A stretch of DNA of 64,000 bases from NCBI RefSeq assembly GCF_002019695.1, contig NZ_KV917376.1:1931380-1995379 (forward strand). The letters are read 5' to 3'. This stretch comes from Evansella clarkii (GTDB taxonomy: Bacteria > Bacillota > Bacilli > Bacillales > Salisediminibacteriaceae). The notes below the pieces were generated by a model, which ran no database searches, was not told the origin of the DNA, and worked only from the letters and a program-made list of their open reading frames with translations. The translations under genes were made by a program, and so were the position numbers. Of this stretch, positions 1 through 64,000 are shown piece by piece; the first letter of the stretch is position 1; each line of letters begins with the position of its first letter.

Positions 1-241
1 TTTCTAGTTCTTTAATTCTTTTTTCAGCTTCAACCTGAGATGGCGAAGCTTTTATAGAAGTAGTAGAACGAGGGTTAATTAGTCCTTGTTCTCCTTTAAG
101 CTTATAGGTATTTATCCACCTATAGATCGTATCACGGTGTAACCCAAGCTCACTTGCGATTACTGAAACTTGATCCCCTTCTTCCAATACACGACGTACA
201 GCTGCCAATTTAGTTTCGACACTTACATGTGTTTTTCCCAT
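1..241 (-). CDS. IS3-family type transposase OrfA, N-terminal part (cut by window edge)
   Basis: Read leftwards from an ATG at 239-241, the frame stays open to the window edge (80 codons). The product begins MGKTHVSVETKL and contains a helix-turn-helix of the type found in IS3-family first ORFs, around the residues SVIASELGLHRDTIYRWINT, followed by a charged stretch (VEAEKRIKELE) that starts the usual leucine-zipper region. OrfA proteins bind the ends of the element; OrfB, the DDE integrase, would lie further left, outside the window. The DNA upstream (242-320) carries a probable terminal repeat. The subgroup cannot be fixed from this fragment. Confidence 0.75.
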   Translation of the reverse strand, partial: MGKTHVSVETKLAAVRRVLEEGDQVSVIASELGLHRDTIYRWINTYKLKGEQGLINPRSTTSIKASPSQVEAEKRIKELE

Positions 242-320
242 AAAAAATAGCCCCCTTAAAAACTAGATATGTCGTACGTTTATCATACCTTACCTGTCCA
301 TTATAAGGGGGCTTTTCACA
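1..320 (-). mobile_element. Partial IS3-like insertion sequence, left-running, one end inside the window
   Basis: The OrfA start lies at 241. Upstream of it, at 294-320 read on the minus strand, is a sequence beginning TGTGAAAAGCCCCC and ending GGACAG. This resembles IS3/IS150-type terminal inverted repeats, which start with TG and have a C-run and GGACAG inside. The exact terminus at 320 is inferred because the other end of the element is outside the window. The element would sit just past the terminator of the BCCT gene. Confidence 0.5.
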
Positions 321-353
321 GGCACCACCCGGATTTTGTCGAACTAGCACACG

Positions 354-383
354 AAAAAAGGATGCCACTGAGGCATCCTTTTT
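354..383 (-). terminator. Intrinsic terminator of the BCCT transporter gene
   Basis: AAGGATGCC and GGCATCCTT pair around a 5-nt loop. On the minus strand the stem is followed by a T-run. It lies about 20 bp past the stop codon of the BCCT gene. Confidence 0.8.
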
Positions 384-401
384 ACTGTATATTTCCTCAT
401 C

Positions 402-1946
402 TTAAGTGGGGGAAACTTCCCCTTCCGGATCTTCCATTTTCTTTTTCCGCTTTTCCTTTGCTTTTCCCGGCCTAGGTTTAACTTCCGTCCTAAATGCTTT
501 TATCATAGAGAAGCACATGAGGAACAGGACGAATGTCAGCGGGAATGCGCTGACGATGATTGCTGTCTGAAGTCCTTCCAGTCCTCCGGAAGCCATAAGG
601 ACCACCGCAGCTGCAGCCAGGATAATTCCCCAGCTGTACTTGACCATGTTCGGCGGCTCGGTGCTTCCGTTTGTCGTCTGCATTCCGAGTACAAACGTAG
701 CGGAATCAGCGGATGTAATGAAAAAGGTGGTAATCAGCAGAATCGTGATTACCGATAAAATACCGCTTAATGGCAGCTGCTGAAATACAAAGAATAAAGC
801 TGTTTCGAGCGTCTGCCCGGAAACATCTACCCCAAGATTGTACTCATAAAAGATCCCAGTCCCCCCGAAAACGCAGAACCAAAGGGTACAAACTATCGTC
901 GGGGCCACTAAAACAGCAATGACGAATTCCCGGATGGTTCTTCCTTTGGAAACACGGGCAATAAATGTTCCAACAAATGGCGCCCAGGCAATCCACCATG
1001 CCCAGTAAAAGATCGTCCAGCCCTGCAGCCAGGCGGCATTTTCCCGGTCAAATGGTGACAGGCGAAGCCCCATCGCAGGAAGGTTCTGCACATAGCTTCC
1101 AAAGGTAGTCGTAAATAAGTCCAGCAGGAAGATCGTCGGTCCAAGAATTATAACTGCAAGAAAAAGGACTACTGCCAAAACTAAGTTTGTGTTGCTTAAA
1201 TATTTGATGCCCCTTTTAATTCCTGTTCCTGCACTGATCATAAACAGAACAGTAACTATAGAAATAATTATCAGCTGGATCGTAAAATTATTTGGAATCC
1301 CTGTTAAATAGCTGAGTCCGCCGTTTATCTGGGCCGCCCCTAACCCGAGGGAGGCACATACACCGAAAAGCGTTGCAAAAACCGCTACGATATCAATAAT
1401 TTTCCCTGTACGGCCCTCTGATTTCTTCCCGATAATTGGCCGGAGAGTGGCGCTCATTAGACCGGGATACCCTTTTCTGAATTTAAAGTAAGCGAGTCCG
1501 AGGGCGATAGTCGCATAAATGGCCCACGCATGAAACCCCCAGTGAAGATATGTATATCTAAGGCTCAGAATGGCGGCTTCTTCTGTACTGCCTTCGATAA
1601 ATGGCGGATTCGCGTAATGGGAGATAGGCTCAGAGACGCCGAAAAACAACAGACCGATTCCCATTCCGGCGCTGAACAGCATCGCAAACCAGGTAGGCCG
1701 GCTGAATTCAGGTTTATCTTCATCCTTGCCAAGCTTAATCTTCCCATATCTGCTGAAAATCAGGAAGAGAGCAAAGACGAGGAAGAAGGTAGCAGAAATC
1801 TGGTAAAACCAGCCGAAGTTTTCCAGGAAAAAACCTAGTGCTGTGTTCATCACACTCCCCAGGTGTGCAGGGGAGATGACACCCCACAGGATAAAAATAA
1901 TCGATATAATGACAGATATCCAGAATACGGCAGTCACTTTCTTCAT
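402..1946 (-). CDS. BCCT-family osmolyte (glycine betaine/choline/carnitine) transporter
   Basis: This 514-residue protein, of typical length for BCCT carriers, takes up quaternary-ammonium compatible solutes such as glycine betaine with Na+ and acts in the cytoplasmic membrane during salt stress. About twelve hydrophobic segments are visible. The family's glycine-rich segment GMGIGLLFFGVSEP is at residues 94-107, and the aromatic signature FYWAWWIAWAPFVGTFIAR is near 310-330. The C-terminus is a short basic-acidic tail. The ATG is preceded by a strong AGGGGG site. The gene is monocistronic, divergent from the next gene, and has its own terminator. Substrate specificity (OpuD-like betaine versus choline) cannot be read from the sequence. 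Confidence 0.9.
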   Translation of the reverse strand: MKKVTAVFWISVIISIIFILWGVISPAHLGSVMNTALGFFLENFGWFYQISATFFLVFALFLIFSRYGKIKLGKDEDKPEFSRPTWFAMLFSAGMGIGLLFFGVSEPISHYANPPFIEGSTEEAAILSLRYTYLHWGFHAWAIYATIALGLAYFKFRKGYPGLMSATLRPIIGKKSEGRTGKIIDIVAVFATLFGVCASLGLGAAQINGGLSYLTGIPNNFTIQLIIISIVTVLFMISAGTGIKRGIKYLSNTNLVLAVVLFLAVIILGPTIFLLDLFTTTFGSYVQNLPAMGLRLSPFDRENAAWLQGWTIFYWAWWIAWAPFVGTFIARVSKGRTIREFVIAVLVAPTIVCTLWFCVFGGTGIFYEYNLGVDVSGQTLETALFFVFQQLPLSGILSVITILLITTFFITSADSATFVLGMQTTNGSTEPPNMVKYSWGIILAAAAVVLMASGGLEGLQTAIIVSAFPLTFVLFLMCFSMIKAFRTEVKPRPGKAKEKRKKKMEDPEGEVSPT

Positions 1947-2238
1947 AAATCCAGCCCCCTTTTGAAGCTAGTCTTTGATGGAAGGGGATAAATTATGTGC
2001 AGAGGCAGACTGGTTTCTTTTTCATCTCTCAAGTGGAGAGTTTGTTTGTGATATATAAAGACTGAGTTAACTGAAGGGGGGAGGTTAAGCAAGTAAATCA
2101 GAACATTATACGACCAAATATGGCAACGGAAAGCGTAAAAAAGTCACCCGCTTTTAAGAAACCAAGGGGAGATGTAATAAATATTGACCTCGCTTAAATT
2201 ACTGAAAATAAATATTCTAATACCCAAAATAACTCCCT
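1947..2238. other. Divergent intergenic region, no gene
   Basis: This holds the ribosome-binding site and upstream DNA of the BCCT gene (minus strand). A TATAAT-like hexamer lies on the minus strand near 2108-2114, but without a convincing -35, so I do not call it a promoter. No reading frame with a ribosome-binding site was seen. Confidence 0.5.
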
Positions 2239-2267
2239 TTGAAACCCGAAACTTATGGTACTATATT
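2239..2267 (+). promoter_or_regulatory. Probable sigma-A promoter of the zinc-ribbon gene
   Basis: TTGAAA (2239-2244) and TATATT (2262-2267) are separated by exactly 17 bp. The promoter lies 83 bp before the start codon of the next gene. Confidence 0.55.
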
Positions 2268-2349
2268 CACATAGAGGAAAAAGGGACTATTTGTCGAAAA
2301 ATATGGCCTTTTTTTACAGATAACAACAGAATAAAAACGGGGGTGCGGG

Positions 2350-4215
2350 ATGAAATTTTGTAGTAATTGCGGGAATAAGATAGGCCAGAAAGATAAGTTC
2401 TGCGGCAAGTGCGGGGCAAGTCTGACTGATTCTTCACAGGGGCCGGCAGAAGAAGAGGAAAAGCCAGTTGGCGTGATACGTGAAAATGATGAACTGTCAG
2501 CTGAAGAGACATCTGAGACGGGAAGTGATCCAGCAGCTGGGTCATCCACAGGGGAAACCGGCACAGCTGGTGATCCGCCAGTAAGGAAAGAGGCATCAGA
2601 AGAACGTTCAAATGTACATAACCAGAAATACAAACCAAAGAAAAAAGGCTTCATCGCAATAATTGCGGCCACAGTGCTGCTTCTTACAGTAGGCGGTGTT
2701 TCTTACGGGGTTATTTTTAATAAGTCACCAAAACAAGTGTATTTATCTGCCGAGTTAAATAGTTTACAAGATATGAAGGAAAGCTTTGAAGAGCTTTTTG
2801 GCGATGACATGGAACTCAGCAGAATGATGAGCGAGAAGGCATACAGGAGCGAAATGACGATTACAGGTGGCGTTGATGGCCACAACATACCGGAAATTGC
2901 CCAGTTGAACCACTATTTAAGTGACAGTGCGATCCAGGTGTCTATGAGCCAGGACCCTGAAAGCGCAAAAGGCATGGCTTCATTAGCACTGCTTTTAAAC
3001 GGAACGAATGTATTTGAAGCAGAGGCGTTCCAGTCTGATGACCAGACAGGAATTAGTGTACCGTTTTTATATGATGAGTACTTTTTTATAAACAATAATG
3101 ACTTCGGCTCGTTTATGACAGGGATAGACCCTTGGTATTACGGTCCTGATCGAATTGAGAACTACACTGAATACATGACAAGCTCCACAGAGTATGAGGA
3201 TGAGCTGAAAAAACACGGTCTGGAGTATGTAACATACATTACTTCATTTTTAGAGGATGAGCATTTCACACTGGAAAGCGGGCAGGAGTATAAAGGGGAA
3301 TCGTTCAGAAAAGTAACGTTATCACTCTCAGAACGGGATGTGAAAAACTTGCTTGAAGGATTAATTGCAAAGCTTGAACAGGATAATGATCTGCAAAATC
3401 TTCTGCTTGATATGGCTGAATCTTCCGGATCTTTTGATGAATCTTACTTTTCCCGGGAAGATATGCTTCAGGAGATGAGATACGGCTTCAGTGAGATGAG
3501 AGAAGGACTGGAATATATTAATATGCCTGGCGGTTTCACAAGTGAGCTTCTTGTAGACCGAGGTGAAAATATTATCAGCAGGAATGTTCATTTCCAGGTG
3601 GCTGATCCGTATTATCCAGCTGATACAATGAATTTTTCCTATGAAACTTCTGTCTGGCAGAACAGTGGCATAGAGGAGGTTACGAGAGAACTAACGGTTG
3701 CTCCTCCAGATATTGATATGGGACAGTTTACTGCTTACTGGAACTCTGAAACAGGAAAAGATCAGATTGTGACTAATGTGGGCGGTAAATTAATAGATTA
3801 TGGTGATGTTGCTTTTGACGTCCGGTTATCTCTGGATACCACGCTGTCCGGCGATACAAAGGAAACGGACTTTGATTTGAGGATGAGCGGCTATGAAGTG
3901 GGCAGTGACATTCCGAAGATAAACGGAACGGTTATTCAGACGACAGATCAGAACCTTAGCAGAAACTATTCAAACAGGGATTTTGAGCTGGTGCTGAATG
4001 TTGGAGTGGATGACTACTGGGCCGGCTATCAGGAAGTGAACCTGAATCTTGCAGTTGAAAGCAAAACAGAGTTTACCAGTTCTCTTGGCTTTCCTGATTT
4101 GAGCGGAGACACTGCTGTCAACGTCTTCGAAATGAGCGAGTACGAGCTGATGATGATAATGGAAGAAATCGGGTACAACCTGGAGAATATCATGTATCAG
4201 GCGGGATGGTATTAA
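2350..4215 (+). CDS. Zinc-ribbon protein with one membrane anchor and large extracellular domain
   Basis: This 621-residue protein starts with a zinc ribbon of two CxxCG knuckles (CSNCG at 4-8, CGKCG at 18-22). An acidic, disordered linker follows (about 25-95). One transmembrane segment follows KPKKKG at about 100-120. The remaining 500 residues contain no cysteine that I can see and are rich in Glu, Asp and Tyr, which suggests an exported domain. The architecture of cytoplasmic zinc ribbon, one transmembrane helix and external domain recurs in Bacillaceae proteins of unknown function. I do not recognise the outer domain and assign no role. The gene stands alone, with its own promoter and no obvious terminator before the following repeats. 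Confidence 0.75.
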   Translation: MKFCSNCGNKIGQKDKFCGKCGASLTDSSQGPAEEEEKPVGVIRENDELSAEETSETGSDPAAGSSTGETGTAGDPPVRKEASEERSNVHNQKYKPKKKGFIAIIAATVLLLTVGGVSYGVIFNKSPKQVYLSAELNSLQDMKESFEELFGDDMELSRMMSEKAYRSEMTITGGVDGHNIPEIAQLNHYLSDSAIQVSMSQDPESAKGMASLALLLNGTNVFEAEAFQSDDQTGISVPFLYDEYFFINNNDFGSFMTGIDPWYYGPDRIENYTEYMTSSTEYEDELKKHGLEYVTYITSFLEDEHFTLESGQEYKGESFRKVTLSLSERDVKNLLEGLIAKLEQDNDLQNLLLDMAESSGSFDESYFSREDMLQEMRYGFSEMREGLEYINMPGGFTSELLVDRGENIISRNVHFQVADPYYPADTMNFSYETSVWQNSGIEEVTRELTVAPPDIDMGQFTAYWNSETGKDQIVTNVGGKLIDYGDVAFDVRLSLDTTLSGDTKETDFDLRMSGYEVGSDIPKINGTVIQTTDQNLSRNYSNRDFELVLNVGVDDYWAGYQEVNLNLAVESKTEFTSSLGFPDLSGDTAVNVFEMSEYELMMIMEEIGYNLENIMYQAGWY

Positions 4216-4276
4216 AGTAGTTTAAGGTTGGTTAATTATGCAGGGAAGGTTATGAGGTTTTTACATTGCGGAGTTT

Positions 4277-4798
4277 ATCTGGACAAATCTGTCCTCTCAG
4301 CTGTGGATTTGTCCAGAAAAAAGAGTTTGCTGGACAAATTAGTGGTCTGAAGGTGAAATTTGTCCAGTAAATCTAGGTAAGTTATACAAAAAATCCATAA
4401 ATTAGGCTAAAGCTAGACAAATCTCATATAGTTTCTCAGAATTTGTCCAGAGAGAAGGCGGAATCTGGACAAATCTGCCCTTTCAGCTGTGGATTTGTCC
4501 AGAAAAAAGAGTTTGCTGGACAAATTAGTGGTTTGAAGGTGAAATTTGTCCAGTAAATTTGGGTAAGTTATACAAAAAAATCCATAAATTAGGTTAAATC
4601 TAGACAAATCTCATATAGTTTCTCAGAATTTGTCCAGAGAGAAGGCAGACTCTGGACAAATCTGTCCTCTCAGCTGTGGATTTGTCCAGAAAAAAGAGTT
4701 TGCTGGACAAATTAGCGGTTTGAAGGTGAAATTTGTCCAGCAAAAAAAAAACGGGACAAATCCGTACAAAGCAGCGGAAATTTGTCCATAAAACAAGA
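4277..4798. repeat. Hairpin-rich intergenic repeat block, about 2.7 copies of a 186-bp unit
   Basis: Units begin at 4277, 4463 and 4650 (steps 186 and 187). The third unit diverges after about 4741. Each unit contains paired arms CTGGACAAAT and ATTTGTCCAG, whose centres lie about 26 bp apart, so it folds into several hairpins with 10-11 bp stems. At 4741-4798 the same arms continue in a more degenerate form (GGGACAAAT, ATTTGTCCA). The block fills the spacer between the zinc-ribbon gene and the ABC exporter genes. No coding potential is supported. Confidence 0.85.
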
Positions 4799-4848
4799 CT
4801 GTTATTTTTTTTACTAAACTAAACCACAAAGAAGAAGAGAGGGTCGGT

Positions 4849-6063
4849 ATGAAAAAGATCAAAGCGCTGGTACTGCTGCAACTGAAAACAATGCTGAAAC
4901 AGCCTGCCGTTTTGCTTGCTTTTGCCGGCCTTCCTATTCTGGGGAGCTTGTTTCTCATATACGCCCTCCAGCCGATTTTTGATCGGGAGGCTTATGTGGA
5001 GCCGTTTCATGTGGCTCTTGCTGACAAGGATGATTCCCTTGAGACAAGGGCGATTATTCACCAGCTCGCTTCCTCGGAGGAATTCAGCAGGGTAGTGGAG
5101 TTTATCCGTACGAGCGAGAGTGAAGGGCTGGAGCTTCTGGAAAACAATGAAGCTGCCGCGATGGCAGTTATTCCTGAGAATTTCAGTGAGGATTTACGCA
5201 TCGGTAAAAATACCCCTGTTCAGGTCGTTGGAAATCCCCAGCGGCCTTTACAGTATCAGCTTTTTCTTGCAGTCATGGAGAGTGGGGCAGATCTCATAAG
5301 CGCCGCCCAGAGCGGGGTTAACACCGTCCACTTTTTTCTCCGGGATGAAATAGACAGCCAGTCGCTGAATCAGGAAGTACAGCAGGCAATCATTGATTTT
5401 ACTTTTACGTCACTTGGAAGAAATCAAATTTTTGCAACGGAGACCCTTTCGGAAACAGGCATATTCACTCTCGAAGAATATTATCTGGCCGCGGCTGCGA
5501 CAGCGCTTACCCTTATAACAGGATTCCTCCTTCTGATTCTTATGAGAAATGATTTCAGCCATTCTATGAACAAAAGGCTGCTGCTTGCAGGATGTACTCC
5601 CGGGGTTAAAGTTACTGCTGATTTTTTAACGAGCTTCCTGGTGCTGGCTGCTCAGCTGACTGTTTTTATTGGTGGTTATTTTCTAATCGTAGATAATTCC
5701 TTGGGGAACAATCTATTGTCCTTCGTAACTGCCGCAAGCTTAGGAGCCGCTGTTACAGCAATGTTTTTCACCCTTCTGTCTTCATTTTCGCTGGGGCAGT
5801 TTGCCGAAGCAGTAATCGGAATATCCGTGCTGTTTGTACTCCTGTTACTGGGAGGGGCCGTACTTCCGCTTGCTTTTTTTCCGGAGTGGGCCGGGGACGC
5901 AGGGAGTTACACCTTTACTTACTGGATGAGAGAAGGCCTTATGGCAACGGCATTTTTCGGAGACGAAGAAACAATCAGGAGCAGCACTGCGGTTATGGCT
6001 GGCTTCACCACGCTATTTTTCACAGGGGCATGGATCAATGAAAGAAGAAAGGCAGGGCGATAG
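4849..6063 (+). CDS. ABC-2 type transporter permease, first subunit
   Basis: The 404-residue protein has the ABC-2 permease layout. One N-terminal transmembrane segment (about 22-42) is followed by a roughly 170-residue external domain, then five hydrophobic segments between about 210 and 390. Such permeases pair with a cytoplasmic ATPase to export ions, peptides or drugs (NatAB-like and related systems). The ATG follows a GAAGAAGAGAGG region. It is the first of three tightly packed genes: two homologous permeases and one ATPase. The substrate is unknown. Confidence 0.8.
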   Translation: MKKIKALVLLQLKTMLKQPAVLLAFAGLPILGSLFLIYALQPIFDREAYVEPFHVALADKDDSLETRAIIHQLASSEEFSRVVEFIRTSESEGLELLENNEAAAMAVIPENFSEDLRIGKNTPVQVVGNPQRPLQYQLFLAVMESGADLISAAQSGVNTVHFFLRDEIDSQSLNQEVQQAIIDFTFTSLGRNQIFATETLSETGIFTLEEYYLAAAATALTLITGFLLLILMRNDFSHSMNKRLLLAGCTPGVKVTADFLTSFLVLAAQLTVFIGGYFLIVDNSLGNNLLSFVTAASLGAAVTAMFFTLLSSFSLGQFAEAVIGISVLFVLLLLGGAVLPLAFFPEWAGDAGSYTFTYWMREGLMATAFFGDEETIRSSTAVMAGFTTLFFTGAWINERRKAGR

Positions 6064-6064
6064 G

Positions 6065-7246
6065 ATGAAGCGTCTGCTGTTAATGATAAGGCTTCGGGTT
6101 AAGCTCACTCTTACAACTAAAACAAGCCTGCTTTCCTTCGTTCTTCTTCCGGTAATCACCGTGCTATTTATGTACATCTTTTATGACATTACTGTGGAAG
6201 AAGCGAGAATCCCTGTAGCTGTGGCAGATCTTGACGAAACGGACTATTCTGAAAGAGTTATAGAGAAGCTTGGGGAAAACCGCAGAATCAGGCTGGAAGT
6301 TACGGATGAACATACGATGAAGCAGCTCGTTCTCACCAACGAGGCAGATTCAGGGATTCTGTTTGAGCCTGGCTTTAAAGACGAGATATTAATGGGAGAA
6401 AAAAACAGTCTGATTCATGTGTATCAGTCAGAATCCTCTCTGGGTGTACCGTTTGTAAAGGAAATCGTTGCCTCAGAAGTGATGCGTTTTATTAGTAATT
6501 ACCAGGCAGCAGAAAGAACGGTGGAACTCAGGAACAAGTACGAGTTAGAGGTGGATTCCGGAACATGGCTGGAGGCCTGGGAATATACGGACGGGCAGTG
6601 GGAGCCGGAACCTCTCATGTCAGTGGCGGCAACGGAGCTGCCATTGTATAAACAGGGGACTGAGGCCAGGGAAGGGGAACGAGCCGCAGCAGAAGGCCTC
6701 CGGACACTTCTGCTGCTAATTTCTGCCGTATTAATGCTTTTTCTGTTTTCCCTGGCTTACTGGGTGATCGAGGACAAGGAGCAGAATTTCCAGAAAAGGT
6801 TTCTGCTTTCTGGCGTTAAACCATGGCAGTACTTCATCGGGAGCAGTGTTCCTGCACTGCTTCTTGGGGGCCTGCAGCTAGTCTTTCTGCTTGGGCTGCT
6901 CGTTTATTTAGTCCCTGAATCTGGAGTATGGATTGGGCCAGCGACCCTTATGCTCGTTTTATATGTTTTTTGCTCCTGTTATCTGGGGATTTTGCTCGCT
7001 GCTTTTTTCCGGTCAAAAAAATATGCCCTGTTGATGGGCATAGCAGTTGTCGGGATACTCACGACCTTTTCAGCAGTGGGTGTACCTGTGTTTCCATGGA
7101 ATTATGTCGCGCCCCAATATTTATTGATAGAAGGAGTTAATGGAAGTAGTTTTTTTGAGGCGGCTATTTATCTTGGCGTAATAACAGTTGCTTTGTTTTT
7201 CATCAGTTTTCTCGTTGTGAGGTGGAAATATGGCTTTAGAAGTTAA
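6065..7246 (+). CDS. ABC-2 type transporter permease, second subunit
   Basis: This permease has the same topology as the preceding one: a transmembrane segment at about 15-40, a long external loop, then a C-terminal bundle of five or six hydrophobic segments from about 215 onward. I place the start at the ATG at 6065, one base after the first permease's TAG, because AGGCAGGG lies 7 bp upstream. An in-frame ATG at 6038 would overlap the first gene. With the first permease it probably forms a heterodimeric channel driven by the ATPase encoded next. The end overlaps the ATPase start by 17 bp, a sign of translational coupling. Confidence 0.8.
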   Translation: MKRLLLMIRLRVKLTLTTKTSLLSFVLLPVITVLFMYIFYDITVEEARIPVAVADLDETDYSERVIEKLGENRRIRLEVTDEHTMKQLVLTNEADSGILFEPGFKDEILMGEKNSLIHVYQSESSLGVPFVKEIVASEVMRFISNYQAAERTVELRNKYELEVDSGTWLEAWEYTDGQWEPEPLMSVAATELPLYKQGTEAREGERAAAEGLRTLLLLISAVLMLFLFSLAYWVIEDKEQNFQKRFLLSGVKPWQYFIGSSVPALLLGGLQLVFLLGLLVYLVPESGVWIGPATLMLVLYVFCSCYLGILLAAFFRSKKYALLMGIAVVGILTTFSAVGVPVFPWNYVAPQYLLIEGVNGSSFFEAAIYLGVITVALFFISFLVVRWKYGFRS

Positions 7247-7964
7247 AGGACTGACTAAGTTTTATAAAAAGAAGGCTGTCGTCAAAGATATAAGCTTCCG
7301 GGTGGGGAAGGGCGATTGTGTTGCTGTGCTCGGGGCAAATGGGGCGGGGAAGACTACTTTATTTGAAATGATTTCATCTGCATTAAAGCCAGATAGCGGT
7401 GAAGTAATTTTCAACGATTCTCTCGTGGAAAAAAATAAGGCCAGTTTCCGGAAGCAGGCAGGTTATGTCACTCAGGAGCTTACTCTTTTTCCAAAACTCA
7501 CAGTAAAAGAACAGCTGAAGTTCTGGGCAGAGATGGCACCTGTAAACGTCAGTAAAGACAGGGTGGCGGAGCTGACGGAAATGGCGGGATTATCGTTGAA
7601 GCTAAATGAACGGACGGACCAGCTTTCGGGAGGGATGAAGCGGAAGCTGAACATCGTTTTATCATTGCTCCATGATCCGGAGCTTATTATCCTTGACGAG
7701 CCTACCGTAGGAATCGATGTGCAGTCTAAGCTGGAGATTATCCGATTTTTAAAAGAGATCAGCGGGGAAGGAAAAATACTGTTGTTTTCCAGCCACGACC
7801 TTCAGGAAATAAGAGAGCTGGCGCATAAAGCGGCCTATTTATATGAGGGGGAGCTGCTGTTTTACGGAACCTTCCAGGATGCGGTTGAAATGGCGGGGAA
7901 TGAGGAGCTGCCAGAGACGGACGACTGGGAAGCATTCTCGTTCCTGTTCAGTCATTTGAAGTAA
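7230..7964 (+). CDS. ABC transporter ATP-binding protein of the three-gene exporter
   Basis: The 244-residue ATPase has a Walker A (GANGAGKTT at about 34-42), a Q-loop in the region GYVTQELTLFP, the signature LSGGMKRK (about 130-137), Walker B with catalytic Glu (LIILDEPTVGID), and the switch His in FSSHDLQE. This order is typical of drug, bacitracin or Na+ exporters of the ABC-2 class. The ATG lies inside the end of the second permease gene, so the complex is co-translated. No clear intrinsic terminator follows. No two-component system is adjacent, so no antibiotic-sensing role is indicated. Confidence 0.85.
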   Translation: MALEVKGLTKFYKKKAVVKDISFRVGKGDCVAVLGANGAGKTTLFEMISSALKPDSGEVIFNDSLVEKNKASFRKQAGYVTQELTLFPKLTVKEQLKFWAEMAPVNVSKDRVAELTEMAGLSLKLNERTDQLSGGMKRKLNIVLSLLHDPELIILDEPTVGIDVQSKLEIIRFLKEISGEGKILLFSSHDLQEIRELAHKAAYLYEGELLFYGTFQDAVEMAGNEELPETDDWEAFSFLFSHLK

Positions 7965-8023
7965 TATCTGAACCTGATGAGTTAAAAGTGATTTTTATTT
8001 TTTGCGGAGCAGAAGAAAACCAT

Positions 8024-8050
8024 TAACAAACTTCCGGAACATTCCGATAT
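8024..8050 (+). promoter_or_regulatory. Probable sigma-D (motility) promoter of flaG
   Basis: TAAC (8024-8027), a 15-bp spacer and TCCGATAT (8043-8050) closely match the sigma-D consensus TAAA-N15-GCCGATAT. It lies 35 bp upstream of the flaG start. Confidence 0.7.
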
Positions 8051-8084
8051 AACTAAAAACAGAATAGGGTAAGGAGTGGATCAC

Positions 8085-8459
8085 ATGGAAGTGAAATCTA
8101 CTGGAACGATGTCCGTGAATGAGCTTTTTTCAAAAGCCCAGACGAATCGGGTGCAGCAGGGCCCTGCACAAGGAAGTGTGGATACATCTTCGCGTAAAGC
8201 GGAAGCAGAGTCCTATGAAAAGTCCAGGGAATGGACAGTGGAAGAGCTGACAGATAAAGTTGAAGCATTTAATCAGCTCATGGAAACGCAGAATACATCA
8301 TTAAGATACGAGCAGCATGATAAGCTCGACAGAATGGTAATCTCGATTGTCGACAAAGAGACGGATGAAGTTATAAAAGAAATCCCCCCGAGGGAATTTC
8401 TTGATATGATATCCTCCATGCTGGAGTTCGCAGGGATTATTATTGATGAAAAAATATAG
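8085..8459 (+). CDS. flaG: FlaG family flagellar protein
   Basis: This is a small protein (124 residues) with the conserved C-terminal FlaG domain. The signature is visible in DKLDRMVISIVDKETDEVIK followed by EIPPREFLDM. FlaG influences flagellar filament length or assembly, and its gene sits next to fliD in B. subtilis (yvyC). I choose the ATG at 8085 because AAGGAG lies 8 bp upstream; an in-frame GTG at 8076 overlaps that site. The gene has its own sigma-D type promoter and a strong terminator, so it is transcribed apart from fliD here. The N-terminal third looks disordered. Confidence 0.85.
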   Translation: MEVKSTGTMSVNELFSKAQTNRVQQGPAQGSVDTSSRKAEAESYEKSREWTVEELTDKVEAFNQLMETQNTSLRYEQHDKLDRMVISIVDKETDEVIKEIPPREFLDMISSMLEFAGIIIDEKI

Positions 8460-8470
8460 TTGATTGGTGG

Positions 8471-8504
8471 CACCGCCCCGGAATTTTTCCGGGCGGTGTT
8501 TTTT
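8471..8504 (+). terminator. Intrinsic terminator after flaG
   Basis: CACCGCCCCGG pairs with CCGGGCGGTG across a short T-rich loop, followed by a run of T. It starts 12 bp after the flaG stop. Confidence 0.85.
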
Positions 8505-8548
8505 GTTGGATTTTGTTTTTTTGGGGGAGGAGGAGGAAGTGTTGGGGG

Positions 8549-8866
8549 TTCGCACGAGTTTGAGAGTGGATTGCACAAGTTTCAGGTTGGTTCGCACAAG
8601 TTCAGGTGGATTGCACAACTTTTAGGGTGAATCGCACAAGTTTGAGGGGCATTCGCACGAGTTTCAGGTTGGTTCGCACAAATTCAGGTGAATTGCACAA
8701 CTTTTAGGGTGGATCGCACGAGATTGATGGTCATTCGCACGAGTTTCAGGTTGGATCGCACAAGTTCAGGTGAATTGCACAACTTTTAGGGTGGATCGCA
8801 CGGGATTGATGGTCATTCGCACAACTTCAAGGTTGGTTCGCGCAACATCCATGGCAATTTGCACAC
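8549..8866 (+). repeat. Phased 21-bp intergenic array B (core TTCGCACAAG / TTGCACAACT)
   Basis: Sixteen copies of a GCAC-centred core start at 8552, 8573, 8594, 8613, 8634, 8655, 8676, 8695, 8716, 8737, 8758, 8777, 8798, 8819, 8840 and 8861. Steps are 21 bp, with three 19-bp steps spaced four units apart, so there is an 82-bp higher-order repeat (21+21+21+19). The last two or three units are degenerate. The array lies between the flaG terminator and the fliD promoter. Confidence 0.9.
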
Positions 8867-8919
8867 GTTAAATTAATTATTAACTGGCGGGTTAAAAATT
8901 GTTTAATCCTATTTTTTCC

Positions 8920-8946
8920 TAAAGATTAAAGAGGTTCTGCCGATAA
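8920..8946 (+). promoter_or_regulatory. Sigma-D (motility) promoter of fliD
   Basis: TAAA (8920-8923), a 15-bp spacer and GCCGATAA (8939-8946) match the sigma-D consensus at all but the last base. The fliD start follows about 55 bp downstream. Confidence 0.8.
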
Positions 8947-9001
8947 TAATGATAGAAATTAAATTCTGCGTGATTGCAGATGGCAGGAAGGAATGACGGA
9001 G

Positions 9002-10669
9002 ATGCTCCGAATCGGAGGACTTGCGACAGGTATGGATACGCATCAGATGATCGATGATTTGATGCGGGCGGAACGGATGCCGCTGAATAAACTGGTTCAG
9101 GATCGTACAAGACTGGAGTGGCAGCGGGATGCTTACAGGGATATAAATCTGCAAATGAGGAGCTTCAGGGATTCATTTGCGGCGAGAGGGCTGGGTCTTC
9201 AGTCCACTTTCCTGCAAAAATCAGTATCCAGCTCCAACCCCAGTGTAGTAACAGCGACAGCGAACGCCAACGCTTCTAATACAACGGTACAAATGCAGGT
9301 GGAAAGACTGGCGACATCCAGTACGTTTGTTTCTGCTGGTATTACAGATGAAAATGTTAGTTCAAAAAAATTAAGTCAGTGGTCAAACGCCGAAGATATT
9401 TTTGGCCGGGATAGCGAGAATAACTTAAATTCAAGGGCTGTCATTGCAGTAAATGTTACTAGGCCAGGGGGAGAAGCCGAAACACTGGAAGTAGAAATAA
9501 GTAAAGAGGATACTTTGCAGTCAGTTATCACAAAAATGAACCGGGCAAACCTCGGCTTTAACGCATTTCTGGATAAAAGTGCTGATGGCAGCGATCCCCA
9601 GGTTGTACTGTCCATGTCAGACAGTGGGGCGGGAGCAAAAATCAGCTTTTCTAACGTTACGGATAGTGATGATGAAGGTGTAAATAACAAGCTCGATGCC
9701 GGAAGGGCTCTATTCGGCGCGATGAACTTTGATTTTCATGAAGATACTCTTGGAGTGGATGAAAATAATAATGTAACTCGAGGCAGAAGCGGCCAGAACG
9801 CTGTTGTCGTAATAAACGGGCACCGGACAGAGCGGACGACAAACCAGTTTACAATGAATGGTGTTTCCTATTCCCTGAGCGGAACAACGCCTCCTGGAGA
9901 AATGGTCATGGTCACCGCCACAACAAACACAGACAAAATCATGGAAGATATCATGAAGTTTGTGGAGGATTATAATGCGTTGATTGATACGATCAATGGT
10001 TCCCTGAGAGAGGAAAGGCACCGGGATTATCATCCTCTTTCCGATGAAGAGAAGTCGGCGATGAGCGACCGGGAAGTGGAGCTTTGGGAGGAAAAGGCAA
10101 GAAGCGGATTGCTCCGTAACGATTCCACATTGTCTTCTACTTTAAACCAGATGCGGATGGCATTATATTCATCGGTGGGCACTGATCCAGACAGGATAAT
10201 CAAGGACCTGTCACAGATAGGGCTTGTAAGTTCACGTGATTATATGGATGGAGGAAAAATCATCCTTGATCCAAATTCACGGGAAATGCCGAACGGCCAG
10301 AGGATGAACGGGGAAGACCGTCTCCGTTACTACATTGAAAACCATGGGGAAGAACTTGGCCAGCTGTTTATGGGCGATGGCCCAACTAATGAAGATAAAG
10401 GGATTATCCGGAGACTCAGAAGCACGATGGATAACGCCATTAACAGAATTACAGACAGAGCCGGCCGGGAAGGACGAACCAACCATCAGTTTACACTCGG
10501 CAGGCAGCTCAATAATCTTGAGGATAGAATCACTAACTTTGAACGTCGGATGCAGCAGACAGAACAGCGGTACTGGAATCAGTTTACCGCATTGGAAAAA
10601 GCGATGGCCCAGATGAATTCACAGGCAGAACAGATGTGGTCCATGATGAGCGGGATGATGGGACAGTAA
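9002..10669 (+). CDS. fliD: Flagellar hook-associated protein 2 (filament cap)
   Basis: FliD forms the cap at the filament tip that folds incoming flagellin. The protein has about 555 residues. The N-terminal signature LRIGGLATGMDTHQMIDDLM (from residue 2) and the adjoining coiled coil are typical of FliD_N. A variable middle domain carries the Ig-like folds, and a C-terminal coiled coil (about 490-545, with LNNLEDRITNFERRM) is followed by a Met/Gln-rich end. Two starts are possible: ATG 8993, with AGGAAGG only 1 bp away, or ATG 9002, with the same site 10 bp away; I prefer 9002. Expression is probably from the sigma-D promoter at 8920. fliS and fliT follow. Confidence 0.9.
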   Translation: MLRIGGLATGMDTHQMIDDLMRAERMPLNKLVQDRTRLEWQRDAYRDINLQMRSFRDSFAARGLGLQSTFLQKSVSSSNPSVVTATANANASNTTVQMQVERLATSSTFVSAGITDENVSSKKLSQWSNAEDIFGRDSENNLNSRAVIAVNVTRPGGEAETLEVEISKEDTLQSVITKMNRANLGFNAFLDKSADGSDPQVVLSMSDSGAGAKISFSNVTDSDDEGVNNKLDAGRALFGAMNFDFHEDTLGVDENNNVTRGRSGQNAVVVINGHRTERTTNQFTMNGVSYSLSGTTPPGEMVMVTATTNTDKIMEDIMKFVEDYNALIDTINGSLREERHRDYHPLSDEEKSAMSDREVELWEEKARSGLLRNDSTLSSTLNQMRMALYSSVGTDPDRIIKDLSQIGLVSSRDYMDGGKIILDPNSREMPNGQRMNGEDRLRYYIENHGEELGQLFMGDGPTNEDKGIIRRLRSTMDNAINRITDRAGREGRTNHQFTLGRQLNNLEDRITNFERRMQQTEQRYWNQFTALEKAMAQMNSQAEQMWSMMSGMMGQ

Positions 10670-10776
10670 TTAATTTTGACAGCAGCCTAACTTTATTTTT
10701 TCAAGGCAGTCAAAAAGCTGGACAACCTGCTGGAGGACGGATTGCTTTTTTTAGAAAACAAGGAGGCATTTATAAA

Positions 10777-11211
10777 ATGGCTATGAAAAACCCGTATGCG
10801 AATTATCAGCAGAAATCGATTCAGACAAAATCTCCAGGCGAGCTTACGCTAATGCTTTATGATGGTTGTCTGAAGTTTATCAGGCGCGGGGCAAAAGCGA
10901 TAGAGGAAAATAATATCGAGGAAAAAAATACGAATCTCATAAAAGCGCAGAATATTATTCGCGAGCTTATGGTGACGCTTAAGACAGACACTGCAGTGGC
11001 GAAAAATATGATGCAGATGTACGACTTTATTTTAAGCCGCCTCATCGATGCGAACACTCATAACGATCCGCAAGCTTTAAAGGAAGCAGAACAGTTTGTT
11101 GCTGATTTCCGCGACACATGGAAAGAGGTTATTAAACTTGACCGGCAGCAGCGTCATGGGGTTTCCAGAGTTGCTGGTGGCGGAGCTGGCGGAGGAGCGG
11201 TACGGCTGTGA
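10777..11211 (+). CDS. fliS: Flagellin-specific export chaperone FliS
   Basis: FliS binds the C-terminus of flagellin in the cytoplasm and keeps it unfolded for export. The 144-residue product shows the family start NPYANYQQKSIQTKSPGELT and the four-helix core containing LMLYDGCLKFIRR. The C-terminus ends in an unusual Gly/Ala-rich tail (VAGGGAGGGAVRL). The start is the ATG at 10777, preceded by AGGAGG at 10761-10766; the frame is open further upstream but lacks a ribosome-binding site there. The stop overlaps the fliT start (GTGA), so the two are translationally coupled. Confidence 0.93.
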   Translation: MAMKNPYANYQQKSIQTKSPGELTLMLYDGCLKFIRRGAKAIEENNIEEKNTNLIKAQNIIRELMVTLKTDTAVAKNMMQMYDFILSRLIDANTHNDPQALKEAEQFVADFRDTWKEVIKLDRQQRHGVSRVAGGGAGGGAVRL

Positions 11212-11561
11212 GCCAGTTTGTGAAGCTATACCAGGTAACGGAACAGCTCTATGAGCATGTAGTTCAGACGGTGGGAAAAGATGACCGGGACAGTTATATT
11301 GAGAAGCTGTCCGGGCTCATTGAGGAGAGGACCCGGATTATTGAGGCAATTGGCGGTGTAAAACCTTCTGAAGGAGAAGCCGTTATTTTAAAGCAGGCAG
11401 TGGAGCGTAATGAGCAAATGGGACCACGCCTTCAGGAAGTTCTTAATAGTGTGAAACGGGATATGCTGCAACTGAAAAAGAAGAAGCAGACAGGCCAGCG
11501 TTATGAAAATCCATATGACCACGCTCCTCTGGATGGTGCGTTTATTGATAAAAAAAATTAA
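11208..11561 (+). CDS. fliT: Flagellar protein FliT-like (filament-cap chaperone)
   Basis: The 117-residue, mainly helical and highly charged protein is encoded directly after fliS, starting with a GTG that overlaps the fliS stop by 3 bp. Position after fliD-fliS, size and helical character match B. subtilis FliT, the proposed chaperone of FliD. The sequence of this family is poorly conserved, so the call rests largely on context. The C-terminal 25 residues are probably disordered. A terminator follows within 15 bp. Confidence 0.75.
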   Translation: MSQFVKLYQVTEQLYEHVVQTVGKDDRDSYIEKLSGLIEERTRIIEAIGGVKPSEGEAVILKQAVERNEQMGPRLQEVLNSVKRDMLQLKKKKQTGQRYENPYDHAPLDGAFIDKKN

Positions 11562-11573
11562 TAGTGATTTGAG

Positions 11574-11603
11574 AAAGGATGCGGAGTATAGCATCCTTTT
11601 TTT
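11574..11603 (+). terminator. Intrinsic terminator of the fliD-fliS-fliT unit
   Basis: AAAGGATGC pairs with GCATCCTTT across a 7-nt loop and is followed by a T-run. The structured element at 11610 begins right behind it. Confidence 0.8.
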
Positions 11604-11609
11604 GTTTTA

Positions 11610-11760
11610 TCCCGATGTAACCGTCCGTAAAACTCCCGCCTGAAAACATGAGGGGAAGCGAAGATGTTCAGGCGGGAGATAACGGACGCTAACATCCCGA
11701 TTGGTTCAACTAACAATCAGTGGGGGATGAATATCCCCAGTGATTGAAGGTTCACTTTAT
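11610..11760 (+). mobile_element. IS200/IS605-like MITE, copy 1
   Basis: This roughly 151-bp element recurs at 24330, 35903 and 48911. The left part folds into a long stem-loop: GATGT, CGTCCGT and CTCCCGCCT pair with AGGCGGGAG, ACGGACG and ACATC. A second hairpin has arms CAATCAGTGGGG and CCCCAGTGATTG. The right end is TTCACTTTAT. Sequence similarity between copies stops abruptly at both ends, just after TTTAT on the left. Terminal hairpins, lack of target duplication and TTTAT-type borders fit IS200/IS605-derived elements. No transposase is encoded. Confidence 0.65.
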
Positions 11761-11810
11761 GGAAAGCACAGTCTTTTGTCAAAAAATTTTTTGTGAGATG
11801 CCTTTTATCG

Positions 11811-11908
11811 GCGCATCGCCAATAAACCATCCGATTTCGCCGATAAAATTAAAATTTCGCCGATAAAAACCAGATTTCGCCGATATAATAAATTTTTCGC
11901 CGATATCT
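11811..11908 (+). repeat. Phased 20/21-bp intergenic array C (core TTTCGCCGATA)
   Basis: Five CGCC-centred cores start at 11817 (degenerate), 11838, 11858, 11878 and 11898, giving steps of 21, 20, 20 and 20 bp. An inverted partial copy (TATCGGCG) lies at 11806-11813. The core belongs to the same family as arrays D and E. Confidence 0.8.
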
Positions 11909-12129
11909 CAACCCTGCCTCCTAAAATTATCCCCCCTCAACTAACTCAACCCTGTATTTCATCAGCAGAACCCTGCCATATTAGCAACTACACCTGCTTA
12001 ATCCTTAGACATCTTCTCAAAATCTGTGGTATTTTAAATTGTCCGGCTAAAATCGAGTGAAATCATCATGTTTCAACGTGAAGATTTTACACATATTAAG
12101 AAAGACTGTATGGTGAAAGGATGAAATCT

Positions 12130-13347
12130 ATGGAAAAGAATACATTAAACAAAACCACGATGACTGCGAAGGAACGGCTCAGTGCCCTGCTTGGTGCGGC
12201 ATTTCTTATGGCAACTTCCGCTGTTGGCCCGGGTTTTTTAACACAGACTGCGGTTTTTACAGAACAGCTGCTTGCCAGCTTCGCCTTTGTTATTCTGGCA
12301 TCGATCGTACTTGATATTGGCGCTCAGGTGAATATTTGGAGGATTATTGCGGTAGCAGAAAAAAGAGGGCAGGATATTGCCAACCAGGTGCTTCCGGGCC
12401 TTGGGTATGTTGTAGCATTTTTTGTAGTCCTTGGGGGACTTGCCTTTAATATTGGAAACGTTGCCGGAGGCGGCCTTGGGGCAAACGCTCTTCTCGGAGT
12501 GGATCCAGTACTGGGTGCTGTTTTTACAGGGATTATTTGTGTACTGATATTTTTATCCCGCCAGGCAAATATGGCGATGGATAAGGTTGTCCGGTATTTA
12601 GGGGCCCTTATGATCCTTCTGACAGCGTATGTCATGTTCGTCAGCCAGCCGCCGTATGCAGAAGCGGCATTGCGTACTGTTGCTCCCCTTGAGCTTGATA
12701 TTCTGGCGATTGTAACGATTGTCGGCGGTACAGTCGGTGGATACATAACTTTTGCCGGCGGTCACAGATTGCTTGATGCTGGCATTACCGGCAAAGATAA
12801 TTTACGATATGTAACAAACACAGCTATATCAGGAATTGTCGTAGCTTCGATTATGAGGGTTATCCTGTTTTTAGCGATACTCGGTGTAGTGGCCGCAGGT
12901 TTTGCCCTTGATCCGGATAATCCTACAGCTTCTGTTTTCCAGATAGCCGCTGGTGATATAGGCTTTCGGATGTTCGGACTGGTGCTGTGGGCTGCGGGAA
13001 TCACTTCAGTTATTGGAGCGGCGTATACCTCCGTTACTTTTCTTACTTCTTTTCATAAATCGATTGAGAAGAACCGTAACTACTGGGTTATCGGATTTAT
13101 TGTTTTTTCAACAGTCGTATTCGCACTGATTGGACGCCCTGTAGCACTTCTCGTTTTAGCAGGGGCATTTAACGGGTTGATTCTGCCGCTGACATTAGGC
13201 TCGATCCTGCTTGCAGCCCATAATAAAAAAATTATTGGGGACTACAGGCACCCGGTCTGGCTCACTGTATTCGGTGCGCTAGTCGTGGTTTTAACAGCTT
13301 ATCTGGGAGTGAGGACACTAATCGTATCAATACCCCAGCTTTTTTAA
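12130..13347 (+). CDS. NRAMP-family transporter of the 5-oxoproline operon (YcsG-like)
   Basis: The protein of about 405 residues has eleven or so transmembrane segments and an NRAMP-like first helix (SAVGPGFLTQTA). In B. subtilis, ycsG lies in the ycsF-ycsG-ycsI-kipI-kipA cluster; here it heads the pxpB-pxpA-pxpC genes. A role in uptake of 5-oxoproline or a related substrate is inferred from context only; the canonical metal-binding DPGN motif of NRAMP metal carriers is replaced by VGPGF, which argues against Mn2+/Fe2+ transport. The ATG at 12130 has GAAAGG 8-9 bp upstream; an ATG at 12121 would touch that site. Confidence 0.8.
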   Translation: MEKNTLNKTTMTAKERLSALLGAAFLMATSAVGPGFLTQTAVFTEQLLASFAFVILASIVLDIGAQVNIWRIIAVAEKRGQDIANQVLPGLGYVVAFFVVLGGLAFNIGNVAGGGLGANALLGVDPVLGAVFTGIICVLIFLSRQANMAMDKVVRYLGALMILLTAYVMFVSQPPYAEAALRTVAPLELDILAIVTIVGGTVGGYITFAGGHRLLDAGITGKDNLRYVTNTAISGIVVASIMRVILFLAILGVVAAGFALDPDNPTASVFQIAAGDIGFRMFGLVLWAAGITSVIGAAYTSVTFLTSFHKSIEKNRNYWVIGFIVFSTVVFALIGRPVALLVLAGAFNGLILPLTLGSILLAAHNKKIIGDYRHPVWLTVFGALVVVLTAYLGVRTLIVSIPQLF

Positions 13348-13406
13348 AGTGGTATCGGGTGCCGTGCAGCATGCAGGCATCCTTTATGGAGTAAGGAGTG
13401 TTGGAG

Positions 13407-14132
13407 ATGGAGAAACAACGGTTTTCCCCTATGGGTGATTCGGCGGTCAGGGTCTCGTTCGGCGAGGGAATTTCCAAAGAAATAAATAACAGGATCAGAG
13501 GATTCGCAGAACTGCTTCGTAAGGCTGGAATTAAAGGAATTCGCGAATGGACTCCCAGCTATACGGCAGTCACTGTTTATTATGATCCTTGCGAGAAAAA
13601 ATACAGTGAGATAACGGCTGAGCTTGAGGAGCTGTACCGGAAACTGGAGGAAACAGAACTTCCTCCGGCGAAAAGAGTAATTGTACCTGTATGTTATGAA
13701 GGGGAGTTCGCGCCTGATCTTGAGGATGTTGCGAACCATAACGGCCTGTCGACTGACGAGGTTGTTTCCATCCATAAAGGTGGTGATTACCTGATTTATA
13801 TGCTTGGGTTTACTCCAGGGTTCCCTTATATGGGAGGTATGGCTCCGAAAATTGCCACACCAAGGCTGGAAGTTCCTCGTTCGCATGTGCCGGCCGGCTC
13901 TGTAGGAATCGCCGGAGAGCAGACGGGGATTTATTCACTTGATACACCAGGGGGCTGGCGGATTATCGGCCGGACTCCTTTGGTGCTTTACGATAGTAAG
14001 CGGGAAAACCCCTCGCTGTTTGAAGCAGGGGATCATGTAAGTTTTCGAGCGATCAGCACGGAGGAATATGAAGATATAAAAAAACAAGTGGAAGCTGGCG
14101 AGTATGAAGTGGAGTATGAAACGGTGGATTAG
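13407..14132 (+). CDS. pxpB: 5-oxoprolinase subunit PxpB (KipI family)
   Basis: PxpB is the KipI-type subunit of the ATP-dependent 5-oxoprolinase PxpABC, which hydrolyses 5-oxoproline to glutamate in the cytoplasm. In B. subtilis, KipI also inhibits the sporulation kinase KinA. The 241-residue product has the N-terminal segment GDSAVRVSFGEGI and the cyclophilin-like C-terminal domain with LGFTPGFPYMGGM, SHVPAGSVGIAG and TPGGWRIIGRTP, all typical of the family. The ATG at 13407 has AAGGAG 8 bp upstream; the in-frame GTG and TTG codons before it are less likely. It lies downstream of the YcsG-like gene and is separated from pxpA by repeat array D. Confidence 0.9.
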   Translation: MEKQRFSPMGDSAVRVSFGEGISKEINNRIRGFAELLRKAGIKGIREWTPSYTAVTVYYDPCEKKYSEITAELEELYRKLEETELPPAKRVIVPVCYEGEFAPDLEDVANHNGLSTDEVVSIHKGGDYLIYMLGFTPGFPYMGGMAPKIATPRLEVPRSHVPAGSVGIAGEQTGIYSLDTPGGWRIIGRTPLVLYDSKRENPSLFEAGDHVSFRAISTEEYEDIKKQVEAGEYEVEYETVD

Positions 14133-14139
14133 AAGAGCA

Positions 14140-14320
14140 GTTTCGTTGATAGAACAGTAATTCTCGTTGATTGGACGACGGATATCGTTGATAGAACATC
14201 GGTTTTCGCTGATAGCACGCTAATTTTCGTTCATTGAACAACAGATTTCGTGCATAGCATATTGAATTTCATTCATTAAACAACAGATTTCGTTCACAGA
14301 ACAGTGAATTACATCCAGTG
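14140..14320 (+). repeat. Phased exact 21-bp intergenic array D (core TTTCGTTGATAGAAC)
   Basis: Nine cores have their C at 14144, 14165, 14186, 14207, 14228, 14249, 14270, 14291 and 14312: eight consecutive steps of exactly 21 bp. Units vary (TTTCGTTGATAGAAC, TTTCGTTCATTGAAC, TTTCATTCATTAAAC), but the outer TTC-N7-GAA frame is mostly kept. The array starts 7 bp after the pxpB stop and ends 35 bp before pxpA, inside what should be one operon. Confidence 0.9.
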
Positions 14321-14355
14321 GATAACTCACTGTAAAGACAGGAGGGGGAATAAAC

Positions 14356-15123
14356 ATGTATACGGTTGATTTAAACAGTGACCTTGGAGAAAGCTTTGGT
14401 GCATTTAAGGTTGGGCAGGATGAAAAGGTTCTGGAGCTTGTGACTTCCGCAAATATTGCCTGCGGCTATCATGCAGGGGACCATAACGTCATGGCGGAAA
14501 CGGTCCGGATGGCTGCCGAAAAAGGAGTAGGAATCGGAGCCCATCCAGGCTTTCCTGACCTGATAGGTTTTGGGCGGAGAAAAATCCAGACTACCCCGAA
14601 AGATATTTATAATTTTGTTGTCTATCAAATTAGTGCGTTAAATGGTTTTTGCCAGATCCATAACGCAAAAATGCAGCATGTAAAGCCTCATGGCGCTTTG
14701 TTTAACATGGCTTCTGTGGACCAAAGTATTTCAGAAGCTATTGCAGAAGCAGTGTATGATTCTCATCCATCGCTGATTTTATTCGGCTTATCCGGCAGTG
14801 AACTAGTGAAGGCAGGGAAAAAACTAGGATTGAAGACTGCCAATGAAGTTTTTGCCGACAGAACGTATCAGCCTGACGGAACACTGACAGCCCGCACAGA
14901 AGCAAACGCAATGATTCATGATGTGGATGAAGCTGTTGCACAGGTGATCGGGATGGTTAAAGATAGAAAATGTACTGCTGTGGATGGTTCAGTTATTGAA
15001 TTGCAGGCAGACACAATTTGTGTCCACGGAGATGAGCCAAGCGCGCTTGCTTTTGTGCAGAAACTTCGCACGACACTCACAGATGAAGGCGTCACCTTGA
15101 AAGCTGTGGGGGGAAGAGGATGA
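14356..15123 (+). CDS. pxpA: 5-oxoprolinase subunit PxpA (LamB/YcsF family)
   Basis: PxpA is the TIM-barrel-like subunit that acts with PxpB and PxpC to hydrolyse 5-oxoproline. The 255-residue protein begins with the family motif VDLNSDLGESFGAF and contains SANIACGYHAGDH, GAHPGFPDLIGFGRR, VKPHGALFN, EVFADRTYQPDGTL and the C-terminal CVHGDEPSA. These cover nearly all conserved blocks of the YcsF family at normal length. AGGAGGGGG lies just upstream of the ATG. The last codons overlap the pxpC start by 4 bp. Confidence 0.95.
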   Translation: MYTVDLNSDLGESFGAFKVGQDEKVLELVTSANIACGYHAGDHNVMAETVRMAAEKGVGIGAHPGFPDLIGFGRRKIQTTPKDIYNFVVYQISALNGFCQIHNAKMQHVKPHGALFNMASVDQSISEAIAEAVYDSHPSLILFGLSGSELVKAGKKLGLKTANEVFADRTYQPDGTLTARTEANAMIHDVDEAVAQVIGMVKDRKCTAVDGSVIELQADTICVHGDEPSALAFVQKLRTTLTDEGVTLKAVGGRG

Positions 15124-16079
15124 GTGAGCCGGTAATCCAGGTAGAAAAGCCGGGGCTCCTTACAACTATCCAGGATGCTGGCCGGGCAGGATACCAGCAA
15201 TATGGAATCGTGGTTTCCGGAGCAATGGATCCTTTTGCTGTGCGGGCCGCAAATCTTCTCGCTGGCAACAAGGAAACGGAAGCGGCCCTGGAAGTCACCA
15301 TGATGGGGCCGAAGCTGAAGTTTCTTAAAGATACAGTTATCGCCATTGGCGGAGCAGATTTATCTGCATCTGTCGATGGACGTGAAATCCCACCCTGGAA
15401 GTCAGTGCTTGTTAAAAAGGACGAGGTGCTTTCTTTCGGTGTTCCCAAGTCAGGTGTCCGTGCTTATCTTGCTGTGGCCGGGGGAATTAACAGCGAACCA
15501 CTGCTGGGCAGCCGTTCCACTTATTTGAAAGCAGGTATGGGCGGCATAGAGGGACGGGAGCTTTATAAAGGAGATATACTTGAGGGCGGAGTACCAGGTG
15601 CTCCGTTGAAAAACCTTGCTGGAAGAGTTTTAAAAGCTGATATGCTGCCGGATTATCAAGGAGGCAGACGAATCAGAGTTGTACCAGGGCCGGATGACTG
15701 GGCTTTTACAGATGAAGGGACCGAAGCGTTTTATTCGGGAGAATATGAACTGACAAGAGATGTGGACAGGATGGGCTACAGGCTTAGTGGTCCTGTTGTT
15801 GAGCACAAAGATAAAGCAGATATATTATCTGACGCTGTTACGATGGGGACGGTTCAGGTGCCGTCCAGCGGCCAGCCGATTATTCTCCTTGCCGACCGGC
15901 AGACTTCAGGGGGCTACACCAGGATTGGTACAGTTATTTCTGTGGACTTGCCTTTGCTTGCACAAATGCACTCAGGCAGTACTATAATGTTTGAACGCAT
16001 CAGTGTAGAAAAAGCCCAGGAGTTATACAGAAACCGGGAAAAGGCTTTAAAGAAACTTGCTCTCGCTGCAGGAATTTAA
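15120..16079 (+). CDS. pxpC: 5-oxoprolinase subunit PxpC (KipA family)
   Basis: PxpC (KipA, biotin-dependent carboxyltransferase-like fold) completes the 5-oxoprolinase complex. The 319-residue protein shows the family blocks PGLLTTIQDAGRAGYQQYGI (residues 10-29), GAMDPFAVRAANLL, LAVAGGI, LGSRSTYLKAGMGG, RVVPGPDDWAF and DRQTSGGYTRIGTV. The ATG overlaps the pxpA stop (ATGA), so the two subunits are made together. KipR and YcsI genes, present in the B. subtilis cluster, are absent here. Confidence 0.93.
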   Translation: MSEPVIQVEKPGLLTTIQDAGRAGYQQYGIVVSGAMDPFAVRAANLLAGNKETEAALEVTMMGPKLKFLKDTVIAIGGADLSASVDGREIPPWKSVLVKKDEVLSFGVPKSGVRAYLAVAGGINSEPLLGSRSTYLKAGMGGIEGRELYKGDILEGGVPGAPLKNLAGRVLKADMLPDYQGGRRIRVVPGPDDWAFTDEGTEAFYSGEYELTRDVDRMGYRLSGPVVEHKDKADILSDAVTMGTVQVPSSGQPIILLADRQTSGGYTRIGTVISVDLPLLAQMHSGSTIMFERISVEKAQELYRNREKALKKLALAAGI

Positions 16080-16155
16080 TTTTTGACAGGCTGGGTACTT
16101 CGGGAAAAAATAAAGCGTAATTTTTACAGAGGAGAAGCTGGAAGGAGAGGGTTTG

Positions 16156-16545
16156 ATGAGCGGAAATCTGACAGAAGCTCAGGAGAAGTTTCTCATTACA
16201 TACACAGGTCTCCTGAAGGAAGTGGAGTCTTCACTTCAGTTTGTAAGTGAATGTTATACAAAAGGGGATGTGGACATTGGCGACAGGCTGATGAAGCAGA
16301 TAATGCTCGGGCTTGTGCATTACAATGAAGAAAACCTGACTGTTATGTCTGTTTTCGGTAATGATGAAACAGCCGTGAGAGCTTTAAAAAAATTTCAGCA
16401 GGCAATCCAAAAGGCTGTAAATGTGGAAACGGAATTCAACGAAGAAGGGGATCGGATGAAATTTCTTCATGAAGAATTGCTTCCGAGAGAACAGAAATGG
16501 AAACAGCATGTGGAGCTGAAGCTTGCAGGTTTAACAGAAGACTGA
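16156..16545 (+). CDS. Hypothetical helical protein
   Basis: This 129-residue protein is predicted to be almost all alpha-helical and has no signal peptide or membrane segment. It has an acidic and amphipathic pattern (LLKEVESSLQFVSECY near 18-33) and ends in VELKLAGLTED. The size and pattern resemble small flagellar or regulatory helical-bundle proteins, but I do not recognise a family. The ATG at 16156 has GGAGAGG about 5 bp upstream; a TTG at 16153 is too close to it. It lies 76 bp after pxpC in the same direction and is followed by a terminator shared with the converging putP gene. Confidence 0.6.
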   Translation: MSGNLTEAQEKFLITYTGLLKEVESSLQFVSECYTKGDVDIGDRLMKQIMLGLVHYNEENLTVMSVFGNDETAVRALKKFQQAIQKAVNVETEFNEEGDRMKFLHEELLPREQKWKQHVELKLAGLTED

Positions 16546-16560
16546 TAAACAGAGTGTATT

Positions 16561-16597
16561 AAAGGAGCTGCAGCATGGAAAGCCGCCAGCTCCTTTT
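16561..16597. terminator. Bidirectional terminator between the hypothetical gene and putP
   Basis: AAAGGAGCTG pairs with CAGCTCCTTT across a 16-nt loop, with T or A runs on both sides. The flanking genes converge on it. Confidence 0.65.
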
Positions 16598-16641
16598 CAG
16601 GTTGTACAAGGGAAGAAATGTATTAACATAAGGTTGCTCTG

Positions 16642-16711
16642 TTATCCACAGTGTGGATACTATGACAATGAAAAGCGATGTTTATCCACGATCATGAAAC
16701 AGTTATCCACG
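16642..16711. promoter_or_regulatory. Cluster of DnaA boxes
   Basis: There is a perfect TTATCCACA at 16642-16650, an inverted TGTGGATA at 16652-16659, TTATCCACG at 16682-16690 and TTATCCACG at 16703-16711. A weak inverted site (TGTGGGAAA) follows at 16715. Four good boxes in 70 bp, in a spacer between convergent genes, resemble the DnaA-box clusters known in B. subtilis. No DnaA or origin gene is nearby. Confidence 0.7.
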
Positions 16712-16733
16712 GTTGTGGGAAAACGATAACTTT

Positions 16734-18257
16734 TTAACCTGCATTTTTCATTTTATCCATTAATTCATCGGTGTTTGCAGGTTTTTTGGTAAACAGGCTG
16801 ACTACTACTGTAAAGAAGGTTGCGACCAGGAACCCTGGAACAGCTTCGTAAGTGATGCCGAAGAAGTAATTATTCAGGAATTCATGCACATCGATAAATG
16901 CATATGTCCATGCCGGCTGTTCAGCAACCATAATAACGGTAATAAGTCCGGTAATCATACCTGCCAGGACACCTGCTCTCGTCAGTCCCTTCCAGTAGAA
17001 GGTAAGAATGAGTGCAGGGCCAAAGCAAGCACCGAGCCCTCCGAAGGCGAACAGAACCATCCAGAAAACAAATTCTTCTGCAGCAGATGCAAGCCAGATA
17101 GATAATCCCATGAGTATAAAAATGACGATCCGGCTGTATAATACGAGTTTTTCCTGCGGTATTTCTTTATCTCTGGCAAAAATACGCTCGTATATATCCC
17201 TGACTGCTGCGCTTGCTCCCACCAAAAGCTGGCTGTCTGCAGAACTCATTATTGCTGCAAGTACTGCTACAAGCAAAATCCCTGCAAAGAAAGGGTTCAT
17301 TACTTCGGCACCTAACGAAGTGAAAATCTGTTCGGAATTGGAGTTAGGCAGCTCGTCGACAGTTGGAAAATAAGCGCGGCCTACAAGGCCCACCATTATT
17401 GCTCCCCATCCCATGACTACGTTCCAGATTGTTGCAATGAGTGCTGCCTGCCGCATTTCTTTAACATTTTTTAAGCTCATATACCGGACGATAATGTGAG
17501 GATTCCCGGGGCTTCCGAACCCGATACCGAGCAGGCCTATAATCGCTCCAAACGCAAAGGCGAATGGACTGGTGAAACCGCCGCCTTCTGCTTGCATTGC
17601 CTGAAGGACCGGATCAAATCCTCCTAATTGTATAATCCCCACGATTGGCAGAATAACGAGGGAGAAAAACATAAAACCGATTTGGAGCACGTCAGTTTTA
17701 CTTACGGCATGGAAGCCGCCTAATATAGTATAGAGGAAAATTATTGCTGCGGTCAGCCACATTCCCTGAGTCTGGCTAATACCGAGACTTCCTGAGAACG
17801 CGGTTGCTCCGCCGACCAGCTGGCTCCCTACATAAGCTACCATAAAGAAAAGGATAATCAAGGAGCTTACAAGCCGAAGGACTCGCTTGGGGTCTCCAAC
17901 CCGGCTTTCAAATATGTCCGGGATAGTTATACTTCCGGTATTTCCACTGAATCTTCTGAATCGGGAAGCGACAAAGAAAAATAAAAAAACTTCCACGGTT
18001 ATATATCCGGCAATTGCCCAGACCGCATTCAGCCCAGTAAGATAAGCAGTTCCTGTAACACCCAGCACGAGCCAGGAACTTCTTCCTGAACTGACAGCAG
18101 ACAGGGCGACTGTCCATTTGTTGAGATTTCTTCCCGCAAGGAAGAAACTTGTCAGTCCCTGGGAACTTTTTTTGGAGCTGATGAACCCTATTACAACAAG
18201 AACAAGCAAATACAAAATAAGTACTGTAACGGTTAATGGATGGGCTGTTATATCCAT
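16734..18257 (-). CDS. putP: Sodium/proline symporter (SSS family)
   Basis: The 507-residue, roughly 13-helix carrier of the sodium:solute symporter family takes up proline with Na+. Evidence includes the N-terminal IGFISSKKSSQGLTSFFLAG, AVSSGRSSWLVLG, the PutP-like GFGSPGNPHIIVRYMSLKN (about 268-286) and SSADSQLLVGASAAVRDIY (about 335-353). The start has tandem GGAGAAGGAGAGG sites. It is preceded at 20 bp by a 47-codon membrane protein gene, with which it forms an operon. Proline is the best guess; pantothenate or another solute is possible. Confidence 0.85.
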   Translation of the reverse strand: MDITAHPLTVTVLILYLLVLVVIGFISSKKSSQGLTSFFLAGRNLNKWTVALSAVSSGRSSWLVLGVTGTAYLTGLNAVWAIAGYITVEVFLFFFVASRFRRFSGNTGSITIPDIFESRVGDPKRVLRLVSSLIILFFMVAYVGSQLVGGATAFSGSLGISQTQGMWLTAAIIFLYTILGGFHAVSKTDVLQIGFMFFSLVILPIVGIIQLGGFDPVLQAMQAEGGGFTSPFAFAFGAIIGLLGIGFGSPGNPHIIVRYMSLKNVKEMRQAALIATIWNVVMGWGAIMVGLVGRAYFPTVDELPNSNSEQIFTSLGAEVMNPFFAGILLVAVLAAIMSSADSQLLVGASAAVRDIYERIFARDKEIPQEKLVLYSRIVIFILMGLSIWLASAAEEFVFWMVLFAFGGLGACFGPALILTFYWKGLTRAGVLAGMITGLITVIMVAEQPAWTYAFIDVHEFLNNYFFGITYEAVPGFLVATFFTVVVSLFTKKPANTDELMDKMKNAG

Positions 18258-18277
18258 ATTTACCTCTCCTTCTCCTT

Positions 18278-18421
18278 TTAATTAGTCTTTTTTCTGTCAG
18301 GCAGGGAAGTATCATTTTTTTTCTCAAGCTTCCCAGTTATGTAGTAGCAAATAAATCCTAGAACCAGTATGGAAACGGGAACCACTACAAGGCCAAAAAA
18401 CATTCCTCCGGTCAACTGCAT
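18278..18421 (-). CDS. Small membrane protein paired with the sodium symporter
   Basis: This is a 47-residue protein starting MQLTGGMFFG, with one hydrophobic segment (about 8-29, LVVVPVSILVLGFICYYI) and a charged C-terminal tail (KLEKKNDTSLPDRKKTN). The start lies at 18419-18421 behind AGGGGGGGTG. The stop is 20 bp before the symporter start, so the two are almost surely cotranscribed. Very small membrane subunits are known for several SSS and NSS transporters and are often missed in annotation; that it assists PutP is an inference from context. Confidence 0.75.
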   Translation of the reverse strand: MQLTGGMFFGLVVVPVSILVLGFICYYITGKLEKKNDTSLPDRKKTN

Positions 18422-18858
18422 CACCCCCCCTCGTTTTACTCTAAAAGTATATCTGTTAAAAGTCTGAATTTAAAGAATTGTGTATGTTTTTGATTGGAGG
18501 TTGCTGAAATTCTTTATAAGTTGCCTTGCGATTTAAAGACTACTATTAAAATGCCATACCGGTTTAACATAGACAAAAATAAAAAAAAGCCGCTCGGCTA
18601 TAGCGGCCACCGGCGGCATCAAAGTAAGGTGCAGGAAGTGAATATTAAAGAGTAGAGAATGGTTATGGAGGAATCCTTTAATGAATAGTTCAGGCATTTC
18701 CGTTGCGGAAAGGCACATTAGCTGTAGTGAGGTTAATCAGAGGTATTTAATGATCAGGAATTTTGCCAGCCGTACCAGTTTCCTTGCCTGAAATTGTGAA
18801 GCACTTATATAAAATTCTCAATGGAACCACCCCCTTTAATAGATAGAAATGAATATTT
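18422..18858. other. Intergenic region with one minus-strand terminator-like hairpin
   Basis: At 18581-18607, GCCGCT and AGCGGC pair, followed on the minus strand by eight T. It would terminate the transcript of the small gene at 18859, although 250 bp downstream of it. The remainder shows no convincing gene. A 36-codon plus-strand frame at 18681-18791 is discussed under rejected items. Confidence 0.45.
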
Positions 18859-19095
18859 TTAATAGTCTCTGATAGACCGGAGAAGGAGCTCATCTGAATT
18901 TATGTTTTCCAGATGTTTGGCCTCTACGCTGTGCCGCAGACTCTCCACCAGGTCCTGAATAACTTCGACTTTTTCTTCCTGGGTGAGAAGCTGAACGATG
19001 ATTTCTTCAAGGTCGTTTCTTTTAATCATCTCTCCCTCAATTTTAGCCAGCCGGTGAATGATTATTTTTAATAGATCCACATCAGTCATGCTCAT
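18859..19095 (-). CDS. Small hypothetical coiled-coil protein
   Basis: The 78-residue protein is acidic and helical (LLKIIIHRLAKIEGEMIKRN and QEEKVEVIQDLVESLRHSVE), with a heptad-like hydrophobic pattern that suggests a coiled coil or small helical bundle. It has no cysteine, signal or membrane segment. The ATG at 19095 follows AGGGG; a second ATG lies two codons in. It sits 119 bp downstream of ssb in the same direction and may belong to that transcript. I do not recognise the family. Confidence 0.6.
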   Translation of the reverse strand: MSMTDVDLLKIIIHRLAKIEGEMIKRNDLEEIIVQLLTQEEKVEVIQDLVESLRHSVEAKHLENINSDELLLRSIRDY

Positions 19096-19214
19096 ACTCC
19101 CCTTTCAATTTTTTAGAACAAAACAATCTTCGAAATAGAAGCCTGTTTCATAAAAACTCTTGCATTCTTTCTTGCGGCAGGGAATTGCCAAATATGTTTT
19201 GCCTCATTTTTCTA

Positions 19215-19736
19215 TTAAAAGTGTTGCACGTTCTCTCTGGCAGCATGTGGTTGTCCTGAAGATCCTGACGAAGATTGAACTGGCTGGCTGGACGGTTGTC
19301 CAGTTTGAACCGGGGAGGAAACGGAAGTTCCGTTTGCTGCTGCCACCGTCTGGTTTTGCCGCGGAGGCGGTGCATGCTCTTCTCCCGGAATTGGAATTTC
19401 CTCCGCCTGCTGGTTTCTTTTCAGGTGCAGAAAGGTAATGTTTTCAGCGATGAGTTCAGGAAAGGTGAGCCGCTTATTATCACTTGTTTCATAGTTTCGC
19501 ATCTGAATTCTTCCGGTAATGCAGACGAGAGAACCTTTTGTACAATAATCTCCGCTTGTTTCAGCGAGCTTTTTCCATGCAGTGCAGGAGAGGAAATCCG
19601 TATCGTAGTTTCCTTCCTGATTTTTAAATGGGCGGCGGACAGCAAGATTAATTCTGGTTACGGCGATGCCATCCTTGGTTGTGTTTACTACCGGGTCTTT
19701 TACGATACGTCCTATTAAGGTAATTTGGTTATACAT
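19215..19736 (-). CDS. ssb: Single-stranded DNA-binding protein, second type (SsbB-like)
   Basis: The 173-residue protein has an N-terminal OB fold (1-108) with the SSB signature NQITLIGRIVKDPVVN, VTRINLAVRRPFKNQ, DFLSCTAWKKLAE and GRIQMRNYE. The tail (110-173) is rich in Gln, Pro and Ser and ends NVQHF, so the acidic tip (DDDLPF type) that recruits replication proteins in housekeeping SSB is missing. This matches accessory, competence-type SsbB proteins. Its AGGAGG lies within the last codons of the transposase gene upstream and only 3 bp separate the frames, so the two are translationally coupled. It binds ssDNA; its partner is unknown. Confidence 0.85.
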   Translation of the reverse strand: MYNQITLIGRIVKDPVVNTTKDGIAVTRINLAVRRPFKNQEGNYDTDFLSCTAWKKLAETSGDYCTKGSLVCITGRIQMRNYETSDNKRLTFPELIAENITFLHLKRNQQAEEIPIPGEEHAPPPRQNQTVAAANGTSVSSPVQTGQPSSQPVQSSSGSSGQPHAARENVQHF

Positions 19737-19739
19737 AGC

Positions 19740-20462
19740 TTATTCCTCCTGTTTTTTAGTTAATAATGCGGACTTTTGCAGTACGCGAAGCTTCCATTCC
19801 CTTTCGGTGAAGCGGGGATAATAATGATGAAGAGGTGTCGGGAAAAGCTGCCTGAGTCTGTCTGTTGTAAAGGCGTGTGGAGGCGAGCGGGGAGCACAGC
19901 CAGGGAGTATGGGAGGGGAATGGAGCCGTGATAGGGCTTCCATGGCATAAGCTGTTTCCTCGCCAGGGGTAGTGGTGCTGGCTGTATCAAATGGCTTTGG
20001 ATTTCGCTCTGCTATTATGTCCGGAATACAATAATATTGATAGCTGCTCCACGGGTAATCTTCGGGGTTGCTTGTTATATTGGCTGTACGGGGGTTATTG
20101 TGTATATAGGCGCTTACCGTCATCATGGCATAGTCAGAGGGAACGGGGCTTGCAGTGTACCGGCTTTGGAAAACATGGCCTGAGTGATCGTATTTCTTAT
20201 TAAACCACGAGGCGTAAGCTCCATTTACTGCATGCATTATTTTCATCAGTGGATCTTTTTTAGTCCCGAGGAGTAAATGATAATGATTGGACATTAGACA
20301 GTAGGCATGCAGGTTAAACGGGCTGTAATGTAAGGTGTTGTTCAGGATAGAGAGGAATTTCTCATAATCTTTCTCGTGAAGGAATATTGGGGAACGGCTC
20401 ACTCCGCGGCTGATTACATGATATATCGCACCGGGGAACCATTGGCGGCGTGGTCGGGGCAT
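19740..20462 (-). CDS. REP-associated tyrosine transposase (HUH Y1 transposase family)
   Basis: The 240-residue protein of the Y1_Tnp/RAYT type has the N-terminal PRPRRQWFPGAIYHVISRG, the HUH motif in CLMSNHYHLLL (about 55-65), QSRYTASPV and the conserved catalytic-Tyr helix SAYIHNNPRTANI (about 121-133), followed by PWSSYQYY. Such enzymes nick single-stranded DNA at hairpins and, in other bacteria, are tied to dispersed REP palindromes. It is a single-copy gene without flanking IS ends, as is usual for RAYTs. An ssb gene follows immediately. A good AAAGGAAGTG site precedes the ATG. Confidence 0.9.
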   Translation of the reverse strand: MPRPRRQWFPGAIYHVISRGVSRSPIFLHEKDYEKFLSILNNTLHYSPFNLHAYCLMSNHYHLLLGTKKDPLMKIMHAVNGAYASWFNKKYDHSGHVFQSRYTASPVPSDYAMMTVSAYIHNNPRTANITSNPEDYPWSSYQYYCIPDIIAERNPKPFDTASTTTPGEETAYAMEALSRLHSPPILPGCAPRSPPHAFTTDRLRQLFPTPLHHYYPRFTEREWKLRVLQKSALLTKKQEE

Positions 20463-21154
20463 CGGTACACTTCCTTTCTTTAATCGAGGAGGTTTGGGGT
20501 GTGACAGGCGCTCTAAAGAGTTAATCTTGCATATGCTTTATGGGGAAATTTGATTGAAGCTTTAGATAAGTAAAAGTGTGAAGGGGATTATAAAGGTGTA
20601 TGTATAAGAATAATAATTTCAGATTAAAGGTTAACCCTCCACACTTTCAAAGTTTCTTGCTGCGGAGCCTCTCTGTAATCATGCTGTCTGACATGGTGCC
20701 CCCTGACAGGGGAGCAGCAAGTATTCACTTTCACATGTACCGGGGAAAAACGCATACATGCAAAGGGAAAGAAGCTAATTATTAAGTTTTACATCTGCAT
20801 ACACATATGAAGACTTTTTAATGTTTATAAAAACCGAATATTTGACAGAATACTACAGCCAGTTCTACTGGAGAACGACCAGAATGCCAAAGGATCGCAA
20901 CATTTTTAAGGCAGATAAAATTAATGTGTTAGAGCAGCAGGGGTAAGGTTTGTAATGGTATTTTAAGTGAATGCGTTACTTAGAAGCATTGCTTGTGTGA
21001 GATGCCAGATGGGGAATCTATGAAATGTTTGAATATTTTGTAAATCAAAGAGGGTCTAGGACTATATTACGTCACTCGACAGAAAAATACAATACCTTTT
21101 TAAAACTTTTTTACTAAAAATTCAAACTTTTTATCCGTGACTATTTAATCTTAG
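20463..21154. other. Intergenic region, no gene recognised
   Basis: About 690 bp lie between the transposase gene and the asnB end. I see a hairpin with arms CTTGCTGC and GCAGCAAG at about 20657-20722, containing GCCCCCTGACAGGGGAGC, whose C/G palindrome is loosely like the REP core found elsewhere. The rest is AT-rich and without a supported reading frame. Confidence 0.4.
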
Positions 21155-21183
21155 AATTGTGCGGGGCCAGACCCCGCACAATT
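21155..21183. repeat. REP-like palindrome 1, acting as asnB terminator
   Basis: AATTGTGCGGGG and CCCCGCACAATT form a perfect 12-bp stem with loop CCAGA. The element abuts the asnB stop codon. A short run of T on the minus strand follows, so it can serve as terminator. The same core recurs at five other loci in the window. Confidence 0.8.
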
Positions 21184-23120
21184 TAACTGATTTGGTTGAC
21201 TTTTTCTCCCTGTGTGTCTCTGTTTTCCATGAAATTATGGTGCCAGATCATATAGGTGAGAATGGTCCAGATTTTTCGGCTGGCGTCCGTTTTTCCAGAT
21301 CTGTGGTCTTCCAGAAGCTTCAGGCAGGCTGATTTGTTAAAAATATGGTCTGCGCCGCTTTGTTTAATCCATGTTTCTGCCCATTCGTACATCTCTTCCT
21401 TCAGCCAGTGGCGAACAGGGACTGGAAATCCAAGCTTCCGCCTGTGGAGCACATGTGCTGGTACTACATCCGCCAGGGCTTCTCGGAGCCACTTCTTCGT
21501 CTGTCCCCGGCTGGTTTTTCCGTGAACCGGCAGCTGGGAAGCGATATCAAATACCTCTCTGTCAAGAAACGGGACACGTAATTCCAGAGAATGAGCCATG
21601 GTCATTTTGTCGGCCTTCACAAGGATATCTCCCCGGAGCCATGTATGCATATCGATGTACTGCATTTTTGTCACATCATCATAATTTTCTGCCTGTTTAT
21701 AGAGATCCTCCATAACCTGGCCTGTTCTGAGGTGAGGTGAAAATGGAAGAAGAAAGCTGTCTTTTTCGCCGTCTGTGAATATTTTAGCGTTTCCAACAAA
21801 ACGTTCTTCTATAGGGGTCATCCCCCGGATAATAAAGTTACGCCCTTTCATTCCTTCCGGCAATTGCTGGGCGAGCTTTCGGAAAGCAGGCTTCAGCTGG
21901 CCGGGAACAGTTTTGAATAATCTCAGGGAATGAGGTTCGTGGTAAATATTGTACCCTCCGAAAAGTTCATCCGCTCCTTCGCCGGAAAGAACGACCTTTA
22001 CATGGCGGCTCGCTTCTCTAGCAACGAAATATAGAGGAATCGCTGCAGGATCAGCAACAGGCTCGTCGAGATGCCAGATGATCTTTGGGAATTCTCTCAT
22101 GACATCATCCGGGGTCACCGGGACACGGGTATGATTTACCTGAAGAGCTTCCGCAGTCTCTTCGGCGATATCACCCTCGCTGAAGCCTTCTCTTTCAAAC
22201 TCAGCAGTAAAAGTTTTCAGATCAGGATGTTCTTTTCTGGCAAGGGCAACGATCGCAGACGAATCGATTCCTCCTGAGAGGAAGGCCCCAACCGGAACGT
22301 CGGCCCTCATATGACGTTTAACAGAATCAGTGAGGGTGTCCTTAATTTTTTCCAGAAACTCAGCTTTCTCTTTTCTGGTCTTATCTATAATAAATGGGGC
22401 TTTAAAAACATTCATTGCTTTCATTTTAATGCTTTCTTTTTCAGAAAAAGCAGGTTTCCAGTACTGGCTGATTAACAGGCCTTCTCCAGCCCTCCAGGTA
22501 AAATAGTGTCCTGGTTGTATTTTATTGATTTGTTTTGCTGCAGTAGCAGGCTCTGGCGTGTACTGGAATGTTAAATAATGAAACACTGCTTCATAGTTCA
22601 CTGTCGCTGGTTCAGGCATTAAGTATAAAGACTTTTTTTCAGATGCAAAAACAACGGTCGAATCTCTTAGTGCCCGGTAAAACAAAGGTTTAATTCCAAA
22701 AGGGTCTCTGGCCCCAAAAAGCTCTTCTTTTTCCCGGTCCCATATTAAAAAGGAGAACATTCCTTTAAATAGATTCACACATTCTTTTCCGTACCAGGCA
22801 TATGAGGCGAGAATAACTTCCGTGTCAGAAGAAGTCTCTAAAACAGCCCCGTTTTGCCGTAATTCCTCACGAAGTTCCGGGGCGTTGTATATTTCGCCAT
22901 TAAAGATAATCGTGTAGCGGCCAAGTAGATAACTCATTGGCTGACTGCCGTTCTCAATATCTACAATACTAAGTCTTCTGAACCCGAATCGGACGAATTC
23001 TTCTTCAAACGTTCCTCCATCATCAGGTCCACGGTGGGAAATAATATCCATCATCGCTTCTAATGGCTGCTGAAGGAGAGTACTCCTTTCTTCCGAAACC
23101 ATTCCAATAAATCCGCACAT
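21183..23120 (-). CDS. asnB: Asparagine synthase (glutamine-hydrolysing)
   Basis: This enzyme makes asparagine from aspartate, ATP and glutamine in the cytoplasm. The 645-residue protein has the class II glutaminase domain with nucleophile Cys2 (MCGFIGMV), SHRGPDDGG, RRLSIVD, FNGEIYN and ARDPFGIKPLFY. The synthetase domain has the PP-loop LSGGIDSSAIVAL (about 283-295), GEGADELFGGY and LRVPFLDREV. Length is close to B. subtilis AsnB (about 630). It is monocistronic, and its stop codon abuts a REP-like hairpin. Confidence 0.93.
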   Translation of the reverse strand: MCGFIGMVSEERSTLLQQPLEAMMDIISHRGPDDGGTFEEEFVRFGFRRLSIVDIENGSQPMSYLLGRYTIIFNGEIYNAPELREELRQNGAVLETSSDTEVILASYAWYGKECVNLFKGMFSFLIWDREKEELFGARDPFGIKPLFYRALRDSTVVFASEKKSLYLMPEPATVNYEAVFHYLTFQYTPEPATAAKQINKIQPGHYFTWRAGEGLLISQYWKPAFSEKESIKMKAMNVFKAPFIIDKTRKEKAEFLEKIKDTLTDSVKRHMRADVPVGAFLSGGIDSSAIVALARKEHPDLKTFTAEFEREGFSEGDIAEETAEALQVNHTRVPVTPDDVMREFPKIIWHLDEPVADPAAIPLYFVAREASRHVKVVLSGEGADELFGGYNIYHEPHSLRLFKTVPGQLKPAFRKLAQQLPEGMKGRNFIIRGMTPIEERFVGNAKIFTDGEKDSFLLPFSPHLRTGQVMEDLYKQAENYDDVTKMQYIDMHTWLRGDILVKADKMTMAHSLELRVPFLDREVFDIASQLPVHGKTSRGQTKKWLREALADVVPAHVLHRRKLGFPVPVRHWLKEEMYEWAETWIKQSGADHIFNKSACLKLLEDHRSGKTDASRKIWTILTYMIWHHNFMENRDTQGEKVNQIS

Positions 23121-23491
23121 ATTCCATTGCTCCTCTCAAACTAACTCAATTAGTATGGCAATTGCTTGGTTTTTTGCTGCTGTAACCGGTCCTGTTTTCT
23201 AGGTTGTACAGAGTGAGATAACTGCGAATTTTATGGTGTGAAATAGAAATTGCAGAAATCCCGGGTCTGGGTAGTAAATCTGATAATGTAAGTCTGGAGG
23301 GAATGGTTTCCGGCCACATGCATTAGTATGCTTATAAGACGCCTGATTTATGCGAAGGATTCAACATTTTTTATATTTATTCTGACTAATTTGCGACAAA
23401 TTTCCCTGAGTTATACTTCTTTGTATCAAAAGATAGCCAGAACAAGGGTTGACAATTGTGTATTTTGTCGAAATAATCTGATTAAAACAAT
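23121..23491. other. Divergent intergenic region between asnB and the cold-shock gene
   Basis: This is AT-rich DNA. A second possible promoter for the cold-shock gene is TTGACA at about 23449 with AATAAT 17 bp later. No T-box-like or attenuator structure for asnB was recognised, and no gene is supported. Confidence 0.4.
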
Positions 23492-23521
23492 TTGACTGGC
23501 AGAAACAGCCTTTGTTATAGT
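23492..23521 (+). promoter_or_regulatory. Probable sigma-A promoter of the cold-shock gene
   Basis: TTGACT (23492-23497) and TATAGT (23516-23521) are 18 bp apart. The short leader to the ATG at 23575 contains a small palindrome, TGTGG-agacc-CCACA, at 23527-23541. Confidence 0.5.
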
Positions 23522-23574
23522 TAAATTGTGGAGACCCCACAGTATTTTTAATACGAAGGGAATGTGTTAGAAAC

Positions 23575-23772
23575 ATGCAAGGAAAAGTTAAATGGTTTAA
23601 CGCAGAAAAAGGTTTTGGATTTATCGAGCGTGAAGGCGGGGAAGATGTATTCGTACATTATTCTGCTATCGAGCAGGAAGGTTTCAAGACTCTTGAAGAA
23701 GGACAGGAAGTAGAGTTTGAAATTGTGGATGGTGCTCGAGGTCCCCAGGCTTCCAACGTGACAAAGCTTTAA
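23575..23772 (+). CDS. Cold-shock protein, CspA family
   Basis: The 65-residue single cold-shock domain carries both RNA-binding motifs, [13 protein letters not shown] (residues 5-17, RNP1) and DVFVHYSAI (RNP2). CspB/CspD-type proteins bind single-stranded RNA and DNA and melt RNA structure in the cold and in growing cells. Length and sequence are standard. Which of the B. subtilis paralogues it matches cannot be decided. It is monocistronic. Confidence 0.95.
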
Positions 23773-24217
23773 TCACATTCCCTATAGGGAAGATCCTGTT
23801 ACATGAATACATTAGGCAGAAAGCATCGCATCGAGAATGTGATTTCGGCTTAAGGCTTGCTGGCAGGGGAAATTAATGAAAGAGTTAAGATTATAAGAAT
23901 AGTAGTTTAAAGCCTTGGAAGCAGGGAGAAACCACCTGCTGATTTTTTGGAATATTATGACGGTTGCCAGTGGACTGCCGTTGATTTTCAGAAAGTAACG
24001 AGGCAGCAAACGGGGCTGCTGTGTTAAGCAGCAGCACGCATTCTGAAAGTGCGCCAGGGCGTCTTTTCAGCTTCCTGTTGGTCTTGTAGATAGGGATTGA
24101 AGGTTGTACTGGTGCCATGAATGCAGACACGCTGATAATTGGAACGACTTAACATTAAAAAAAGTATACAACCCGTCTTCTGGCATAAGGAGGCGGGTAT
24201 TCCTTTATCCACCTGGC
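23773..24217. other. Intergenic region, no gene recognised
   Basis: About 440 bp after the cold-shock gene hold short palindromic stretches but no frame with a ribosome-binding site. An odd GC-richer stretch at about 24000-24075 does not resemble anything I know. Confidence 0.4.
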
Positions 24218-24240
24218 AAAATTGTGCGGGGTCTGGCCCC
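24218..24240. repeat. REP-like palindrome 2
   Basis: AAAATTGTGCGGGGTCTGGCCCC is the shared core of the REP-like family. Only the inner stem GGGG/CCCC is preserved on the right side here. Confidence 0.65.
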
Positions 24241-24329
24241 TGAATATTCAGTGAGAGTACTTGACAGGCTGGGAGTGGTTAATTTTCAATTTCTCCTGGG
24301 TATAGAGCATGATATCACCTTATCTTTTA

Positions 24330-24484
24330 TCCCGATGTAACCGTCCGTAAAACTCCCGCCTCAAAACAGGAGTGGAAGCGAAGATGTTTAGGCGGGAGAT
24401 AAAACGGACGCTAACATTCCGATTGGTTCAACTAACAATCAGTGGGAATGGAGAAAACTCTCACTGATTGAAGTTTCACTTTAT
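24330..24484 (+). mobile_element. IS200/IS605-like MITE, copy 2
   Basis: About 155 bp, highly similar to copy 1. The border TTTTAT precedes CCCGATG and the right end is TTTCACTTTAT. The second hairpin has arms CAATCAGTG and CACTGATTG. It lies between the cold-shock gene and hpf. Confidence 0.65.
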
Positions 24485-24836
24485 GTGTAGATTTGGTGAA
24501 CCGGGGTTAGGGGCCATATGGGCGGCGAATAATATGAACAAGGGAGTAAAAGCTTTTACTCTTTCAGCTGCTGGAGCGAAAGTGAGAAAGGGCAGTGGAA
24601 TAGTAGCCAGGAAGCACGGAAGCAAGCTTCCTAACTATGTACAGTCTGCTGCCAGTGGGGAAAAAAACCCTTCAGTCACAATTTCTGCAGAAGAAAAGTA
24701 AACCATTTGAATCATTTTTCCGGAATGAGGAAACAATTTTCGACACAAAATCTTCAATTTTTATTTCACGTTTCAGCAGGAAGTATTCGGGGCAATGAAG
24801 AATATTACTCATATAACCGAAAGGAGGAGTTTGCTT

Positions 24837-25385
24837 ATGCAATTTAACATTCGCGGCGAGAACCTTGAAATAACTCCAGCTCTTAGAGACTATGTGGAGA
24901 AAAAGGTAGGCAAACTTGAAAAGTATTTTGAAAATCTTCAATCTGAAGTAATGGTTAAGATGAGTGTATTAAATACGGATCAGAGAGTGGAGATTACCAT
25001 TCCGATGCCGAAGCTCGTATTAAGAGCGGAGGAAACTCATGCGGATATGTATGCAGCCATTGATATGGTGATTGATAAACTGGAAAGACAGATCCGAAAG
25101 CACAAAACGAAAGTTAACCGCAAATTCCGTTCAGAGGACAGCGTAAGATATATGTTTAAAAATGAACTGGAGCCTGTAGCGCAGGAACCTGTGGAGGACG
25201 ATGAACTGGAAGTGGTGCGGACAAAACGGTTCGATTTAAAACCTATGGACGCTGAGGAAGCAATCCTGCAAATGGATATGCTTGGCCATAACTTCTTCGT
25301 CTTCTCTAATTCGGTAAGCGGCAGCACAAACGTTGTTTATAAGAGAAGAGACGGCAAATATGGTTTAATCGAGCCGGAAGCCTGA
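24837..25385 (+). CDS. hpf: Ribosome hibernation promoting factor, long form
   Basis: Long HPF dimerises 70S ribosomes into inactive 100S particles in resting cells. The 182-residue protein has the N-terminal RaiA/YfiA domain (1-100; FNIRGENLEITPALRDYVEKK and a basic QIRKHKTKVNRK helix) and the C-terminal dimerisation domain (about 125-182; RTKRFDLKPMDAEEAILQMD, HNFFVFSN, YKRRDGKYGLIEP). I choose the ATG at 24837 because AGGAGG lies 9 bp upstream, although the frame is open further left. It corresponds to yvyD, located before secA as in B. subtilis. Confidence 0.95.
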   Translation: MQFNIRGENLEITPALRDYVEKKVGKLEKYFENLQSEVMVKMSVLNTDQRVEITIPMPKLVLRAEETHADMYAAIDMVIDKLERQIRKHKTKVNRKFRSEDSVRYMFKNELEPVAQEPVEDDELEVVRTKRFDLKPMDAEEAILQMDMLGHNFFVFSNSVSGSTNVVYKRRDGKYGLIEPEA

Positions 25386-25408
25386 TCGACTCTGATTTAA
25401 TAACTATA

Positions 25409-25436
25409 AGACGTCCGGAGCCCCGGGCGTCTTTTT
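25409..25436 (+). terminator. Intrinsic terminator after hpf
   Basis: AGACGTCCGG pairs with CCGGGCGTCT (one G-T pair) and is followed by a T-run, 24 bp past the hpf stop. Confidence 0.8.
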
Positions 25437-25845
25437 CGTTTCACTGAATCCATCAATACATACAGGAAAGAAAAATTCAGCAGAAAAATAGCTTATGTTG
25501 TTTTTAAAAGGGAGAGAGATTTGTGCATTCACCTGGCTTAACAGAAGAAAACAAGAGAAGCTGAGAGGCAGCCTGTGGCAGGTTCTTGTAAGGGATTGTG
25601 CAAACTGTTAAAATGTTAGTTAGCTGTCAAACATGAAATGAATAAATTGGCATAGGAAAGCAGGGTTTATGCATCGCTTCCCGAATTATTATAATTGTTA
25701 CTATTAAGCTTGATATAAACAGGGAAGTTATGAAGAAGCTGCTTGCTGCCAAACAGGAGTTAAGGAAGATACAGGATAAAATACAGAGATAAATGTTTTA
25801 GCAAATAGCTATACAGCTGAATAAATGAAAAGGGAGCAATGTCCA
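25437..25845. other. Leader region of secA, no gene
   Basis: This is 400 bp of AT-rich DNA before secA. I could not pick a convincing promoter. A 20-codon frame near 25730-25792 (MKKLLAAKQELRK) lacks a good ribosome-binding site and is not called. Confidence 0.4.
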
Positions 25846-28371
25846 ATGTTAGGCTTATTAAAAAAGGTCATTGGAGATGGAGATACGCGTCATCTTAAAA
25901 AGCTGCAAAAAAGAGCGGATCAGATTGAAGCTCTGGCTGACGATATAAAGAAGCTGAGCGATGCCGGACTGTGTCAGAAAACAGAGGAATTTAAAGAAAG
26001 ATACCGGAACGGGGAATCACTTGATGACATGCTGCCGGAAGCATTTGCAGTAGTACGAGAAGGTTCTACCCGGGCACTTGGCATGACCCATTATCCTGTA
26101 CAGCTCCTTGGAGGTATGGTTCTTCATCATGGAGATATTGCAGAAATGAAAACAGGGGAAGGTAAAACACTTGTTGCGACGTTAGCCGTTTATCTTAATG
26201 CCATAACGGAAAAAGGGGTTCACGTTGTAACAGTAAACGAATACCTCGCAAAGCGTGACGCCGAGGAAATGGGAAAACTGTATACGTTTCTCGGTTTAAC
26301 AGTTGGCCTGAATATATCAGGGATGACAAAAGACGAGAAACGGGAAGCTTATGCTTGTGACGTGACATACGGAACGAACAATGAATTTGGCTTTGACTAT
26401 CTGAGGGACAATATGGTCCAGTATAAAGACCAGATGGTGCAGCGCCCGCTTTATTTTGCCATCGTCGATGAAGTTGACTCTATTTTAATCGACGAAGCAC
26501 GCACACCTTTAATTATCTCCGGTTCTGCAGAAAGAACGACTGAATTTTACACAACGGCAAATTCTTTTGTCCGTATGTTAAAAGAAGATGTGGACTATAC
26601 GTATGACGAGAAAACGAAGAACGTCCAGCTCGCGGATGAGGGTGTAAGTAAAGCGGAACGAGTTTTCAAGATAGATAATCTGTTCGATGCGGAACATGTT
26701 CAGCTTAACCACCATATAAACCAGGCGCTTAAAGCCCACAAGGTGATGGTTAAGGATGAAGATTACGTGGTCCAGGACGGTCAGGTTGTGATCGTGGACC
26801 AGTTCACCGGAAGGCTTATGAGCGGACGCCGGTACAGCGACGGTCTTCACCAGGCGATTGAAGCAAAAGAAGGTCTGGAGATCAAGCGGGAAAGTAAGAC
26901 GCTTGCGTCAATCACATTCCAGAACTACTTCCGAATGTATGAAAAGCTGGCAGGTATGACCGGTACGGCTAAAACTGAGGAAGAAGAATTACGCAACATT
27001 TATAATATGAACGTATATTCTGTTCCGACAAACGAGCAGGTAATCCGTATCGACCAGCCTGACTTGATTTATAAAACAATGGAGTCGAAGTTCCGCGCAA
27101 TTACTGAAAGTATCGCTGAGCTTTATGAAAAAGGGCAGCCTGTACTGGTAGGTACAGTAAACGTGGATACATCTGAGCTTATTTCCGGGATGCTGAAGAA
27201 AAAACGGGTTCCTCATAATGTATTAAATGCGAAGAACCATGCCCGAGAAGCGGAGATTATTGAAAATGCCGGCCAGAAAAAGGCTGTAACGATTGCAACA
27301 AACATGGCCGGTCGTGGTACTGATATTAAACTCGGCGAAGGTGTTAAAGAGCTGGGCGGACTTTTTGTACTTGGTACAGAGCGTCACGAGAGCCGCCGTA
27401 TTGATAATCAGCTCCGTGGACGTTCCGGCCGTCAGGGTGACCCTGGTGAATCGAGATTTTATCTTTCATTAGAAGACACACTTATGCGCCGCTTTGGTTC
27501 AGATAATATGCGTAATATGATGGAGAAGCTTGGTATGGAAGAAGATCAGCCAATCGAGAGTAAGCTCGTTTCCCGTGCGGTTGAGCAAGCTCAGAAGCGG
27601 GTGGAAGGAAATAACTTCGATGCCCGTAAGCAGCTTCTGCAGTATGATGATGTTATGCGAGAGCAGCGTGATATTATTTATGAACAGCGTATGGAAGTGC
27701 TTGAGTCTGACAACCTCCGTTCTGTTGTTGAAAAAATGATTGAGTCGACTGTGGAGAGAACCATTTCTTCCTATACTCCGGCCGAGGAAGTGCCTGAGGA
27801 CTGGAACTTACAGGGTGCTGTAGATTACATTAATGCTACTGTCCTCAATGAAGAGGAAATTACCCTGAAAGATATTACAGGGCTTGAGCCTGAAGAAATG
27901 ACTGAACTCATTTTAGACAAAGTTCAGGAAGAATATAATAAGCGGGAAGAGCAGATCACTCCTGAAACAATGCGGGAATTTGAAAAAGTTATTCTCCTAC
28001 GCACAGTGGATCAGAAGTGGATGGATCATATCGACCAGATGGAACAGCTGCGCCAGGGTATTCACCTTCGTGCATATGGACAGAACGATCCGCTTCGTGA
28101 GTATAAATTTGAAGGCTTCGAGATGTTTGAGGCAATGATCGCCGCGATTGAAGAGGAAGTTTCCCGTTATATCATGAAGGCGACGGTACAGTCAGACCAG
28201 AATCTGGAGCGAAAACAAGTGGCTGAAGGAAAAGCGGTCCACAAGAGCGTAAATGAAGCGAATGAAGAGAAAAAGAAGAAAACTCCAGTCCGCAATGATA
28301 ACGTGGTAGGCCGAAATGACCCTTGCCCATGCGGATCAGGAAAGAAATACAAGCAGTGCCACGGCCGCTAA
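25846..28371 (+). CDS. secA: Preprotein translocase ATPase SecA
   Basis: SecA is the motor that pushes preproteins through SecYEG. The 841-residue protein starts with the usual [11 protein letters not shown]. It has Walker A in [12 protein letters not shown] (about 98-109), [14 protein letters not shown] (Walker B region, about 208-221), the helicase block [31 protein letters not shown], and the C-terminal zinc-binding [15 protein letters not shown]. The ATG at 25846 has AGGGAG 9 bp upstream; an ATG 21 bp earlier is not used by homologues. It lies between hpf and prfB as in B. subtilis. Confidence 0.97.
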
Positions 28372-28400
28372 AAAGCCGTTACGCACTCTAATATTTTTTA

Positions 28401-28435
28401 AAACTGTCGGGGGTCTGGCCCCCGACAGTTTTGTG
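28401..28435 (+). repeat. REP-like palindrome 3, probable secA terminator
   Basis: AAACTGTCGGGGG pairs perfectly with CCCCCGACAGTTT across TCTGG and is followed by TTGTG. The centre GGGGTCTGGCCCC is shared with the other REP-like sites, but the outer stem differs (CTGTC in place of TTGTGC) with compensating bases on both arms. Confidence 0.75.
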
Positions 28436-28591
28436 AAAAATTATGTAAAATATTCGCCGGAGCTAATGGAAACTTTTTAAAAACCTGCAGAGAATTGATT
28501 GAGCTGTTTTAGCTGCGTTTTCTGCCCGTTTTTAAATAGGCATCCCTGGGAAAAGGTAAACTGGCAACAAAATTATTTTGAGGTGATTTGG

Positions 28592-29693
28592 ATGGAAATA
28601 GCAGAATTAAGACAGGAACTTGCATCAATGGCAACACGACTAGAAAACTTTAGGGGGTCTCTTTGACTTAGAAGAAAAAGAGACTCGGATAGCTGAACTT
28701 GAAGATATTATGTCTGAACCTTCTTTCTGGGATAATCAGGACGAAGCACAGAAAATCATCAATGAGAACAACGTGCTTAAAAGCTCTGTTGATGCCTACA
28801 AGAAACTTAGTGAAAAACATGAGGATCTGGAAGTCTCTTATGAACTAGTAAAAGAAGAAGGGGACGAGGAGCTTGCGGCGGAACTGGAAGAAGGAGTTAA
28901 AGAACTTGCAGATGAGCTGAATAATTTCGAGCTTGAACTTCTGTTAAGCGAACCATACGATAAAAACAATGCGATGCTTGAACTGCACCCAGGTGCCGGC
29001 GGGACTGAGTCGCAGGACTGGGCTTCCATGCTTTTACGCATGTATACCCGCTGGGCAGAACAGAGAGGCTTTAAAGTGGAGACACTTAACTATCTGCCAG
29101 GTGATGAGGCAGGCGTGAAAAGCGTTACTCTTCATATAAAAGGGCATAATGCATACGGCTATCTGAAAGCAGAAAAAGGAGTCCATCGTCTCGTAAGGAT
29201 TTCTCCGTTTGATTCCTCAGGCCGGCGCCATACTTCATTTGTTTCCTGTGAAGTAATGCCCGAGCTTGACGATAATGTGGAAATTAATATTTCGCCGGAT
29301 GAAATTAAGGTGGATACGTACCGTGCAAGCGGAGCCGGCGGACAGCATATTAACACTACGGATTCCGCGGTGAGAATAACACATACACCTACGAACACTG
29401 TTGTTACCTGCCAGTCGGAGCGTTCCCAGATTAAAAACCGGGAACAGGCGATGAAAATGCTTAAGGCTAAGCTTTTCCAGCTTGAACTTGAAAAGCAGCG
29501 CCAGGAGCTGGATGAGATTCGCGGCGAACAGTCTGATATCAGCTGGGGCAGCCAGATCCGTTCCTATGTGTTCCATCCATATAATATGGTGAAGGACCAC
29601 CGCACTAACTATGAAACAGGGAATACTCAAGCTGTGATGGATGGGGACCTTGATCCATTTATCGATTCCTATCTCCGGTCGCAAATTAAATAA
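28592..29693 (+). CDS. prfB: Peptide chain release factor 2, with programmed +1 frameshift
   Basis: RF2 reads UGA and UAA stops. Translation starts at ATG 28592 (AGGTG upstream) and reads 24 codons to CTT at 28661-28663. The next codon is an in-frame TGA (28664-28666), and the reading frame shifts by one base to GAC at 28665. This gives a 366-residue protein of normal RF2 length. The slippery CTTTGAC and the internal AGGGGG (28651-28656) are the classic autoregulatory frameshift signals. The main frame has the peptidyl-hydrolase GGQ ([10 protein letters not shown], about 247-256) and the stop-codon-recognition SPFDSS (about 203-208). The split frame is functional, not a mutation. Confidence 0.97.
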
Positions 29694-29710
29694 TAATGTG
29701 GTGGAAACGA

Positions 29711-29743
29711 TGCACCTGTCTCTTAATGAGGCAGGTGTTTTTT
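29711..29743 (+). terminator. Intrinsic terminator after prfB
   Basis: CACCTGTCTC and the partly complementary GAGGCAGGTG form a stem followed by a run of six T. Confidence 0.8.
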
Positions 29744-29750
29744 GCGTTGA

Positions 29751-29886
29751 GAAAGTTGCGCATACCCAACTGTCACTATGACACGTGTCATAGTGACACC
29801 GACGTTAAACGCACCCTTCAAAACACATAACCTTGATTTACCGGGTTTCATTCAAAGTTGCCCTCGTGCAACTGTCACTATGACGC
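29751..29886. repeat. 136-bp direct repeat, copy a (upstream of ggt)
   Basis: It is nearly identical to 32078-32213, on the other side of ggt. It contains a perfect 26-bp palindrome whose half is GTCACTATGACAC, at 29774-29799, and a second half-site ACTGTCACTATGACG near its right end. Two further CTATGACGCC copies follow at 29891 and 29905. Confidence 0.9.
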
Positions 29887-30062
29887 CTGGCTATGACGCC
29901 ATAACTATGACGCCATAACTCCTGGGAAAATAGACTCCTTTTTGGCGCTGAAAATCTATATTTGCTTAAACCACTGGGAAGGACCTGATTTTTAGTGAAA
30001 ATATGGAAATTTAAAGTTGTTTTATAAATTTATCTTATATCTTTATTAGAAATACCTATCAA
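29887..30062. other. Intergenic region upstream of the ggt promoter, no gene
   Basis: AT-rich sequence between repeat copy a and the candidate ggt promoter. No reading frame is supported. Confidence 0.4.
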
Positions 30063-30091
30063 TTTACAAGTAACCCTGATGTTACTATTAA
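30063..30091 (+). promoter_or_regulatory. Candidate ggt promoter with a palindrome in its spacer
   Basis: TTTACA (30063-30068) and TATTAA (30086-30091) are 17 bp apart. The spacer holds an inverted repeat GTAAC-N6-GTTAC (30070-30085), which fills nearly the whole space between the two hexamers and could be an operator. The regulator is unknown. Confidence 0.5.
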
Positions 30092-30215
30092 AATGTGTGA
30101 AAATTCTATTAAATTATACAAGAAAGGGGGCTGTTTTTTCGCCGTACAGATAGTTATATCTGCAACTCAAAAAAAGCAGAGTGATTTTTAACTAAAATGG
30201 TCAGGAGGCGAATGT

Positions 30216-31997
30216 ATGAAACGTCAAAATTTCATTAGAATGGTATCCTTACTTACTGTTTTTGCTTTATTGTTTTCGGCAAGTCCGTTTTACATGAATG
30301 CAAGTGCGAAAAATTATGAGATGGAATTTAACGCAGCGGCAACCGGCACAGATGGGATGGTTTCCACCTCTCATCCGATTGCTTCGCAAGTAGGGGCGGA
30401 TATACTTAATAAGGGCGGTAATGCAGTGGATGCCGCTGTTGCAATTCAATATGCACTAAATGTCGTAGAGCCGATGATGTCAGGAATCGGGGGCGGCGGT
30501 TTTATGATGGTATATGATGCCGACGAAGATGACATAACAATAGTAAACAGCCGTGAAAGAGCGCCTTCGGGGGCTACACCGGATATGTTCCTTGACGATA
30601 ATGGTAATGCTATACCATTTCAGCAACGTGTGAGGCACGGAAACTCTGTCGGGGTGCCAGGAACGTTAAAAGGACTGGAAGAAGCACTTGACCGCTGGGG
30701 TTCCAGACCTCGCCAGCAATTGATAACACCTGCTGTACAGCTCGCGCAAAAAGGATTTGAAATTGACGCACAGCTTGCAGAGGCAATCCGGAACAATGCA
30801 GATAAGCTGTCGGCCACACCGGCAGCAGAAGTGTTTTTGCCTGGAGGAGAACCGTTAACTGAAGGAGACCTTCTAGTACAGGAAGACTTAGCCCGTACCC
30901 TGAAGACAATCCGCACCCAAGGAGCAGATGCTTTTTATCATGGAGAAATAGCAGAGGCGATCGCTGGTGTTGTGCAGGATTTCGGAGGAAGTATGACAGC
31001 TGAAGACCTTGCAAACTATCAACTGACGATTGATGAGCCTGTTTACGGTGAGTACAAAGACTATACGATCGCAAGTATGCCGCCGCCAAGCTCAGGAGGA
31101 ACGTTCCTGATTCAAATGCTGAAAATTCTCGAGGATTTTGACATTGGGCAGTATGACGTACGTTCCTGGGAAAAATATCATCTTCTTTCTGAAACAATGA
31201 GGCTGGCATACGCAGACAGAGCTGCTTATGCAGGGGACCCGGAATTCATTGATGTGCCGGTAGATGGCTTGCTGCATCCGGACTATATTGAAGAAAGACG
31301 CTCCCTCATTTCCCTGGAATCTGTAATGGAAGATATTGAGCCAGGTGACCCTTGGGCTTATCAGGAAGGGACGGCGAATTATGAAGCTGAAGCTTCCGCA
31401 CATGATTCGGAGAGCAGTCCAGGAGAAACGACACACTTTACGGTAGCTGACCGCTGGGGAAATGTCGTTTCCTATACAAGTACAATTGAACAGATTTTCG
31501 GATCTGGAATAATGGTTCCAGGATACGGAATTATGCTGAATAACGAATTAACCGACTTCGATGCAGTCCCAGGCGGAGCAAACGAAGTACAGCCTAATAA
31601 GCGCCCGTTGAGCAGTATGACACCAACGATGGTGCTGGAGGATGGGCGGCCTGTGCTTACGCTTGGTTCTCCAGGCGGACCGCGGATTATTACGGCAGTG
31701 CTGCAAGTGTTCCTTAACATAGCGGAATATGATATGGATCTGCAGGATGCAGTTGCTGAGCCAAGGATATACAATACTCATACAACGCAGACCTGGTGGG
31801 AAACAGGAGTACCTGACGACGTGAGGGTTTACATGACCCAAATGGGGCATGATTTCCAGACAAACCCTAACTCTGTTGGAAACGTGCAGAGTATCTTAAT
31901 TGAAAACGGTGAATTTTACGGAGTAGCTGATGAAAGGAGAGACGGGTCTGCGATAGGGGTAAACCGTCCTGGAAACAGACACGGCCAGCGTAATTAA
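30216..31997 (+). CDS. ggt: Gamma-glutamyltransferase (secreted glutathione/polyglutamate hydrolase)
   Basis: Ggt cleaves gamma-glutamyl bonds outside the cell and releases glutamate. The 593-residue precursor has a signal peptide (residues 1-31; KRQNFIRM then a hydrophobic stretch ending ASA), the conserved GGNAVDAAVA and MSGIGGGGF blocks in the large subunit, and the autoprocessing/catalytic threonine Thr405 in GETTHFTV. The small-subunit blocks RPLSSMTPTMV and GSPGGPRI follow. RBS AGGAGG precedes the ATG. It is an insert relative to the B. subtilis prfB-yvjA order and is bracketed by a 136-bp direct repeat. It may feed glutamate or 5-oxoproline metabolism together with PxpABC. Confidence 0.93.
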   Translation: MKRQNFIRMVSLLTVFALLFSASPFYMNASAKNYEMEFNAAATGTDGMVSTSHPIASQVGADILNKGGNAVDAAVAIQYALNVVEPMMSGIGGGGFMMVYDADEDDITIVNSRERAPSGATPDMFLDDNGNAIPFQQRVRHGNSVGVPGTLKGLEEALDRWGSRPRQQLITPAVQLAQKGFEIDAQLAEAIRNNADKLSATPAAEVFLPGGEPLTEGDLLVQEDLARTLKTIRTQGADAFYHGEIAEAIAGVVQDFGGSMTAEDLANYQLTIDEPVYGEYKDYTIASMPPPSSGGTFLIQMLKILEDFDIGQYDVRSWEKYHLLSETMRLAYADRAAYAGDPEFIDVPVDGLLHPDYIEERRSLISLESVMEDIEPGDPWAYQEGTANYEAEASAHDSESSPGETTHFTVADRWGNVVSYTSTIEQIFGSGIMVPGYGIMLNNELTDFDAVPGGANEVQPNKRPLSSMTPTMVLEDGRPVLTLGSPGGPRIITAVLQVFLNIAEYDMDLQDAVAEPRIYNTHTTQTWWETGVPDDVRVYMTQMGHDFQTNPNSVGNVQSILIENGEFYGVADERRDGSAIGVNRPGNRHGQRN

Positions 31998-32019
31998 TGA
32001 AATAATTAAGTATGCAGAG

Positions 32020-32060
32020 AACAGAGCCGCCGGCTTTTTAAAGGGGGCTCTGTTGTTTTT
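32020..32060 (+). terminator. Intrinsic terminator after ggt
   Basis: AACAGAGCC pairs with GGCTCTGTT across a loop, followed by a T-rich stretch. Confidence 0.75.
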
Positions 32061-32077
32061 GTTTGATACCATGGAAG

Positions 32078-32213
32078 GAAAGTTGCGCTAACCCAACTGT
32101 CACTATGACACGTGTCATAGTGACACCGAGGTTAAACGCACCCTCCAAAACACAAAACCTTGATTTACCGGGCTTCATCCAAAGTTGCCCTCACGCAACT
32201 GTCACTATGACGC
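32078..32213. repeat. 136-bp direct repeat, copy b (downstream of ggt)
   Basis: The same sequence as 29751-29886 with a few substitutions and the same length, including the GTCACTATGACAC palindrome. The two copies are in the same orientation 2.3 kb apart. Confidence 0.9.
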
Positions 32214-32249
32214 AATATTTTACCCTGCTACAGCGTTACTGCGCCCCTG

Positions 32250-32278
32250 TTTACACGTTTTTATGCCGGTGTTATACT
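32250..32278 (+). promoter_or_regulatory. Probable sigma-A promoter of yvjA
   Basis: TTTACA (32250-32255), a 17-bp spacer and TATACT (32273-32278). The yvjA start is 166 bp downstream. Confidence 0.6.
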
Positions 32279-32443
32279 ACTTTAGGCTAATGGGGGATTA
32301 ATCGGACTTTTCCTGGTGAGGCAGTCCAGGTAAAAGGCTGCTTCTTTGGGAGCAGGTAACCGGTAAGTTGCCTATTTGCCCTGAATTTTTTCTATTATTA
32401 TAAAACTAATATACCGGGCAAGATATTTAGAGGTGAATCGATT

Positions 32444-33340
32444 ATGATAAAAAAAGCGAAGAGGCGCGGCAATGCTGATCCGCTGAATCCCGTTCAGCGT
32501 GTGATATGGGATTTTGCCCATGTATTGCTGGGTTCTGCTGTTGTAGCTGTTGCGTTTAATATATTTTTACTCCCTAACCAGATCGCATCCGGTGGAGTAT
32601 CAGGTATATCCACAATTTTCAACTTTACCTTCGGGTTTGAACCCGCTTATACGCAGTGGGCTTTTAACATACCTTTGTTCATTCTGGGAGTGCTCCTTCT
32701 CGGCGGCAGTCTGGCAGGCAGTCTGCTTTATGGATCAAAGACTTTAGCTGGAACGATATTTTTGCCGTTTGTTGTTTTTTTAACAAGAGATTTAGAACCG
32801 GCTACGACAGACCCTCTGCTTGCAGCAATCTTTGGAGGAATCGGCGTAGGCCTTGGTCTGGGGATTGTGTTCCGGTCCAACTCGTCCACCGGAGGTACAG
32901 ACCTGGCTGCACAGATAGTAACAAAGTATACCGGCATGTCCCTTGGAGCCAGTGTATTTATTATGGACGGCCTTATTGTGATCAGCTCGGCCTTTGTATT
33001 CGGCTTTGAGTTCGCCCTGTATGCGCTGATTGGTTTGTTCACTACCGGGAAGACAATCGACATAGTGCAGATGGGAATAGGTTATTCCAAGATGGCCATC
33101 ATTATTTCAGAATATGAAGAAGAAGTGAAGCAGGGGCTCCTTACTCAAGTTGACAGGGGAGTTACCAAGTTCGTTGGGTATGGCGGTTATACGAACCATG
33201 AGCGTCCTGTACTCATGTGTGTGGTAGGCAGAAACGAAGTCACAAAATTGAAACAAATTGTCCAAACTATTGACCCATCAGCGTTTGTGATTGTAAGCAA
33301 TGCTTCCGAGGTACTTGGTGAGGGTTTCAAAAAAAAATAA
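32444..33340 (+). CDS. yvjA: YitT family membrane protein YvjA (DUF2179)
   Basis: The 298-residue protein has five or six hydrophobic segments (residues 20-210). These include the family block LLPNQIASGGVSGIS and the conserved RSNSSTGGTDLAAQI. A cytoplasmic C-terminal domain (about 215-298) contains FVGYGGYTNHERPVLMCVV, the DUF2179 domain. Its function is unknown; the position between prfB and cccB matches B. subtilis yvjA. The ATG follows an AGAGGTGA site. No partner is evident. Confidence 0.9.
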   Translation: MIKKAKRRGNADPLNPVQRVIWDFAHVLLGSAVVAVAFNIFLLPNQIASGGVSGISTIFNFTFGFEPAYTQWAFNIPLFILGVLLLGGSLAGSLLYGSKTLAGTIFLPFVVFLTRDLEPATTDPLLAAIFGGIGVGLGLGIVFRSNSSTGGTDLAAQIVTKYTGMSLGASVFIMDGLIVISSAFVFGFEFALYALIGLFTTGKTIDIVQMGIGYSKMAIIISEYEEEVKQGLLTQVDRGVTKFVGYGGYTNHERPVLMCVVGRNEVTKLKQIVQTIDPSAFVIVSNASEVLGEGFKKK

Positions 33341-33417
33341 ATGGGTTATAATAAAATGTGGATGGTTGGATAAACCTTCCTGAGTTAATTTTTCTTTTTT
33401 TAGGAGGAGGGAATCAT

Positions 33418-33774
33418 ATGAAAAAAATGCTAGTAGCAATGTTGGGGGCAGCGCTAGTACTTGGTGCATGTGGAGGAAACGGCGACAATAACGCTGATGA
33501 GCCTGCACCGGCTGACAACAACAATAATGCTGAAGAGACAGAGAACGCTGCAGGGGATGCTACATATGATGCGGATAACGCTGAATCAGTATATGTAGGA
33601 AACTGTGCAGGATGCCACGGAGGCGACCTGACTGGAGCTTCCGGACCGGGAATTGCTGGTATGTCTAAAGACGAAGTTCTTGCGGCAATCCAGGAAGGAC
33701 CAGGTTCAATGCCTGCAGATTTAGTAACAGGTGACGATGCAGAAGATGTTGCTGCATGGGTTGCAGATCAGTAA
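33418..33774 (+). CDS. cccB: Membrane-anchored cytochrome c-551 (lipoprotein)
   Basis: CccB is a small c-type cytochrome that passes electrons to terminal oxidases on the outer face of the membrane. The 118-residue precursor has a lipoprotein signal peptide with lipobox LGAC at 16-19 (mature Cys19), then an acidic, Asn/Ala-rich linker. The haem motif CAGCH lies near residues 63-67, and a Met in GSMPADL is the likely second axial ligand. I use the ATG at 33418 because AGGAGGAGGG precedes it; the open frame begins earlier without a site. The gene order yvjA-cccB-ftsE matches B. subtilis. Confidence 0.93.
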   Translation: MKKMLVAMLGAALVLGACGGNGDNNADEPAPADNNNNAEETENAAGDATYDADNAESVYVGNCAGCHGGDLTGASGPGIAGMSKDEVLAAIQEGPGSMPADLVTGDDAEDVAAWVADQ

Positions 33775-33784
33775 AACAATTTTT

Positions 33785-33830
33785 AAAAAGCAGTGGGACC
33801 TTTTATAAAGGGTCTGCACTGCTTTTTTTA
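33785..33830 (+). terminator. Intrinsic terminator after cccB
   Basis: AAAAAGCAGTG and CACTGCTTTTTTT pair, with a second inner pairing of GACC and GGTC, and the stem is followed by a T-run. Confidence 0.8.
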
Positions 33831-34054
33831 GTTAAATCGCAGAAATGCAATATTGAGAGTACCGCATTTTAAACTAAAAAATAATGGTCGTCTTTGAATG
33901 TTTTACCAGAAGCTGACGCTGTTATAATGAATGATTTTCCATTCAGAAGCAGAAAAGAAGGCTAAATATCTATTAATTCCCTCTTCTTCATTAATTTACA
34001 CTTACTTTTTCATTTATATTACAAGGTGAAATAAAATTGTAAATAAAAATAAAC

Positions 34055-34082
34055 TTAACAGATAATTTAATAATGATATAAT
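34055..34082 (+). promoter_or_regulatory. Candidate sigma-A promoter for ftsEX
   Basis: TTAACA (34055-34060) and a perfect TATAAT (34077-34082) are separated by 16 bp. The leader to ftsE is about 215 nt. The preceding stretch 33831-34054 is AT-rich and holds no gene. Confidence 0.5.
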
Positions 34083-34306
34083 ACTTTAAGTGAACGGAGA
34101 AAATCTCTTAAATTCTGAGAAACTGTTCTTTATTTCGACAAAGCTGAGAAAAGTTTTTTCCAGGCAATAGCGCCGGCTAAATACTTTTAACTTAAAACTA
34201 ACGAGAAAAACAGCAGAGGGTTCCCTCACTGACGAACTAACAGAGAGAACCTATTATACATAAGCTCAGTAAATAGATTGACTATGAGAATTGGGGAAGT
34301 GATTTT

Positions 34307-34993
34307 GTGATAACCATGAAAGAAGTATGGAAAACGTATCCGAACGGGGTTATGGCGATTAACGGAATAGACATCCTGATAAACAAAGGGGAATTCGTCT
34401 ATGTTGTCGGTCCAAGCGGCGCCGGAAAATCTACTTTTATTAAAATGATGTACCGGGAGGAAAAACCGACAAGAGGGGACATTATCATAGATGGACAAAA
34501 CCTCGCAAAAGTAAAAGAACGGCAAATTCCTTATATCAGAAGAAATATAGGAGTAGTCTTTCAGGACTTTAAATTACTCCCGCAGCTCACTGTGTATGAA
34601 AATGTGGCGTTTGCCATGGAAGTAATCGAAGAGAGCAAGGACAAAATCCGCAAGCGTGTTATGGAAGTCCTCGATATTGTAAAGCTGAAAAACAAAGCCA
34701 GATTCCAGCCGCACGAATTATCCGGGGGGGAACAGCAGCGGGTTGCGATTGCACGGGCAATTGTAAATAATCCTGCTGTACTTATTGCGGACGAGCCTAC
34801 CGGTAACCTTGATCCTGACACTTCTTTGGAAATTATGTATCTTCTCGAAGACATAAATGAAAGAGGTACCACAGTAGTTATGGCTACCCATAATAAAGAA
34901 ATTGTAAACACGATGCGCAGGCGGGTAATCGCCATTGAGGGCGGGAGAGTAGCCCGCGATGAAGTTAGGGGGGAGTACGGCTATGAAAGGTAG
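34307..34993 (+). CDS. ftsE: Cell-division ABC ATPase FtsE
   Basis: FtsE pairs with FtsX to control peptidoglycan hydrolases from the cytoplasmic side. The 228-residue ATPase has Walker A GPSGAGKST (about 36-44), Q-loop VFQDFKLLP, signature LSGGEQQRVAIARA (about 140-153), Walker B LIADEPTGNLDP and switch MATHNKE. The GTG at 34307 follows GGGGAAG at 7 bp and gives the normal MITMKEVWK start; an ATG three codons later is possible. It overlaps ftsX by 11 bp. Confidence 0.95.
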   Translation: MITMKEVWKTYPNGVMAINGIDILINKGEFVYVVGPSGAGKSTFIKMMYREEKPTRGDIIIDGQNLAKVKERQIPYIRRNIGVVFQDFKLLPQLTVYENVAFAMEVIEESKDKIRKRVMEVLDIVKLKNKARFQPHELSGGEQQRVAIARAIVNNPAVLIADEPTGNLDPDTSLEIMYLLEDINERGTTVVMATHNKEIVNTMRRRVIAIEGGRVARDEVRGEYGYER

Positions 34994-35876
34994 AACCCTC
35001 GGCCGTCATTTAAAAGAAGGCGGTAAAAACCTTGTAAGGAACGGCTGGATGACGTTTGCATCTGTCAGTGCTGTCGCAGTAATGCTGTTTGTGGTTGGTG
35101 CTTTCGTTCTCATGATCATGAACGTAAACCACTTTGCAAGTGCACTGGAAGACGACGTGGAAGTCCGTGTTTTTATAGATTTGACTGCAGGTGAAGAAGA
35201 ACAGGAAGAACTATTGAACGAACTGGAAGAGCTTGCTGGCGTCGAGGAAATTGCTTTTGTCCCTAAAGATGAGGGCCTTGATTCATTGATTGCGAGCCTT
35301 GGTGACCAGGGAGATATTTTTGAGACGCTCAGGGACGAAAACCCATTAAATGATGTTTATGTAGTCCATGCGGAAAACCCTGAGGAAACGGAACAAATCG
35401 CGAATGAAGCAGAGGAACTGGCAAACGTAGATGGTGTGGAATACGGCCAGGATATATTCGAACAGCTGTTCACAGTGACGAACTTTGTCCGTAACGCAGG
35501 TTTTGTACTTATCCTCGGGCTGATGTTTACTGCTATGTTCCTTATTGCCAATACTATTAAACTCACTATTTTAGCGAGAAAACGAGAAATTCAGATTATG
35601 AAACTCGTAGGGGCGACAAATGGATTTATCCGCTGGCCGTTCTTCATTGAAGGACTGCTGCTGGGTGTGATAGGGTCAACCATTCCAATAGGGATATTAT
35701 CCTATGCCTATGTGCGGTTCTACGATACTTTCGGGCAACAGACAGGAATAGAGTACTTTCAGTTCCTTCCGCAAAACCCACTTATCCTCCAGATGGGCGC
35801 CTTGCTGATTGCTATCGGCGCGTTTGTGGGAGTCTGGGGAAGTATGATGAGTGTCCGTAAATTCCTGAAAGTATAA
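34983..35876 (+). CDS. ftsX: Cell-division permease FtsX
   Basis: FtsX is the membrane partner of FtsE and transmits ATPase action to cell-wall hydrolases outside. The 297-residue protein has the four-helix FtsX topology. The first segment is at about 25-45, the external domain at about 50-165 is acidic (TAGEEEQEELLNELEELAGV), and three C-terminal segments (175-290) include LARKREIQIMKLVGATN. The start is the ATG at 34983 with GGGGGGAG upstream, inside the end of ftsE; an earlier in-frame ATG at 34959 lacks such spacing. An EnvC-like hydrolase gene lies next, beyond a MITE. Confidence 0.93.
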   Translation: MKGRTLGRHLKEGGKNLVRNGWMTFASVSAVAVMLFVVGAFVLMIMNVNHFASALEDDVEVRVFIDLTAGEEEQEELLNELEELAGVEEIAFVPKDEGLDSLIASLGDQGDIFETLRDENPLNDVYVVHAENPEETEQIANEAEELANVDGVEYGQDIFEQLFTVTNFVRNAGFVLILGLMFTAMFLIANTIKLTILARKREIQIMKLVGATNGFIRWPFFIEGLLLGVIGSTIPIGILSYAYVRFYDTFGQQTGIEYFQFLPQNPLILQMGALLIAIGAFVGVWGSMMSVRKFLKV

Positions 35877-35902
35877 ACGATAATAATAGATAATCAGATT
35901 CA

Positions 35903-36053
35903 TCCTGATGTAACCGTCCGTAAACTCCCGCCTCAAATCATGAGTAAGAACGAAGATGTTCAGGCGGTAGATAACGGATGCTAACATCCCTATAGGTTTA
36001 ACCAACCATCAGTGGGGAGGAACGAAACCCTCACTGATGGAAGATTAACTTTA
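35903..36053 (+). mobile_element. IS200/IS605-like MITE, copy 3 (most diverged)
   Basis: About 151 bp with the same two-hairpin plan. The left border is TTCAT rather than TTTAT and the right end is TTAACTTTA. The second hairpin has arms CCATCAGTG and CACTGATGG, a base-pair change on both sides relative to CAATCAGTG and CACTGATTG in copy 2, so pairing is kept. Confidence 0.6.
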
Positions 36054-36171
36054 AGATCTCCGGAAAATCGGCAAAATCCGGACTTATCAACCTAGATATA
36101 CCACAAGACGCCAAATTACATATTTCCTAGGAAATAGTATAGTGCCGTTTCTTTTAAGGAGGTTCATAGCA

Positions 36172-37482
36172 ATGTACCAGAAACTTTTACTAGTTTCCCT
36201 GGCAGTTTTGCTGAGTGTTACAGGAGTATTCCATGCTCCTGAGGCTGAAGCGAATACTGGAAGTGATCTGGAGAAAAAAATAGATTCCTACCAGGAAAAG
36301 CAGGAGGAAATTGAAGCTGAGTCAAAGCAGAAAGAAGAAGAGCTTGGAGAAGTGGAAACTGAAATCGAAGAAGCTGAATCAGAGATTCGCAGAATAGATG
36401 AAGACACTGCTCAAACGAACGAAAACATCCGGGAAAAAGAGGATGAAATAGATACCACTAATAAACGGATAGAAACGCTGCATGAAGAAATTCAGGAACT
36501 GGAAGAACGTATCGCTGAGCGGGATGAACTTCTTAAAGACCGTGTCCGTTCGATGTACCAGAATGGAGGCACCGTCAATTATCTTGAAGTAATCCTTGGA
36601 GCACAGAGTATCGGAGATCTTATTGAACGTGTCTCCGCTTTAACCACAATTACAAATCAGGACAGAAATATACTGGAACAGCATATTGAAGATAAACAAG
36701 CTGTTGAAAGAGCGAAAGAACAGCTGGAACAGGAGCTTATCAATCTGGAAGAGCAGATGGCAGAGCTGGAAACTCTTCTTGCTGAACTGGAAGAACAGCG
36801 CCAGGAGAAGGACGAGCTGATGGCGTTGCTTGAAGACAAGCAGGTTGAGCTTGAAAAAGAAATGGTTTCACTTGATGAAGAACAGGAACTATTAAAGGTT
36901 CAGGAAGAAGCTGCTAAAGAAGAGCTTCGCTTGTGGGAAGAAGAACAGAAGCGTCTGGAAGAAGAGAGAAAAAAGGCTGAAGAAGAACGTAAGAGGAAAG
37001 AAAGCGAGACGCAGGTATCAAGTTCAGGAAGCTCGGGAAGTTCAGGAAGCAGTGCTTCAGCGGCACCGGCTGACTCAGGTTCCGGGACTTTAATGCGTCC
37101 TGCTACCGGCAGGATCACGTCCAACTTTGGACCTCGATGGGGAAGAATGCACTATGGGATGGATATCGGCCAGGGCGGACGTTCCAACGTTCCAATAGTA
37201 GCGTCTGAAGCAGGTACAGTGATTGAAGCCAGGTATATGAATGGTTATGGGAATACTATAATGATATCCCATGTGGTAAACGGCCAGCAGCTGACCACTC
37301 TGTATGCTCATCTTGATTCCATGGCTGTCTCTTCAGGACAGCGTGTAAGCAGGGGACAGCAGATCGGAATCATGGGGAACACAGGGCAGTCAACTGGTCC
37401 ACATCTTCACTTTGAAGTGCATGAGGGTGGATGGAACGGAGCGAAGTCCAACGCTGTGGATCCAAGAAAATATCTTGATTGA
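36172..37482 (+). CDS. EnvC-like murein hydrolase activator / M23 metallopeptidase
   Basis: The 436-residue secreted protein has a signal peptide (1-27, ending AEA), a long coiled coil (about 32-285, with a short break near 130-165 around SMYQNGGTVNYLEVILG), and a Ser/Gly linker. The C-terminal M23 (LytM) domain (about 305-436) has HYGMDIG, TLYAHLD and GPHLHFE, so the zinc ligands (HxxxD and HxH) are present and it may be an active endopeptidase, unlike E. coli EnvC. The start has AAGGAGG. Its place behind ftsEX suggests FtsEX controls it, as it controls EnvC or CwlO in other bacteria. Confidence 0.88.
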   Translation: MYQKLLLVSLAVLLSVTGVFHAPEAEANTGSDLEKKIDSYQEKQEEIEAESKQKEEELGEVETEIEEAESEIRRIDEDTAQTNENIREKEDEIDTTNKRIETLHEEIQELEERIAERDELLKDRVRSMYQNGGTVNYLEVILGAQSIGDLIERVSALTTITNQDRNILEQHIEDKQAVERAKEQLEQELINLEEQMAELETLLAELEEQRQEKDELMALLEDKQVELEKEMVSLDEEQELLKVQEEAAKEELRLWEEEQKRLEEERKKAEEERKRKESETQVSSSGSSGSSGSSASAAPADSGSGTLMRPATGRITSNFGPRWGRMHYGMDIGQGGRSNVPIVASEAGTVIEARYMNGYGNTIMISHVVNGQQLTTLYAHLDSMAVSSGQRVSRGQQIGIMGNTGQSTGPHLHFEVHEGGWNGAKSNAVDPRKYLD

Positions 37483-37521
37483 TTATAACTGTCTCATTGA
37501 GGCAGAGGTTTAATAGTAAGG

Positions 37522-37570
37522 GGATCATTTGTTAGCGATTATACTGTTAACAAATGATCCTTTCTTTTTA
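37522..37570 (+). terminator. Intrinsic terminator after the M23 gene
   Basis: GGATCATTTGTTA pairs perfectly with TAACAAATGATCC (13 bp) and is followed by TTTCTTTTT. Confidence 0.85.
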
Positions 37571-37935
37571 CGGAATTAAGAATTCCGCCTTTAAAGCAAG
37601 AGGGCATCTGAATCAGGAAGTGGCTGACTGAAGATGGGCTGCTGACCTGGAAAAATATCCAGAAGCACATAAAATGTGGAAGAAGACATATAATAAGCCA
37701 AGTTTTCCATGCAGAACTAACTCTCCTTCTTCCATTTAAATGCAGTTGTTTGGTATGATAGAGACATGCAGAAAAGAAGACCTTCTGGTTTTGCATAGAC
37801 TTTTAAAAGCGGGGAGTTGCGTCGGCTGAATCAGAAAGATAGTGCTACACAGCAGATCCGCAATACAAATAGATGGCGAGTCACGGGATTTTTTATCAGC
37901 AGGAAACTGACAATAAGGGTTGAAGAGGTGAGACG
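37571..37935. other. Intergenic region before ctpB, no gene
   Basis: A TATGAT hexamer near 37753 could be a -10 element, but no good -35 goes with it. No reading frame with a ribosome-binding site was seen apart from ctpB itself. Confidence 0.4.
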
Positions 37936-39426
37936 ATGAAGATAAATAAAGCATTCCTTCCGGTAATAGTCGCTTTATCAGTACTGATTGGAGCAGGCGG
38001 GATGTATGCCGGCATGGGACTGGTAGCCGGAAGTTCAGCAGTACCGGTGGTTGAGCAGGGAAACGACAATAACGAAGAACAAAATGTGGAAGAAACTGCT
38101 GGCGATAGTGTGACAGTGGATTCTGAAGCGTCTGACCATATTGAGAAAATCAGCAGTGCTTATGAGCTGATTCTTGAAAGATATGTGGAAGATATAGAAG
38201 AAGAGAAGTTATTGGAAGGTGCAATCAGCGGAATGCTCGAAACGCTGGAAGACCCTTATTCTGTATATATGGACCAGCAGACAGCCCAGGAGTTTATGGA
38301 ACAGCTGGAATCTTCTTTTGAAGGAATTGGAGCGGAAGTAAGCATGACTAACGGTAAGGTTACGATTGTTTCTCCTATTCGTGATTCCCCAGCTGAAGAG
38401 GCTGGGCTGCGGCCAAACGACCAGATTGTTGAAGTTGATGGAGAGGGGCTTGACGGACTCTCCTTATATGAGTCAGTCCTTAAAATCCGTGGGGAAAAGG
38501 GAACAACCGTGACCCTTACGATTGAGCGGCCTGGAGTAAATGATTTGCTTACTTTTGAAGTGACCCGGGATGAAATCCCTCTGGAAACTGTATACAGCGA
38601 CATCATTGAGGAAGATGATAAACGTATAGGCATTCTGGAAATCCGGTCATTCTCGGAGAACACTGCAGAACGATTTGCAGAAGAGCTAGAATCACTGGAA
38701 AACGACGGAATCGATGGTTTGATTATTGATGTCCGTGATAACCCAGGCGGGCTGCTGCAGAGCGTTGAGGATATCGGTAACCTTGTTGTACCTGGCGGAG
38801 AGCCGGTGGTGCAGATTGAAGGCAGGAATGGAGAAAGAATGCGCCATATTTCTAATCTCAGTGAGGAGAAACCTTATCCGATTGTTGGATTGATTAATGA
38901 AGGAAGTGCTTCTGCTTCAGAAATACTGGCGGCGGCACTAAAAGAAGCTGGAGATTATGAGCTCGTTGGGAACACTACGTTTGGCAAAGGCACTGTACAG
39001 CAGAGCCTTCCAATGGGAGATGGCAGTGAAATAAAACTGACTTTATACAGATGGCTTACTTCCGACGGTAACTTCATTAACCAGGAAGGGGTAGAGCCTA
39101 CGATAGAGGTTGAACAGCCTGAATTTTTCTATGTGTCGCCAGTATCAGTGGAAGAGGACCTGGAGTATGATATGAATAACGAGCAAGTTAAGAATATCCA
39201 GGTAATGCTTGACGGGCTTGGCTATGAGCCAGGACGAAAAGATGGCTACTTCGGCGAAGAAACAGAAGAGGCAGTGAAACGATTCCAGCAGGCGGCAGGA
39301 ATTGAAGAGACAGGGGTAGTAGATGAAGAAACTGCCGGCTTGCTGCAGCAGGAAGTAATTGAAGCGGTTCAGAGCCGGGAGTTCGATAATCAGCTTAAAA
39401 AAGCAGTGGAGCTGATTGTCGAGTAA
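37936..39426 (+). CDS. ctpB: Carboxy-terminal processing serine protease with PG-binding domain
   Basis: The 496-residue S41 protease is anchored by an N-terminal hydrophobic segment (8-32). In order it has an acidic linker, helical domain, PDZ domain (about 130-200; IVSPIRDSPAEEAGLRPNDQI) and S41 catalytic core with Ser326 (in GSASASE) and Lys351 (in FGKGTVQ). The 25-residue spacing equals that of B. subtilis CtpB. A C-terminal peptidoglycan-binding domain (about 415-485; QVMLDGLGYEPGRKDGYFGE) ends it. CtpB cuts SpoIVFA during sporulation signalling; a vegetative role is also possible. A class IIC intron lies directly behind its terminator. Confidence 0.93.
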   Translation: MKINKAFLPVIVALSVLIGAGGMYAGMGLVAGSSAVPVVEQGNDNNEEQNVEETAGDSVTVDSEASDHIEKISSAYELILERYVEDIEEEKLLEGAISGMLETLEDPYSVYMDQQTAQEFMEQLESSFEGIGAEVSMTNGKVTIVSPIRDSPAEEAGLRPNDQIVEVDGEGLDGLSLYESVLKIRGEKGTTVTLTIERPGVNDLLTFEVTRDEIPLETVYSDIIEEDDKRIGILEIRSFSENTAERFAEELESLENDGIDGLIIDVRDNPGGLLQSVEDIGNLVVPGGEPVVQIEGRNGERMRHISNLSEEKPYPIVGLINEGSASASEILAAALKEAGDYELVGNTTFGKGTVQQSLPMGDGSEIKLTLYRWLTSDGNFINQEGVEPTIEVEQPEFFYVSPVSVEEDLEYDMNNEQVKNIQVMLDGLGYEPGRKDGYFGEETEEAVKRFQQAAGIEETGVVDEETAGLLQQEVIEAVQSREFDNQLKKAVELIVE

Positions 39427-39441
39427 GTAATTTACATCAGA

Positions 39442-39470
39442 GGAACTGGTGACAACCAGTTTCTCTTTTT
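39442..39470 (+). terminator. Intrinsic terminator of ctpB, used as intron insertion site
   Basis: AACTGGT and the nearly complementary AACCAGTT form a stem around GAC, followed by TTCTCTTTTT. The group II intron begins at the next base. Confidence 0.8.
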
Positions 39471-41334
39471 GTGTGCCCGGCATGTGCATACGCTTTAGGG
39501 TTCAAGTCCCGAACAGTGAAGGTCGTTGTAACTGCTAGCTAAAGGCAAGGGTGTCCGGGGCGACTCGGAATCTGAAGGAAGCCGGAGGCAAATCTCCGAC
39601 CCGAGGAACACGAATCTCATACAAGGCTGTCTGGTCTGGATGAGGCTGCAAAACAAGTCAAAGTCCTAACGACCGAAGGATCCGGCAGTAAATGAGGCGG
39701 GTATATGGAGAGGAAGTTTATGCACTTACCCGGGGAGGTCTGACAGGAACGCCGTACAAATGCGGTAACTGATTCCAGGAGGAATCACTGAACTGTCAGA
39801 AGTCAGCCGAAGCCATAGTACCACAGATTTCTAGATTTTGTGGGAAGGGCTGAATCATGAAAAGAGTGCTCATCCACCTGCGTACGTATCATTCGATGAC
39901 ACAGAACATACCAGCTTGCCTAGGAAGCAGAGGTGAATCCCTCCAGGGCTTAGGAAGCGTGGAGAATGATACCACACAATGGAAAGGAAGAGCCACGTGG
40001 AGGTTAATGTGATGTTGGAAGAGATATTACACCGAGACAATTTGAATAAAGCATATCTCAAGGTAGTCCAAAATAAAGGGAGCCAGGGCGTTGACGGCAT
40101 TACCACTGCGGAACTGAAATCCCAGATCTCCGAAGAATGGTCTGCCATCCGCCAGGGGCTCTTGTCGAGAACCTACCAACCGTCACCGATCCGCCGAGTC
40201 GAAATCCCGAAACCGGACGGGGGTAAACGGAAGTTAGGGATCCCGACTGTCATGGACCGTCTGATCCAGCAATCCATTAATCTCTACCTTCAACGAATCT
40301 ATGATCCGACATTTTCTAAGAACAGTTACGGTTTCCGCCCGAAACGACGAGCCCATGATGCCGTGTTGAAAGCAAAACAGTATATCAACGAAGGGTACAC
40401 ATGGGTGGTCGATATTGATCTGGAGAAATTCTTCGATAAAGTGAACCACGACCGGTTGATGCAAACGTTAAGTTACCGTATTAGCGACAGAAGGGTGTTG
40501 AGCATCATCCGGAAATACCTTCAGGCAGGAATCATGGAAAACGGATTAGTTAGGCAAAACGACATGGGGACTCCCCAAGGGAGTCCATTAAGCCCGCTTC
40601 TCTCAAATATTGTCCTGGATGAATTGGACAAAGAACTGGAGAAACGGAGTATTCGCTTTGTCCGCTATGCGGACGACTGCCAGATTTACACGGGGTCAAA
40701 GAAAGCCGCAGAGCGTATCCGAAAGAACATGATCACCTTCATTGAAGATAAACTGAAGCTAAAGGTAAATCGGGAAAAGAGCGCGGTAGACCGTCCGTGG
40801 AAACGAAAGTTCCTGGGTTTCAGTTTCACAGCTTCTTCTAAAGGAAAAGCGAAAATAAGAATACACAGGGAATCAATCCAACGGGCAAAAGGTCGAATCC
40901 GTGAGATTACTTCCCGAAAGAAAAGTATTCCTATGGAATACAGAATTGGCAAGCTGAACCGGTTTATCGTCGGCTGGAGAAATTATTTCCGACTGGCGGA
41001 AACACCCTCGGTATTAAAGGAATTAATGAAGTGGATAAGAAGAAGACTTCGAATGGTACGATGGAAAGAATGGAAGAAACCGAAAACAAAAGTCAGAAAC
41101 CTAATCGCCTTGGGAGTATCGAAGCAGAAGGCTTATGAATGGGGAAACACAAGAAAAGGCTACTGGCGAGTCGCCTGTAGCCCAATTCTCCACCATACGC
41201 TTAATGACGCCTATTGGCGCAGGATGGGTTTGAAATCGTTGATATAACGTTTGATTTTCATGAAACCGCCGTATACGGATCCGTACGTACGGTGGTGTGA
41301 GAGGTCGGGGGTTAGTCACCCCCTCCTACTCGAT
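39471..41334 (+). mobile_element. Group II intron, class IIC (bacterial C)
   Basis: The 5' end GTGTGCC at 39471 matches the group II GUGYG rule. A long structured region (39471-40000) precedes a reverse transcriptase frame. Domain V at about 41264-41298 has the CGC catalytic triad (ACCGCCGTATACGG ... CCGTACGTACGGTGG), which marks class IIC; other classes have AGC. Domain VI and the 3' end (CTACTCGAT) close the element at about 41334. Insertion right after an intrinsic terminator is the hallmark of IIC introns. The 3' boundary is accurate to a few bases. Confidence 0.85.
40012..41247 (+). CDS. ltrA: Group II intron-encoded reverse transcriptase/maturase
   Basis: The roughly 411-residue protein has the RT fingers-palm blocks NKGSQGVDG, PKPDGGKRKLGIPT, NSYGFRPKRRAHDA, WVVDIDLEKFFDKVNHD, GTPQGSPLSPLLSN and the catalytic YADD in FVRYADDCQIY. 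Maturase domain X follows (GWRNYFRLAE and the region after it). No endonuclease domain is present, as usual for class IIC. The start is probably the ATG at 40012 with TGGAGG 8 bp before; an ATG at 39979 is also in frame. The protein aids splicing of the intron RNA and reverse-transcribes it during retrohoming. No disruption is seen. Confidence 0.92.
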   Translation: MLEEILHRDNLNKAYLKVVQNKGSQGVDGITTAELKSQISEEWSAIRQGLLSRTYQPSPIRRVEIPKPDGGKRKLGIPTVMDRLIQQSINLYLQRIYDPTFSKNSYGFRPKRRAHDAVLKAKQYINEGYTWVVDIDLEKFFDKVNHDRLMQTLSYRISDRRVLSIIRKYLQAGIMENGLVRQNDMGTPQGSPLSPLLSNIVLDELDKELEKRSIRFVRYADDCQIYTGSKKAAERIRKNMITFIEDKLKLKVNREKSAVDRPWKRKFLGFSFTASSKGKAKIRIHRESIQRAKGRIREITSRKKSIPMEYRIGKLNRFIVGWRNYFRLAETPSVLKELMKWIRRRLRMVRWKEWKKPKTKVRNLIALGVSKQKAYEWGNTRKGYWRVACSPILHHTLNDAYWRRMGLKSLI

Positions 41335-41627
41335 TATTTCTGTATGGATTGGTGAAGGAACTCGAAATTGCGCCTGAAAATAGGCTCTGTGGTCTGCTGC
41401 TCTGTCTTTTTTCGGCATTTCATGGAGTAAAATGAGGGGGGCAGATGAAAAACCTCTTTTCTTTTTTTAGAATTGTTTTACAATGAAAGGAAGAAGTATT
41501 ATTTTTGGATTGAAAAATGTACTTATTATGCAATTTTTTTTATTTTTACCTACTCATTTATTCCTGTTTGCCCCGGATAAAGCCCGTTGTCTTTATCTCC
41601 AGAAAAATATCAGAAGGAGGGGTCGTG
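41335..41627. other. Region between intron and minJ, no gene
   Basis: This is the original ctpB-minJ spacer downstream of the intron. A hairpin-like G-run/T-run at about 41430-41470 (GAGGGGGGCAGATGAAAAACC) was noted but is not a clear terminator. No gene was seen. Confidence 0.35.
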
Positions 41628-43424
41628 ATGGAGGTAATTGGATGGGAGTTATTAAGTGCGTTCGGACGTTTATGGCTTCATCCCCTAACATACATATTTA
41701 TTCTCGCTGTCCTTTGGATCGGTGTGAGAAGAGTAAAACGGGAAAGAAAAGATTTCCATACAAGAGTATTTGATGTCATTCATGGCTTTACATTTCCATT
41801 AATGACCGGCCTTATATTTGGTCTTGTTATGTCCACTGTATTCGTGGCAGCAGGGATTGAGCTGCCAGTGGGAATAATGGTTCTCATAACACTTATCTGG
41901 TTGTTGTTCCTGCCTTTCAGAAATCTGAGATGGCTTAGTATGACAGCTGTAGGTTCTGTTGCGCTTCTGGCATGTTATTTTCTCCCGTCCGGAGGGACAG
42001 ACTATCCGGTTGTGAATAACTGGATGTCAGAAATAAATGAAATGAATATGTTGGGATTTGCCTGGGTCCTTGCTGTTTTAGTTGCAGCAGAAGCACTGCT
42101 CGTATTAGTCAACGGAAGAAAAGATTCTTCTCCCAGGCTGTTCCCGAGTAAGCGTGGTAAGATCGTCGGAGGACATGAAGCTTCCCGGTTGTGGTTTGCT
42201 CCAGCCCTTGTTCTTTTTCCTGCGGGAGCGATTACTTTTGATGGCTGGTGGCCGTTATTTACTGCTGGCGGCGGAACGGGCAGTGGTTTAGTCTTTATTC
42301 CGTTTATTTTAGGTTTTCAGACAGTAATCCAAAGCCAGTTCCCGGATCAGGGCATTAAGAAGCTTGGTATAAGGCTCCTCTGGTTTAGTTTTTTAATTAT
42401 AATTTTAATGGGGGCTGCAACATACTGGCCTGTTCTGGTTCCTGTAGTGGCAGCGGTTATTCTCCTGGGCCGGGAGTTTATCTTTTGGTTCCAGCGGACC
42501 GGGGATAAAAACAGGACAAGCCTGTTTACAAGAAGAGAAGACGGCCTGGTAGTTCTTGGTGTACTTCCTCATTCAACCGCGGAGAAAATGGGGATTGAAA
42601 CAGGGGAAATAGTAACGAAAGTTAACGGGGTGGATGTAACAACCCAGCGGGAGATATATGAAGCACTTCAAAATAAACCGGCTTACTGTAAAATTCAGGT
42701 GAAGGACAGAAACGGTGAACCTCGTATTGTTCAGTCTTCTGTTTACGAAGGGGAACATTATCATCTAGGTCTCCTCTTTGTCCCGGATGATGAGATGATT
42801 AATTTATCTGCGAGAGGACTTCGATCTTCTGTTGTCATTCACAATGATCGTAAAGAAGAGCCTGGGAATAATACTGCTTCTGAAGAGAAGACAGTGGAGG
42901 AGGCCGTTTCAGCTTCTGGTACAAAGGAAGCTGATGATAAGATCAGCACCCGGAAAGCTGATGCTGACAGCGGTCTGTCGGAAGATTATTTGAAAAGATC
43001 AGAAAAACACAGGGAAACAGGCCAGCATGGGGGAAGTAACGAAGATGAAGGCACTTTCACAGCTGCTGATCCTGATAGAGAAGAAGTTACAATGAATACG
43101 AACTGGAAAAAGAGCATGGAAGAAATTGCTGCTGAAATGGAGAAGATCCAGGAAAATGCTTTTGCTGCTCTGTCAACTTTGGGCACTGAGGGTGAAAAGG
43201 CTGTGGCTCAAAGATCAAATGCGGAATTTACTGGCATATTTAGCGGTACTGCTGAAACGGGAACTTCTGCATTTTATGAGGAATTTAAAACCGCCAATAA
43301 TAAACGTCATAAATGGCGGCCGAAAAACCTTGCCGGGGATACACAAGTTAAAGATAACTCTGAAGGGAATCCTCAGCATTTGAATGCTGCTGATGGAGAG
43401 GGAGAAAACCCAGCTAAAACATAG
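41628..43424 (+). CDS. minJ: MinJ-like polytopic division-site protein with PDZ domain and long tail
   Basis: MinJ links DivIVA to MinCD and directs division-site selection. The 598-residue protein has about eight hydrophobic segments (residues 5-290) and a PDZ-like domain (about 304-372; GVLPHSTAEKMGIETGEIV). A charged, disordered tail of about 200 residues (395-598) follows. B. subtilis MinJ is about 397 residues, so the tail is extra; it contains a possible helical segment (TNWKKSMEEIAAEMEKIQEN). The ATG at 41628 has AAGGAGG upstream. The gene order ctpB-minJ-uvrB is as in B. subtilis, with the intron inserted. No frameshift was found that would explain the tail. Confidence 0.85.
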   Translation: MEVIGWELLSAFGRLWLHPLTYIFILAVLWIGVRRVKRERKDFHTRVFDVIHGFTFPLMTGLIFGLVMSTVFVAAGIELPVGIMVLITLIWLLFLPFRNLRWLSMTAVGSVALLACYFLPSGGTDYPVVNNWMSEINEMNMLGFAWVLAVLVAAEALLVLVNGRKDSSPRLFPSKRGKIVGGHEASRLWFAPALVLFPAGAITFDGWWPLFTAGGGTGSGLVFIPFILGFQTVIQSQFPDQGIKKLGIRLLWFSFLIIILMGAATYWPVLVPVVAAVILLGREFIFWFQRTGDKNRTSLFTRREDGLVVLGVLPHSTAEKMGIETGEIVTKVNGVDVTTQREIYEALQNKPAYCKIQVKDRNGEPRIVQSSVYEGEHYHLGLLFVPDDEMINLSARGLRSSVVIHNDRKEEPGNNTASEEKTVEEAVSASGTKEADDKISTRKADADSGLSEDYLKRSEKHRETGQHGGSNEDEGTFTAADPDREEVTMNTNWKKSMEEIAAEMEKIQENAFAALSTLGTEGEKAVAQRSNAEFTGIFSGTAETGTSAFYEEFKTANNKRHKWRPKNLAGDTQVKDNSEGNPQHLNAADGEGENPAKT

Positions 43425-43513
43425 GATGTATATATTTGTAATGCAAAAATAAAGGAAGTCCTGGCTAAAAGCCATAAGGACTTCCTTTTCCTATATGCAA
43501 ACTTAAAGAAGTC

Positions 43514-43540
43514 ACAAAATTGTGCGGGGTCTGGCCCCGG
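43514..43540. repeat. REP-like palindrome 4
   Basis: ACAAAATTGTGCGGGG then TCTGGCCCCGG. It has the same core and left flank as sites 2 and 6, and lies between minJ and uvrB. Confidence 0.65.
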
Positions 43541-43561
43541 TATTTTTCTTTCAAATATTGA

Positions 43562-43575
43562 CGAATGTATGTTCG
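43562..43575 (+). promoter_or_regulatory. LexA (SOS) box of uvrBA
   Basis: CGAAT-GTAT-GTTCG differs by one base from the Bacillus LexA operator CGAAC-N4-GTTCG. A TATAAT lies at 43594-43599, so the box overlaps the -35 region. uvrB is a known SOS gene in B. subtilis. The leader to the uvrB start is about 310 nt; the DNA at 43600-43914 shows no other gene. Confidence 0.8.
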
Positions 43576-43914
43576 TGCATCGTGTTTTTGTGTTATAATA
43601 GTACAGATATGTTAAGAATGGGGTAAGGGATATAACAATAGGGTGGAATATACCATCTCTGCTCAATGAGATTTCGTATCTTCCCTTTTCCCAGTAATTG
43701 AGATAGAAGCGGGAGGGCCGGGTATTTGCTTTTTTCCCTCCTTTCAGTAACAATCTTTAAACAGGCCTTATATTTTAAAAACAGCAGCATCAGGGAACCA
43801 GCTGCTGTCAAATCGAATGCCACTGCTCCTGGCGCTGGCCAGGAGCCGGATAATATAAAATCTTTACTTGGTTTTAAAGAAAAAGCGACCTTATATACAG
43901 AGGAGGAGCTGCAC

Positions 43915-45918
43915 GTGATAGAGAAATCAGACCAAACCTTTGAGTTAGTTTCGAAGTACCAGCCTGAGGGAGACCAGCCTGAGGCTATAAAAGAGCTTGT
44001 CCAGGGAATTAAAAACGGAGAAAAAATGCAAACATTGCTTGGGGCAACGGGTACAGGGAAAACATTCACCGTTTCCAATGTTATTCAGCAAGTGAACAAG
44101 CCTACCCTTGTCATTGCCCATAATAAAACGCTGGCAGGCCAGCTGTACAGCGAATTCAAAGAATTTTTCCCGAACAACGCCGTTGAATACTTCGTAAGCT
44201 ACTACGACTACTACCAGCCAGAAGCATATATCGCCCACTCAGACACGTTTATTGAAAAAGATGCAAGTATTAATGACGAAATAGATAAATTGCGCCATTC
44301 CGCTACGAGCTCGTTGTTTGAGCGGCGGGACGTTATTATTGTGGCCAGTGTTTCCTGCATTTACGGTTTAGGTTCGCCGACCGAGTACCGGGACCTCGTT
44401 CTTTCTCTGAGAACCGAGATGGAAAAAGAGCGGAACGAACTGCTCAGGGAACTGGTGGACATCCAGTATGAACGAAATGATATTAATTTTACACGTGGTA
44501 CTTTCCGCGTCCGTGGTGACGTTGTGGAAATTTTCCCTGCCTCCAGGGATGAGCATTGTGTACGTGTGGAGTTTTTCGGGGACGAAATAGACCGGATTAC
44601 TGAAGTGGACGCTCTTACAGGGGAAATTCTCGGAGAACGGAATCATGTTGCAATCTTCCCTGCATCCCACTTCGTAACCCGTGAAGAAAAGCTGAAAAAG
44701 GCAATCGTTAATATTGAAAAAGAGCTTGAGGAACGCCTGAAGGAACTGAATGACAAGGGGAAGCTCCTTGAAGCGCAGCGACTGGAACAGCGTACACGCT
44801 ACGATATTGAAATGATGCAGGAAATGGGCTACTGCTCAGGGATTGAGAACTACTCCCGGCACCTGACATTCAGGGAACCGGGGGCAACGCCGTATACTCT
44901 CCTGGATTTCTTTCCGGATGACTTTATGATTGTTGTGGACGAGTCCCATGTGACACTCCCGCAAATAAGGGGAATGTATAACGGGGACCAGGCGAGGAAA
45001 GGAGTGCTCGTGGATCATGGGTTCCGCTTGCCTTCTGCCAAGGATAACCGTCCTCTTAGATTTGAAGAATTCGAAAAGCATGTCAATCAGGCTATTTTTG
45101 TTTCTGCAACGCCAGGGCCGTATGAACTGGAACACTGCCCAACAATGACGGAGCAGATCATCCGTCCGACAGGGCTCCTTGATCCTACGGTGGATGTAAG
45201 ACCGATTAAGGGACAGATTGACGACCTGATTGAAGAAATTCATCTGCGTAAAGAACGGAATGAACGGGTACTTGTAACTACATTAACGAAAAAAATGTCC
45301 GAGGACCTTACCGATTATTTTAAAGAAATCGGCATCCGTGTGAAGTACCTCCACTCGGATATTAAAACACTGGAACGAATCCAGATTATCCGGGAACTGC
45401 GTATGGGCACTTTTGATGTCCTTGTGGGAATCAACCTTCTCAGGGAAGGGCTTGATATACCGGAAGTATCTCTCGTTGCCATACTTGATGCGGACAAAGA
45501 AGGATTTCTCCGTTCCGAGCGGTCTCTCATCCAGACGATGGGACGGGCAGCAAGGAACTCGAACGGGCACGTCATTATGTACGCGGACAGGATAACAAAC
45601 TCTATGGAAATAGCGATAGAAGAAACGAAGCGCCGCCGTGAAACACAAAAAGAGTTCAACGATAAACACGGCATTACACCTCAAACGATCCAGAAAGCAG
45701 TACCTGAACTTATTCAGGCTACGTATGCAGCTGAGGACGAAGAAACATACGAGGTGAAAAAAGCAATTGAAGCTCCTGGCCAGAAGCTGAGCAAAAAAGA
45801 AAGACAGAAAGTAATCGAAAGAATGGAAACAGAAATGAAAGAAGCAGCCAAAAACCTGGATTTCGAACGGGCTGCAGAGCTTCGTGATATTATCATCGAG
45901 CTGAAAGGGGAAGGGTGA
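43915..45918 (+). CDS. uvrB: Excinuclease ABC subunit B
   Basis: UvrB is the damage-verifying helicase-like subunit of nucleotide excision repair. The 667-residue protein has Walker A GATGTGKT (43-50), the beta-hairpin [24 protein letters not shown], motif [25 protein letters not shown] and the C-terminal UVR motif ([18 protein letters not shown]) that binds UvrC. I use the GTG at 43915, with AGGAGGAG upstream, because homologues start at this point; the open frame extends about 60 codons further left without conservation. It overlaps uvrA by 4 bp at most and is preceded by a LexA box. Confidence 0.96.
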
Positions 45919-45926
45919 ACAAGAGA

Positions 45927-48806
45927 ATGTCATTAGATAATATTGAAGTGAAGGGAGCCCGCTCCCATAATCTGAAAAATATAGATGTTACCATACCGAG
46001 AAATAAGCTTGTAGTTTTAACTGGTCTGTCCGGCTCGGGAAAATCGTCACTCGCGTTTGATACGATTTATGCTGAAGGGCAGCGAAGGTATGTAGAATCC
46101 TTATCTGCCTACGCCCGGCAGTTTTTAGGGCAGATGGACAAGCCGGATGTGGATTCCATCGAAGGGTTATCACCAGCCATATCCATTGACCAGAAAACAA
46201 CGAGCCGGAACCCTCGTTCCACCGTTGGTACTGTTACGGAGATTTATGATTACTTGCGTCTCTTGTATGCCCGTGTAGGCAGGCCGATATGCCCGATTCA
46301 TGGGGTGGAGATCAGCTCCCAGACAATCCAGCAGATGGTGGACCGGATGACAGCCTATCCGGAACGGACGAAAATGCAGATTCTCGCTCCGGTTGTTTCC
46401 GGAAGAAAAGGAACACATGCGAAAACCCTTGAAGACATTAAAAAGCAAGGGTATGTGAGAGTCCGGGTCGATGGCGAAATGAGGGAAGCAGCAGACGAAA
46501 TCGAGCTGGAAAAAAATAAAAAGCATTCTATCGAAATAGTTATCGACCGTATCGTCATTAAAGAAGGCATCGAATCCAGGCTGGCAGATTCTCTTGAAAC
46601 GGCCCTGGAACTGGCAGACGGCAGGGTAATTATCGATGTTATTGGAGAGGAGGAACTTCTATTCAGCCAGAAACATTCCTGTCCTCACTGTGGATTTTCT
46701 ATCGGGGAACTGGAACCACGGATGTTTTCTTTCAACAGCCCGTTCGGCGCTTGCCCGTCCTGTGACGGTCTCGGCTCAAAGCTGGAGGTGGATCTGGATC
46801 TTGTAGTCCCTGACTGGAGCAAATCTCTAAATGAACATGCGATTGCTCCCTGGGAGCCGACAAGTTCGCAATATTACCCGCAGCTGCTGAAAAGCGTCTG
46901 TGACCATTTTGGTATTGATATGGATGCTCCTCTGGAACAGCTGCCAAAGCATCAGGTGGAGAAAATTCTTCATGGGAGCACGGACGATAAGATTTATTTC
47001 CGTTATGAAAATGAATTTGGCCGTATACGGGAAAAACACATTTATTTTGAAGGCGTCGTAAAAAATATTGCCCGCAGGTATCATGAAACTGGATCTGACT
47101 ATATCCGGGAACAAATGGAAGGATATATGGCGGAAAAGCCTTGTCCAAATTGTAAAGGTAACAGGCTGAAAAAAGAGACTCTTGCTGTTAAAGTAGCTGA
47201 TAAGCATATTGGCGAAGCGACAAGGCTATCTATTAAGGAAGCGAAAGAGTTTTTCAGCACTCTTGAGCTTAGCGAAAAGGAAATGACGATTGCCAGAATG
47301 ATTCTCCGGGAGATTGAAGAGCGCCTCGGCTTCCTGATCAATGTGGGACTGGATTATCTTACGCTTTCCCGTTCTGCGGGAACGCTGTCTGGCGGTGAAG
47401 CGCAGCGAATCCGGCTTGCGACTCAGATTGGCTCTTCCCTTATGGGAGTTCTCTATATTCTTGATGAGCCGTCCATCGGTCTCCATCAGCGGGATAATAC
47501 GAGGCTCATTCGCACTCTTGAAAGAATGCGTGACCTTGGAAACACCCTGATTGTTGTAGAGCATGATGAGGATACAATGCTTGCTGCTGATCATCTCATT
47601 GATATCGGGCCAGGTGCTGGTGCTCATGGTGGAGAAATCAGTGCAGCTGGCACACCGGAAGAAATCTGTGAGGATCCTGATTCTCTGACTGGCCAGTATC
47701 TGTCCGGGAAAAAATTCATTCCTCTTCCAATGGAACGGCGAAAGCCTTCAGACAGAAAGATTTCAATTGTTGGGGCTCAGGAAAATAACCTGAAGAAAAC
47801 AAATGTGGATATTCCCCTTGGATTGATGGTTGCTGTTACAGGAGTTTCAGGGTCCGGGAAATCCACTCTCATAAACGATATTCTATATAAGTCACTTGCG
47901 CAAAAGCTTACTGTGGCAAAGGATAAGCCAGGTAAACACAAGAAAATATCCGGTATTGAACAACTCGATAAAGTAGTGGATATCGATCAGTCACCGATCG
48001 GAAGAACACCACGTTCAAATCCGGCCACATATACAGGTGTTTTCGACCATATCCGTGATGTGTTTGCAATGACTAACGAAGCGAAAATGCGAGGTTACAA
48101 AAAAGGCAGGTTCAGCTTTAATGTCAAAGGCGGACGCTGTGAAGCATGCCGCGGTGACGGGATTATTAAAATTGAAATGCATTTCCTCCCTGACGTATAT
48201 GTTCCATGTGAAGAGTGCCATGGAAAACGGTACAACAGGGAAACCCTTGAAGTGAAATATAAGGGGAAAAATATTGCGGACGTACTTGAGATGACAGTGG
48301 AAGAAGCACTTGAGTTTTTCGAGAATATTCCACGAATCAAGCGGAAAATCGAGACGTTATATGATGTGGGGCTTGGATATATTACACTTGGACAGCCTGC
48401 GACAACATTGTCTGGCGGAGAGGCGCAGCGTGTAAAGCTCGCGTCCCAGCTCCACCGCCGTTCAACAGGGAAAACATTATATATTCTTGATGAGCCGACA
48501 ACAGGCCTCCACGTTGCGGATATCGACCGCCTCTTAAAGGTATTGCAGCGTCTTGTTGAAAATGGTGATACTGTGCTGGTTATCGAGCATAATCTTGATG
48601 TTATTAAAACAGTCGACCATATCATCGACCTTGGCCCTGAGGGCGGGGACAAAGGCGGAACGCTCGTTGCTCAGGGAACTCCTGAAGAGGTGGCTGAAAC
48701 AAAAGGCTCATATACAGGGGAATATTTGAAACCGATCCTTGAAAGGGAACGAAAACGTATGGAAGAAAGAATGAAAGAACGGGAAAAAGTAGCCTCAAAT
48801 TCTTAA
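45927..48806 (+). CDS. uvrA: Excinuclease ABC subunit A
   Basis: UvrA finds DNA lesions and loads UvrB. The 959-residue protein has two ABC ATPase halves. The first has Walker [11 protein letters not shown] (32-41), a zinc finger CPHCGFSIG...CPSCDG (about 250-277) and signature [12 protein letters not shown]. The second has Walker [10 protein letters not shown], the zinc module CEACRGDG...CEECHG (about 735-760), a second [12 protein letters not shown] and [10 protein letters not shown]. The ATG at 45927 has GGGGAAGGGTG at 9 bp; a GTG at 45915 overlapping the uvrB stop is the alternative. Cotranscribed with uvrB. Confidence 0.96.
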
Positions 48807-48811
48807 TACAG

Positions 48812-48850
48812 AAAAAGGCAGCGCAGAGTGTTTATGCGCTGCCTTTTCCT
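48812..48850 (+). terminator. Intrinsic terminator after uvrA
   Basis: AAAAAGGCAGCGC pairs with GCGCTGCCTTTT and a T-run follows. Confidence 0.85.
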
Positions 48851-48910
48851 TTTGCTGAAATAAACCGGCTGGATTTTTACGTTTGGATGAATTTCATATA
48901 TAGACTTTGT

Positions 48911-49064
48911 ATAAAGTGAACCTTCAATCAGTGGGGGGTATTCATCCCCCCCCCTGATTGTTAGTTGAACCAATCGGGATGTTAGCCTACGTTATCTCCC
49001 GCCTGAACATCTTCGCTTCCACTCCTGTTTTGAGGCGGGAGTTTTACGGACGGTTACATCGGGA
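48911..49064 (-). mobile_element. IS200/IS605-like MITE, copy 4 (inverted)
   Basis: On the minus strand this copy has border TTTAT, CCCGATGTAACCGTCCG, the long stem with CTCCCGCCT and AGGCGGGAG, the second hairpin (CAATCAGGGGGG, with one base changed) and the end TTCACTTTAT. It lies against a 75-bp repeat (49074-49148) that is also found before hisB. Confidence 0.65.
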
Positions 49065-49073
49065 TAAAAAAAC

Positions 49074-49148
49074 GAATCGAACAACAAAGTAACATTTAAG
49101 ATACTATTCGTATTAAAGATGAAAATTCTGAATCGTGAAATTGATTCA
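49074..49148. repeat. 75-bp dispersed repeat, copy 1 (upstream of yvlB)
   Basis: About 85 percent identical by eye to 59969-60044. Both start GAATCGAACAAC and end with TGAATC...GATTCA, an imperfect palindrome. Confidence 0.7.
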
Positions 49149-49243
49149 TTTAAATTAACACAAAAGTTTAACAATTCAAATCCTAACAGCGGAAGTTATT
49201 TTTGTTAAAATAAAAGGTGGAAGAAAGCTCCGGAATATAAAGT

Positions 49244-49269
49244 TGAAACTTTTTATCAGTTGAATCGTT
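49244..49269 (+). promoter_or_regulatory. Sigma-W (ECF) type promoter of yvlBCD
   Basis: TGAAAC (49244-49249), a 16-bp spacer and CGTT (49266-49269) match the ECF consensus TGAAAC-N16-CGTA except for one base. In B. subtilis the yvlABCD genes are part of the sigma-W cell-envelope stress regulon. Confidence 0.65.
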
Positions 49270-49359
49270 AAATCTTAGTAGAGTCATTATAAAACTGAAA
49301 ACAATGCAGAACGCATCTTAGCCATAACTTGATTATTATTATTATAAGGAGGAAGGATA

Positions 49360-50475
49360 ATGCAGGAAGAACGGAAAATGATACTTAAGATGATTGAGGA
49401 AGGAAAAATCTCGGCAGAGGAAGGTTTACAGCTGCTGAACGCATTAAAAGAAGATAAGCAGGAGGGACCGAAGCACGATTATACGAAGAATGCTGATCAT
49501 GGAGAAGGGTCTGTCTCCAGAGAAGTTGACTGGGAACAGGGTTCATCCTACAGACAAAAGTACAGGGAGAAATCTCCTTCTTTTGCAGCAAGATTCACAG
49601 AATTTATTGAAGATGCTGTGCAGAAAATTAAAGAGTTTGATCTGGACTTCAATTTTGGTTCTTCTGTGGAAATCCAGCATACTTTTCAGCACCGGGATGC
49701 AATAATTGAATACCTGGATGTATCGGTTGAAAACGGAAATATTACCTTAAAGCCTTGGGATGAAGAGGATATTCGGGTGGAATGTGCTGTCAAAGTATAT
49801 AAAGTAAGAGATACTGATGAAGCAAGACGCCTTTTCCTTGATGAAGTAGTCTTCGATGTAACAAACAACAGACTGCGCTTTATGTCCGGAAGAAAGACGA
49901 TGAAAGTGAACACCGTACTTTATGTTCCAAAAAAGGATCTGGAAAAAATCAAATTATATACTTTTAACGGAAAAATCAGCGGTGACAAAATCCCTGGCAA
50001 AAAATTCGAGGCGCAGACAGTAAACGGGCGTATTGGTTTTGAAGAAATTAATGCAGAAGAGGTCCGCCTGGAAACGGTTAACGGAACGATTTCTGTTGGA
50101 AAGCTTACCGCTGAGCATTGTGATACAAAGACGGTAAACGGAACGATTGCCATTACCGGAAACAGCAGGGAACTTGAAGCGGAAACGTTAAATGGAACCG
50201 TCAACTATACGCTTCTTGAGCCTGAGTCCAGTAAAGCCTATATAAAAACTACAACAGGAAGCGTTATGATCCATGTCCCTGAAGATGTAAAAACAGAAGG
50301 GGAGCTGAAATCAACCGTAGGCGGCATTCACTGCGATCTGCCTCAGCTCACTGTAATAGAAGAGAAGAAAGAATTTGCCAGCAAAAGTATGGCGTTTCTG
50401 GCAAATAAAAATGGGGAAAGATCATTCTATATAGAGGCAGAAGCAACGACAGGATCAATCACAGTACGAAATTAA
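49360..50475 (+). CDS. yvlB: YvlB-like DUF4097 envelope-stress protein
   Basis: The 371-residue protein has an N-terminal SHOCT-like helix pair (KMILKMIEEGKISAEEGLQLLNAL), a charged linker and a DUF4097 beta-solenoid domain (about 105-371). Repeats TVNGRIGFE, TVNGTISVG, TVNGTIAIT and TLNGTVNYT are visible. It has no signal peptide or membrane segment. The B. subtilis homologue has similar length (about 365) and lies in the sigma-W controlled yvl operon; its function is unknown. The ATG follows AGGAGGAAGG. It precedes yvlC and yvlD in a likely operon. Confidence 0.9.
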   Translation: MQEERKMILKMIEEGKISAEEGLQLLNALKEDKQEGPKHDYTKNADHGEGSVSREVDWEQGSSYRQKYREKSPSFAARFTEFIEDAVQKIKEFDLDFNFGSSVEIQHTFQHRDAIIEYLDVSVENGNITLKPWDEEDIRVECAVKVYKVRDTDEARRLFLDEVVFDVTNNRLRFMSGRKTMKVNTVLYVPKKDLEKIKLYTFNGKISGDKIPGKKFEAQTVNGRIGFEEINAEEVRLETVNGTISVGKLTAEHCDTKTVNGTIAITGNSRELEAETLNGTVNYTLLEPESSKAYIKTTTGSVMIHVPEDVKTEGELKSTVGGIHCDLPQLTVIEEKKEFASKSMAFLANKNGERSFYIEAEATTGSITVRN

Positions 50476-50539
50476 AAACAGGTTGCGGAACAATCAGCGA
50501 AAAATATGCAGTCAAGATGAGGTAAAGGAGAGTGGTCTC

Positions 50540-50737
50540 ATGAAACGTCTATACAGAACAACAGATGACCGGAAGATAGCGGGAGTTTGCGGTGGTCTGG
50601 GAAAGTATTTTAATATTGACCCTACCGTAATAAGGATTCTGGCACTGGTCCTTCTTATTGTATCTTTCGGAACAGCCGTACTTGCGTACTTAATCGGTGT
50701 GTTCGTCATCCCTAATGAAACGGAAGCGGGAAGATAA
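50540..50737 (+). CDS. yvlC: PspC-domain membrane protein YvlC
   Basis: The 65-residue protein is a single PspC domain (RLYRTTDDRKIAGVCGGLGK, then one hydrophobic segment at about 28-55). PspC proteins act in membrane-stress responses; YvlC belongs to the sigma-W set in B. subtilis. The start is the ATG at 50540, with AAAGGAG 9 bp before it. The next gene begins directly after its stop codon. Confidence 0.92.
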   Translation: MKRLYRTTDDRKIAGVCGGLGKYFNIDPTVIRILALVLLIVSFGTAVLAYLIGVFVIPNETEAGR

Positions 50738-51094
50738 ATGGGCTGGCTCATCCAGATTATTGTAAACGCAGTAGTGTTACTAATAATCGCTAATTTTTTC
50801 GCTGGGTTTGAAGTAGCAGGGTTTGGAGCAGCTATTCTGGCAAGTTTCATTTTAGCTGTCGTTAACCTCATTGTGAAACCGATTCTTGTAGTGCTGACAC
50901 TGCCAGTAACAATTATTACTTTAGGCCTGTTCATGTTTGTCATTAATGCGGTCACATTAATGATTACGGCATGGGTAATGGGCGGAAGTTTTGTGATTGA
51001 CGGCTTCGGCATAGCTCTTCTGGCAGCAATCATTTTTGCTCTCCTTAGTGCGCTTATCCACTCCTTTATTGTGGACCCGATTACAAAACGGTAA
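50738..51094 (+). CDS. yvlD: YvlD, phage-holin-4-like membrane protein
   Basis: The 118-residue protein with four transmembrane segments (about 5-25, 28-50, 55-78, 88-110) is in the Phage_holin_4_2/DUF360 family, recognised from FILAVVNLIVKPILVVLTLP. The exact role is unknown; in B. subtilis it belongs to the sigma-W regulon. The ATG begins immediately after the yvlC stop without a gap, so translation is coupled. A strong terminator follows. Confidence 0.9.
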   Translation: MGWLIQIIVNAVVLLIIANFFAGFEVAGFGAAILASFILAVVNLIVKPILVVLTLPVTIITLGLFMFVINAVTLMITAWVMGGSFVIDGFGIALLAAIIFALLSALIHSFIVDPITKR

Positions 51095-51109
51095 GAGTAA
51101 TTATATACA

Positions 51110-51141
51110 ACAGGCCTGGTCATGAACCAGGCCTGTTTTTT
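51110..51141 (+). terminator. Intrinsic terminator after yvlD
   Basis: ACAGGCCTGGT pairs with ACCAGGCCTGT across CATGA and is followed by six T. Confidence 0.88.
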
Positions 51142-51345
51142 GATGCCCGTAAATAACTGATTGTATTTGTTCTGTCTGTTAGAAAGAGTGTGATAAAATA
51201 AGAAAAGCTTTTATTGAGACAGGCCGGGCTTCTTTGATGCCATATATTTTATATGCCTGGGGAAAATACAATGTAAACTATGAAGGACAATTAACCGGTT
51301 TTTTTATCAGCCGTACAGAGGATAAAATCTTAAGGAGGAAAAAAT

Positions 51346-52284
51346 ATGGCGAAAATTACTGCAAGACAGCTTATGGAAGAATTCAACCTTGAATTGCTTA
51401 ATAAAGGGCAGGATGTTGCTTTCCGCCCGGTCGTGACGAGTGATATCAGCCGCCCGGGGATGGAAATGGCTGGATATTTTACATACTATCCTGCTAAGCG
51501 GATTCAGCTCCTTGGTAAAACAGAAATGACGTTTTTTTCTGAGCTTTCCAAAGAGGAAAAGGTGGACCGGATGGAAAGGCTTTGTACATACGATACACCT
51601 GGGATTATCCTGTCCCGCAGCATGGAGGCTCCGCCAGAGCTGATTGCAGCTGCTAATAGAGTAGGAGTCCCTGTCTTTAGTTCGTCAGTAACAACAACAC
51701 GCCTCAGCTCCCAAATCACAAACTACCTGGAAAGCCAGCTTGCCCCGATGACGGCAGTACACGGTGTACTTGTAGATATTTATGGAGTCGGTGTGCTGAT
51801 TACTGGCTCCAGCGGAGTAGGTAAAAGTGAAACAGCTCTGGACCTTGTTCGCCGTGGCCACAGGCTTGTCGCTGATGACTCGGTTGAGATAAAAGAGGAA
51901 CATGAAGGGGTGCTTGTTGGCCGTTCCCCTGATCTGATTAAACATCTCCTGGAAATCCGAGGGCTGGGGATTATCAACGTAATGACCTTGTTTGGGGCAG
52001 GTTCGGTCCGTAATTTTAAACGAATCGGCCTGGGGATTCATCTTGAACTCTGGGATCAGAAAAAACAATATGACAGACTGGGGCTTGATGAAGATACAGT
52101 AAAGATTTTTAATACCGACCTTCCGAAGGTGACTATTCCTGTGCGTCCAGGAAGAAACCTGGCAGTTATCATCGAAGTAGCGGCTATGAACTTCCGGCTG
52201 AAACGAATGGGGATCAATGCTGCCCAGCAGTTTACAGACCAGCTTGCGGGAGTAATTGAAGATGGAGACAAAGAAGAGTTTTAA
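51346..52284 (+). CDS. hprK: HPr kinase/phosphorylase
   Basis: HprK phosphorylates Ser46 of HPr and so drives CcpA-dependent carbon catabolite control. The 312-residue protein has the N-terminal domain (1-130), His139 ([12 protein letters not shown]), Walker A GSSGVGKS (154-161), the region DDSVEIK, and the HPrK signature [16 protein letters not shown] (about 203-218). A good AAGGAGG site precedes the ATG. Synteny with lgt and ppaX downstream is as in B. subtilis, where hprK-lgt-yvoD-ppaX form one operon. Confidence 0.95.
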
Positions 52285-52463
52285 AGCATGCGCCGGTTCT
52301 GTGGTATTTTCCTGGACCGGTGTATGTTCGCTTTTCCTGTCCCCGACCAGTAATATATGATAAATTGAAACAGTAGTTTGTTTGTTAATTCGGTACTAAG
52401 AGAGTAAAAAAGCGGGAGTGATTTATAATTATCCAGCCGCTGAAAAAATGAGGTGTAGGTTGA

Positions 52464-53363
52464 ATGACAGCAACAATACAGCCACTTAATCCGGTGGCAT
52501 TTGAAATTGGCCCTCTTACCGTATACTGGTATGGTCTGCTGATTGGTTTAGGGGCTTTTTTAGGATATCTATTAGTAAACCATGAAGCGAAAAAACGAGG
52601 GCTTCCGAAAGACACATTTGCCGATTTATTGTTATATGCTATTCCTGCTGCCATTATCGGAGCTCGTCTTTATTATGTTATTTTCCGATGGGAACATTTT
52701 GCAGATGATCCTATGCGTATTTTCGCTATATGGGAAGGCGGTCTCGCTATCCATGGCGGACTCATTGCTGCAATCATAACAGCTCTAATTTTTACGAGAA
52801 AAAGAGGGTTATCTTTCTGGAAAGTTGTCGATATCGCAGCCCCTGGGATACTGGTGGGCCAGGCGGTAGGCCGCTGGGGTAACTTCATGAACCAGGAAGT
52901 GTATGGCGGGGAAGTTTCACGAAGTTTTCTTGAGAGCCTGATGCTCCCTGAGTTTATTATCAACCAGATGTACATTAACGGGGCATACCATCACCCTACG
53001 TTCTTGTATGAATCACTCTGGAATGTTCTTGGAATTATCGTCCTGCTCCTTCTTCGCCGTGTAAATCTGCGCAGAGGGGAAATGTTTATCACATATGCCA
53101 TCTGGTATTCTGTTGGAAGATTTATCATTGAAGGAATACGTACTGATTATCTGCTAATCTTTGGTTTCCTGAAAACAGCGCAGGTCGTTTCGGTTCTGAC
53201 AATCATCGGCGGTATTATTCTGATCATTTACCGCAGAAGAACAGGGCTGGCTGATAAACGTTATTTAGACGATGACGAGCCTGACGTTAAATCAGGCGTG
53301 AGCGGGAAGAAAGGGACTGGAAAAGGTAAAAACACTACGTCTGGAAAAAAGAAGAGAAAATAA
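52464..53363 (+). CDS. lgt: Prolipoprotein diacylglyceryl transferase
   Basis: Lgt adds diacylglycerol to the lipobox Cys of prolipoproteins, such as the CccB precursor encoded in this window. The 299-residue integral membrane enzyme has seven or so transmembrane segments and the family blocks [12 protein letters not shown] (with the essential His) and [14 protein letters not shown], including Arg, Asn and Glu of the active site. The last 30 residues are a Lys/Gly-rich tail ([11 protein letters not shown] and following). The gene lies 179 bp after hprK. Confidence 0.95.
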
Positions 53364-53530
53364 TAATATGGGAAGCTTAAACCGTATCAGCTAAGGCATC
53401 CAGCCTTATGCCTGCGGAAAGGTGTTTCTTAATAAGGCTGTGTCTCGGTTGAAGTCCTTGACGCGGCCTTTTTTTTCGCAAATAATGACTAGTATGGGTT
53501 AAATTGAAGGCAGAGGTGGGAGTTGTATTG

Positions 53531-54490
53531 GTGAACACTTTAAAACAAGGATTGAAGGTTGGTCTTCAGACCACCTGGACGCTCGGTAAAATAATTTTCC
53601 CAATCACACTCATAGTGACGATAATCGGCTATACCCCTCTGATGGATTGGCTGACAACACTTCTGTCACCATTAATGGGTTTTATCGGCTTAAGTGGAGA
53701 AGCTGCAATTCCGTTAGTGTTAGGGAATATATTAAACTTATACGCTGCTATTGGCGCAATGCTTACGATGGACCTTACAGTAAAAGAAGTTTTTATTCTG
53801 GCAGTCATGCTGTCTTTTTCTCATAATCTCATCGTTGAATCCGCGGTTGCCAAGCAGGTTGGAGTAAAAATCTGGATTATGGTAGTCGTCCGGATCGGAC
53901 TCGCATTGTTTGCTGCCTGGGCCATTAATTTGTTCTGGCAGGGCGGTGGGGAAAGAGCCCAGTACGGATTTGTCCCCGCGGCAGGGGATGAAGCGGTGGC
54001 TGGCTGGGGAGCGATTGTTCTTCAGGGAGTGGAAAGCGCGTTCTTCGGAATCGTTCAGCTAGCAGTGATCGTTATTCCGATTATGATTTTCATCCAGATT
54101 ATGAAGGACTTAAAATGGCTGGACGTTTTTTCGAAGTGGATGTCGCCTTTCACACGTGTACTCGGAATAAAAGAAAATACTTCAACAACACTTGCGGCAG
54201 GGCTTGTATTCGGCCTGGCTTATGGTGCAGGTGTCATGATTCAGGCAGTGAAAGAAGATGGAGTGAGCAAAAAGGATCTTTATCTTGTGATGATATTTCT
54301 TGTTGCCTGCCATGCGGTGATTGAGGATACATTACTGTTTGCGCCGCTGGGTATACCATTATGGCCTCTGCTGCTGATCAGGCTCGTAACAGCCATTGTG
54401 CTCACGATTGCAGTCGCAGTTATCTGGAACCGGCTGGAGAAAAAACAAGAAGCAAGAGACAGCAGCTGGAATACAGGCACCGGAGGTTAA
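53531..54490 (+). CDS. yvoD: Nucleoside-recognition (Gate) domain membrane protein YvoD
   Basis: The protein of about 319 residues has eight or so transmembrane segments and two Gate/nucleoside-recognition repeats, related to SpmA/SpmB-type spore maturation proteins. No substrate is known. The start is uncertain: GAGGTGGG at 53513-53520 is best spaced for TTG 53528 or GTG 53531, and the frame is open from TTG 53504. It follows lgt as in B. subtilis. A spacer full of REP-like palindromes separates it from ppaX. Confidence 0.8.
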   Translation: MNTLKQGLKVGLQTTWTLGKIIFPITLIVTIIGYTPLMDWLTTLLSPLMGFIGLSGEAAIPLVLGNILNLYAAIGAMLTMDLTVKEVFILAVMLSFSHNLIVESAVAKQVGVKIWIMVVVRIGLALFAAWAINLFWQGGGERAQYGFVPAAGDEAVAGWGAIVLQGVESAFFGIVQLAVIVIPIMIFIQIMKDLKWLDVFSKWMSPFTRVLGIKENTSTTLAAGLVFGLAYGAGVMIQAVKEDGVSKKDLYLVMIFLVACHAVIEDTLLFAPLGIPLWPLLLIRLVTAIVLTIAVAVIWNRLEKKQEARDSSWNTGTGG

Positions 54491-54507
54491 AATCGGGAGT
54501 TATAAAT

Positions 54508-54583
54508 CGAGGGTCTGGCCCCTCACAATTTTGTGACAGTTCAGGGGCCGTGACAGTTCAGGGGCCAGACCCCGCACAATTTT
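54508..54583. repeat. REP-like palindrome cluster 5 (head-to-head pair)
   Basis: A forward unit (GAGGGTCTGGCCCC then TCACAATTTTGTG) is followed by TTCAGGGGCC twice, then by a reverse unit GGGGCCAGACCCCGCACAATT. Two opposed copies in one spacer resemble the paired arrangement known for REP sequences (BIMEs). Confidence 0.7.
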
Positions 54584-54659
54584 ATGTAAATATATGAGTA
54601 ATTATTGACTTTGCCACGAAAATGGACACAACCTTGCGTATTGCAGAAAAGGGAGATGA

Positions 54660-55361
54660 ATGATTTTGAGTAAAAGCAAAGATTTACGAAGAACTGAAAT
54701 AAATAATATAGATACAATTTTGTTTGACCTGGACGGCACGCTCATAAACACAATTGAGCTGATCGTCGCTTCGTTCCTTCATACGATGGAGACGTATTAT
54801 CCAGGTAAATACAAACGGGAAGATATTGTTTCTTTTATAGGGCCCCCACTATCGGAAACGTTTAATAACCTGGATCCGGACAGGGTAGAAGAAATGACAA
54901 ATACATACCGCACATTTAACCATGCAAAGCACGATGACCTTGTGGAAGAGTACGAGGGAGTCAAGGAAACCCTTGAGGTTCTTCACAAAGAAGGGTTTAA
55001 AATGGCTATCGTTACAACGAAGAGAAGGGATACAGCCATCAGGGGCCTTCAGCTGAAAAAGCTCGACCACTTTTTTGACGTAATTGTATCACTTGACGAA
55101 GTAACGAATTATAAACCACATCCTGAGCCGCTGCAGATGGCAATGGAGGCTCTTGGCTCGGTCCCGGAAAAAACCATGATGATTGGCGACAGTCAGCATG
55201 ACATTCTGGGAGGAAAAAATGCAGGCACGAAAACCGCAGGTGTAGGCTGGAGTATTAAAGGCCAGGAATTCTTATCCACCTTTGAGCCTGATGTAATGCT
55301 TGGAAAGATGCCTGAACTGCTTGACTATCTTGGTCTTGAGATGGAAAAGAGCGCAGAGTAA
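54660..55361 (+). CDS. ppaX: Pyrophosphatase PpaX (HAD family)
   Basis: PpaX hydrolyses the pyrophosphate that HprK releases when it dephosphorylates HPr. The 233-residue HAD-superfamily protein has motif I FDLDGTLINT (with catalytic Asp pair), motif II VTTKRRD, motif III lysine in YKPHPEP and motif IV GDSQHDILGGKNAG. It is slightly longer at the N-terminus than B. subtilis PpaX (216). The ATG at 54660 lies 4 bp after GGGAG; TTG 54666 would be a better spacing. Its position downstream of hprK-lgt-yvoD supports the identification. Confidence 0.88.
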   Translation: MILSKSKDLRRTEINNIDTILFDLDGTLINTIELIVASFLHTMETYYPGKYKREDIVSFIGPPLSETFNNLDPDRVEEMTNTYRTFNHAKHDDLVEEYEGVKETLEVLHKEGFKMAIVTTKRRDTAIRGLQLKKLDHFFDVIVSLDEVTNYKPHPEPLQMAMEALGSVPEKTMMIGDSQHDILGGKNAGTKTAGVGWSIKGQEFLSTFEPDVMLGKMPELLDYLGLEMEKSAE

Positions 55362-55402
55362 GTTTAATTTTTGAAGGTTAGTTGATTAATGTACTTAATT
55401 CA

Positions 55403-55523
55403 CTGTTCAATCGGCGAAAACCGTGGTTCAATGAACGAAATATGGGATTCAATTAGCGAACTGAGGTTCAATGAACGAAATATGGGGTTCAATCGGCGAA
55501 ATTCAAGGTTCAATCAACGATCT
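55403..55523 (-). repeat. Phased 21-bp intergenic array E (core GGTTCAAT-N4-CGAAA)
   Basis: Six cores start with TTC at 55406, 55427, 55448, 55467, 55488 and 55509, giving steps of 21, 21, 19, 21 and 21 bp. The core is TTC-AAT-N4-GAA. On the minus strand it reads TTTCGTTCATTGAAC or TTTCGCCGATTGAAC. The first of these 15-mers also occurs in array D, 41 kb away. The array lies between ppaX and yvoF. Confidence 0.88.
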
Positions 55524-55573
55524 CCGTTTTTAAAAGCAGATACTCTGCGAAATGAATTGAGGTGCAAAGGCTC

Positions 55574-56125
55574 ATGAGAAGAACGACCCGATATGAGGTG
55601 GAAGAAGCGAATTCGCTGTGGCAGATATATAAAACAGTGCCCTTCTGGAAAGTCGTCAGGAATTTTGTCGTTATCCAGACTGCCCGTTACACTCCTTTTT
55701 TGCCGGTAAAAAACTGGCTTTATAAAACGTTTCTTGGAATGGAAGTGGGAAATAAAACGGCGGTTGCGTTAATGGTTATGATGGACACGATGTTTCCGGA
55801 AAAAATTAAGATCGGGGAAAACTCAGTAATTGGCTACAATACGACGATTCTTGCTCATGAGTATCTGATTAAAGAGTACCGCCTCGGAGATGTGAATATA
55901 GGAAACAATGTTTTGATAGGAGCTAATTCCACCATTCTTCCTGGCGTTGAAATTGGCGATGGGGCAATCGTGTCTGCAGCAACACTGGTACATAAAGATG
56001 TGCCTGCGGGAGCATTCGTGGGCGGCAACCCGATGCGGATAATAAGGACAAAGGAAGAACTTGAAGGAAGTATTCAGGCAGATACGGAGCAGGTGGGAAA
56101 TCACGCCCCTCAGGAGAAAAGATAG
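55574..56125 (+). CDS. yvoF: Hexapeptide-repeat acyltransferase YvoF
   Basis: The protein of about 183 residues is a left-handed beta-helix acetyltransferase. Hexapeptide repeats run from about 90 to 165 (IKIGENSVIGYNTTI, VNIGNNVLIGANSTI, VEIGDGAIVSAATLV), with the conserved GGNPMRIIR end. The N-terminal 60 residues contain aromatic helices. It resembles maltose/galactoside O-acetyltransferases, but the substrate is unknown. The start is ATG 55574 or GTG 55562. It lies between ppaX and hisZ as in B. subtilis. Confidence 0.87.
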   Translation: MRRTTRYEVEEANSLWQIYKTVPFWKVVRNFVVIQTARYTPFLPVKNWLYKTFLGMEVGNKTAVALMVMMDTMFPEKIKIGENSVIGYNTTILAHEYLIKEYRLGDVNIGNNVLIGANSTILPGVEIGDGAIVSAATLVHKDVPAGAFVGGNPMRIIRTKEELEGSIQADTEQVGNHAPQEKR

Positions 56126-56147
56126 TCTCTTGAGGGGTGTTTTTTAT
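56103..56147 (+). terminator. Intrinsic terminator of yvoF, overlapping its last codons
   Basis: ACGCCCCTCAGGAGA pairs with TCTCTTGAGGGGTGT (few mismatches) and is followed by six T. The left arm lies inside the coding end. Confidence 0.75.
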
Positions 56148-56189
56148 TTAAGGAGGTTGGACCAGGGGGGAGTAATGGTGCCATTGGAG

Positions 56190-56325
56190 GTGTGCGTACC
56201 TCCCTCCTGGTTGTGCGAACACCGCCCGATGTTGTGCGAAAGACGTTCTTAGTTTTGCGAACGACGTTCTTAGTTATGCGAACGTCCCCCCTAGGTTGTG
56301 CAAACACATTTCTGAAACGTGCAGC
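56190..56325 (-). repeat. Phased 21-bp intergenic array F (core TTGTGCGAAC)
   Basis: Seven TGCG or TGCA cores start at 56193, 56214, 56235, 56256, 56277, 56299 and 56320, giving steps of 21, 21, 21, 21, 22 and 21 bp. On the minus strand the core reads GTTCGCACAAC, which is the core of array B. It lies between yvoF and hisZ, upstream of the candidate his promoter. Confidence 0.88.
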
Positions 56326-56370
56326 CCGCCTGACCCCAACTCACATAAAACGAATCTTCTGTTTTTTTGG

Positions 56371-56399
56371 TTGACTGTCAGTAGAATCCCCTGTAGACT
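56371..56399 (+). promoter_or_regulatory. Candidate sigma-A promoter of the his operon
   Basis: TTGACT (56371-56376), a 17-bp spacer and TAGACT (56394-56399). The leader to hisZ would be about 180 nt and contains REP-like site 6. I saw no T-box or His-rich leader peptide. Confidence 0.45.
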
Positions 56400-56511
56400 A
56401 CAAATATGATCTTTATTGCATTATCACATTAGCGAACTAAAGTAGATGAACTTAAGTAACAAAAAAACAATGTTACAATTAATATAATAAGCAACAATAT
56501 TAGAAGAAGTT

Positions 56512-56556
56512 CACAAAATTGTACGGGGTCTGGCCCCCGAAATATGGGGGCACCGA
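56512..56556. repeat. REP-like palindrome 6 in the his leader
   Basis: CACAAAATTGTACGGGG, TCTGGCCCCCG, then GGGGGCACC. The centre matches the other sites and the left flank matches site 4. It could form a hairpin just before the hisZ start. Confidence 0.65.
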
Positions 56557-56582
56557 AACATACAGGATGGGGTGTTGGCAGG

Positions 56583-57773
56583 ATGTGGAAATTATTTATG
56601 TTTGAGAAGCCGGCGGGGATGCGTGATACTCTGCCTGAACTTTACCAGTTAAAGAGAGAAGTAAGAGAGGCTATTTCCGGAGAAGTCTCCCGCTGGGGCT
56701 ATGCGCCCATTGAAACACCGACACTGGAGTATCATGAGACTGTTGGAGCGGCTTCTGCCATTCAGGAACAGCAGTTGTTCAAGCTCCTCGACCAGGATGG
56801 AAACACTCTTGTGCTACGTCCTGACATGACAGCTCCGATAGCACGTATTGCCGCGTCTACCATGAAAAACGCAGAGCGTCCACTCAGGCTTACATACGAT
56901 GCGCCTGTTTTCCGCTCGCAGCAGCGGGAAGGGGGAAAATCAGCTGAATTTGAACAGATCGGTGTAGAACTTATAGGCGACAGCTCAAACAGTGCAGATG
57001 GCGAAGTAATCTCATTAATGATTGCATCACTGGAAAAAGCAGGACTGGAAAATTTTCAGATTGCTATCGGCCACATCGGTTTTGTTAACGCCTATCTACA
57101 GGAGATACTTGGTAATGAGACACGGGCAGATACATTCCGCCGCTACTTATATGAAAAAAATTATGTAGGTTTTCGCAAAAAAGCGGAGCAGTACCCTCTC
57201 TCATCCATTGACAAGAGAAGGCTGAAAGAGCTGCTCAGCTTAAAGGGCGGAACTGATGTGTTAGAAAAGGCACGTTCCCTTGCTGAAAGCAGGGAGGCCC
57301 TTGATGCGCTTCAGCAGCTGGAGGATCTTGTACAGGTGCTTGAAGCATACGGGCTTACTGACAAAATTATGATCGACTTAAATCTTGTATTGCATATGAG
57401 TTATTACACAGGCGCAGTTTTTGAAGCATATAGTGAGGGGCTTGGTTATCCTATCGGCAGCGGCGGGAGATATGACGAGCTGTTCAGCAAGTTTCACAGC
57501 CCTCAGCCTGCTACGGGATTTGGGCTGAGACTTGATAAACTGACTGAAGCCCTTGGAAAAATAAAAGACTCCGTAAGTAACGATGCTTGTGTTATTTTCA
57601 GCAATGAACGCAGAAAAGAAGCGATGGAAAAGGCCAGGGCGCTTAGAGAATCCGGACGTTCTGTCGTTATGCAGGACCATGGGGGAATTTCAGACATTGA
57701 CAGATTCTCAGCCCAGTTTAAAGAAGTAATCTACTTCGTTGGCTCGAACGGAAATGGAGGGGACAGTAAATGA
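56583..57773 (+). CDS. hisZ: ATP phosphoribosyltransferase regulatory subunit HisZ
   Basis: HisZ is a histidyl-tRNA-synthetase paralogue that combines with the short HisG to make the first enzyme of histidine synthesis. The 396-residue protein starts [15 protein letters not shown]. It has class II synthetase motif 2-like blocks ([13 protein letters not shown], and [10 protein letters not shown] with [10 protein letters not shown]-like [11 protein letters not shown]) and the C-terminal [11 protein letters not shown]. The ATG at 56583 has GGGGTG at 8 bp; an earlier ATG at 56544 would begin within a REP-like repeat. Overlaps hisG by 4 bp. Confidence 0.92.
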
Positions 57774-58450
57774 CTGAGAACAGCAAAGGCCCAGTAATAG
57801 AAACGAACTCTGAAATAATAACGGTTGCCATGCCTAAAGGACGGATTTTTGAAGAGGCGGTCTCCTTGCTCCGGCAGGCAAATTATCCCCTTCCCCCGGA
57901 ATTTGAAGATTCCAGAAAGCTTATTATCGAGGTCCCTGAAGCAGGCATGCGTTTTATCCTTGCAAAACCAATGGATGTGCCGACATACGTGGAATACGGT
58001 GTAGCAGATGTTGGTGTTGCGGGAAAAGATGTTTTACTTGAAGAAAAACGGGATGTATATGAGGTGCTGGACCTGAAAATCAGCGAATGTTATATGGCTG
58101 TGGCTGGCTTGCCTGAATACGATCCTAAAGCAGATATCGCTCCAAAAATAGCGACAAAGTATCCGAATCTTGCTTCTGATTACTTCCGGGAACAGGGAGA
58201 GCAGGTGGAAATCATTAAGCTCAATGGATCTATTGAGCTGGCACCGATTATCGGGCTTGCTGACCGTATCGTGGATATAGTTTCTACCGGAAGGACTCTG
58301 AAGGAAAACGGTCTCGTTGAACTGGAAACGATGATGCCGATTACTTCCCGGTTTATCGTAAACCCGGTAAGCTACAGAACGAAATCGGCGGCTATTGATG
58401 ATATGGCAGAGCGTATTGCAGCTGTGGTGGAAGGAGAAAAAACAACATGA
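57770..58450 (+). CDS. hisG: ATP phosphoribosyltransferase catalytic subunit, short form
   Basis: HisG condenses ATP and PRPP at the start of histidine synthesis. The 226-residue short form lacks the C-terminal regulatory domain and needs HisZ. Evidence includes [15 protein letters not shown], the phosphate-binding [15 protein letters not shown] and [14 protein letters not shown]. The N-terminal 15 residues ([15 protein letters not shown]) are extra compared with B. subtilis HisG. The start overlaps the hisZ stop and the end overlaps hisD by 4 bp. Confidence 0.95.
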
Positions 58451-59718
58451 AAATCGTTCCCCTTAGTTCAGATGTTTCATTAAAGCGCAGCCTTGATGAA
58501 GGTACAGAGGAGCAGCTGAAGGCTGTAAAGGAAATCATTGCAGCGGTGAAAAAAGAAGGTGATGCTGCTGTTCTCAAATACACAGAGCAATTTGACGGTG
58601 TCCCTCTTCAGGATAACAAAGTTACCCAGGAGGAGATCGATGAAGCGTATAATAAAATAGATGAAGAAACGCTCGCTATTATTCGGGAGGCAAGAGAAAA
58701 TATAAGGGATTTTCACGCCCGGCAGGTTCAGCAGTCCTGGATCACGACAAAAGAGGATGGAACGATCCTCGGCCAGAAAGTGACTCCCCTTGATGCAGCC
58801 GGAGTTTACGTACCTGGAGGCCGTGCAGCATACCCGTCCACAATATTAATGAACGTGGTTCCTGCGCAGGTTGCAGGCGTAGAGCGAATTGTGATGGTTT
58901 CTCCCCCGCAAAAAGACGGCAGCCTGAATGCCACTGTTCTTGTAACGGCCAGTGAACTAGGCATTAAAGAAATATACAAAGCAGGCGGTGCTCAGGGTGT
59001 CGCAGCTCTTGCCTACGGGACGGAGTCTGTCCTCCCGGTTGATAAAATTGTCGGTCCTGGAAATATTTATGTAGCGCTGGCAAAACAGCAAGTGTTCGGT
59101 TCGGTAGACATTGATATGATTGCAGGTCCAAGTGAAATCGTCGTGCTTGCTGACAAAACAGCGAATGCCGACTACGTGGCAGCTGACCTTTTGTCGCAGG
59201 CGGAACATGATCCAATGGCCTCTGCAATCCTCGTTACTACTGATCAAACCCTTGCTGAGAAAGTATCAGAAGAGGTGGAACAGCAGCTGAAAAGTTTGCC
59301 GAAAGAGGAAATAGCCTCAGCTTCTATTAGAGATTTCGGAGCGATTTACGTGGCTGAAACGATGGACCAGGCCGTAGATGCAGTAAATGAGCTGGCTCCG
59401 GAACATCTGGAGGTTATGACAGAGGAGCCGTGGGAGATTCTTCCCCGAATTCGCCATGCAGGTGCTATTTTCCTTGGCGAATACAGTTCCGAGCCGGTTG
59501 GTGATTACTTTGCCGGTCCGAACCACGTGCTGCCTACAAACGGAACAGCCCGGTTTTCAAGTCCGCTCACAGTAGAGGATTTTACGAAAAAATCCAGTAT
59601 CCTGTCTTACAGTAAATCAGCAATGAGCAAAAACGGTGAAAAGATCGCGGCATTTGCCCGCCTTGAAGGATTAGAAGCTCATGCAAGGGCAGTGGAAAAA
59701 CGCTTTGAGGGTAAATGA
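58447..59718 (+). CDS. hisD: Histidinol dehydrogenase
   Basis: HisD oxidises histidinol to histidine in two NAD-dependent steps. The 423-residue zinc enzyme has [64 protein letters not shown] (with the catalytic/zinc His) and [16 protein letters not shown]. Length is normal. It overlaps hisG by 4 bp, while the next gene, hisB, is 390 bp away because of an insertion in the operon. Confidence 0.96.
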
Positions 59719-60110
59719 ATTTCACATATGGGTTTTGTGTAAAAGAAGTCTACCACTATTTTTCGAATTGCAGCGTAAGACGGCGGTGACTGTCTCTTCC
59801 TCTGACAGCTTAGCTCCGGAGAATATCCGTCGAGACAACTCGATGCATTTGCGTGATGAAGATCCTCGTTCTTGCGGGAACGCGCGAGCTGAAAATCCAT
59901 TTTTGACGGCGTTCAGCCGGCAAAAATTAGTTGAAGCCGTGCCCGCAGAACGCGTCCGTCTGAAGCGTGAATCGAACAACAGAGTAACAATTTAAGATAA
60001 CAGTCGTATTAGAAATGAAAATCTTGAATCATGAAATTGATTCAGGGTAAAAAGTAAAAAATAACACGGATAAGCAGCACTTTATTTTTACAACCGAACG
60101 GAGGAACATG
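59719..60110. repeat. Repeat-like insertion splitting the his operon, with 75-bp repeat copy 2
   Basis: The segment 59719-59968 resembles a dispersed Bacillus intergenic repeat: I recognise AGACGGCGGTGAC, GCGCGAGCTGAAAATCC and GTTGAAGCCGTGCCCGC then CGTCCGTCTGAAGC. The 59969-60044 part is the second copy of the 75-bp repeat at 49074 and contains TGAATCA-N6-TGATTCA. No promoter or gene is clearly seen. Transcription must read through it or restart within it for hisBHAFI. Confidence 0.55.
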
Positions 60111-60704
60111 ATGAGTAAACGCGAGGCAACAATTCAGCGAAAAACAAATGAAACCAATATTGAGCTATCTTTTAATATAGATGGGGATGGAAAAGCGCGT
60201 CTTGAGACAGACGTTCCTTTCATGACGCATATGCTCGATCTTTTTACGAAGCACGGGCTGTTTAATCTTGACCTTACTGCTAAAGGTGACACAGAAATAG
60301 ACGATCACCATACGACTGAGGACATAGGCATCGTCCTTGGGAGTGCGCTTAAACAGGCCCTCGGTGATAAAAAAGGGATTAAAAGATACGGAAATGCATT
60401 CGTTCCAATGGATGAAGCCCTCGCACAGGTGGTTGTGGACCTTAGCGACCGCCCTCATCTGGAATTCCGGGGCGAGCTTCCGGCCCAGAAAGTCGGTTCT
60501 TTTGATACGGAGCTTGTCCATGAGTTTTTGTGGAAGCTGGCACTTGAGGCGAGGATGAACCTTCACGTTATTGTTCACTACGGCCACAATACCCACCATA
60601 TCATTGAAGCGATATTTAAAGCACTTGGGCGTGCTCTTGATGACGCAACACAGAAGGACCCTCGGGTGACAGGGGTGCCATCGACGAAAGGAAGCTTAGG
60701 ATGA
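60111..60704 (+). CDS. hisB: Imidazoleglycerol-phosphate dehydratase
   Basis: HisB performs the dehydration step of histidine synthesis. The 197-residue protein has the manganese-ligand motifs [38 protein letters not shown] and [18 protein letters not shown]. It is the monofunctional form, with no phosphatase domain. The ATG at 60111 is better placed behind GGAGGA than the ATG three bases before it. It overlaps hisH by 4 bp. Confidence 0.95.
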
Positions 60705-61330
60705 TCGGAATAGTAGATTACGGAATGGGAAATCTCTACAGCGTAACGAAGGGTCTTGAACGAATTGGCCATACGCCGTTTCTTTCCGAAGATCCTGATG
60801 AACTGGCAAAAGCAGACCGGCTGCTCCTCCCTGGTGTAGGTTCATTCCGGGATGGGATGGCAGAGCTTAAGAAAAGAGGCCTTGATGAATTTTTGAAAAA
60901 ATGGGCTGCTGAAGGACGTCCACTCCTTGGAATCTGTCTCGGGATGCAGCTCCTTTTTGAGGCCAGTGAAGAAAACGGACCGACAGAGGGGCTTGGCCTG
61001 CTGCCAGGAGAGGCAGTGAGATTTTCCGGTAAAACAGCGGATGGGCGGCGTTATAAAGTTCCTCATATGGGCTGGAACAGGCTGGAGTTTCATCAGCCTG
61101 ACCATCCGATTTTAAAAGATGTTCCGTCCGGCCATGTATACTTTGTACATTCCTATGTGGTTAAAGTAAAGGAAGCGGATGTGCTCATAGCTTCTTCAGA
61201 CTATGAAGAGCTCGTGCCTGCAGTAGTTGGCAGGGGATCTGTCTGGGGCACTCAGTTCCACCCGGAAAAAAGCAGTGTCGCTGGAATGCGTATGCTGTTG
61301 AATTTCGCCAACGCGAAAGGGGTTATTTAA
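60701..61330 (+). CDS. hisH: Imidazole glycerol phosphate synthase, glutaminase subunit
   Basis: HisH supplies ammonia from glutamine to HisF. The 209-residue class I amidotransferase has the nucleophile in [13 protein letters not shown] (Cys near residue 80), [17 protein letters not shown] and the catalytic His-Glu pair in GTQFHPEKS. It directly precedes hisA, whose ATG follows the stop codon without overlap. Standard length. Confidence 0.95.
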
Positions 61331-62062
61331 ATGTTTACAATATATCCTGCTATTGATATCAGAGGCGGTAAGTGTGTAAGGCTGATTCAAGGTGATTATA
61401 ATCAGGAAACTGTTTATGGGGAGTCGCCTTTTCAGATGGCTGAGGATTTTGCTGAAAAGGGGGCAAGCTGGATACATATGGTGGATCTTGATGGGGCAAA
61501 GGAAGGAAAGCCTGTAAATGATGAAGAGATCTTAAAGGCTGCCCGGGAGCTTGATGCTTCCATTCAGGTTGGCGGGGGTATCCGCGACCGTAATGCTGTT
61601 TCCCGTTATCTGGATGGCGGGGTAAGCAGAGTCATTCTCGGAAGTTCAGCTATTTCTGATCCGCAGTTTGTCAAAGAAATGCTTGCAGAATATGGCGGCG
61701 AGCGTGTAGCTATCGGTATTGATGCAAGGGACGGATATGTTGCAACCCACGGATGGCTGCAAACTTCGGAAGTGAAAGCGGAAGAACTGGCACTGGAACT
61801 GGCCGGTTACGGGGCAGAAACTTTTATCATGACAGACATTTCCCGGGACGGTATGCTCTCAGGACCTAATACAGAAGCGATAGCTAATCTTGGCAAAGTT
61901 ACTGGTAAAAAAGTTATTGCCTCCGGCGGCATGAAGGAAATGGATGACCTGCGTAAACTAAAAGAGCGTTTGGGTGATGGTGTTTCTGGTGCCATTATCG
62001 GCAAAGCGCTGTATACCGGGAGAATTGACCTCGTGGCAGCCTTAAAGGAGGCAGGGGAATAA
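61331..62062 (+). CDS. hisA: ProFAR isomerase
   Basis: HisA isomerises the ProFAR intermediate to PRFAR. The 243-residue TIM barrel has the two phosphate-binding half-barrel motifs and catalytic Asp in [14 protein letters not shown] (about 4-17), [30 protein letters not shown] and [11 protein letters not shown]. The stop shares its last base with the hisF start. Standard length. Confidence 0.95.
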
Positions 62063-62820
62063 TGCTGACAAAACGAATTATTCCTTGTCTCGATGTGAAG
62101 GAAGGCAGAGTGGTTAAAGGCGTTCAGTTTGTCGATTTGCGGGATGCCGGTGATCCGGTGGAGCTTGCCGCCTTTTATGATGAACAAGGGGCAGATGAAC
62201 TCGTTTTTCTTGATATCTCTGCTTCTCATGAAGGAAGGGAAACGATGGTCGATGTGGTGGAAGAGGTGGCGGCTAAGCTCGCTATCCCCTTTACAGTCGG
62301 CGGAGGGATTAATACTCTGGAAGACATGAAGCGGATTCTTCGGGCAGGAGCGGACAAAGTTTCCTTAAATACTGCTGCACTAAAAAGGCCGGACCTGATT
62401 AGTGAGGGAGCTGATTTCTTTGGTTCCCAGTGTATCGTTGTGGCGATTGATGCAAAATGGGATGAAGTACTTGGTTCCTGGCGGGTATACACCCATGGAG
62501 GACGAAAAGAAACAGAGTGGGACGCAGTTTCCTGGGCTAAAAAAGCAGTTGAACTCGGTGCAGGAGAGATTCTGCTGACTAGTATGGATCAGGACGGAGA
62601 AAAAACCGGATTTAATATTTCCCTGACTAAAGCTGTCAGTCTCGCCGTATCTGTGCCCGTTATTGCCTCCGGAGGCGCCGGTGCTAAAGAGCATTTTTAC
62701 GATGTGTTCGATGATGCAAAGGCAGATGCGGCTTTAGCAGCTTCTATTTTCCATTATAAAGAGACATCTGTCGCGGAAGTAAAAGCGTATTTAAAGGAAA
62801 AGGGGCTGGAAATACGATGA
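62062..62820 (+). CDS. hisF: Imidazole glycerol phosphate synthase, cyclase subunit
   Basis: HisF forms imidazoleglycerol phosphate and AICAR using ammonia from HisH. The 252-residue TIM barrel has [48 protein letters not shown] (catalytic Asp) and [12 protein letters not shown]. It overlaps hisA by one base and hisI by 4 bp. Confidence 0.96.
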
Positions 62821-63494
62821 AGCTTAATATAAATGAACTGAAGTTTGACGAAAAAGGTCTCCTTCCTGCTATTGTTCAGGATTATCAGAGTAAAGAGGTT
62901 CTTACTCTCGCTTATATGAACCAGGAGTCGCTGCGCAAAACCGTTGAGACCGGGGAAACTTGGTTTTACAGCCGTTCCAGGCAGGAGCTCTGGCATAAAG
63001 GTGCTACTTCGGGAAATACCCAGCAGGTAGTGGAACTGCGGGCAGATTGTGATCAGGACGCTCTTATCGTTCTTGTCATACCTTCAGGACCAGCATGCCA
63101 CGAAGGTACATACAGTTGTTTTAAAACAGTAACAGCTGATAGCCCGCCGGGAGATACGGAAAAAGCGAGCAGCAAGGATACTTCCTCCTTCCTGGAAGGT
63201 GAACGTTTCGCTATTTTGAATAAGCTGGAAAGCCTGATTGCTGAAAGGCAGGGAGAACTTCCTGAAGGTTCCTACACCACTTATTTGTTTGAAGAAGGCG
63301 TAGATAAAATTCTTAAGAAGGTTGGGGAAGAGGCTTCGGAAGTGATTATCGCGGCGAAAAACCGGGATAAGGAAGAGTTGACATGGGAAAGTGCCGATCT
63401 TCTTTTCCACTGGCTTGTACTGTTGCGCGAGCAGGGCCTTCCGTTAGATGAAGTTTTGAAACGTCTCGAAGATAGACATATAAAAGGTAATTAG
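62817..63494 (+). CDS. hisI: Bifunctional phosphoribosyl-AMP cyclohydrolase / phosphoribosyl-ATP pyrophosphatase
   Basis: HisI (HisIE) carries out steps two and three of histidine synthesis. The N-terminal cyclohydrolase domain (1-112) has [36 protein letters not shown] and the zinc site DCDQDALIV with CHEGTYSCF. The C-terminal MazG-like pyrophosphatase (about 130-225) has [14 protein letters not shown] and [13 protein letters not shown]. The 225-residue length is typical of the fusion. Last gene of the operon. Confidence 0.95.
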
Positions 63495-63526
63495 AGACTG
63501 ATGCTGCAGGCTGTCCCAAGTTGATG

Positions 63527-63563
63527 AAAACCCGTACCTCTTCTTGGAAGGTGCGGGTTTCTC
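63527..63563 (+). terminator. Intrinsic terminator of the his operon
   Basis: AAACCCGTACCT pairs with AGGTGCGGGTTT (one G-T pair) across a 9-nt loop. A short T-containing tail follows. Confidence 0.75.
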
Positions 63564-63570
63564 CAATTTC

Positions 63571-64000
63571 ACAACAAGGAAGTGTGATATCGCATTAAGG
63601 AACTCGATTCGCAACAAGACGGCGTGATATCGCAACAAGCACCCTCTTTTTCGCAACAAGACGGTGCGATATCGCAATAAGGAACTCGATTCGCAACAAG
63701 ACGGAGTGATATCGCAACAAGCACCTTCCTTTTCGCAATAAGCCATGGTGATATTGCAACAAGAAATTCGATTCGCAACAAGGCGGTGTGATATCGCAAC
63801 AAGCACCCTCTTTTTCGCAATAAGCCATGGTGATATCGCAACAAGCAACTCGATTCGCAACAAGACGGTGCGATATCGCAATAAGGAACTCGATTCGCAA
63901 CAAGACGGCGTGCTATCGCAACAAGCACCCTCTTTTTCGCAACAAGACGGCGTGCTATCGCAACAAGCACCCTCTTTTTCGCAACAAGACGGCGTGCTAT
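63571..64000 (+). repeat. Phased 21/19-bp intergenic array G (core ATCGCAACAAG / TTCGCAATAAG), runs off the window
   Basis: Twenty-one cores start from 63571 (degenerate), 63592, 63611, 63632, 63653, 63674, 63693, 63714 and so on to 63981. All steps are 21 bp except five of 19 bp. The 19-bp step always goes with the linker ending in ACTCGATTC or AATTCGATTC. Linkers such as ACGGCGTGATATC, CACCCTCTTTTTC and CCATGGTGATATC recur in changing order. Confidence 0.92.

Follow-up and report, generated by a model that had tools for sequence, protein, structure and literature searches.

Phased 20-21-bp tandem arrays with a WTCG anchor and an 82-bp super-repeat in Evansella clarkii, and TTCG-phased arrays in related genomes

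Non-coding tandem repeats of a constant 20-21 nt have already been described in Bacillus, where a genome holds several families that have a short sequence in common, TCGCGG in the case of B. weihaiensis, the function is unassigned and the repeat sequences are termed species specific (Subirana and Messeguer 2021, PMC8161180). The same paper describes Bacillus tandem repeats of 51-53 nt, also of constant length and close to a whole number of helical turns, whose unit often contains inverted repeats (PMC8161180). The two kinds often co-occur in the same genomes, and the window analyzed here, a stretch of 64,000 nucleotides from Evansella clarkii (contig NZ_KV917376.1), carries an example of a 51-bp repeat at 4281-4760 along with six arrays of the shorter kind (Table 1). 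The arrays of the present genome agree with the 20-21-nt Bacillus repeats in length, in being non-coding, in forming several families and in having a short common sequence, so that the statement in the initial annotation that no named system resembles them does not hold. The main text of PMC8161180 contains no 82-bp module, core-versus-spacer rates, replication-strand orientation or cross-genus anchor. Relative to the literature examined, the 82-bp super-repeat, the core and spacer rates, the replication orientation and the order-wide TTCG are new. The literature treats bacterial satellites of constant size as an unsolved puzzle, and these features refine the earlier picture, in which length is conserved and sequence is not.

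REP/BIME elements are likewise dispersed, intergenic and lineage-specific, and often arrayed, but they are linked to RAYT genes and have a palindromic unit that forms hairpins, whereas the six array pieces folded here form no hairpins, and RAYT-like genes do not track the arrays. CRISPR arrays also combine a conserved repeat with a variable spacer; their repeats, however, are long and near-identical and their spacers unique, whereas here a core of about 14 bp is followed by a spacer of about 7 bp that recurs every fourth unit, and there are hundreds of units in many arrays. CRISPR-like spacer acquisition was dropped because of this recurrence and because the cores seem decayed at both array ends (by eye, from unit parsing).

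Arrays in the window and across the genome

Parsing of the window into units recovered all six arrays at the places first proposed, with E and F on the minus strand, a step of mostly 21 bp and, as claimed, neighboring genes of unrelated function. Among the minority steps, 19 bp is seen in arrays B (three times), G (five times) and E (once), 20 bp three times in C and 22 bp once in F. The 15-mer TTTCGTTCATTGAAC is indeed found in both D and E, while the core CAAG initially assigned to array F is wrong (Table 1). Array G continues past the window end.

Table 1. Phased arrays in the window (positions are those of the window)
Array	Position	Strand	Step and words	Genomic context	82-bp module
B	8549..8878	+	21-bp step; CAC word class (TTCGCACAAG)	between flaG and fliD	present
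C	11815..11917	+	20-21-bp array, word CCGAT (TTCGCCGATAAA)	upstream of Nramp-like gene	
D	14142..14309	+	21-bp array, words TTGAT/TTCAT	between carboxyltransferase-domain gene and LamB/YcsF gene	
E	55405..55521	-	words CCG/TTC/CTA/TTG before ATTGAA	between HAD hydrolase gene and hexapeptide acetyltransferase gene	
F	56184..56304	-	words CACAAC/CATAAC/CAAAAC	between acetyltransferase gene and hisZ	
G	63568..64000	+	word CAACAAG, 21 cores to window end	downstream of hisI/hisE-type gene	present

The arrays far exceed chance expectation in the 5.48-Mb genome. The pattern WTCGY, taken three times at 19-21-bp steps, has 317 matches (222 + 95) as against 8 (6 + 2) for the reversed pattern. Chain detection in a 1.58-Mb sample, made up of 76 evenly spaced stretches and the window, found 27 arrays and none in the reversed sequence; 26 of the 27 lie outside long open reading frames, and some are overlapped by short spurious ones. 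A motif-free lag analysis of the non-coding DNA of the window gives peaks at 21, 40 and 42, and relatives too peak at lags 21, 42 and 52, contrary to the absence of a lag-21 excess that would have refuted the initial annotation. Across 89 arrays, lengths of 20 or 21 bp account for 597 of the 731 steps and 19 bp for 132. Coding repeats are ruled out since the 19- and 20-bp steps break the reading frame. By one list, 25 of 31 sites are near the origin; in the unbiased sample the tendency is weaker (11 of 37 versus 5 of 39 stretches).

Core, spacer and super-repeat

The two core families first distinguished are too few: our analysis points to a single superfamily in which a WTCG anchor is combined with many array-specific words. 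Several word classes occur in a genome with one TCG anchor common to them, although the array detector itself requires a WTCG-like start. TTCGAGAAT and TTCGCAACAAG arrays are two examples. In mixed arrays like words do not form blocks, with 49 of 113 adjacent pairs alike as compared with 44 +- 4.3 after shuffling.

The anchor and the word change slowly, and the rate in the spacers is no lower than that at four-fold sites. Against a relative of about 90% identity, per-site change is 0.045 in TCG (10/222) and 0.117 in the word (26/222), with 13 substitutions at 148 AT positions, compared with 0.29 in spacers (173/592) and 0.228 at four-fold sites (796/3496). A rough hand estimate (Jukes-Cantor) attributes word identity within arrays mostly to this slower word change. 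All six window arrays have arrays at orthologous sites in genome G005, as do 22 of 28 anchored pairs between the present genome (G000) and G005. Whole units have been gained or lost between the two, and unit number turns over fast. Several words of array E also differ, three of the first four being TGC in G005 and CCG, TTC and TTC here, which suggests concerted word change.

The minority 19-bp step exists, as first noted, but is not randomly placed and tends toward every fourth unit: 53 of 73 intervals between 19-bp steps span four units, as against a shuffle mean of 8.6. The result is a four-unit super-repeat, [21,21,21,19], of 82 bp. Spacers four units apart are more similar (0.49) than those at other distances (0.30-0.41), so that the 82-bp period is in part due to block duplication. 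The arrays of G003 have 21-bp steps exclusively. Spacer tails from arrays of different word classes are also more alike in the same phase than in different phases (0.436 versus 0.356, null sd 0.006). When only the three 21-bp phases are compared, positions 12-17 give 0.388 versus 0.372 (a difference of 0.017, with a null sd of 0.007 and a null maximum of 0.036) and positions 11-20 give 0.449 versus 0.423 (a difference of 0.025, with a null maximum of 0.024). It was chiefly the 19-bp phase, together with the bases immediately preceding the next core, that had produced the effect. A spacer skeleton common to arrays, with words swapped in concert, was not upheld because the effect shrank under this control.

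Orientation and candidate explanations

Array orientation tracks the replication strand and not transcription. In G000, 37 of 49 non-CAACA arrays are lagging and all eight CAACA arrays leading, a bias that exceeds the background of 832:669. Arrays between genes of one direction run with transcription in 17 cases and against it in 21. In G003 the cluster lies mainly on the minus strand, which there is leading by the position of dnaA and opposite in sign to most G000 classes; in G035, left of dnaA, a hand count in which the terminus position is not fixed gives 13 plus (lagging) and 5 minus sites.

We tentatively favor the view that each array is a chain of sites, spaced at about two turns of the helix, to which one or more candidate DNA-binding proteins would bind. 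These would assemble side by side on the same helical face, each unit providing the fixed WTCG anchor and an array-specific word, with the spacer setting distance only. In this lineage four units make up the 82-bp module (8 turns at 10.25 bp), which fits a multimer that would coat or wrap DNA in fours, and the likeliest role would be in chromosome organization relative to replication rather than in control of the next gene. The reader protein, the wrapping and the chromosomal role are inferred. A phased architecture at the DNA level is supported by the two-turn steps and 82-bp super-period, by a core slower than the spacer and by the lack of folding and of transcription bias; the genome-wide excess, the replication-linked orientation, the arrays at orthologous sites in G005 and the TTCG-phased arrays of the order also speak for the favored view. 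Of the initial proposal of oligomer binding, bending or slippage, the phased architecture stands, binding stays a candidate, and slippage or exchange is nearly as likely.

The main rival, possible to almost the same degree, is a functionless satellite. Its units would be gained and lost as the fork slips or recombines, its cores would look conserved because they alone share enough sequence for short-tract exchange, and its step would be set by the geometry of the machinery that copies or anneals the DNA. The unit turnover seen between G000 and G005, the duplicated 82-bp blocks, the word differences in array E, an orientation linked to replication and a patchy presence in the genus all suit such a process, and unit exchange could itself give slow core change, which counts against chains of protein sites. 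Further points against such chains are the share of block duplication in the 82-bp period, the uniform 21-bp steps of G003, the fast turnover of units, the weak support for a CG core in relatives and the near-absence of arrays from several species of the genus. The satellite, however, needs single words or cores to be copied without their spacers, and must accommodate both the same TTCG anchor in unrelated arrays of many genera (see below) and mixed arrays without word blocks. A more elaborate form of the protein reading, which we consider doubtful, is that paralogous or specificity-shifting proteins dock on the arrays as on tracks and assemble there in four-site modules of 82 bp (8 turns), where WTCG would be read by all, the word would separate tracks, direction would mark replication polarity and words would change in concert with the reader.

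The remaining explanations are improbable. Remnants of a single-strand mobile element, with units multiplied in a REP-like manner by a Y1/RAYT-type transposase or similar acting on lagging-strand DNA, would account for the strand bias, and the window carries a Y1-transposase-like gene adjoining an SSB gene, away from the arrays; yet Y1_Tnp matches occur in nine of nine genus genomes regardless of array content, and hairpins are lacking. It is very unlikely that the arrays act as small RNAs such as sponges, a role proposed for the 52-nt repeats, which are seen in B. coagulans RNA-seq (PMC8161180; PMC8625621). The orientation is indifferent to transcription, folding of the six array pieces gave no stable structure (z -0.57 to 1.20) and an Rfam search gave no match over any array; RNA structure as such was rejected on the last two results. 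Least probable of all is that each array is an operator of the adjoining gene: the arrays are intergenic, and the 5' end closest to them is a median of 164 bp away, but the neighbors are functionally unrelated. Of 71 non-CAACA arrays, 38 have same-direction, 18 convergent and 15 divergent flanking genes, which is not clearly off background (p 0.10).

For the favored chains of protein sites, the TTCG anchor, the core and spacer rates, the 82-bp module and the replication orientation lead to specific predictions on the footprint of a DNA-binding factor and on the factor itself. Should there be such a coating protein, it would be an unrecognized part of chromosome organization in many Bacillaceae; otherwise the arrays would clearly exemplify bacterial satellite turnover linked to the fork. 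RAYT and ParB/Noc were rejected as the reader, since the presence of ParB-like and Y1/RAYT-like genes does not track array content among the genomes compared.

Occurrence among relatives

TTCG-phased arrays occur in many genomes and genera of the order, while several species of the genus are nearly array-free. A loose three-core detector applied to 80 loci of relatives found 13 chains of length three as against 20 in the control, and eight chains of five or more as against none, one of the eight being an array with a 42-bp step. Detection without a motif found 32 arrays in 20 of 78 loci (L032-L110 without L040). The most conserved 5-mer contains CG in 14 of these 32, compared with 9.3 expected (p 0.04), which lends weak support to a CG core in relatives when motif bias is avoided. 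The words are mostly lineage-specific, yet TTCGCCGATAA is found both in this genome and in Neobacillus mesonae.

Extent of the arrays and anatomy of the unit

The 21-bp arrays are real and widespread. The initial annotation had placed six of them in the window, with steps of mostly 21 bp, and core-based parsing of each array bears this out at the positions given. Across the whole genome of the window (G000, 5.48 Mb), three phased copies of WTCGY give 222 + 95 matches, versus 6 + 2 for the reversed pattern. A chain detector applied to 1.58 Mb (the window and 76 stretches of 20 kb taken at even intervals) finds 27 arrays, one of which sits within a 711-aa open reading frame (ORF), and none in the reversed sequence.

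A table of 165 units from 26 arrays, with the array inside the ORF excluded, reveals a core of about 14 bp. Position 0 is T or A; positions 1-3 are TCG, nearly fixed, in part by construction since the detector requires WTCGY-like starts; and position 4 is C or T. The word that follows (positions 5-10) is array-specific, with an identity of 0.64-0.77 within arrays versus 0.31-0.46 between arrays, and positions -8 to -3 and from +12 on reach just 0.30-0.45 within arrays. Word classes in G000 include AGA (98 units), CAACA (96), CAR (79), TTC (58), CAC (37), TTG (36), CAACT (16) and CCG (13), and 0.728 of within-array unit pairs share a class, versus 0.142 ± 0.008 after shuffling of words across arrays. 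The two core families proposed initially belong to a single superfamily.

Among the nine genomes of the genus, the WTCGY test gives a strong signal in G000 (317 matches versus 8 in the control), in its close relative G005 (380 versus 10) and in G003 (75 versus 11), a weaker one in G006 (37 versus 11), and near-control counts in five (13/7 in G001, 14/8 in G002, 4/1 in G004, 3/3 in G007 and 14/6 in G008). Nearly all WTCGY arrays of G003 lie in one cluster of about 110 kb (G003:C1:4246341-4356425; L187-L190), at a distance of 0.3-0.4 Mb from dnaA; their core is ATCGCNCGTAACT, and their step is exactly 21 bp. Judged by one window protein (81% identity), the closest named relative is Evansella caseinilytica, in a comparison that may lack the records closest to the window. 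In the order, four TTCG at 21 bp are present in 111 of 249 genomes, and in 37 of the 249 the count reaches both 10 and five times the control, versus 5 genomes in the reverse direction; some of these matches appear to be coding repeats. Species differ in core (TTCGGTAATAAA, TTCGGCCCAAAC, TTCGGCGTAAAAC), and the word of window array C, TTCGCCGATAA, is also found in Neobacillus mesonae. Non-coding DNA of 80 relatives shows lag peaks at 21, 42 and 52, the last corresponding to 52-bp arrays in many named relatives (L032, L053, L065, L091, L095 and others).

The 82-bp module and divergence between relatives

In 89 arrays of G000 and G005, some from stretches picked for holding arrays, 568 steps are of 21 bp, 132 of 19 bp, 29 of 20 bp and 2 of 22 bp. 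Of the 73 intervals between successive 19-bp steps, 53 span four units, versus a mean of 8.6 and a maximum of 19 after shuffling steps within arrays (2000 trials); these 53 intervals are not independent because the 82-bp blocks are partly duplicated. Together, three steps of 21 bp and one of 19 bp span 82 bp, equal to 8 helical turns of 10.25 bp each. There are 78 copies of this module, spread over 39 arrays from several word classes; window arrays B and G are among them. Spacer identity is 0.49 at a distance of four units versus 0.30-0.41 at distances 1-3, and the 82-bp period is in part one of duplicated blocks. In four stretches of G003, which has a different core, all 40 steps are of 21 bp.

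G005 shares about 90% identity with G000 over the aligned stretches. The orthologous site in G005 holds an array of the same kind for all six window arrays, and at least three phased cores are found in 22 of 28 anchorable pairs (some neighbours overlap), with the compared segment unequal in length in 28 of 28. In 74 units inside gapless runs of at least three units, substitutions affect 10/222 TCG positions (0.045), 26/222 word positions (0.117), 13/148 AT positions (0.088) and 173/592 spacer positions (0.292), versus 796/3496 four-fold sites (0.228) in the 24 window genes given (Fisher p for TCG, word and AT, 2.5e-13, 5.6e-5 and 1.8e-5). Nine units directly anchored to unique flanks, a small data set, point in the same direction (TCG 2/27, word 5/27, spacer 27/72). 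The core constraint may reflect selection or exchange between units, both of which fit the substitution data. Spacer change exceeds that at four-fold sites (p 8e-4), a possible sign of unit misalignment or of a faster rate. In the first four units of array E, three carry TGC in G005, where G000 has CCG, TTC and TTC.

Orientation with respect to replication

Array orientation follows replication, not transcription. In G000, GC skew places the origin at about 1.13 Mb and the terminus at about 3.39 Mb, and dnaA lies at 1.138 Mb. Among 57 G000 arrays, after removal of reverse duplicates and one chance-like array, the core is on the lagging strand in 37 of 49 non-CAACA arrays and on the leading strand in 8 of 8 CAACA arrays (p 0.006 and 0.0016 against a leading-strand CGAA:TTCG background of 832:669 in the remaining non-coding DNA). 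When G000 and G005 are pooled, the arrays being orthologous and hence non-independent and the G005 terminus being assumed opposite the origin, the lagging rule is kept (hand count) by 27 of the 33 non-CAACA arrays that have convergent or divergent neighbouring genes. The five located among genes that point opposite to replication all take the orientation of replication. Among same-direction genes, 17 arrays run with the genes and 21 run counter to them. The CAACA class, to which array G belongs, is leading in 13/13 in these two genomes, opposite to most other classes, and the purine content of its core strand is 0.585 versus 0.444 for the others. Arrays may be enriched towards the origin: the origin-proximal half of G000 holds 25 of 31 separate TTCGx4 sites (p 9e-4), but the evenly spaced stretches give 11/37 versus 5/39 (p 0.09; rank test 0.24).

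Relation to described repeats and other window elements

The arrays belong to a described, unexplained class, with new structure. Non-coding tandem repeats of Bacillus (176 genomes) include 781 cases of 20-21 nt and 1886 of 51-53 nt (Subirana and Messeguer 2021, PMC8161180). They are constant in size and combine a species-specific sequence with a short signal, which in B. weihaiensis reads TCGCGG; as candidate explanations the authors offered small RNA or nucleoid proteins. The main text of that study mentions no 82-bp module and no cross-genus anchor such as is seen here, and, unlike the present analysis, gives neither core versus spacer rates nor replication orientation. Literature searches, judged from listings, returned nothing nearer, though earlier mention in print is possible. 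The new structure makes the question of this repeat class testable.

Coating of the arrays by a protein is a tentative reading, and ranks only slightly above turnover without function, itself a serious possibility.

No Rfam family spans an array at gathering thresholds, and six array pieces fold no better than shuffled sequence. Nine of ten scanned neighbouring proteins have Pfam matches, with unrelated functions, and gene arrangement around arrays is near background (p 0.10). Y1/RAYT-like and ParB-like genes occur in 9/9 genomes of the genus irrespective of array content. The window itself holds one such Y1_Tnp gene (240 aa), upstream of an SSB-family gene; it scores 64.6 bits with the REP-associated tyrosine transposase model, under the cut-off of 80.

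Further elements of the window
Element	Position in window	Strand	Remark
Inverted GGACAAA...TTTGTCC pairs, arrayed	4281-4760		Inside a 187-bp tandem repeat
SSB-family gene with Y1_Tnp gene upstream	19215-20462	minus	Same direction
Two dispersed GC-rich near-palindromes	21160-21182 and 56523-56541		GTGCGGGGCCAGACCCCGCAC and GGGGTCTGGCCCCCG
Group II intron matches	39554-41334		Flanking a 422-aa ORF (39979-41247)
Perfect 17-bp double	54533-54566		GTGACAGTTCAGGGGCC

The group II intron matches and the ORF they flank are probably one whole intron. The GGACAAA...TTTGTCC pairs are often spaced 51 bp (4281/4332, 4467/4518, 4654/4705), and their array looks like the published 51-53-nt class, sharing the window with the 21-bp class.
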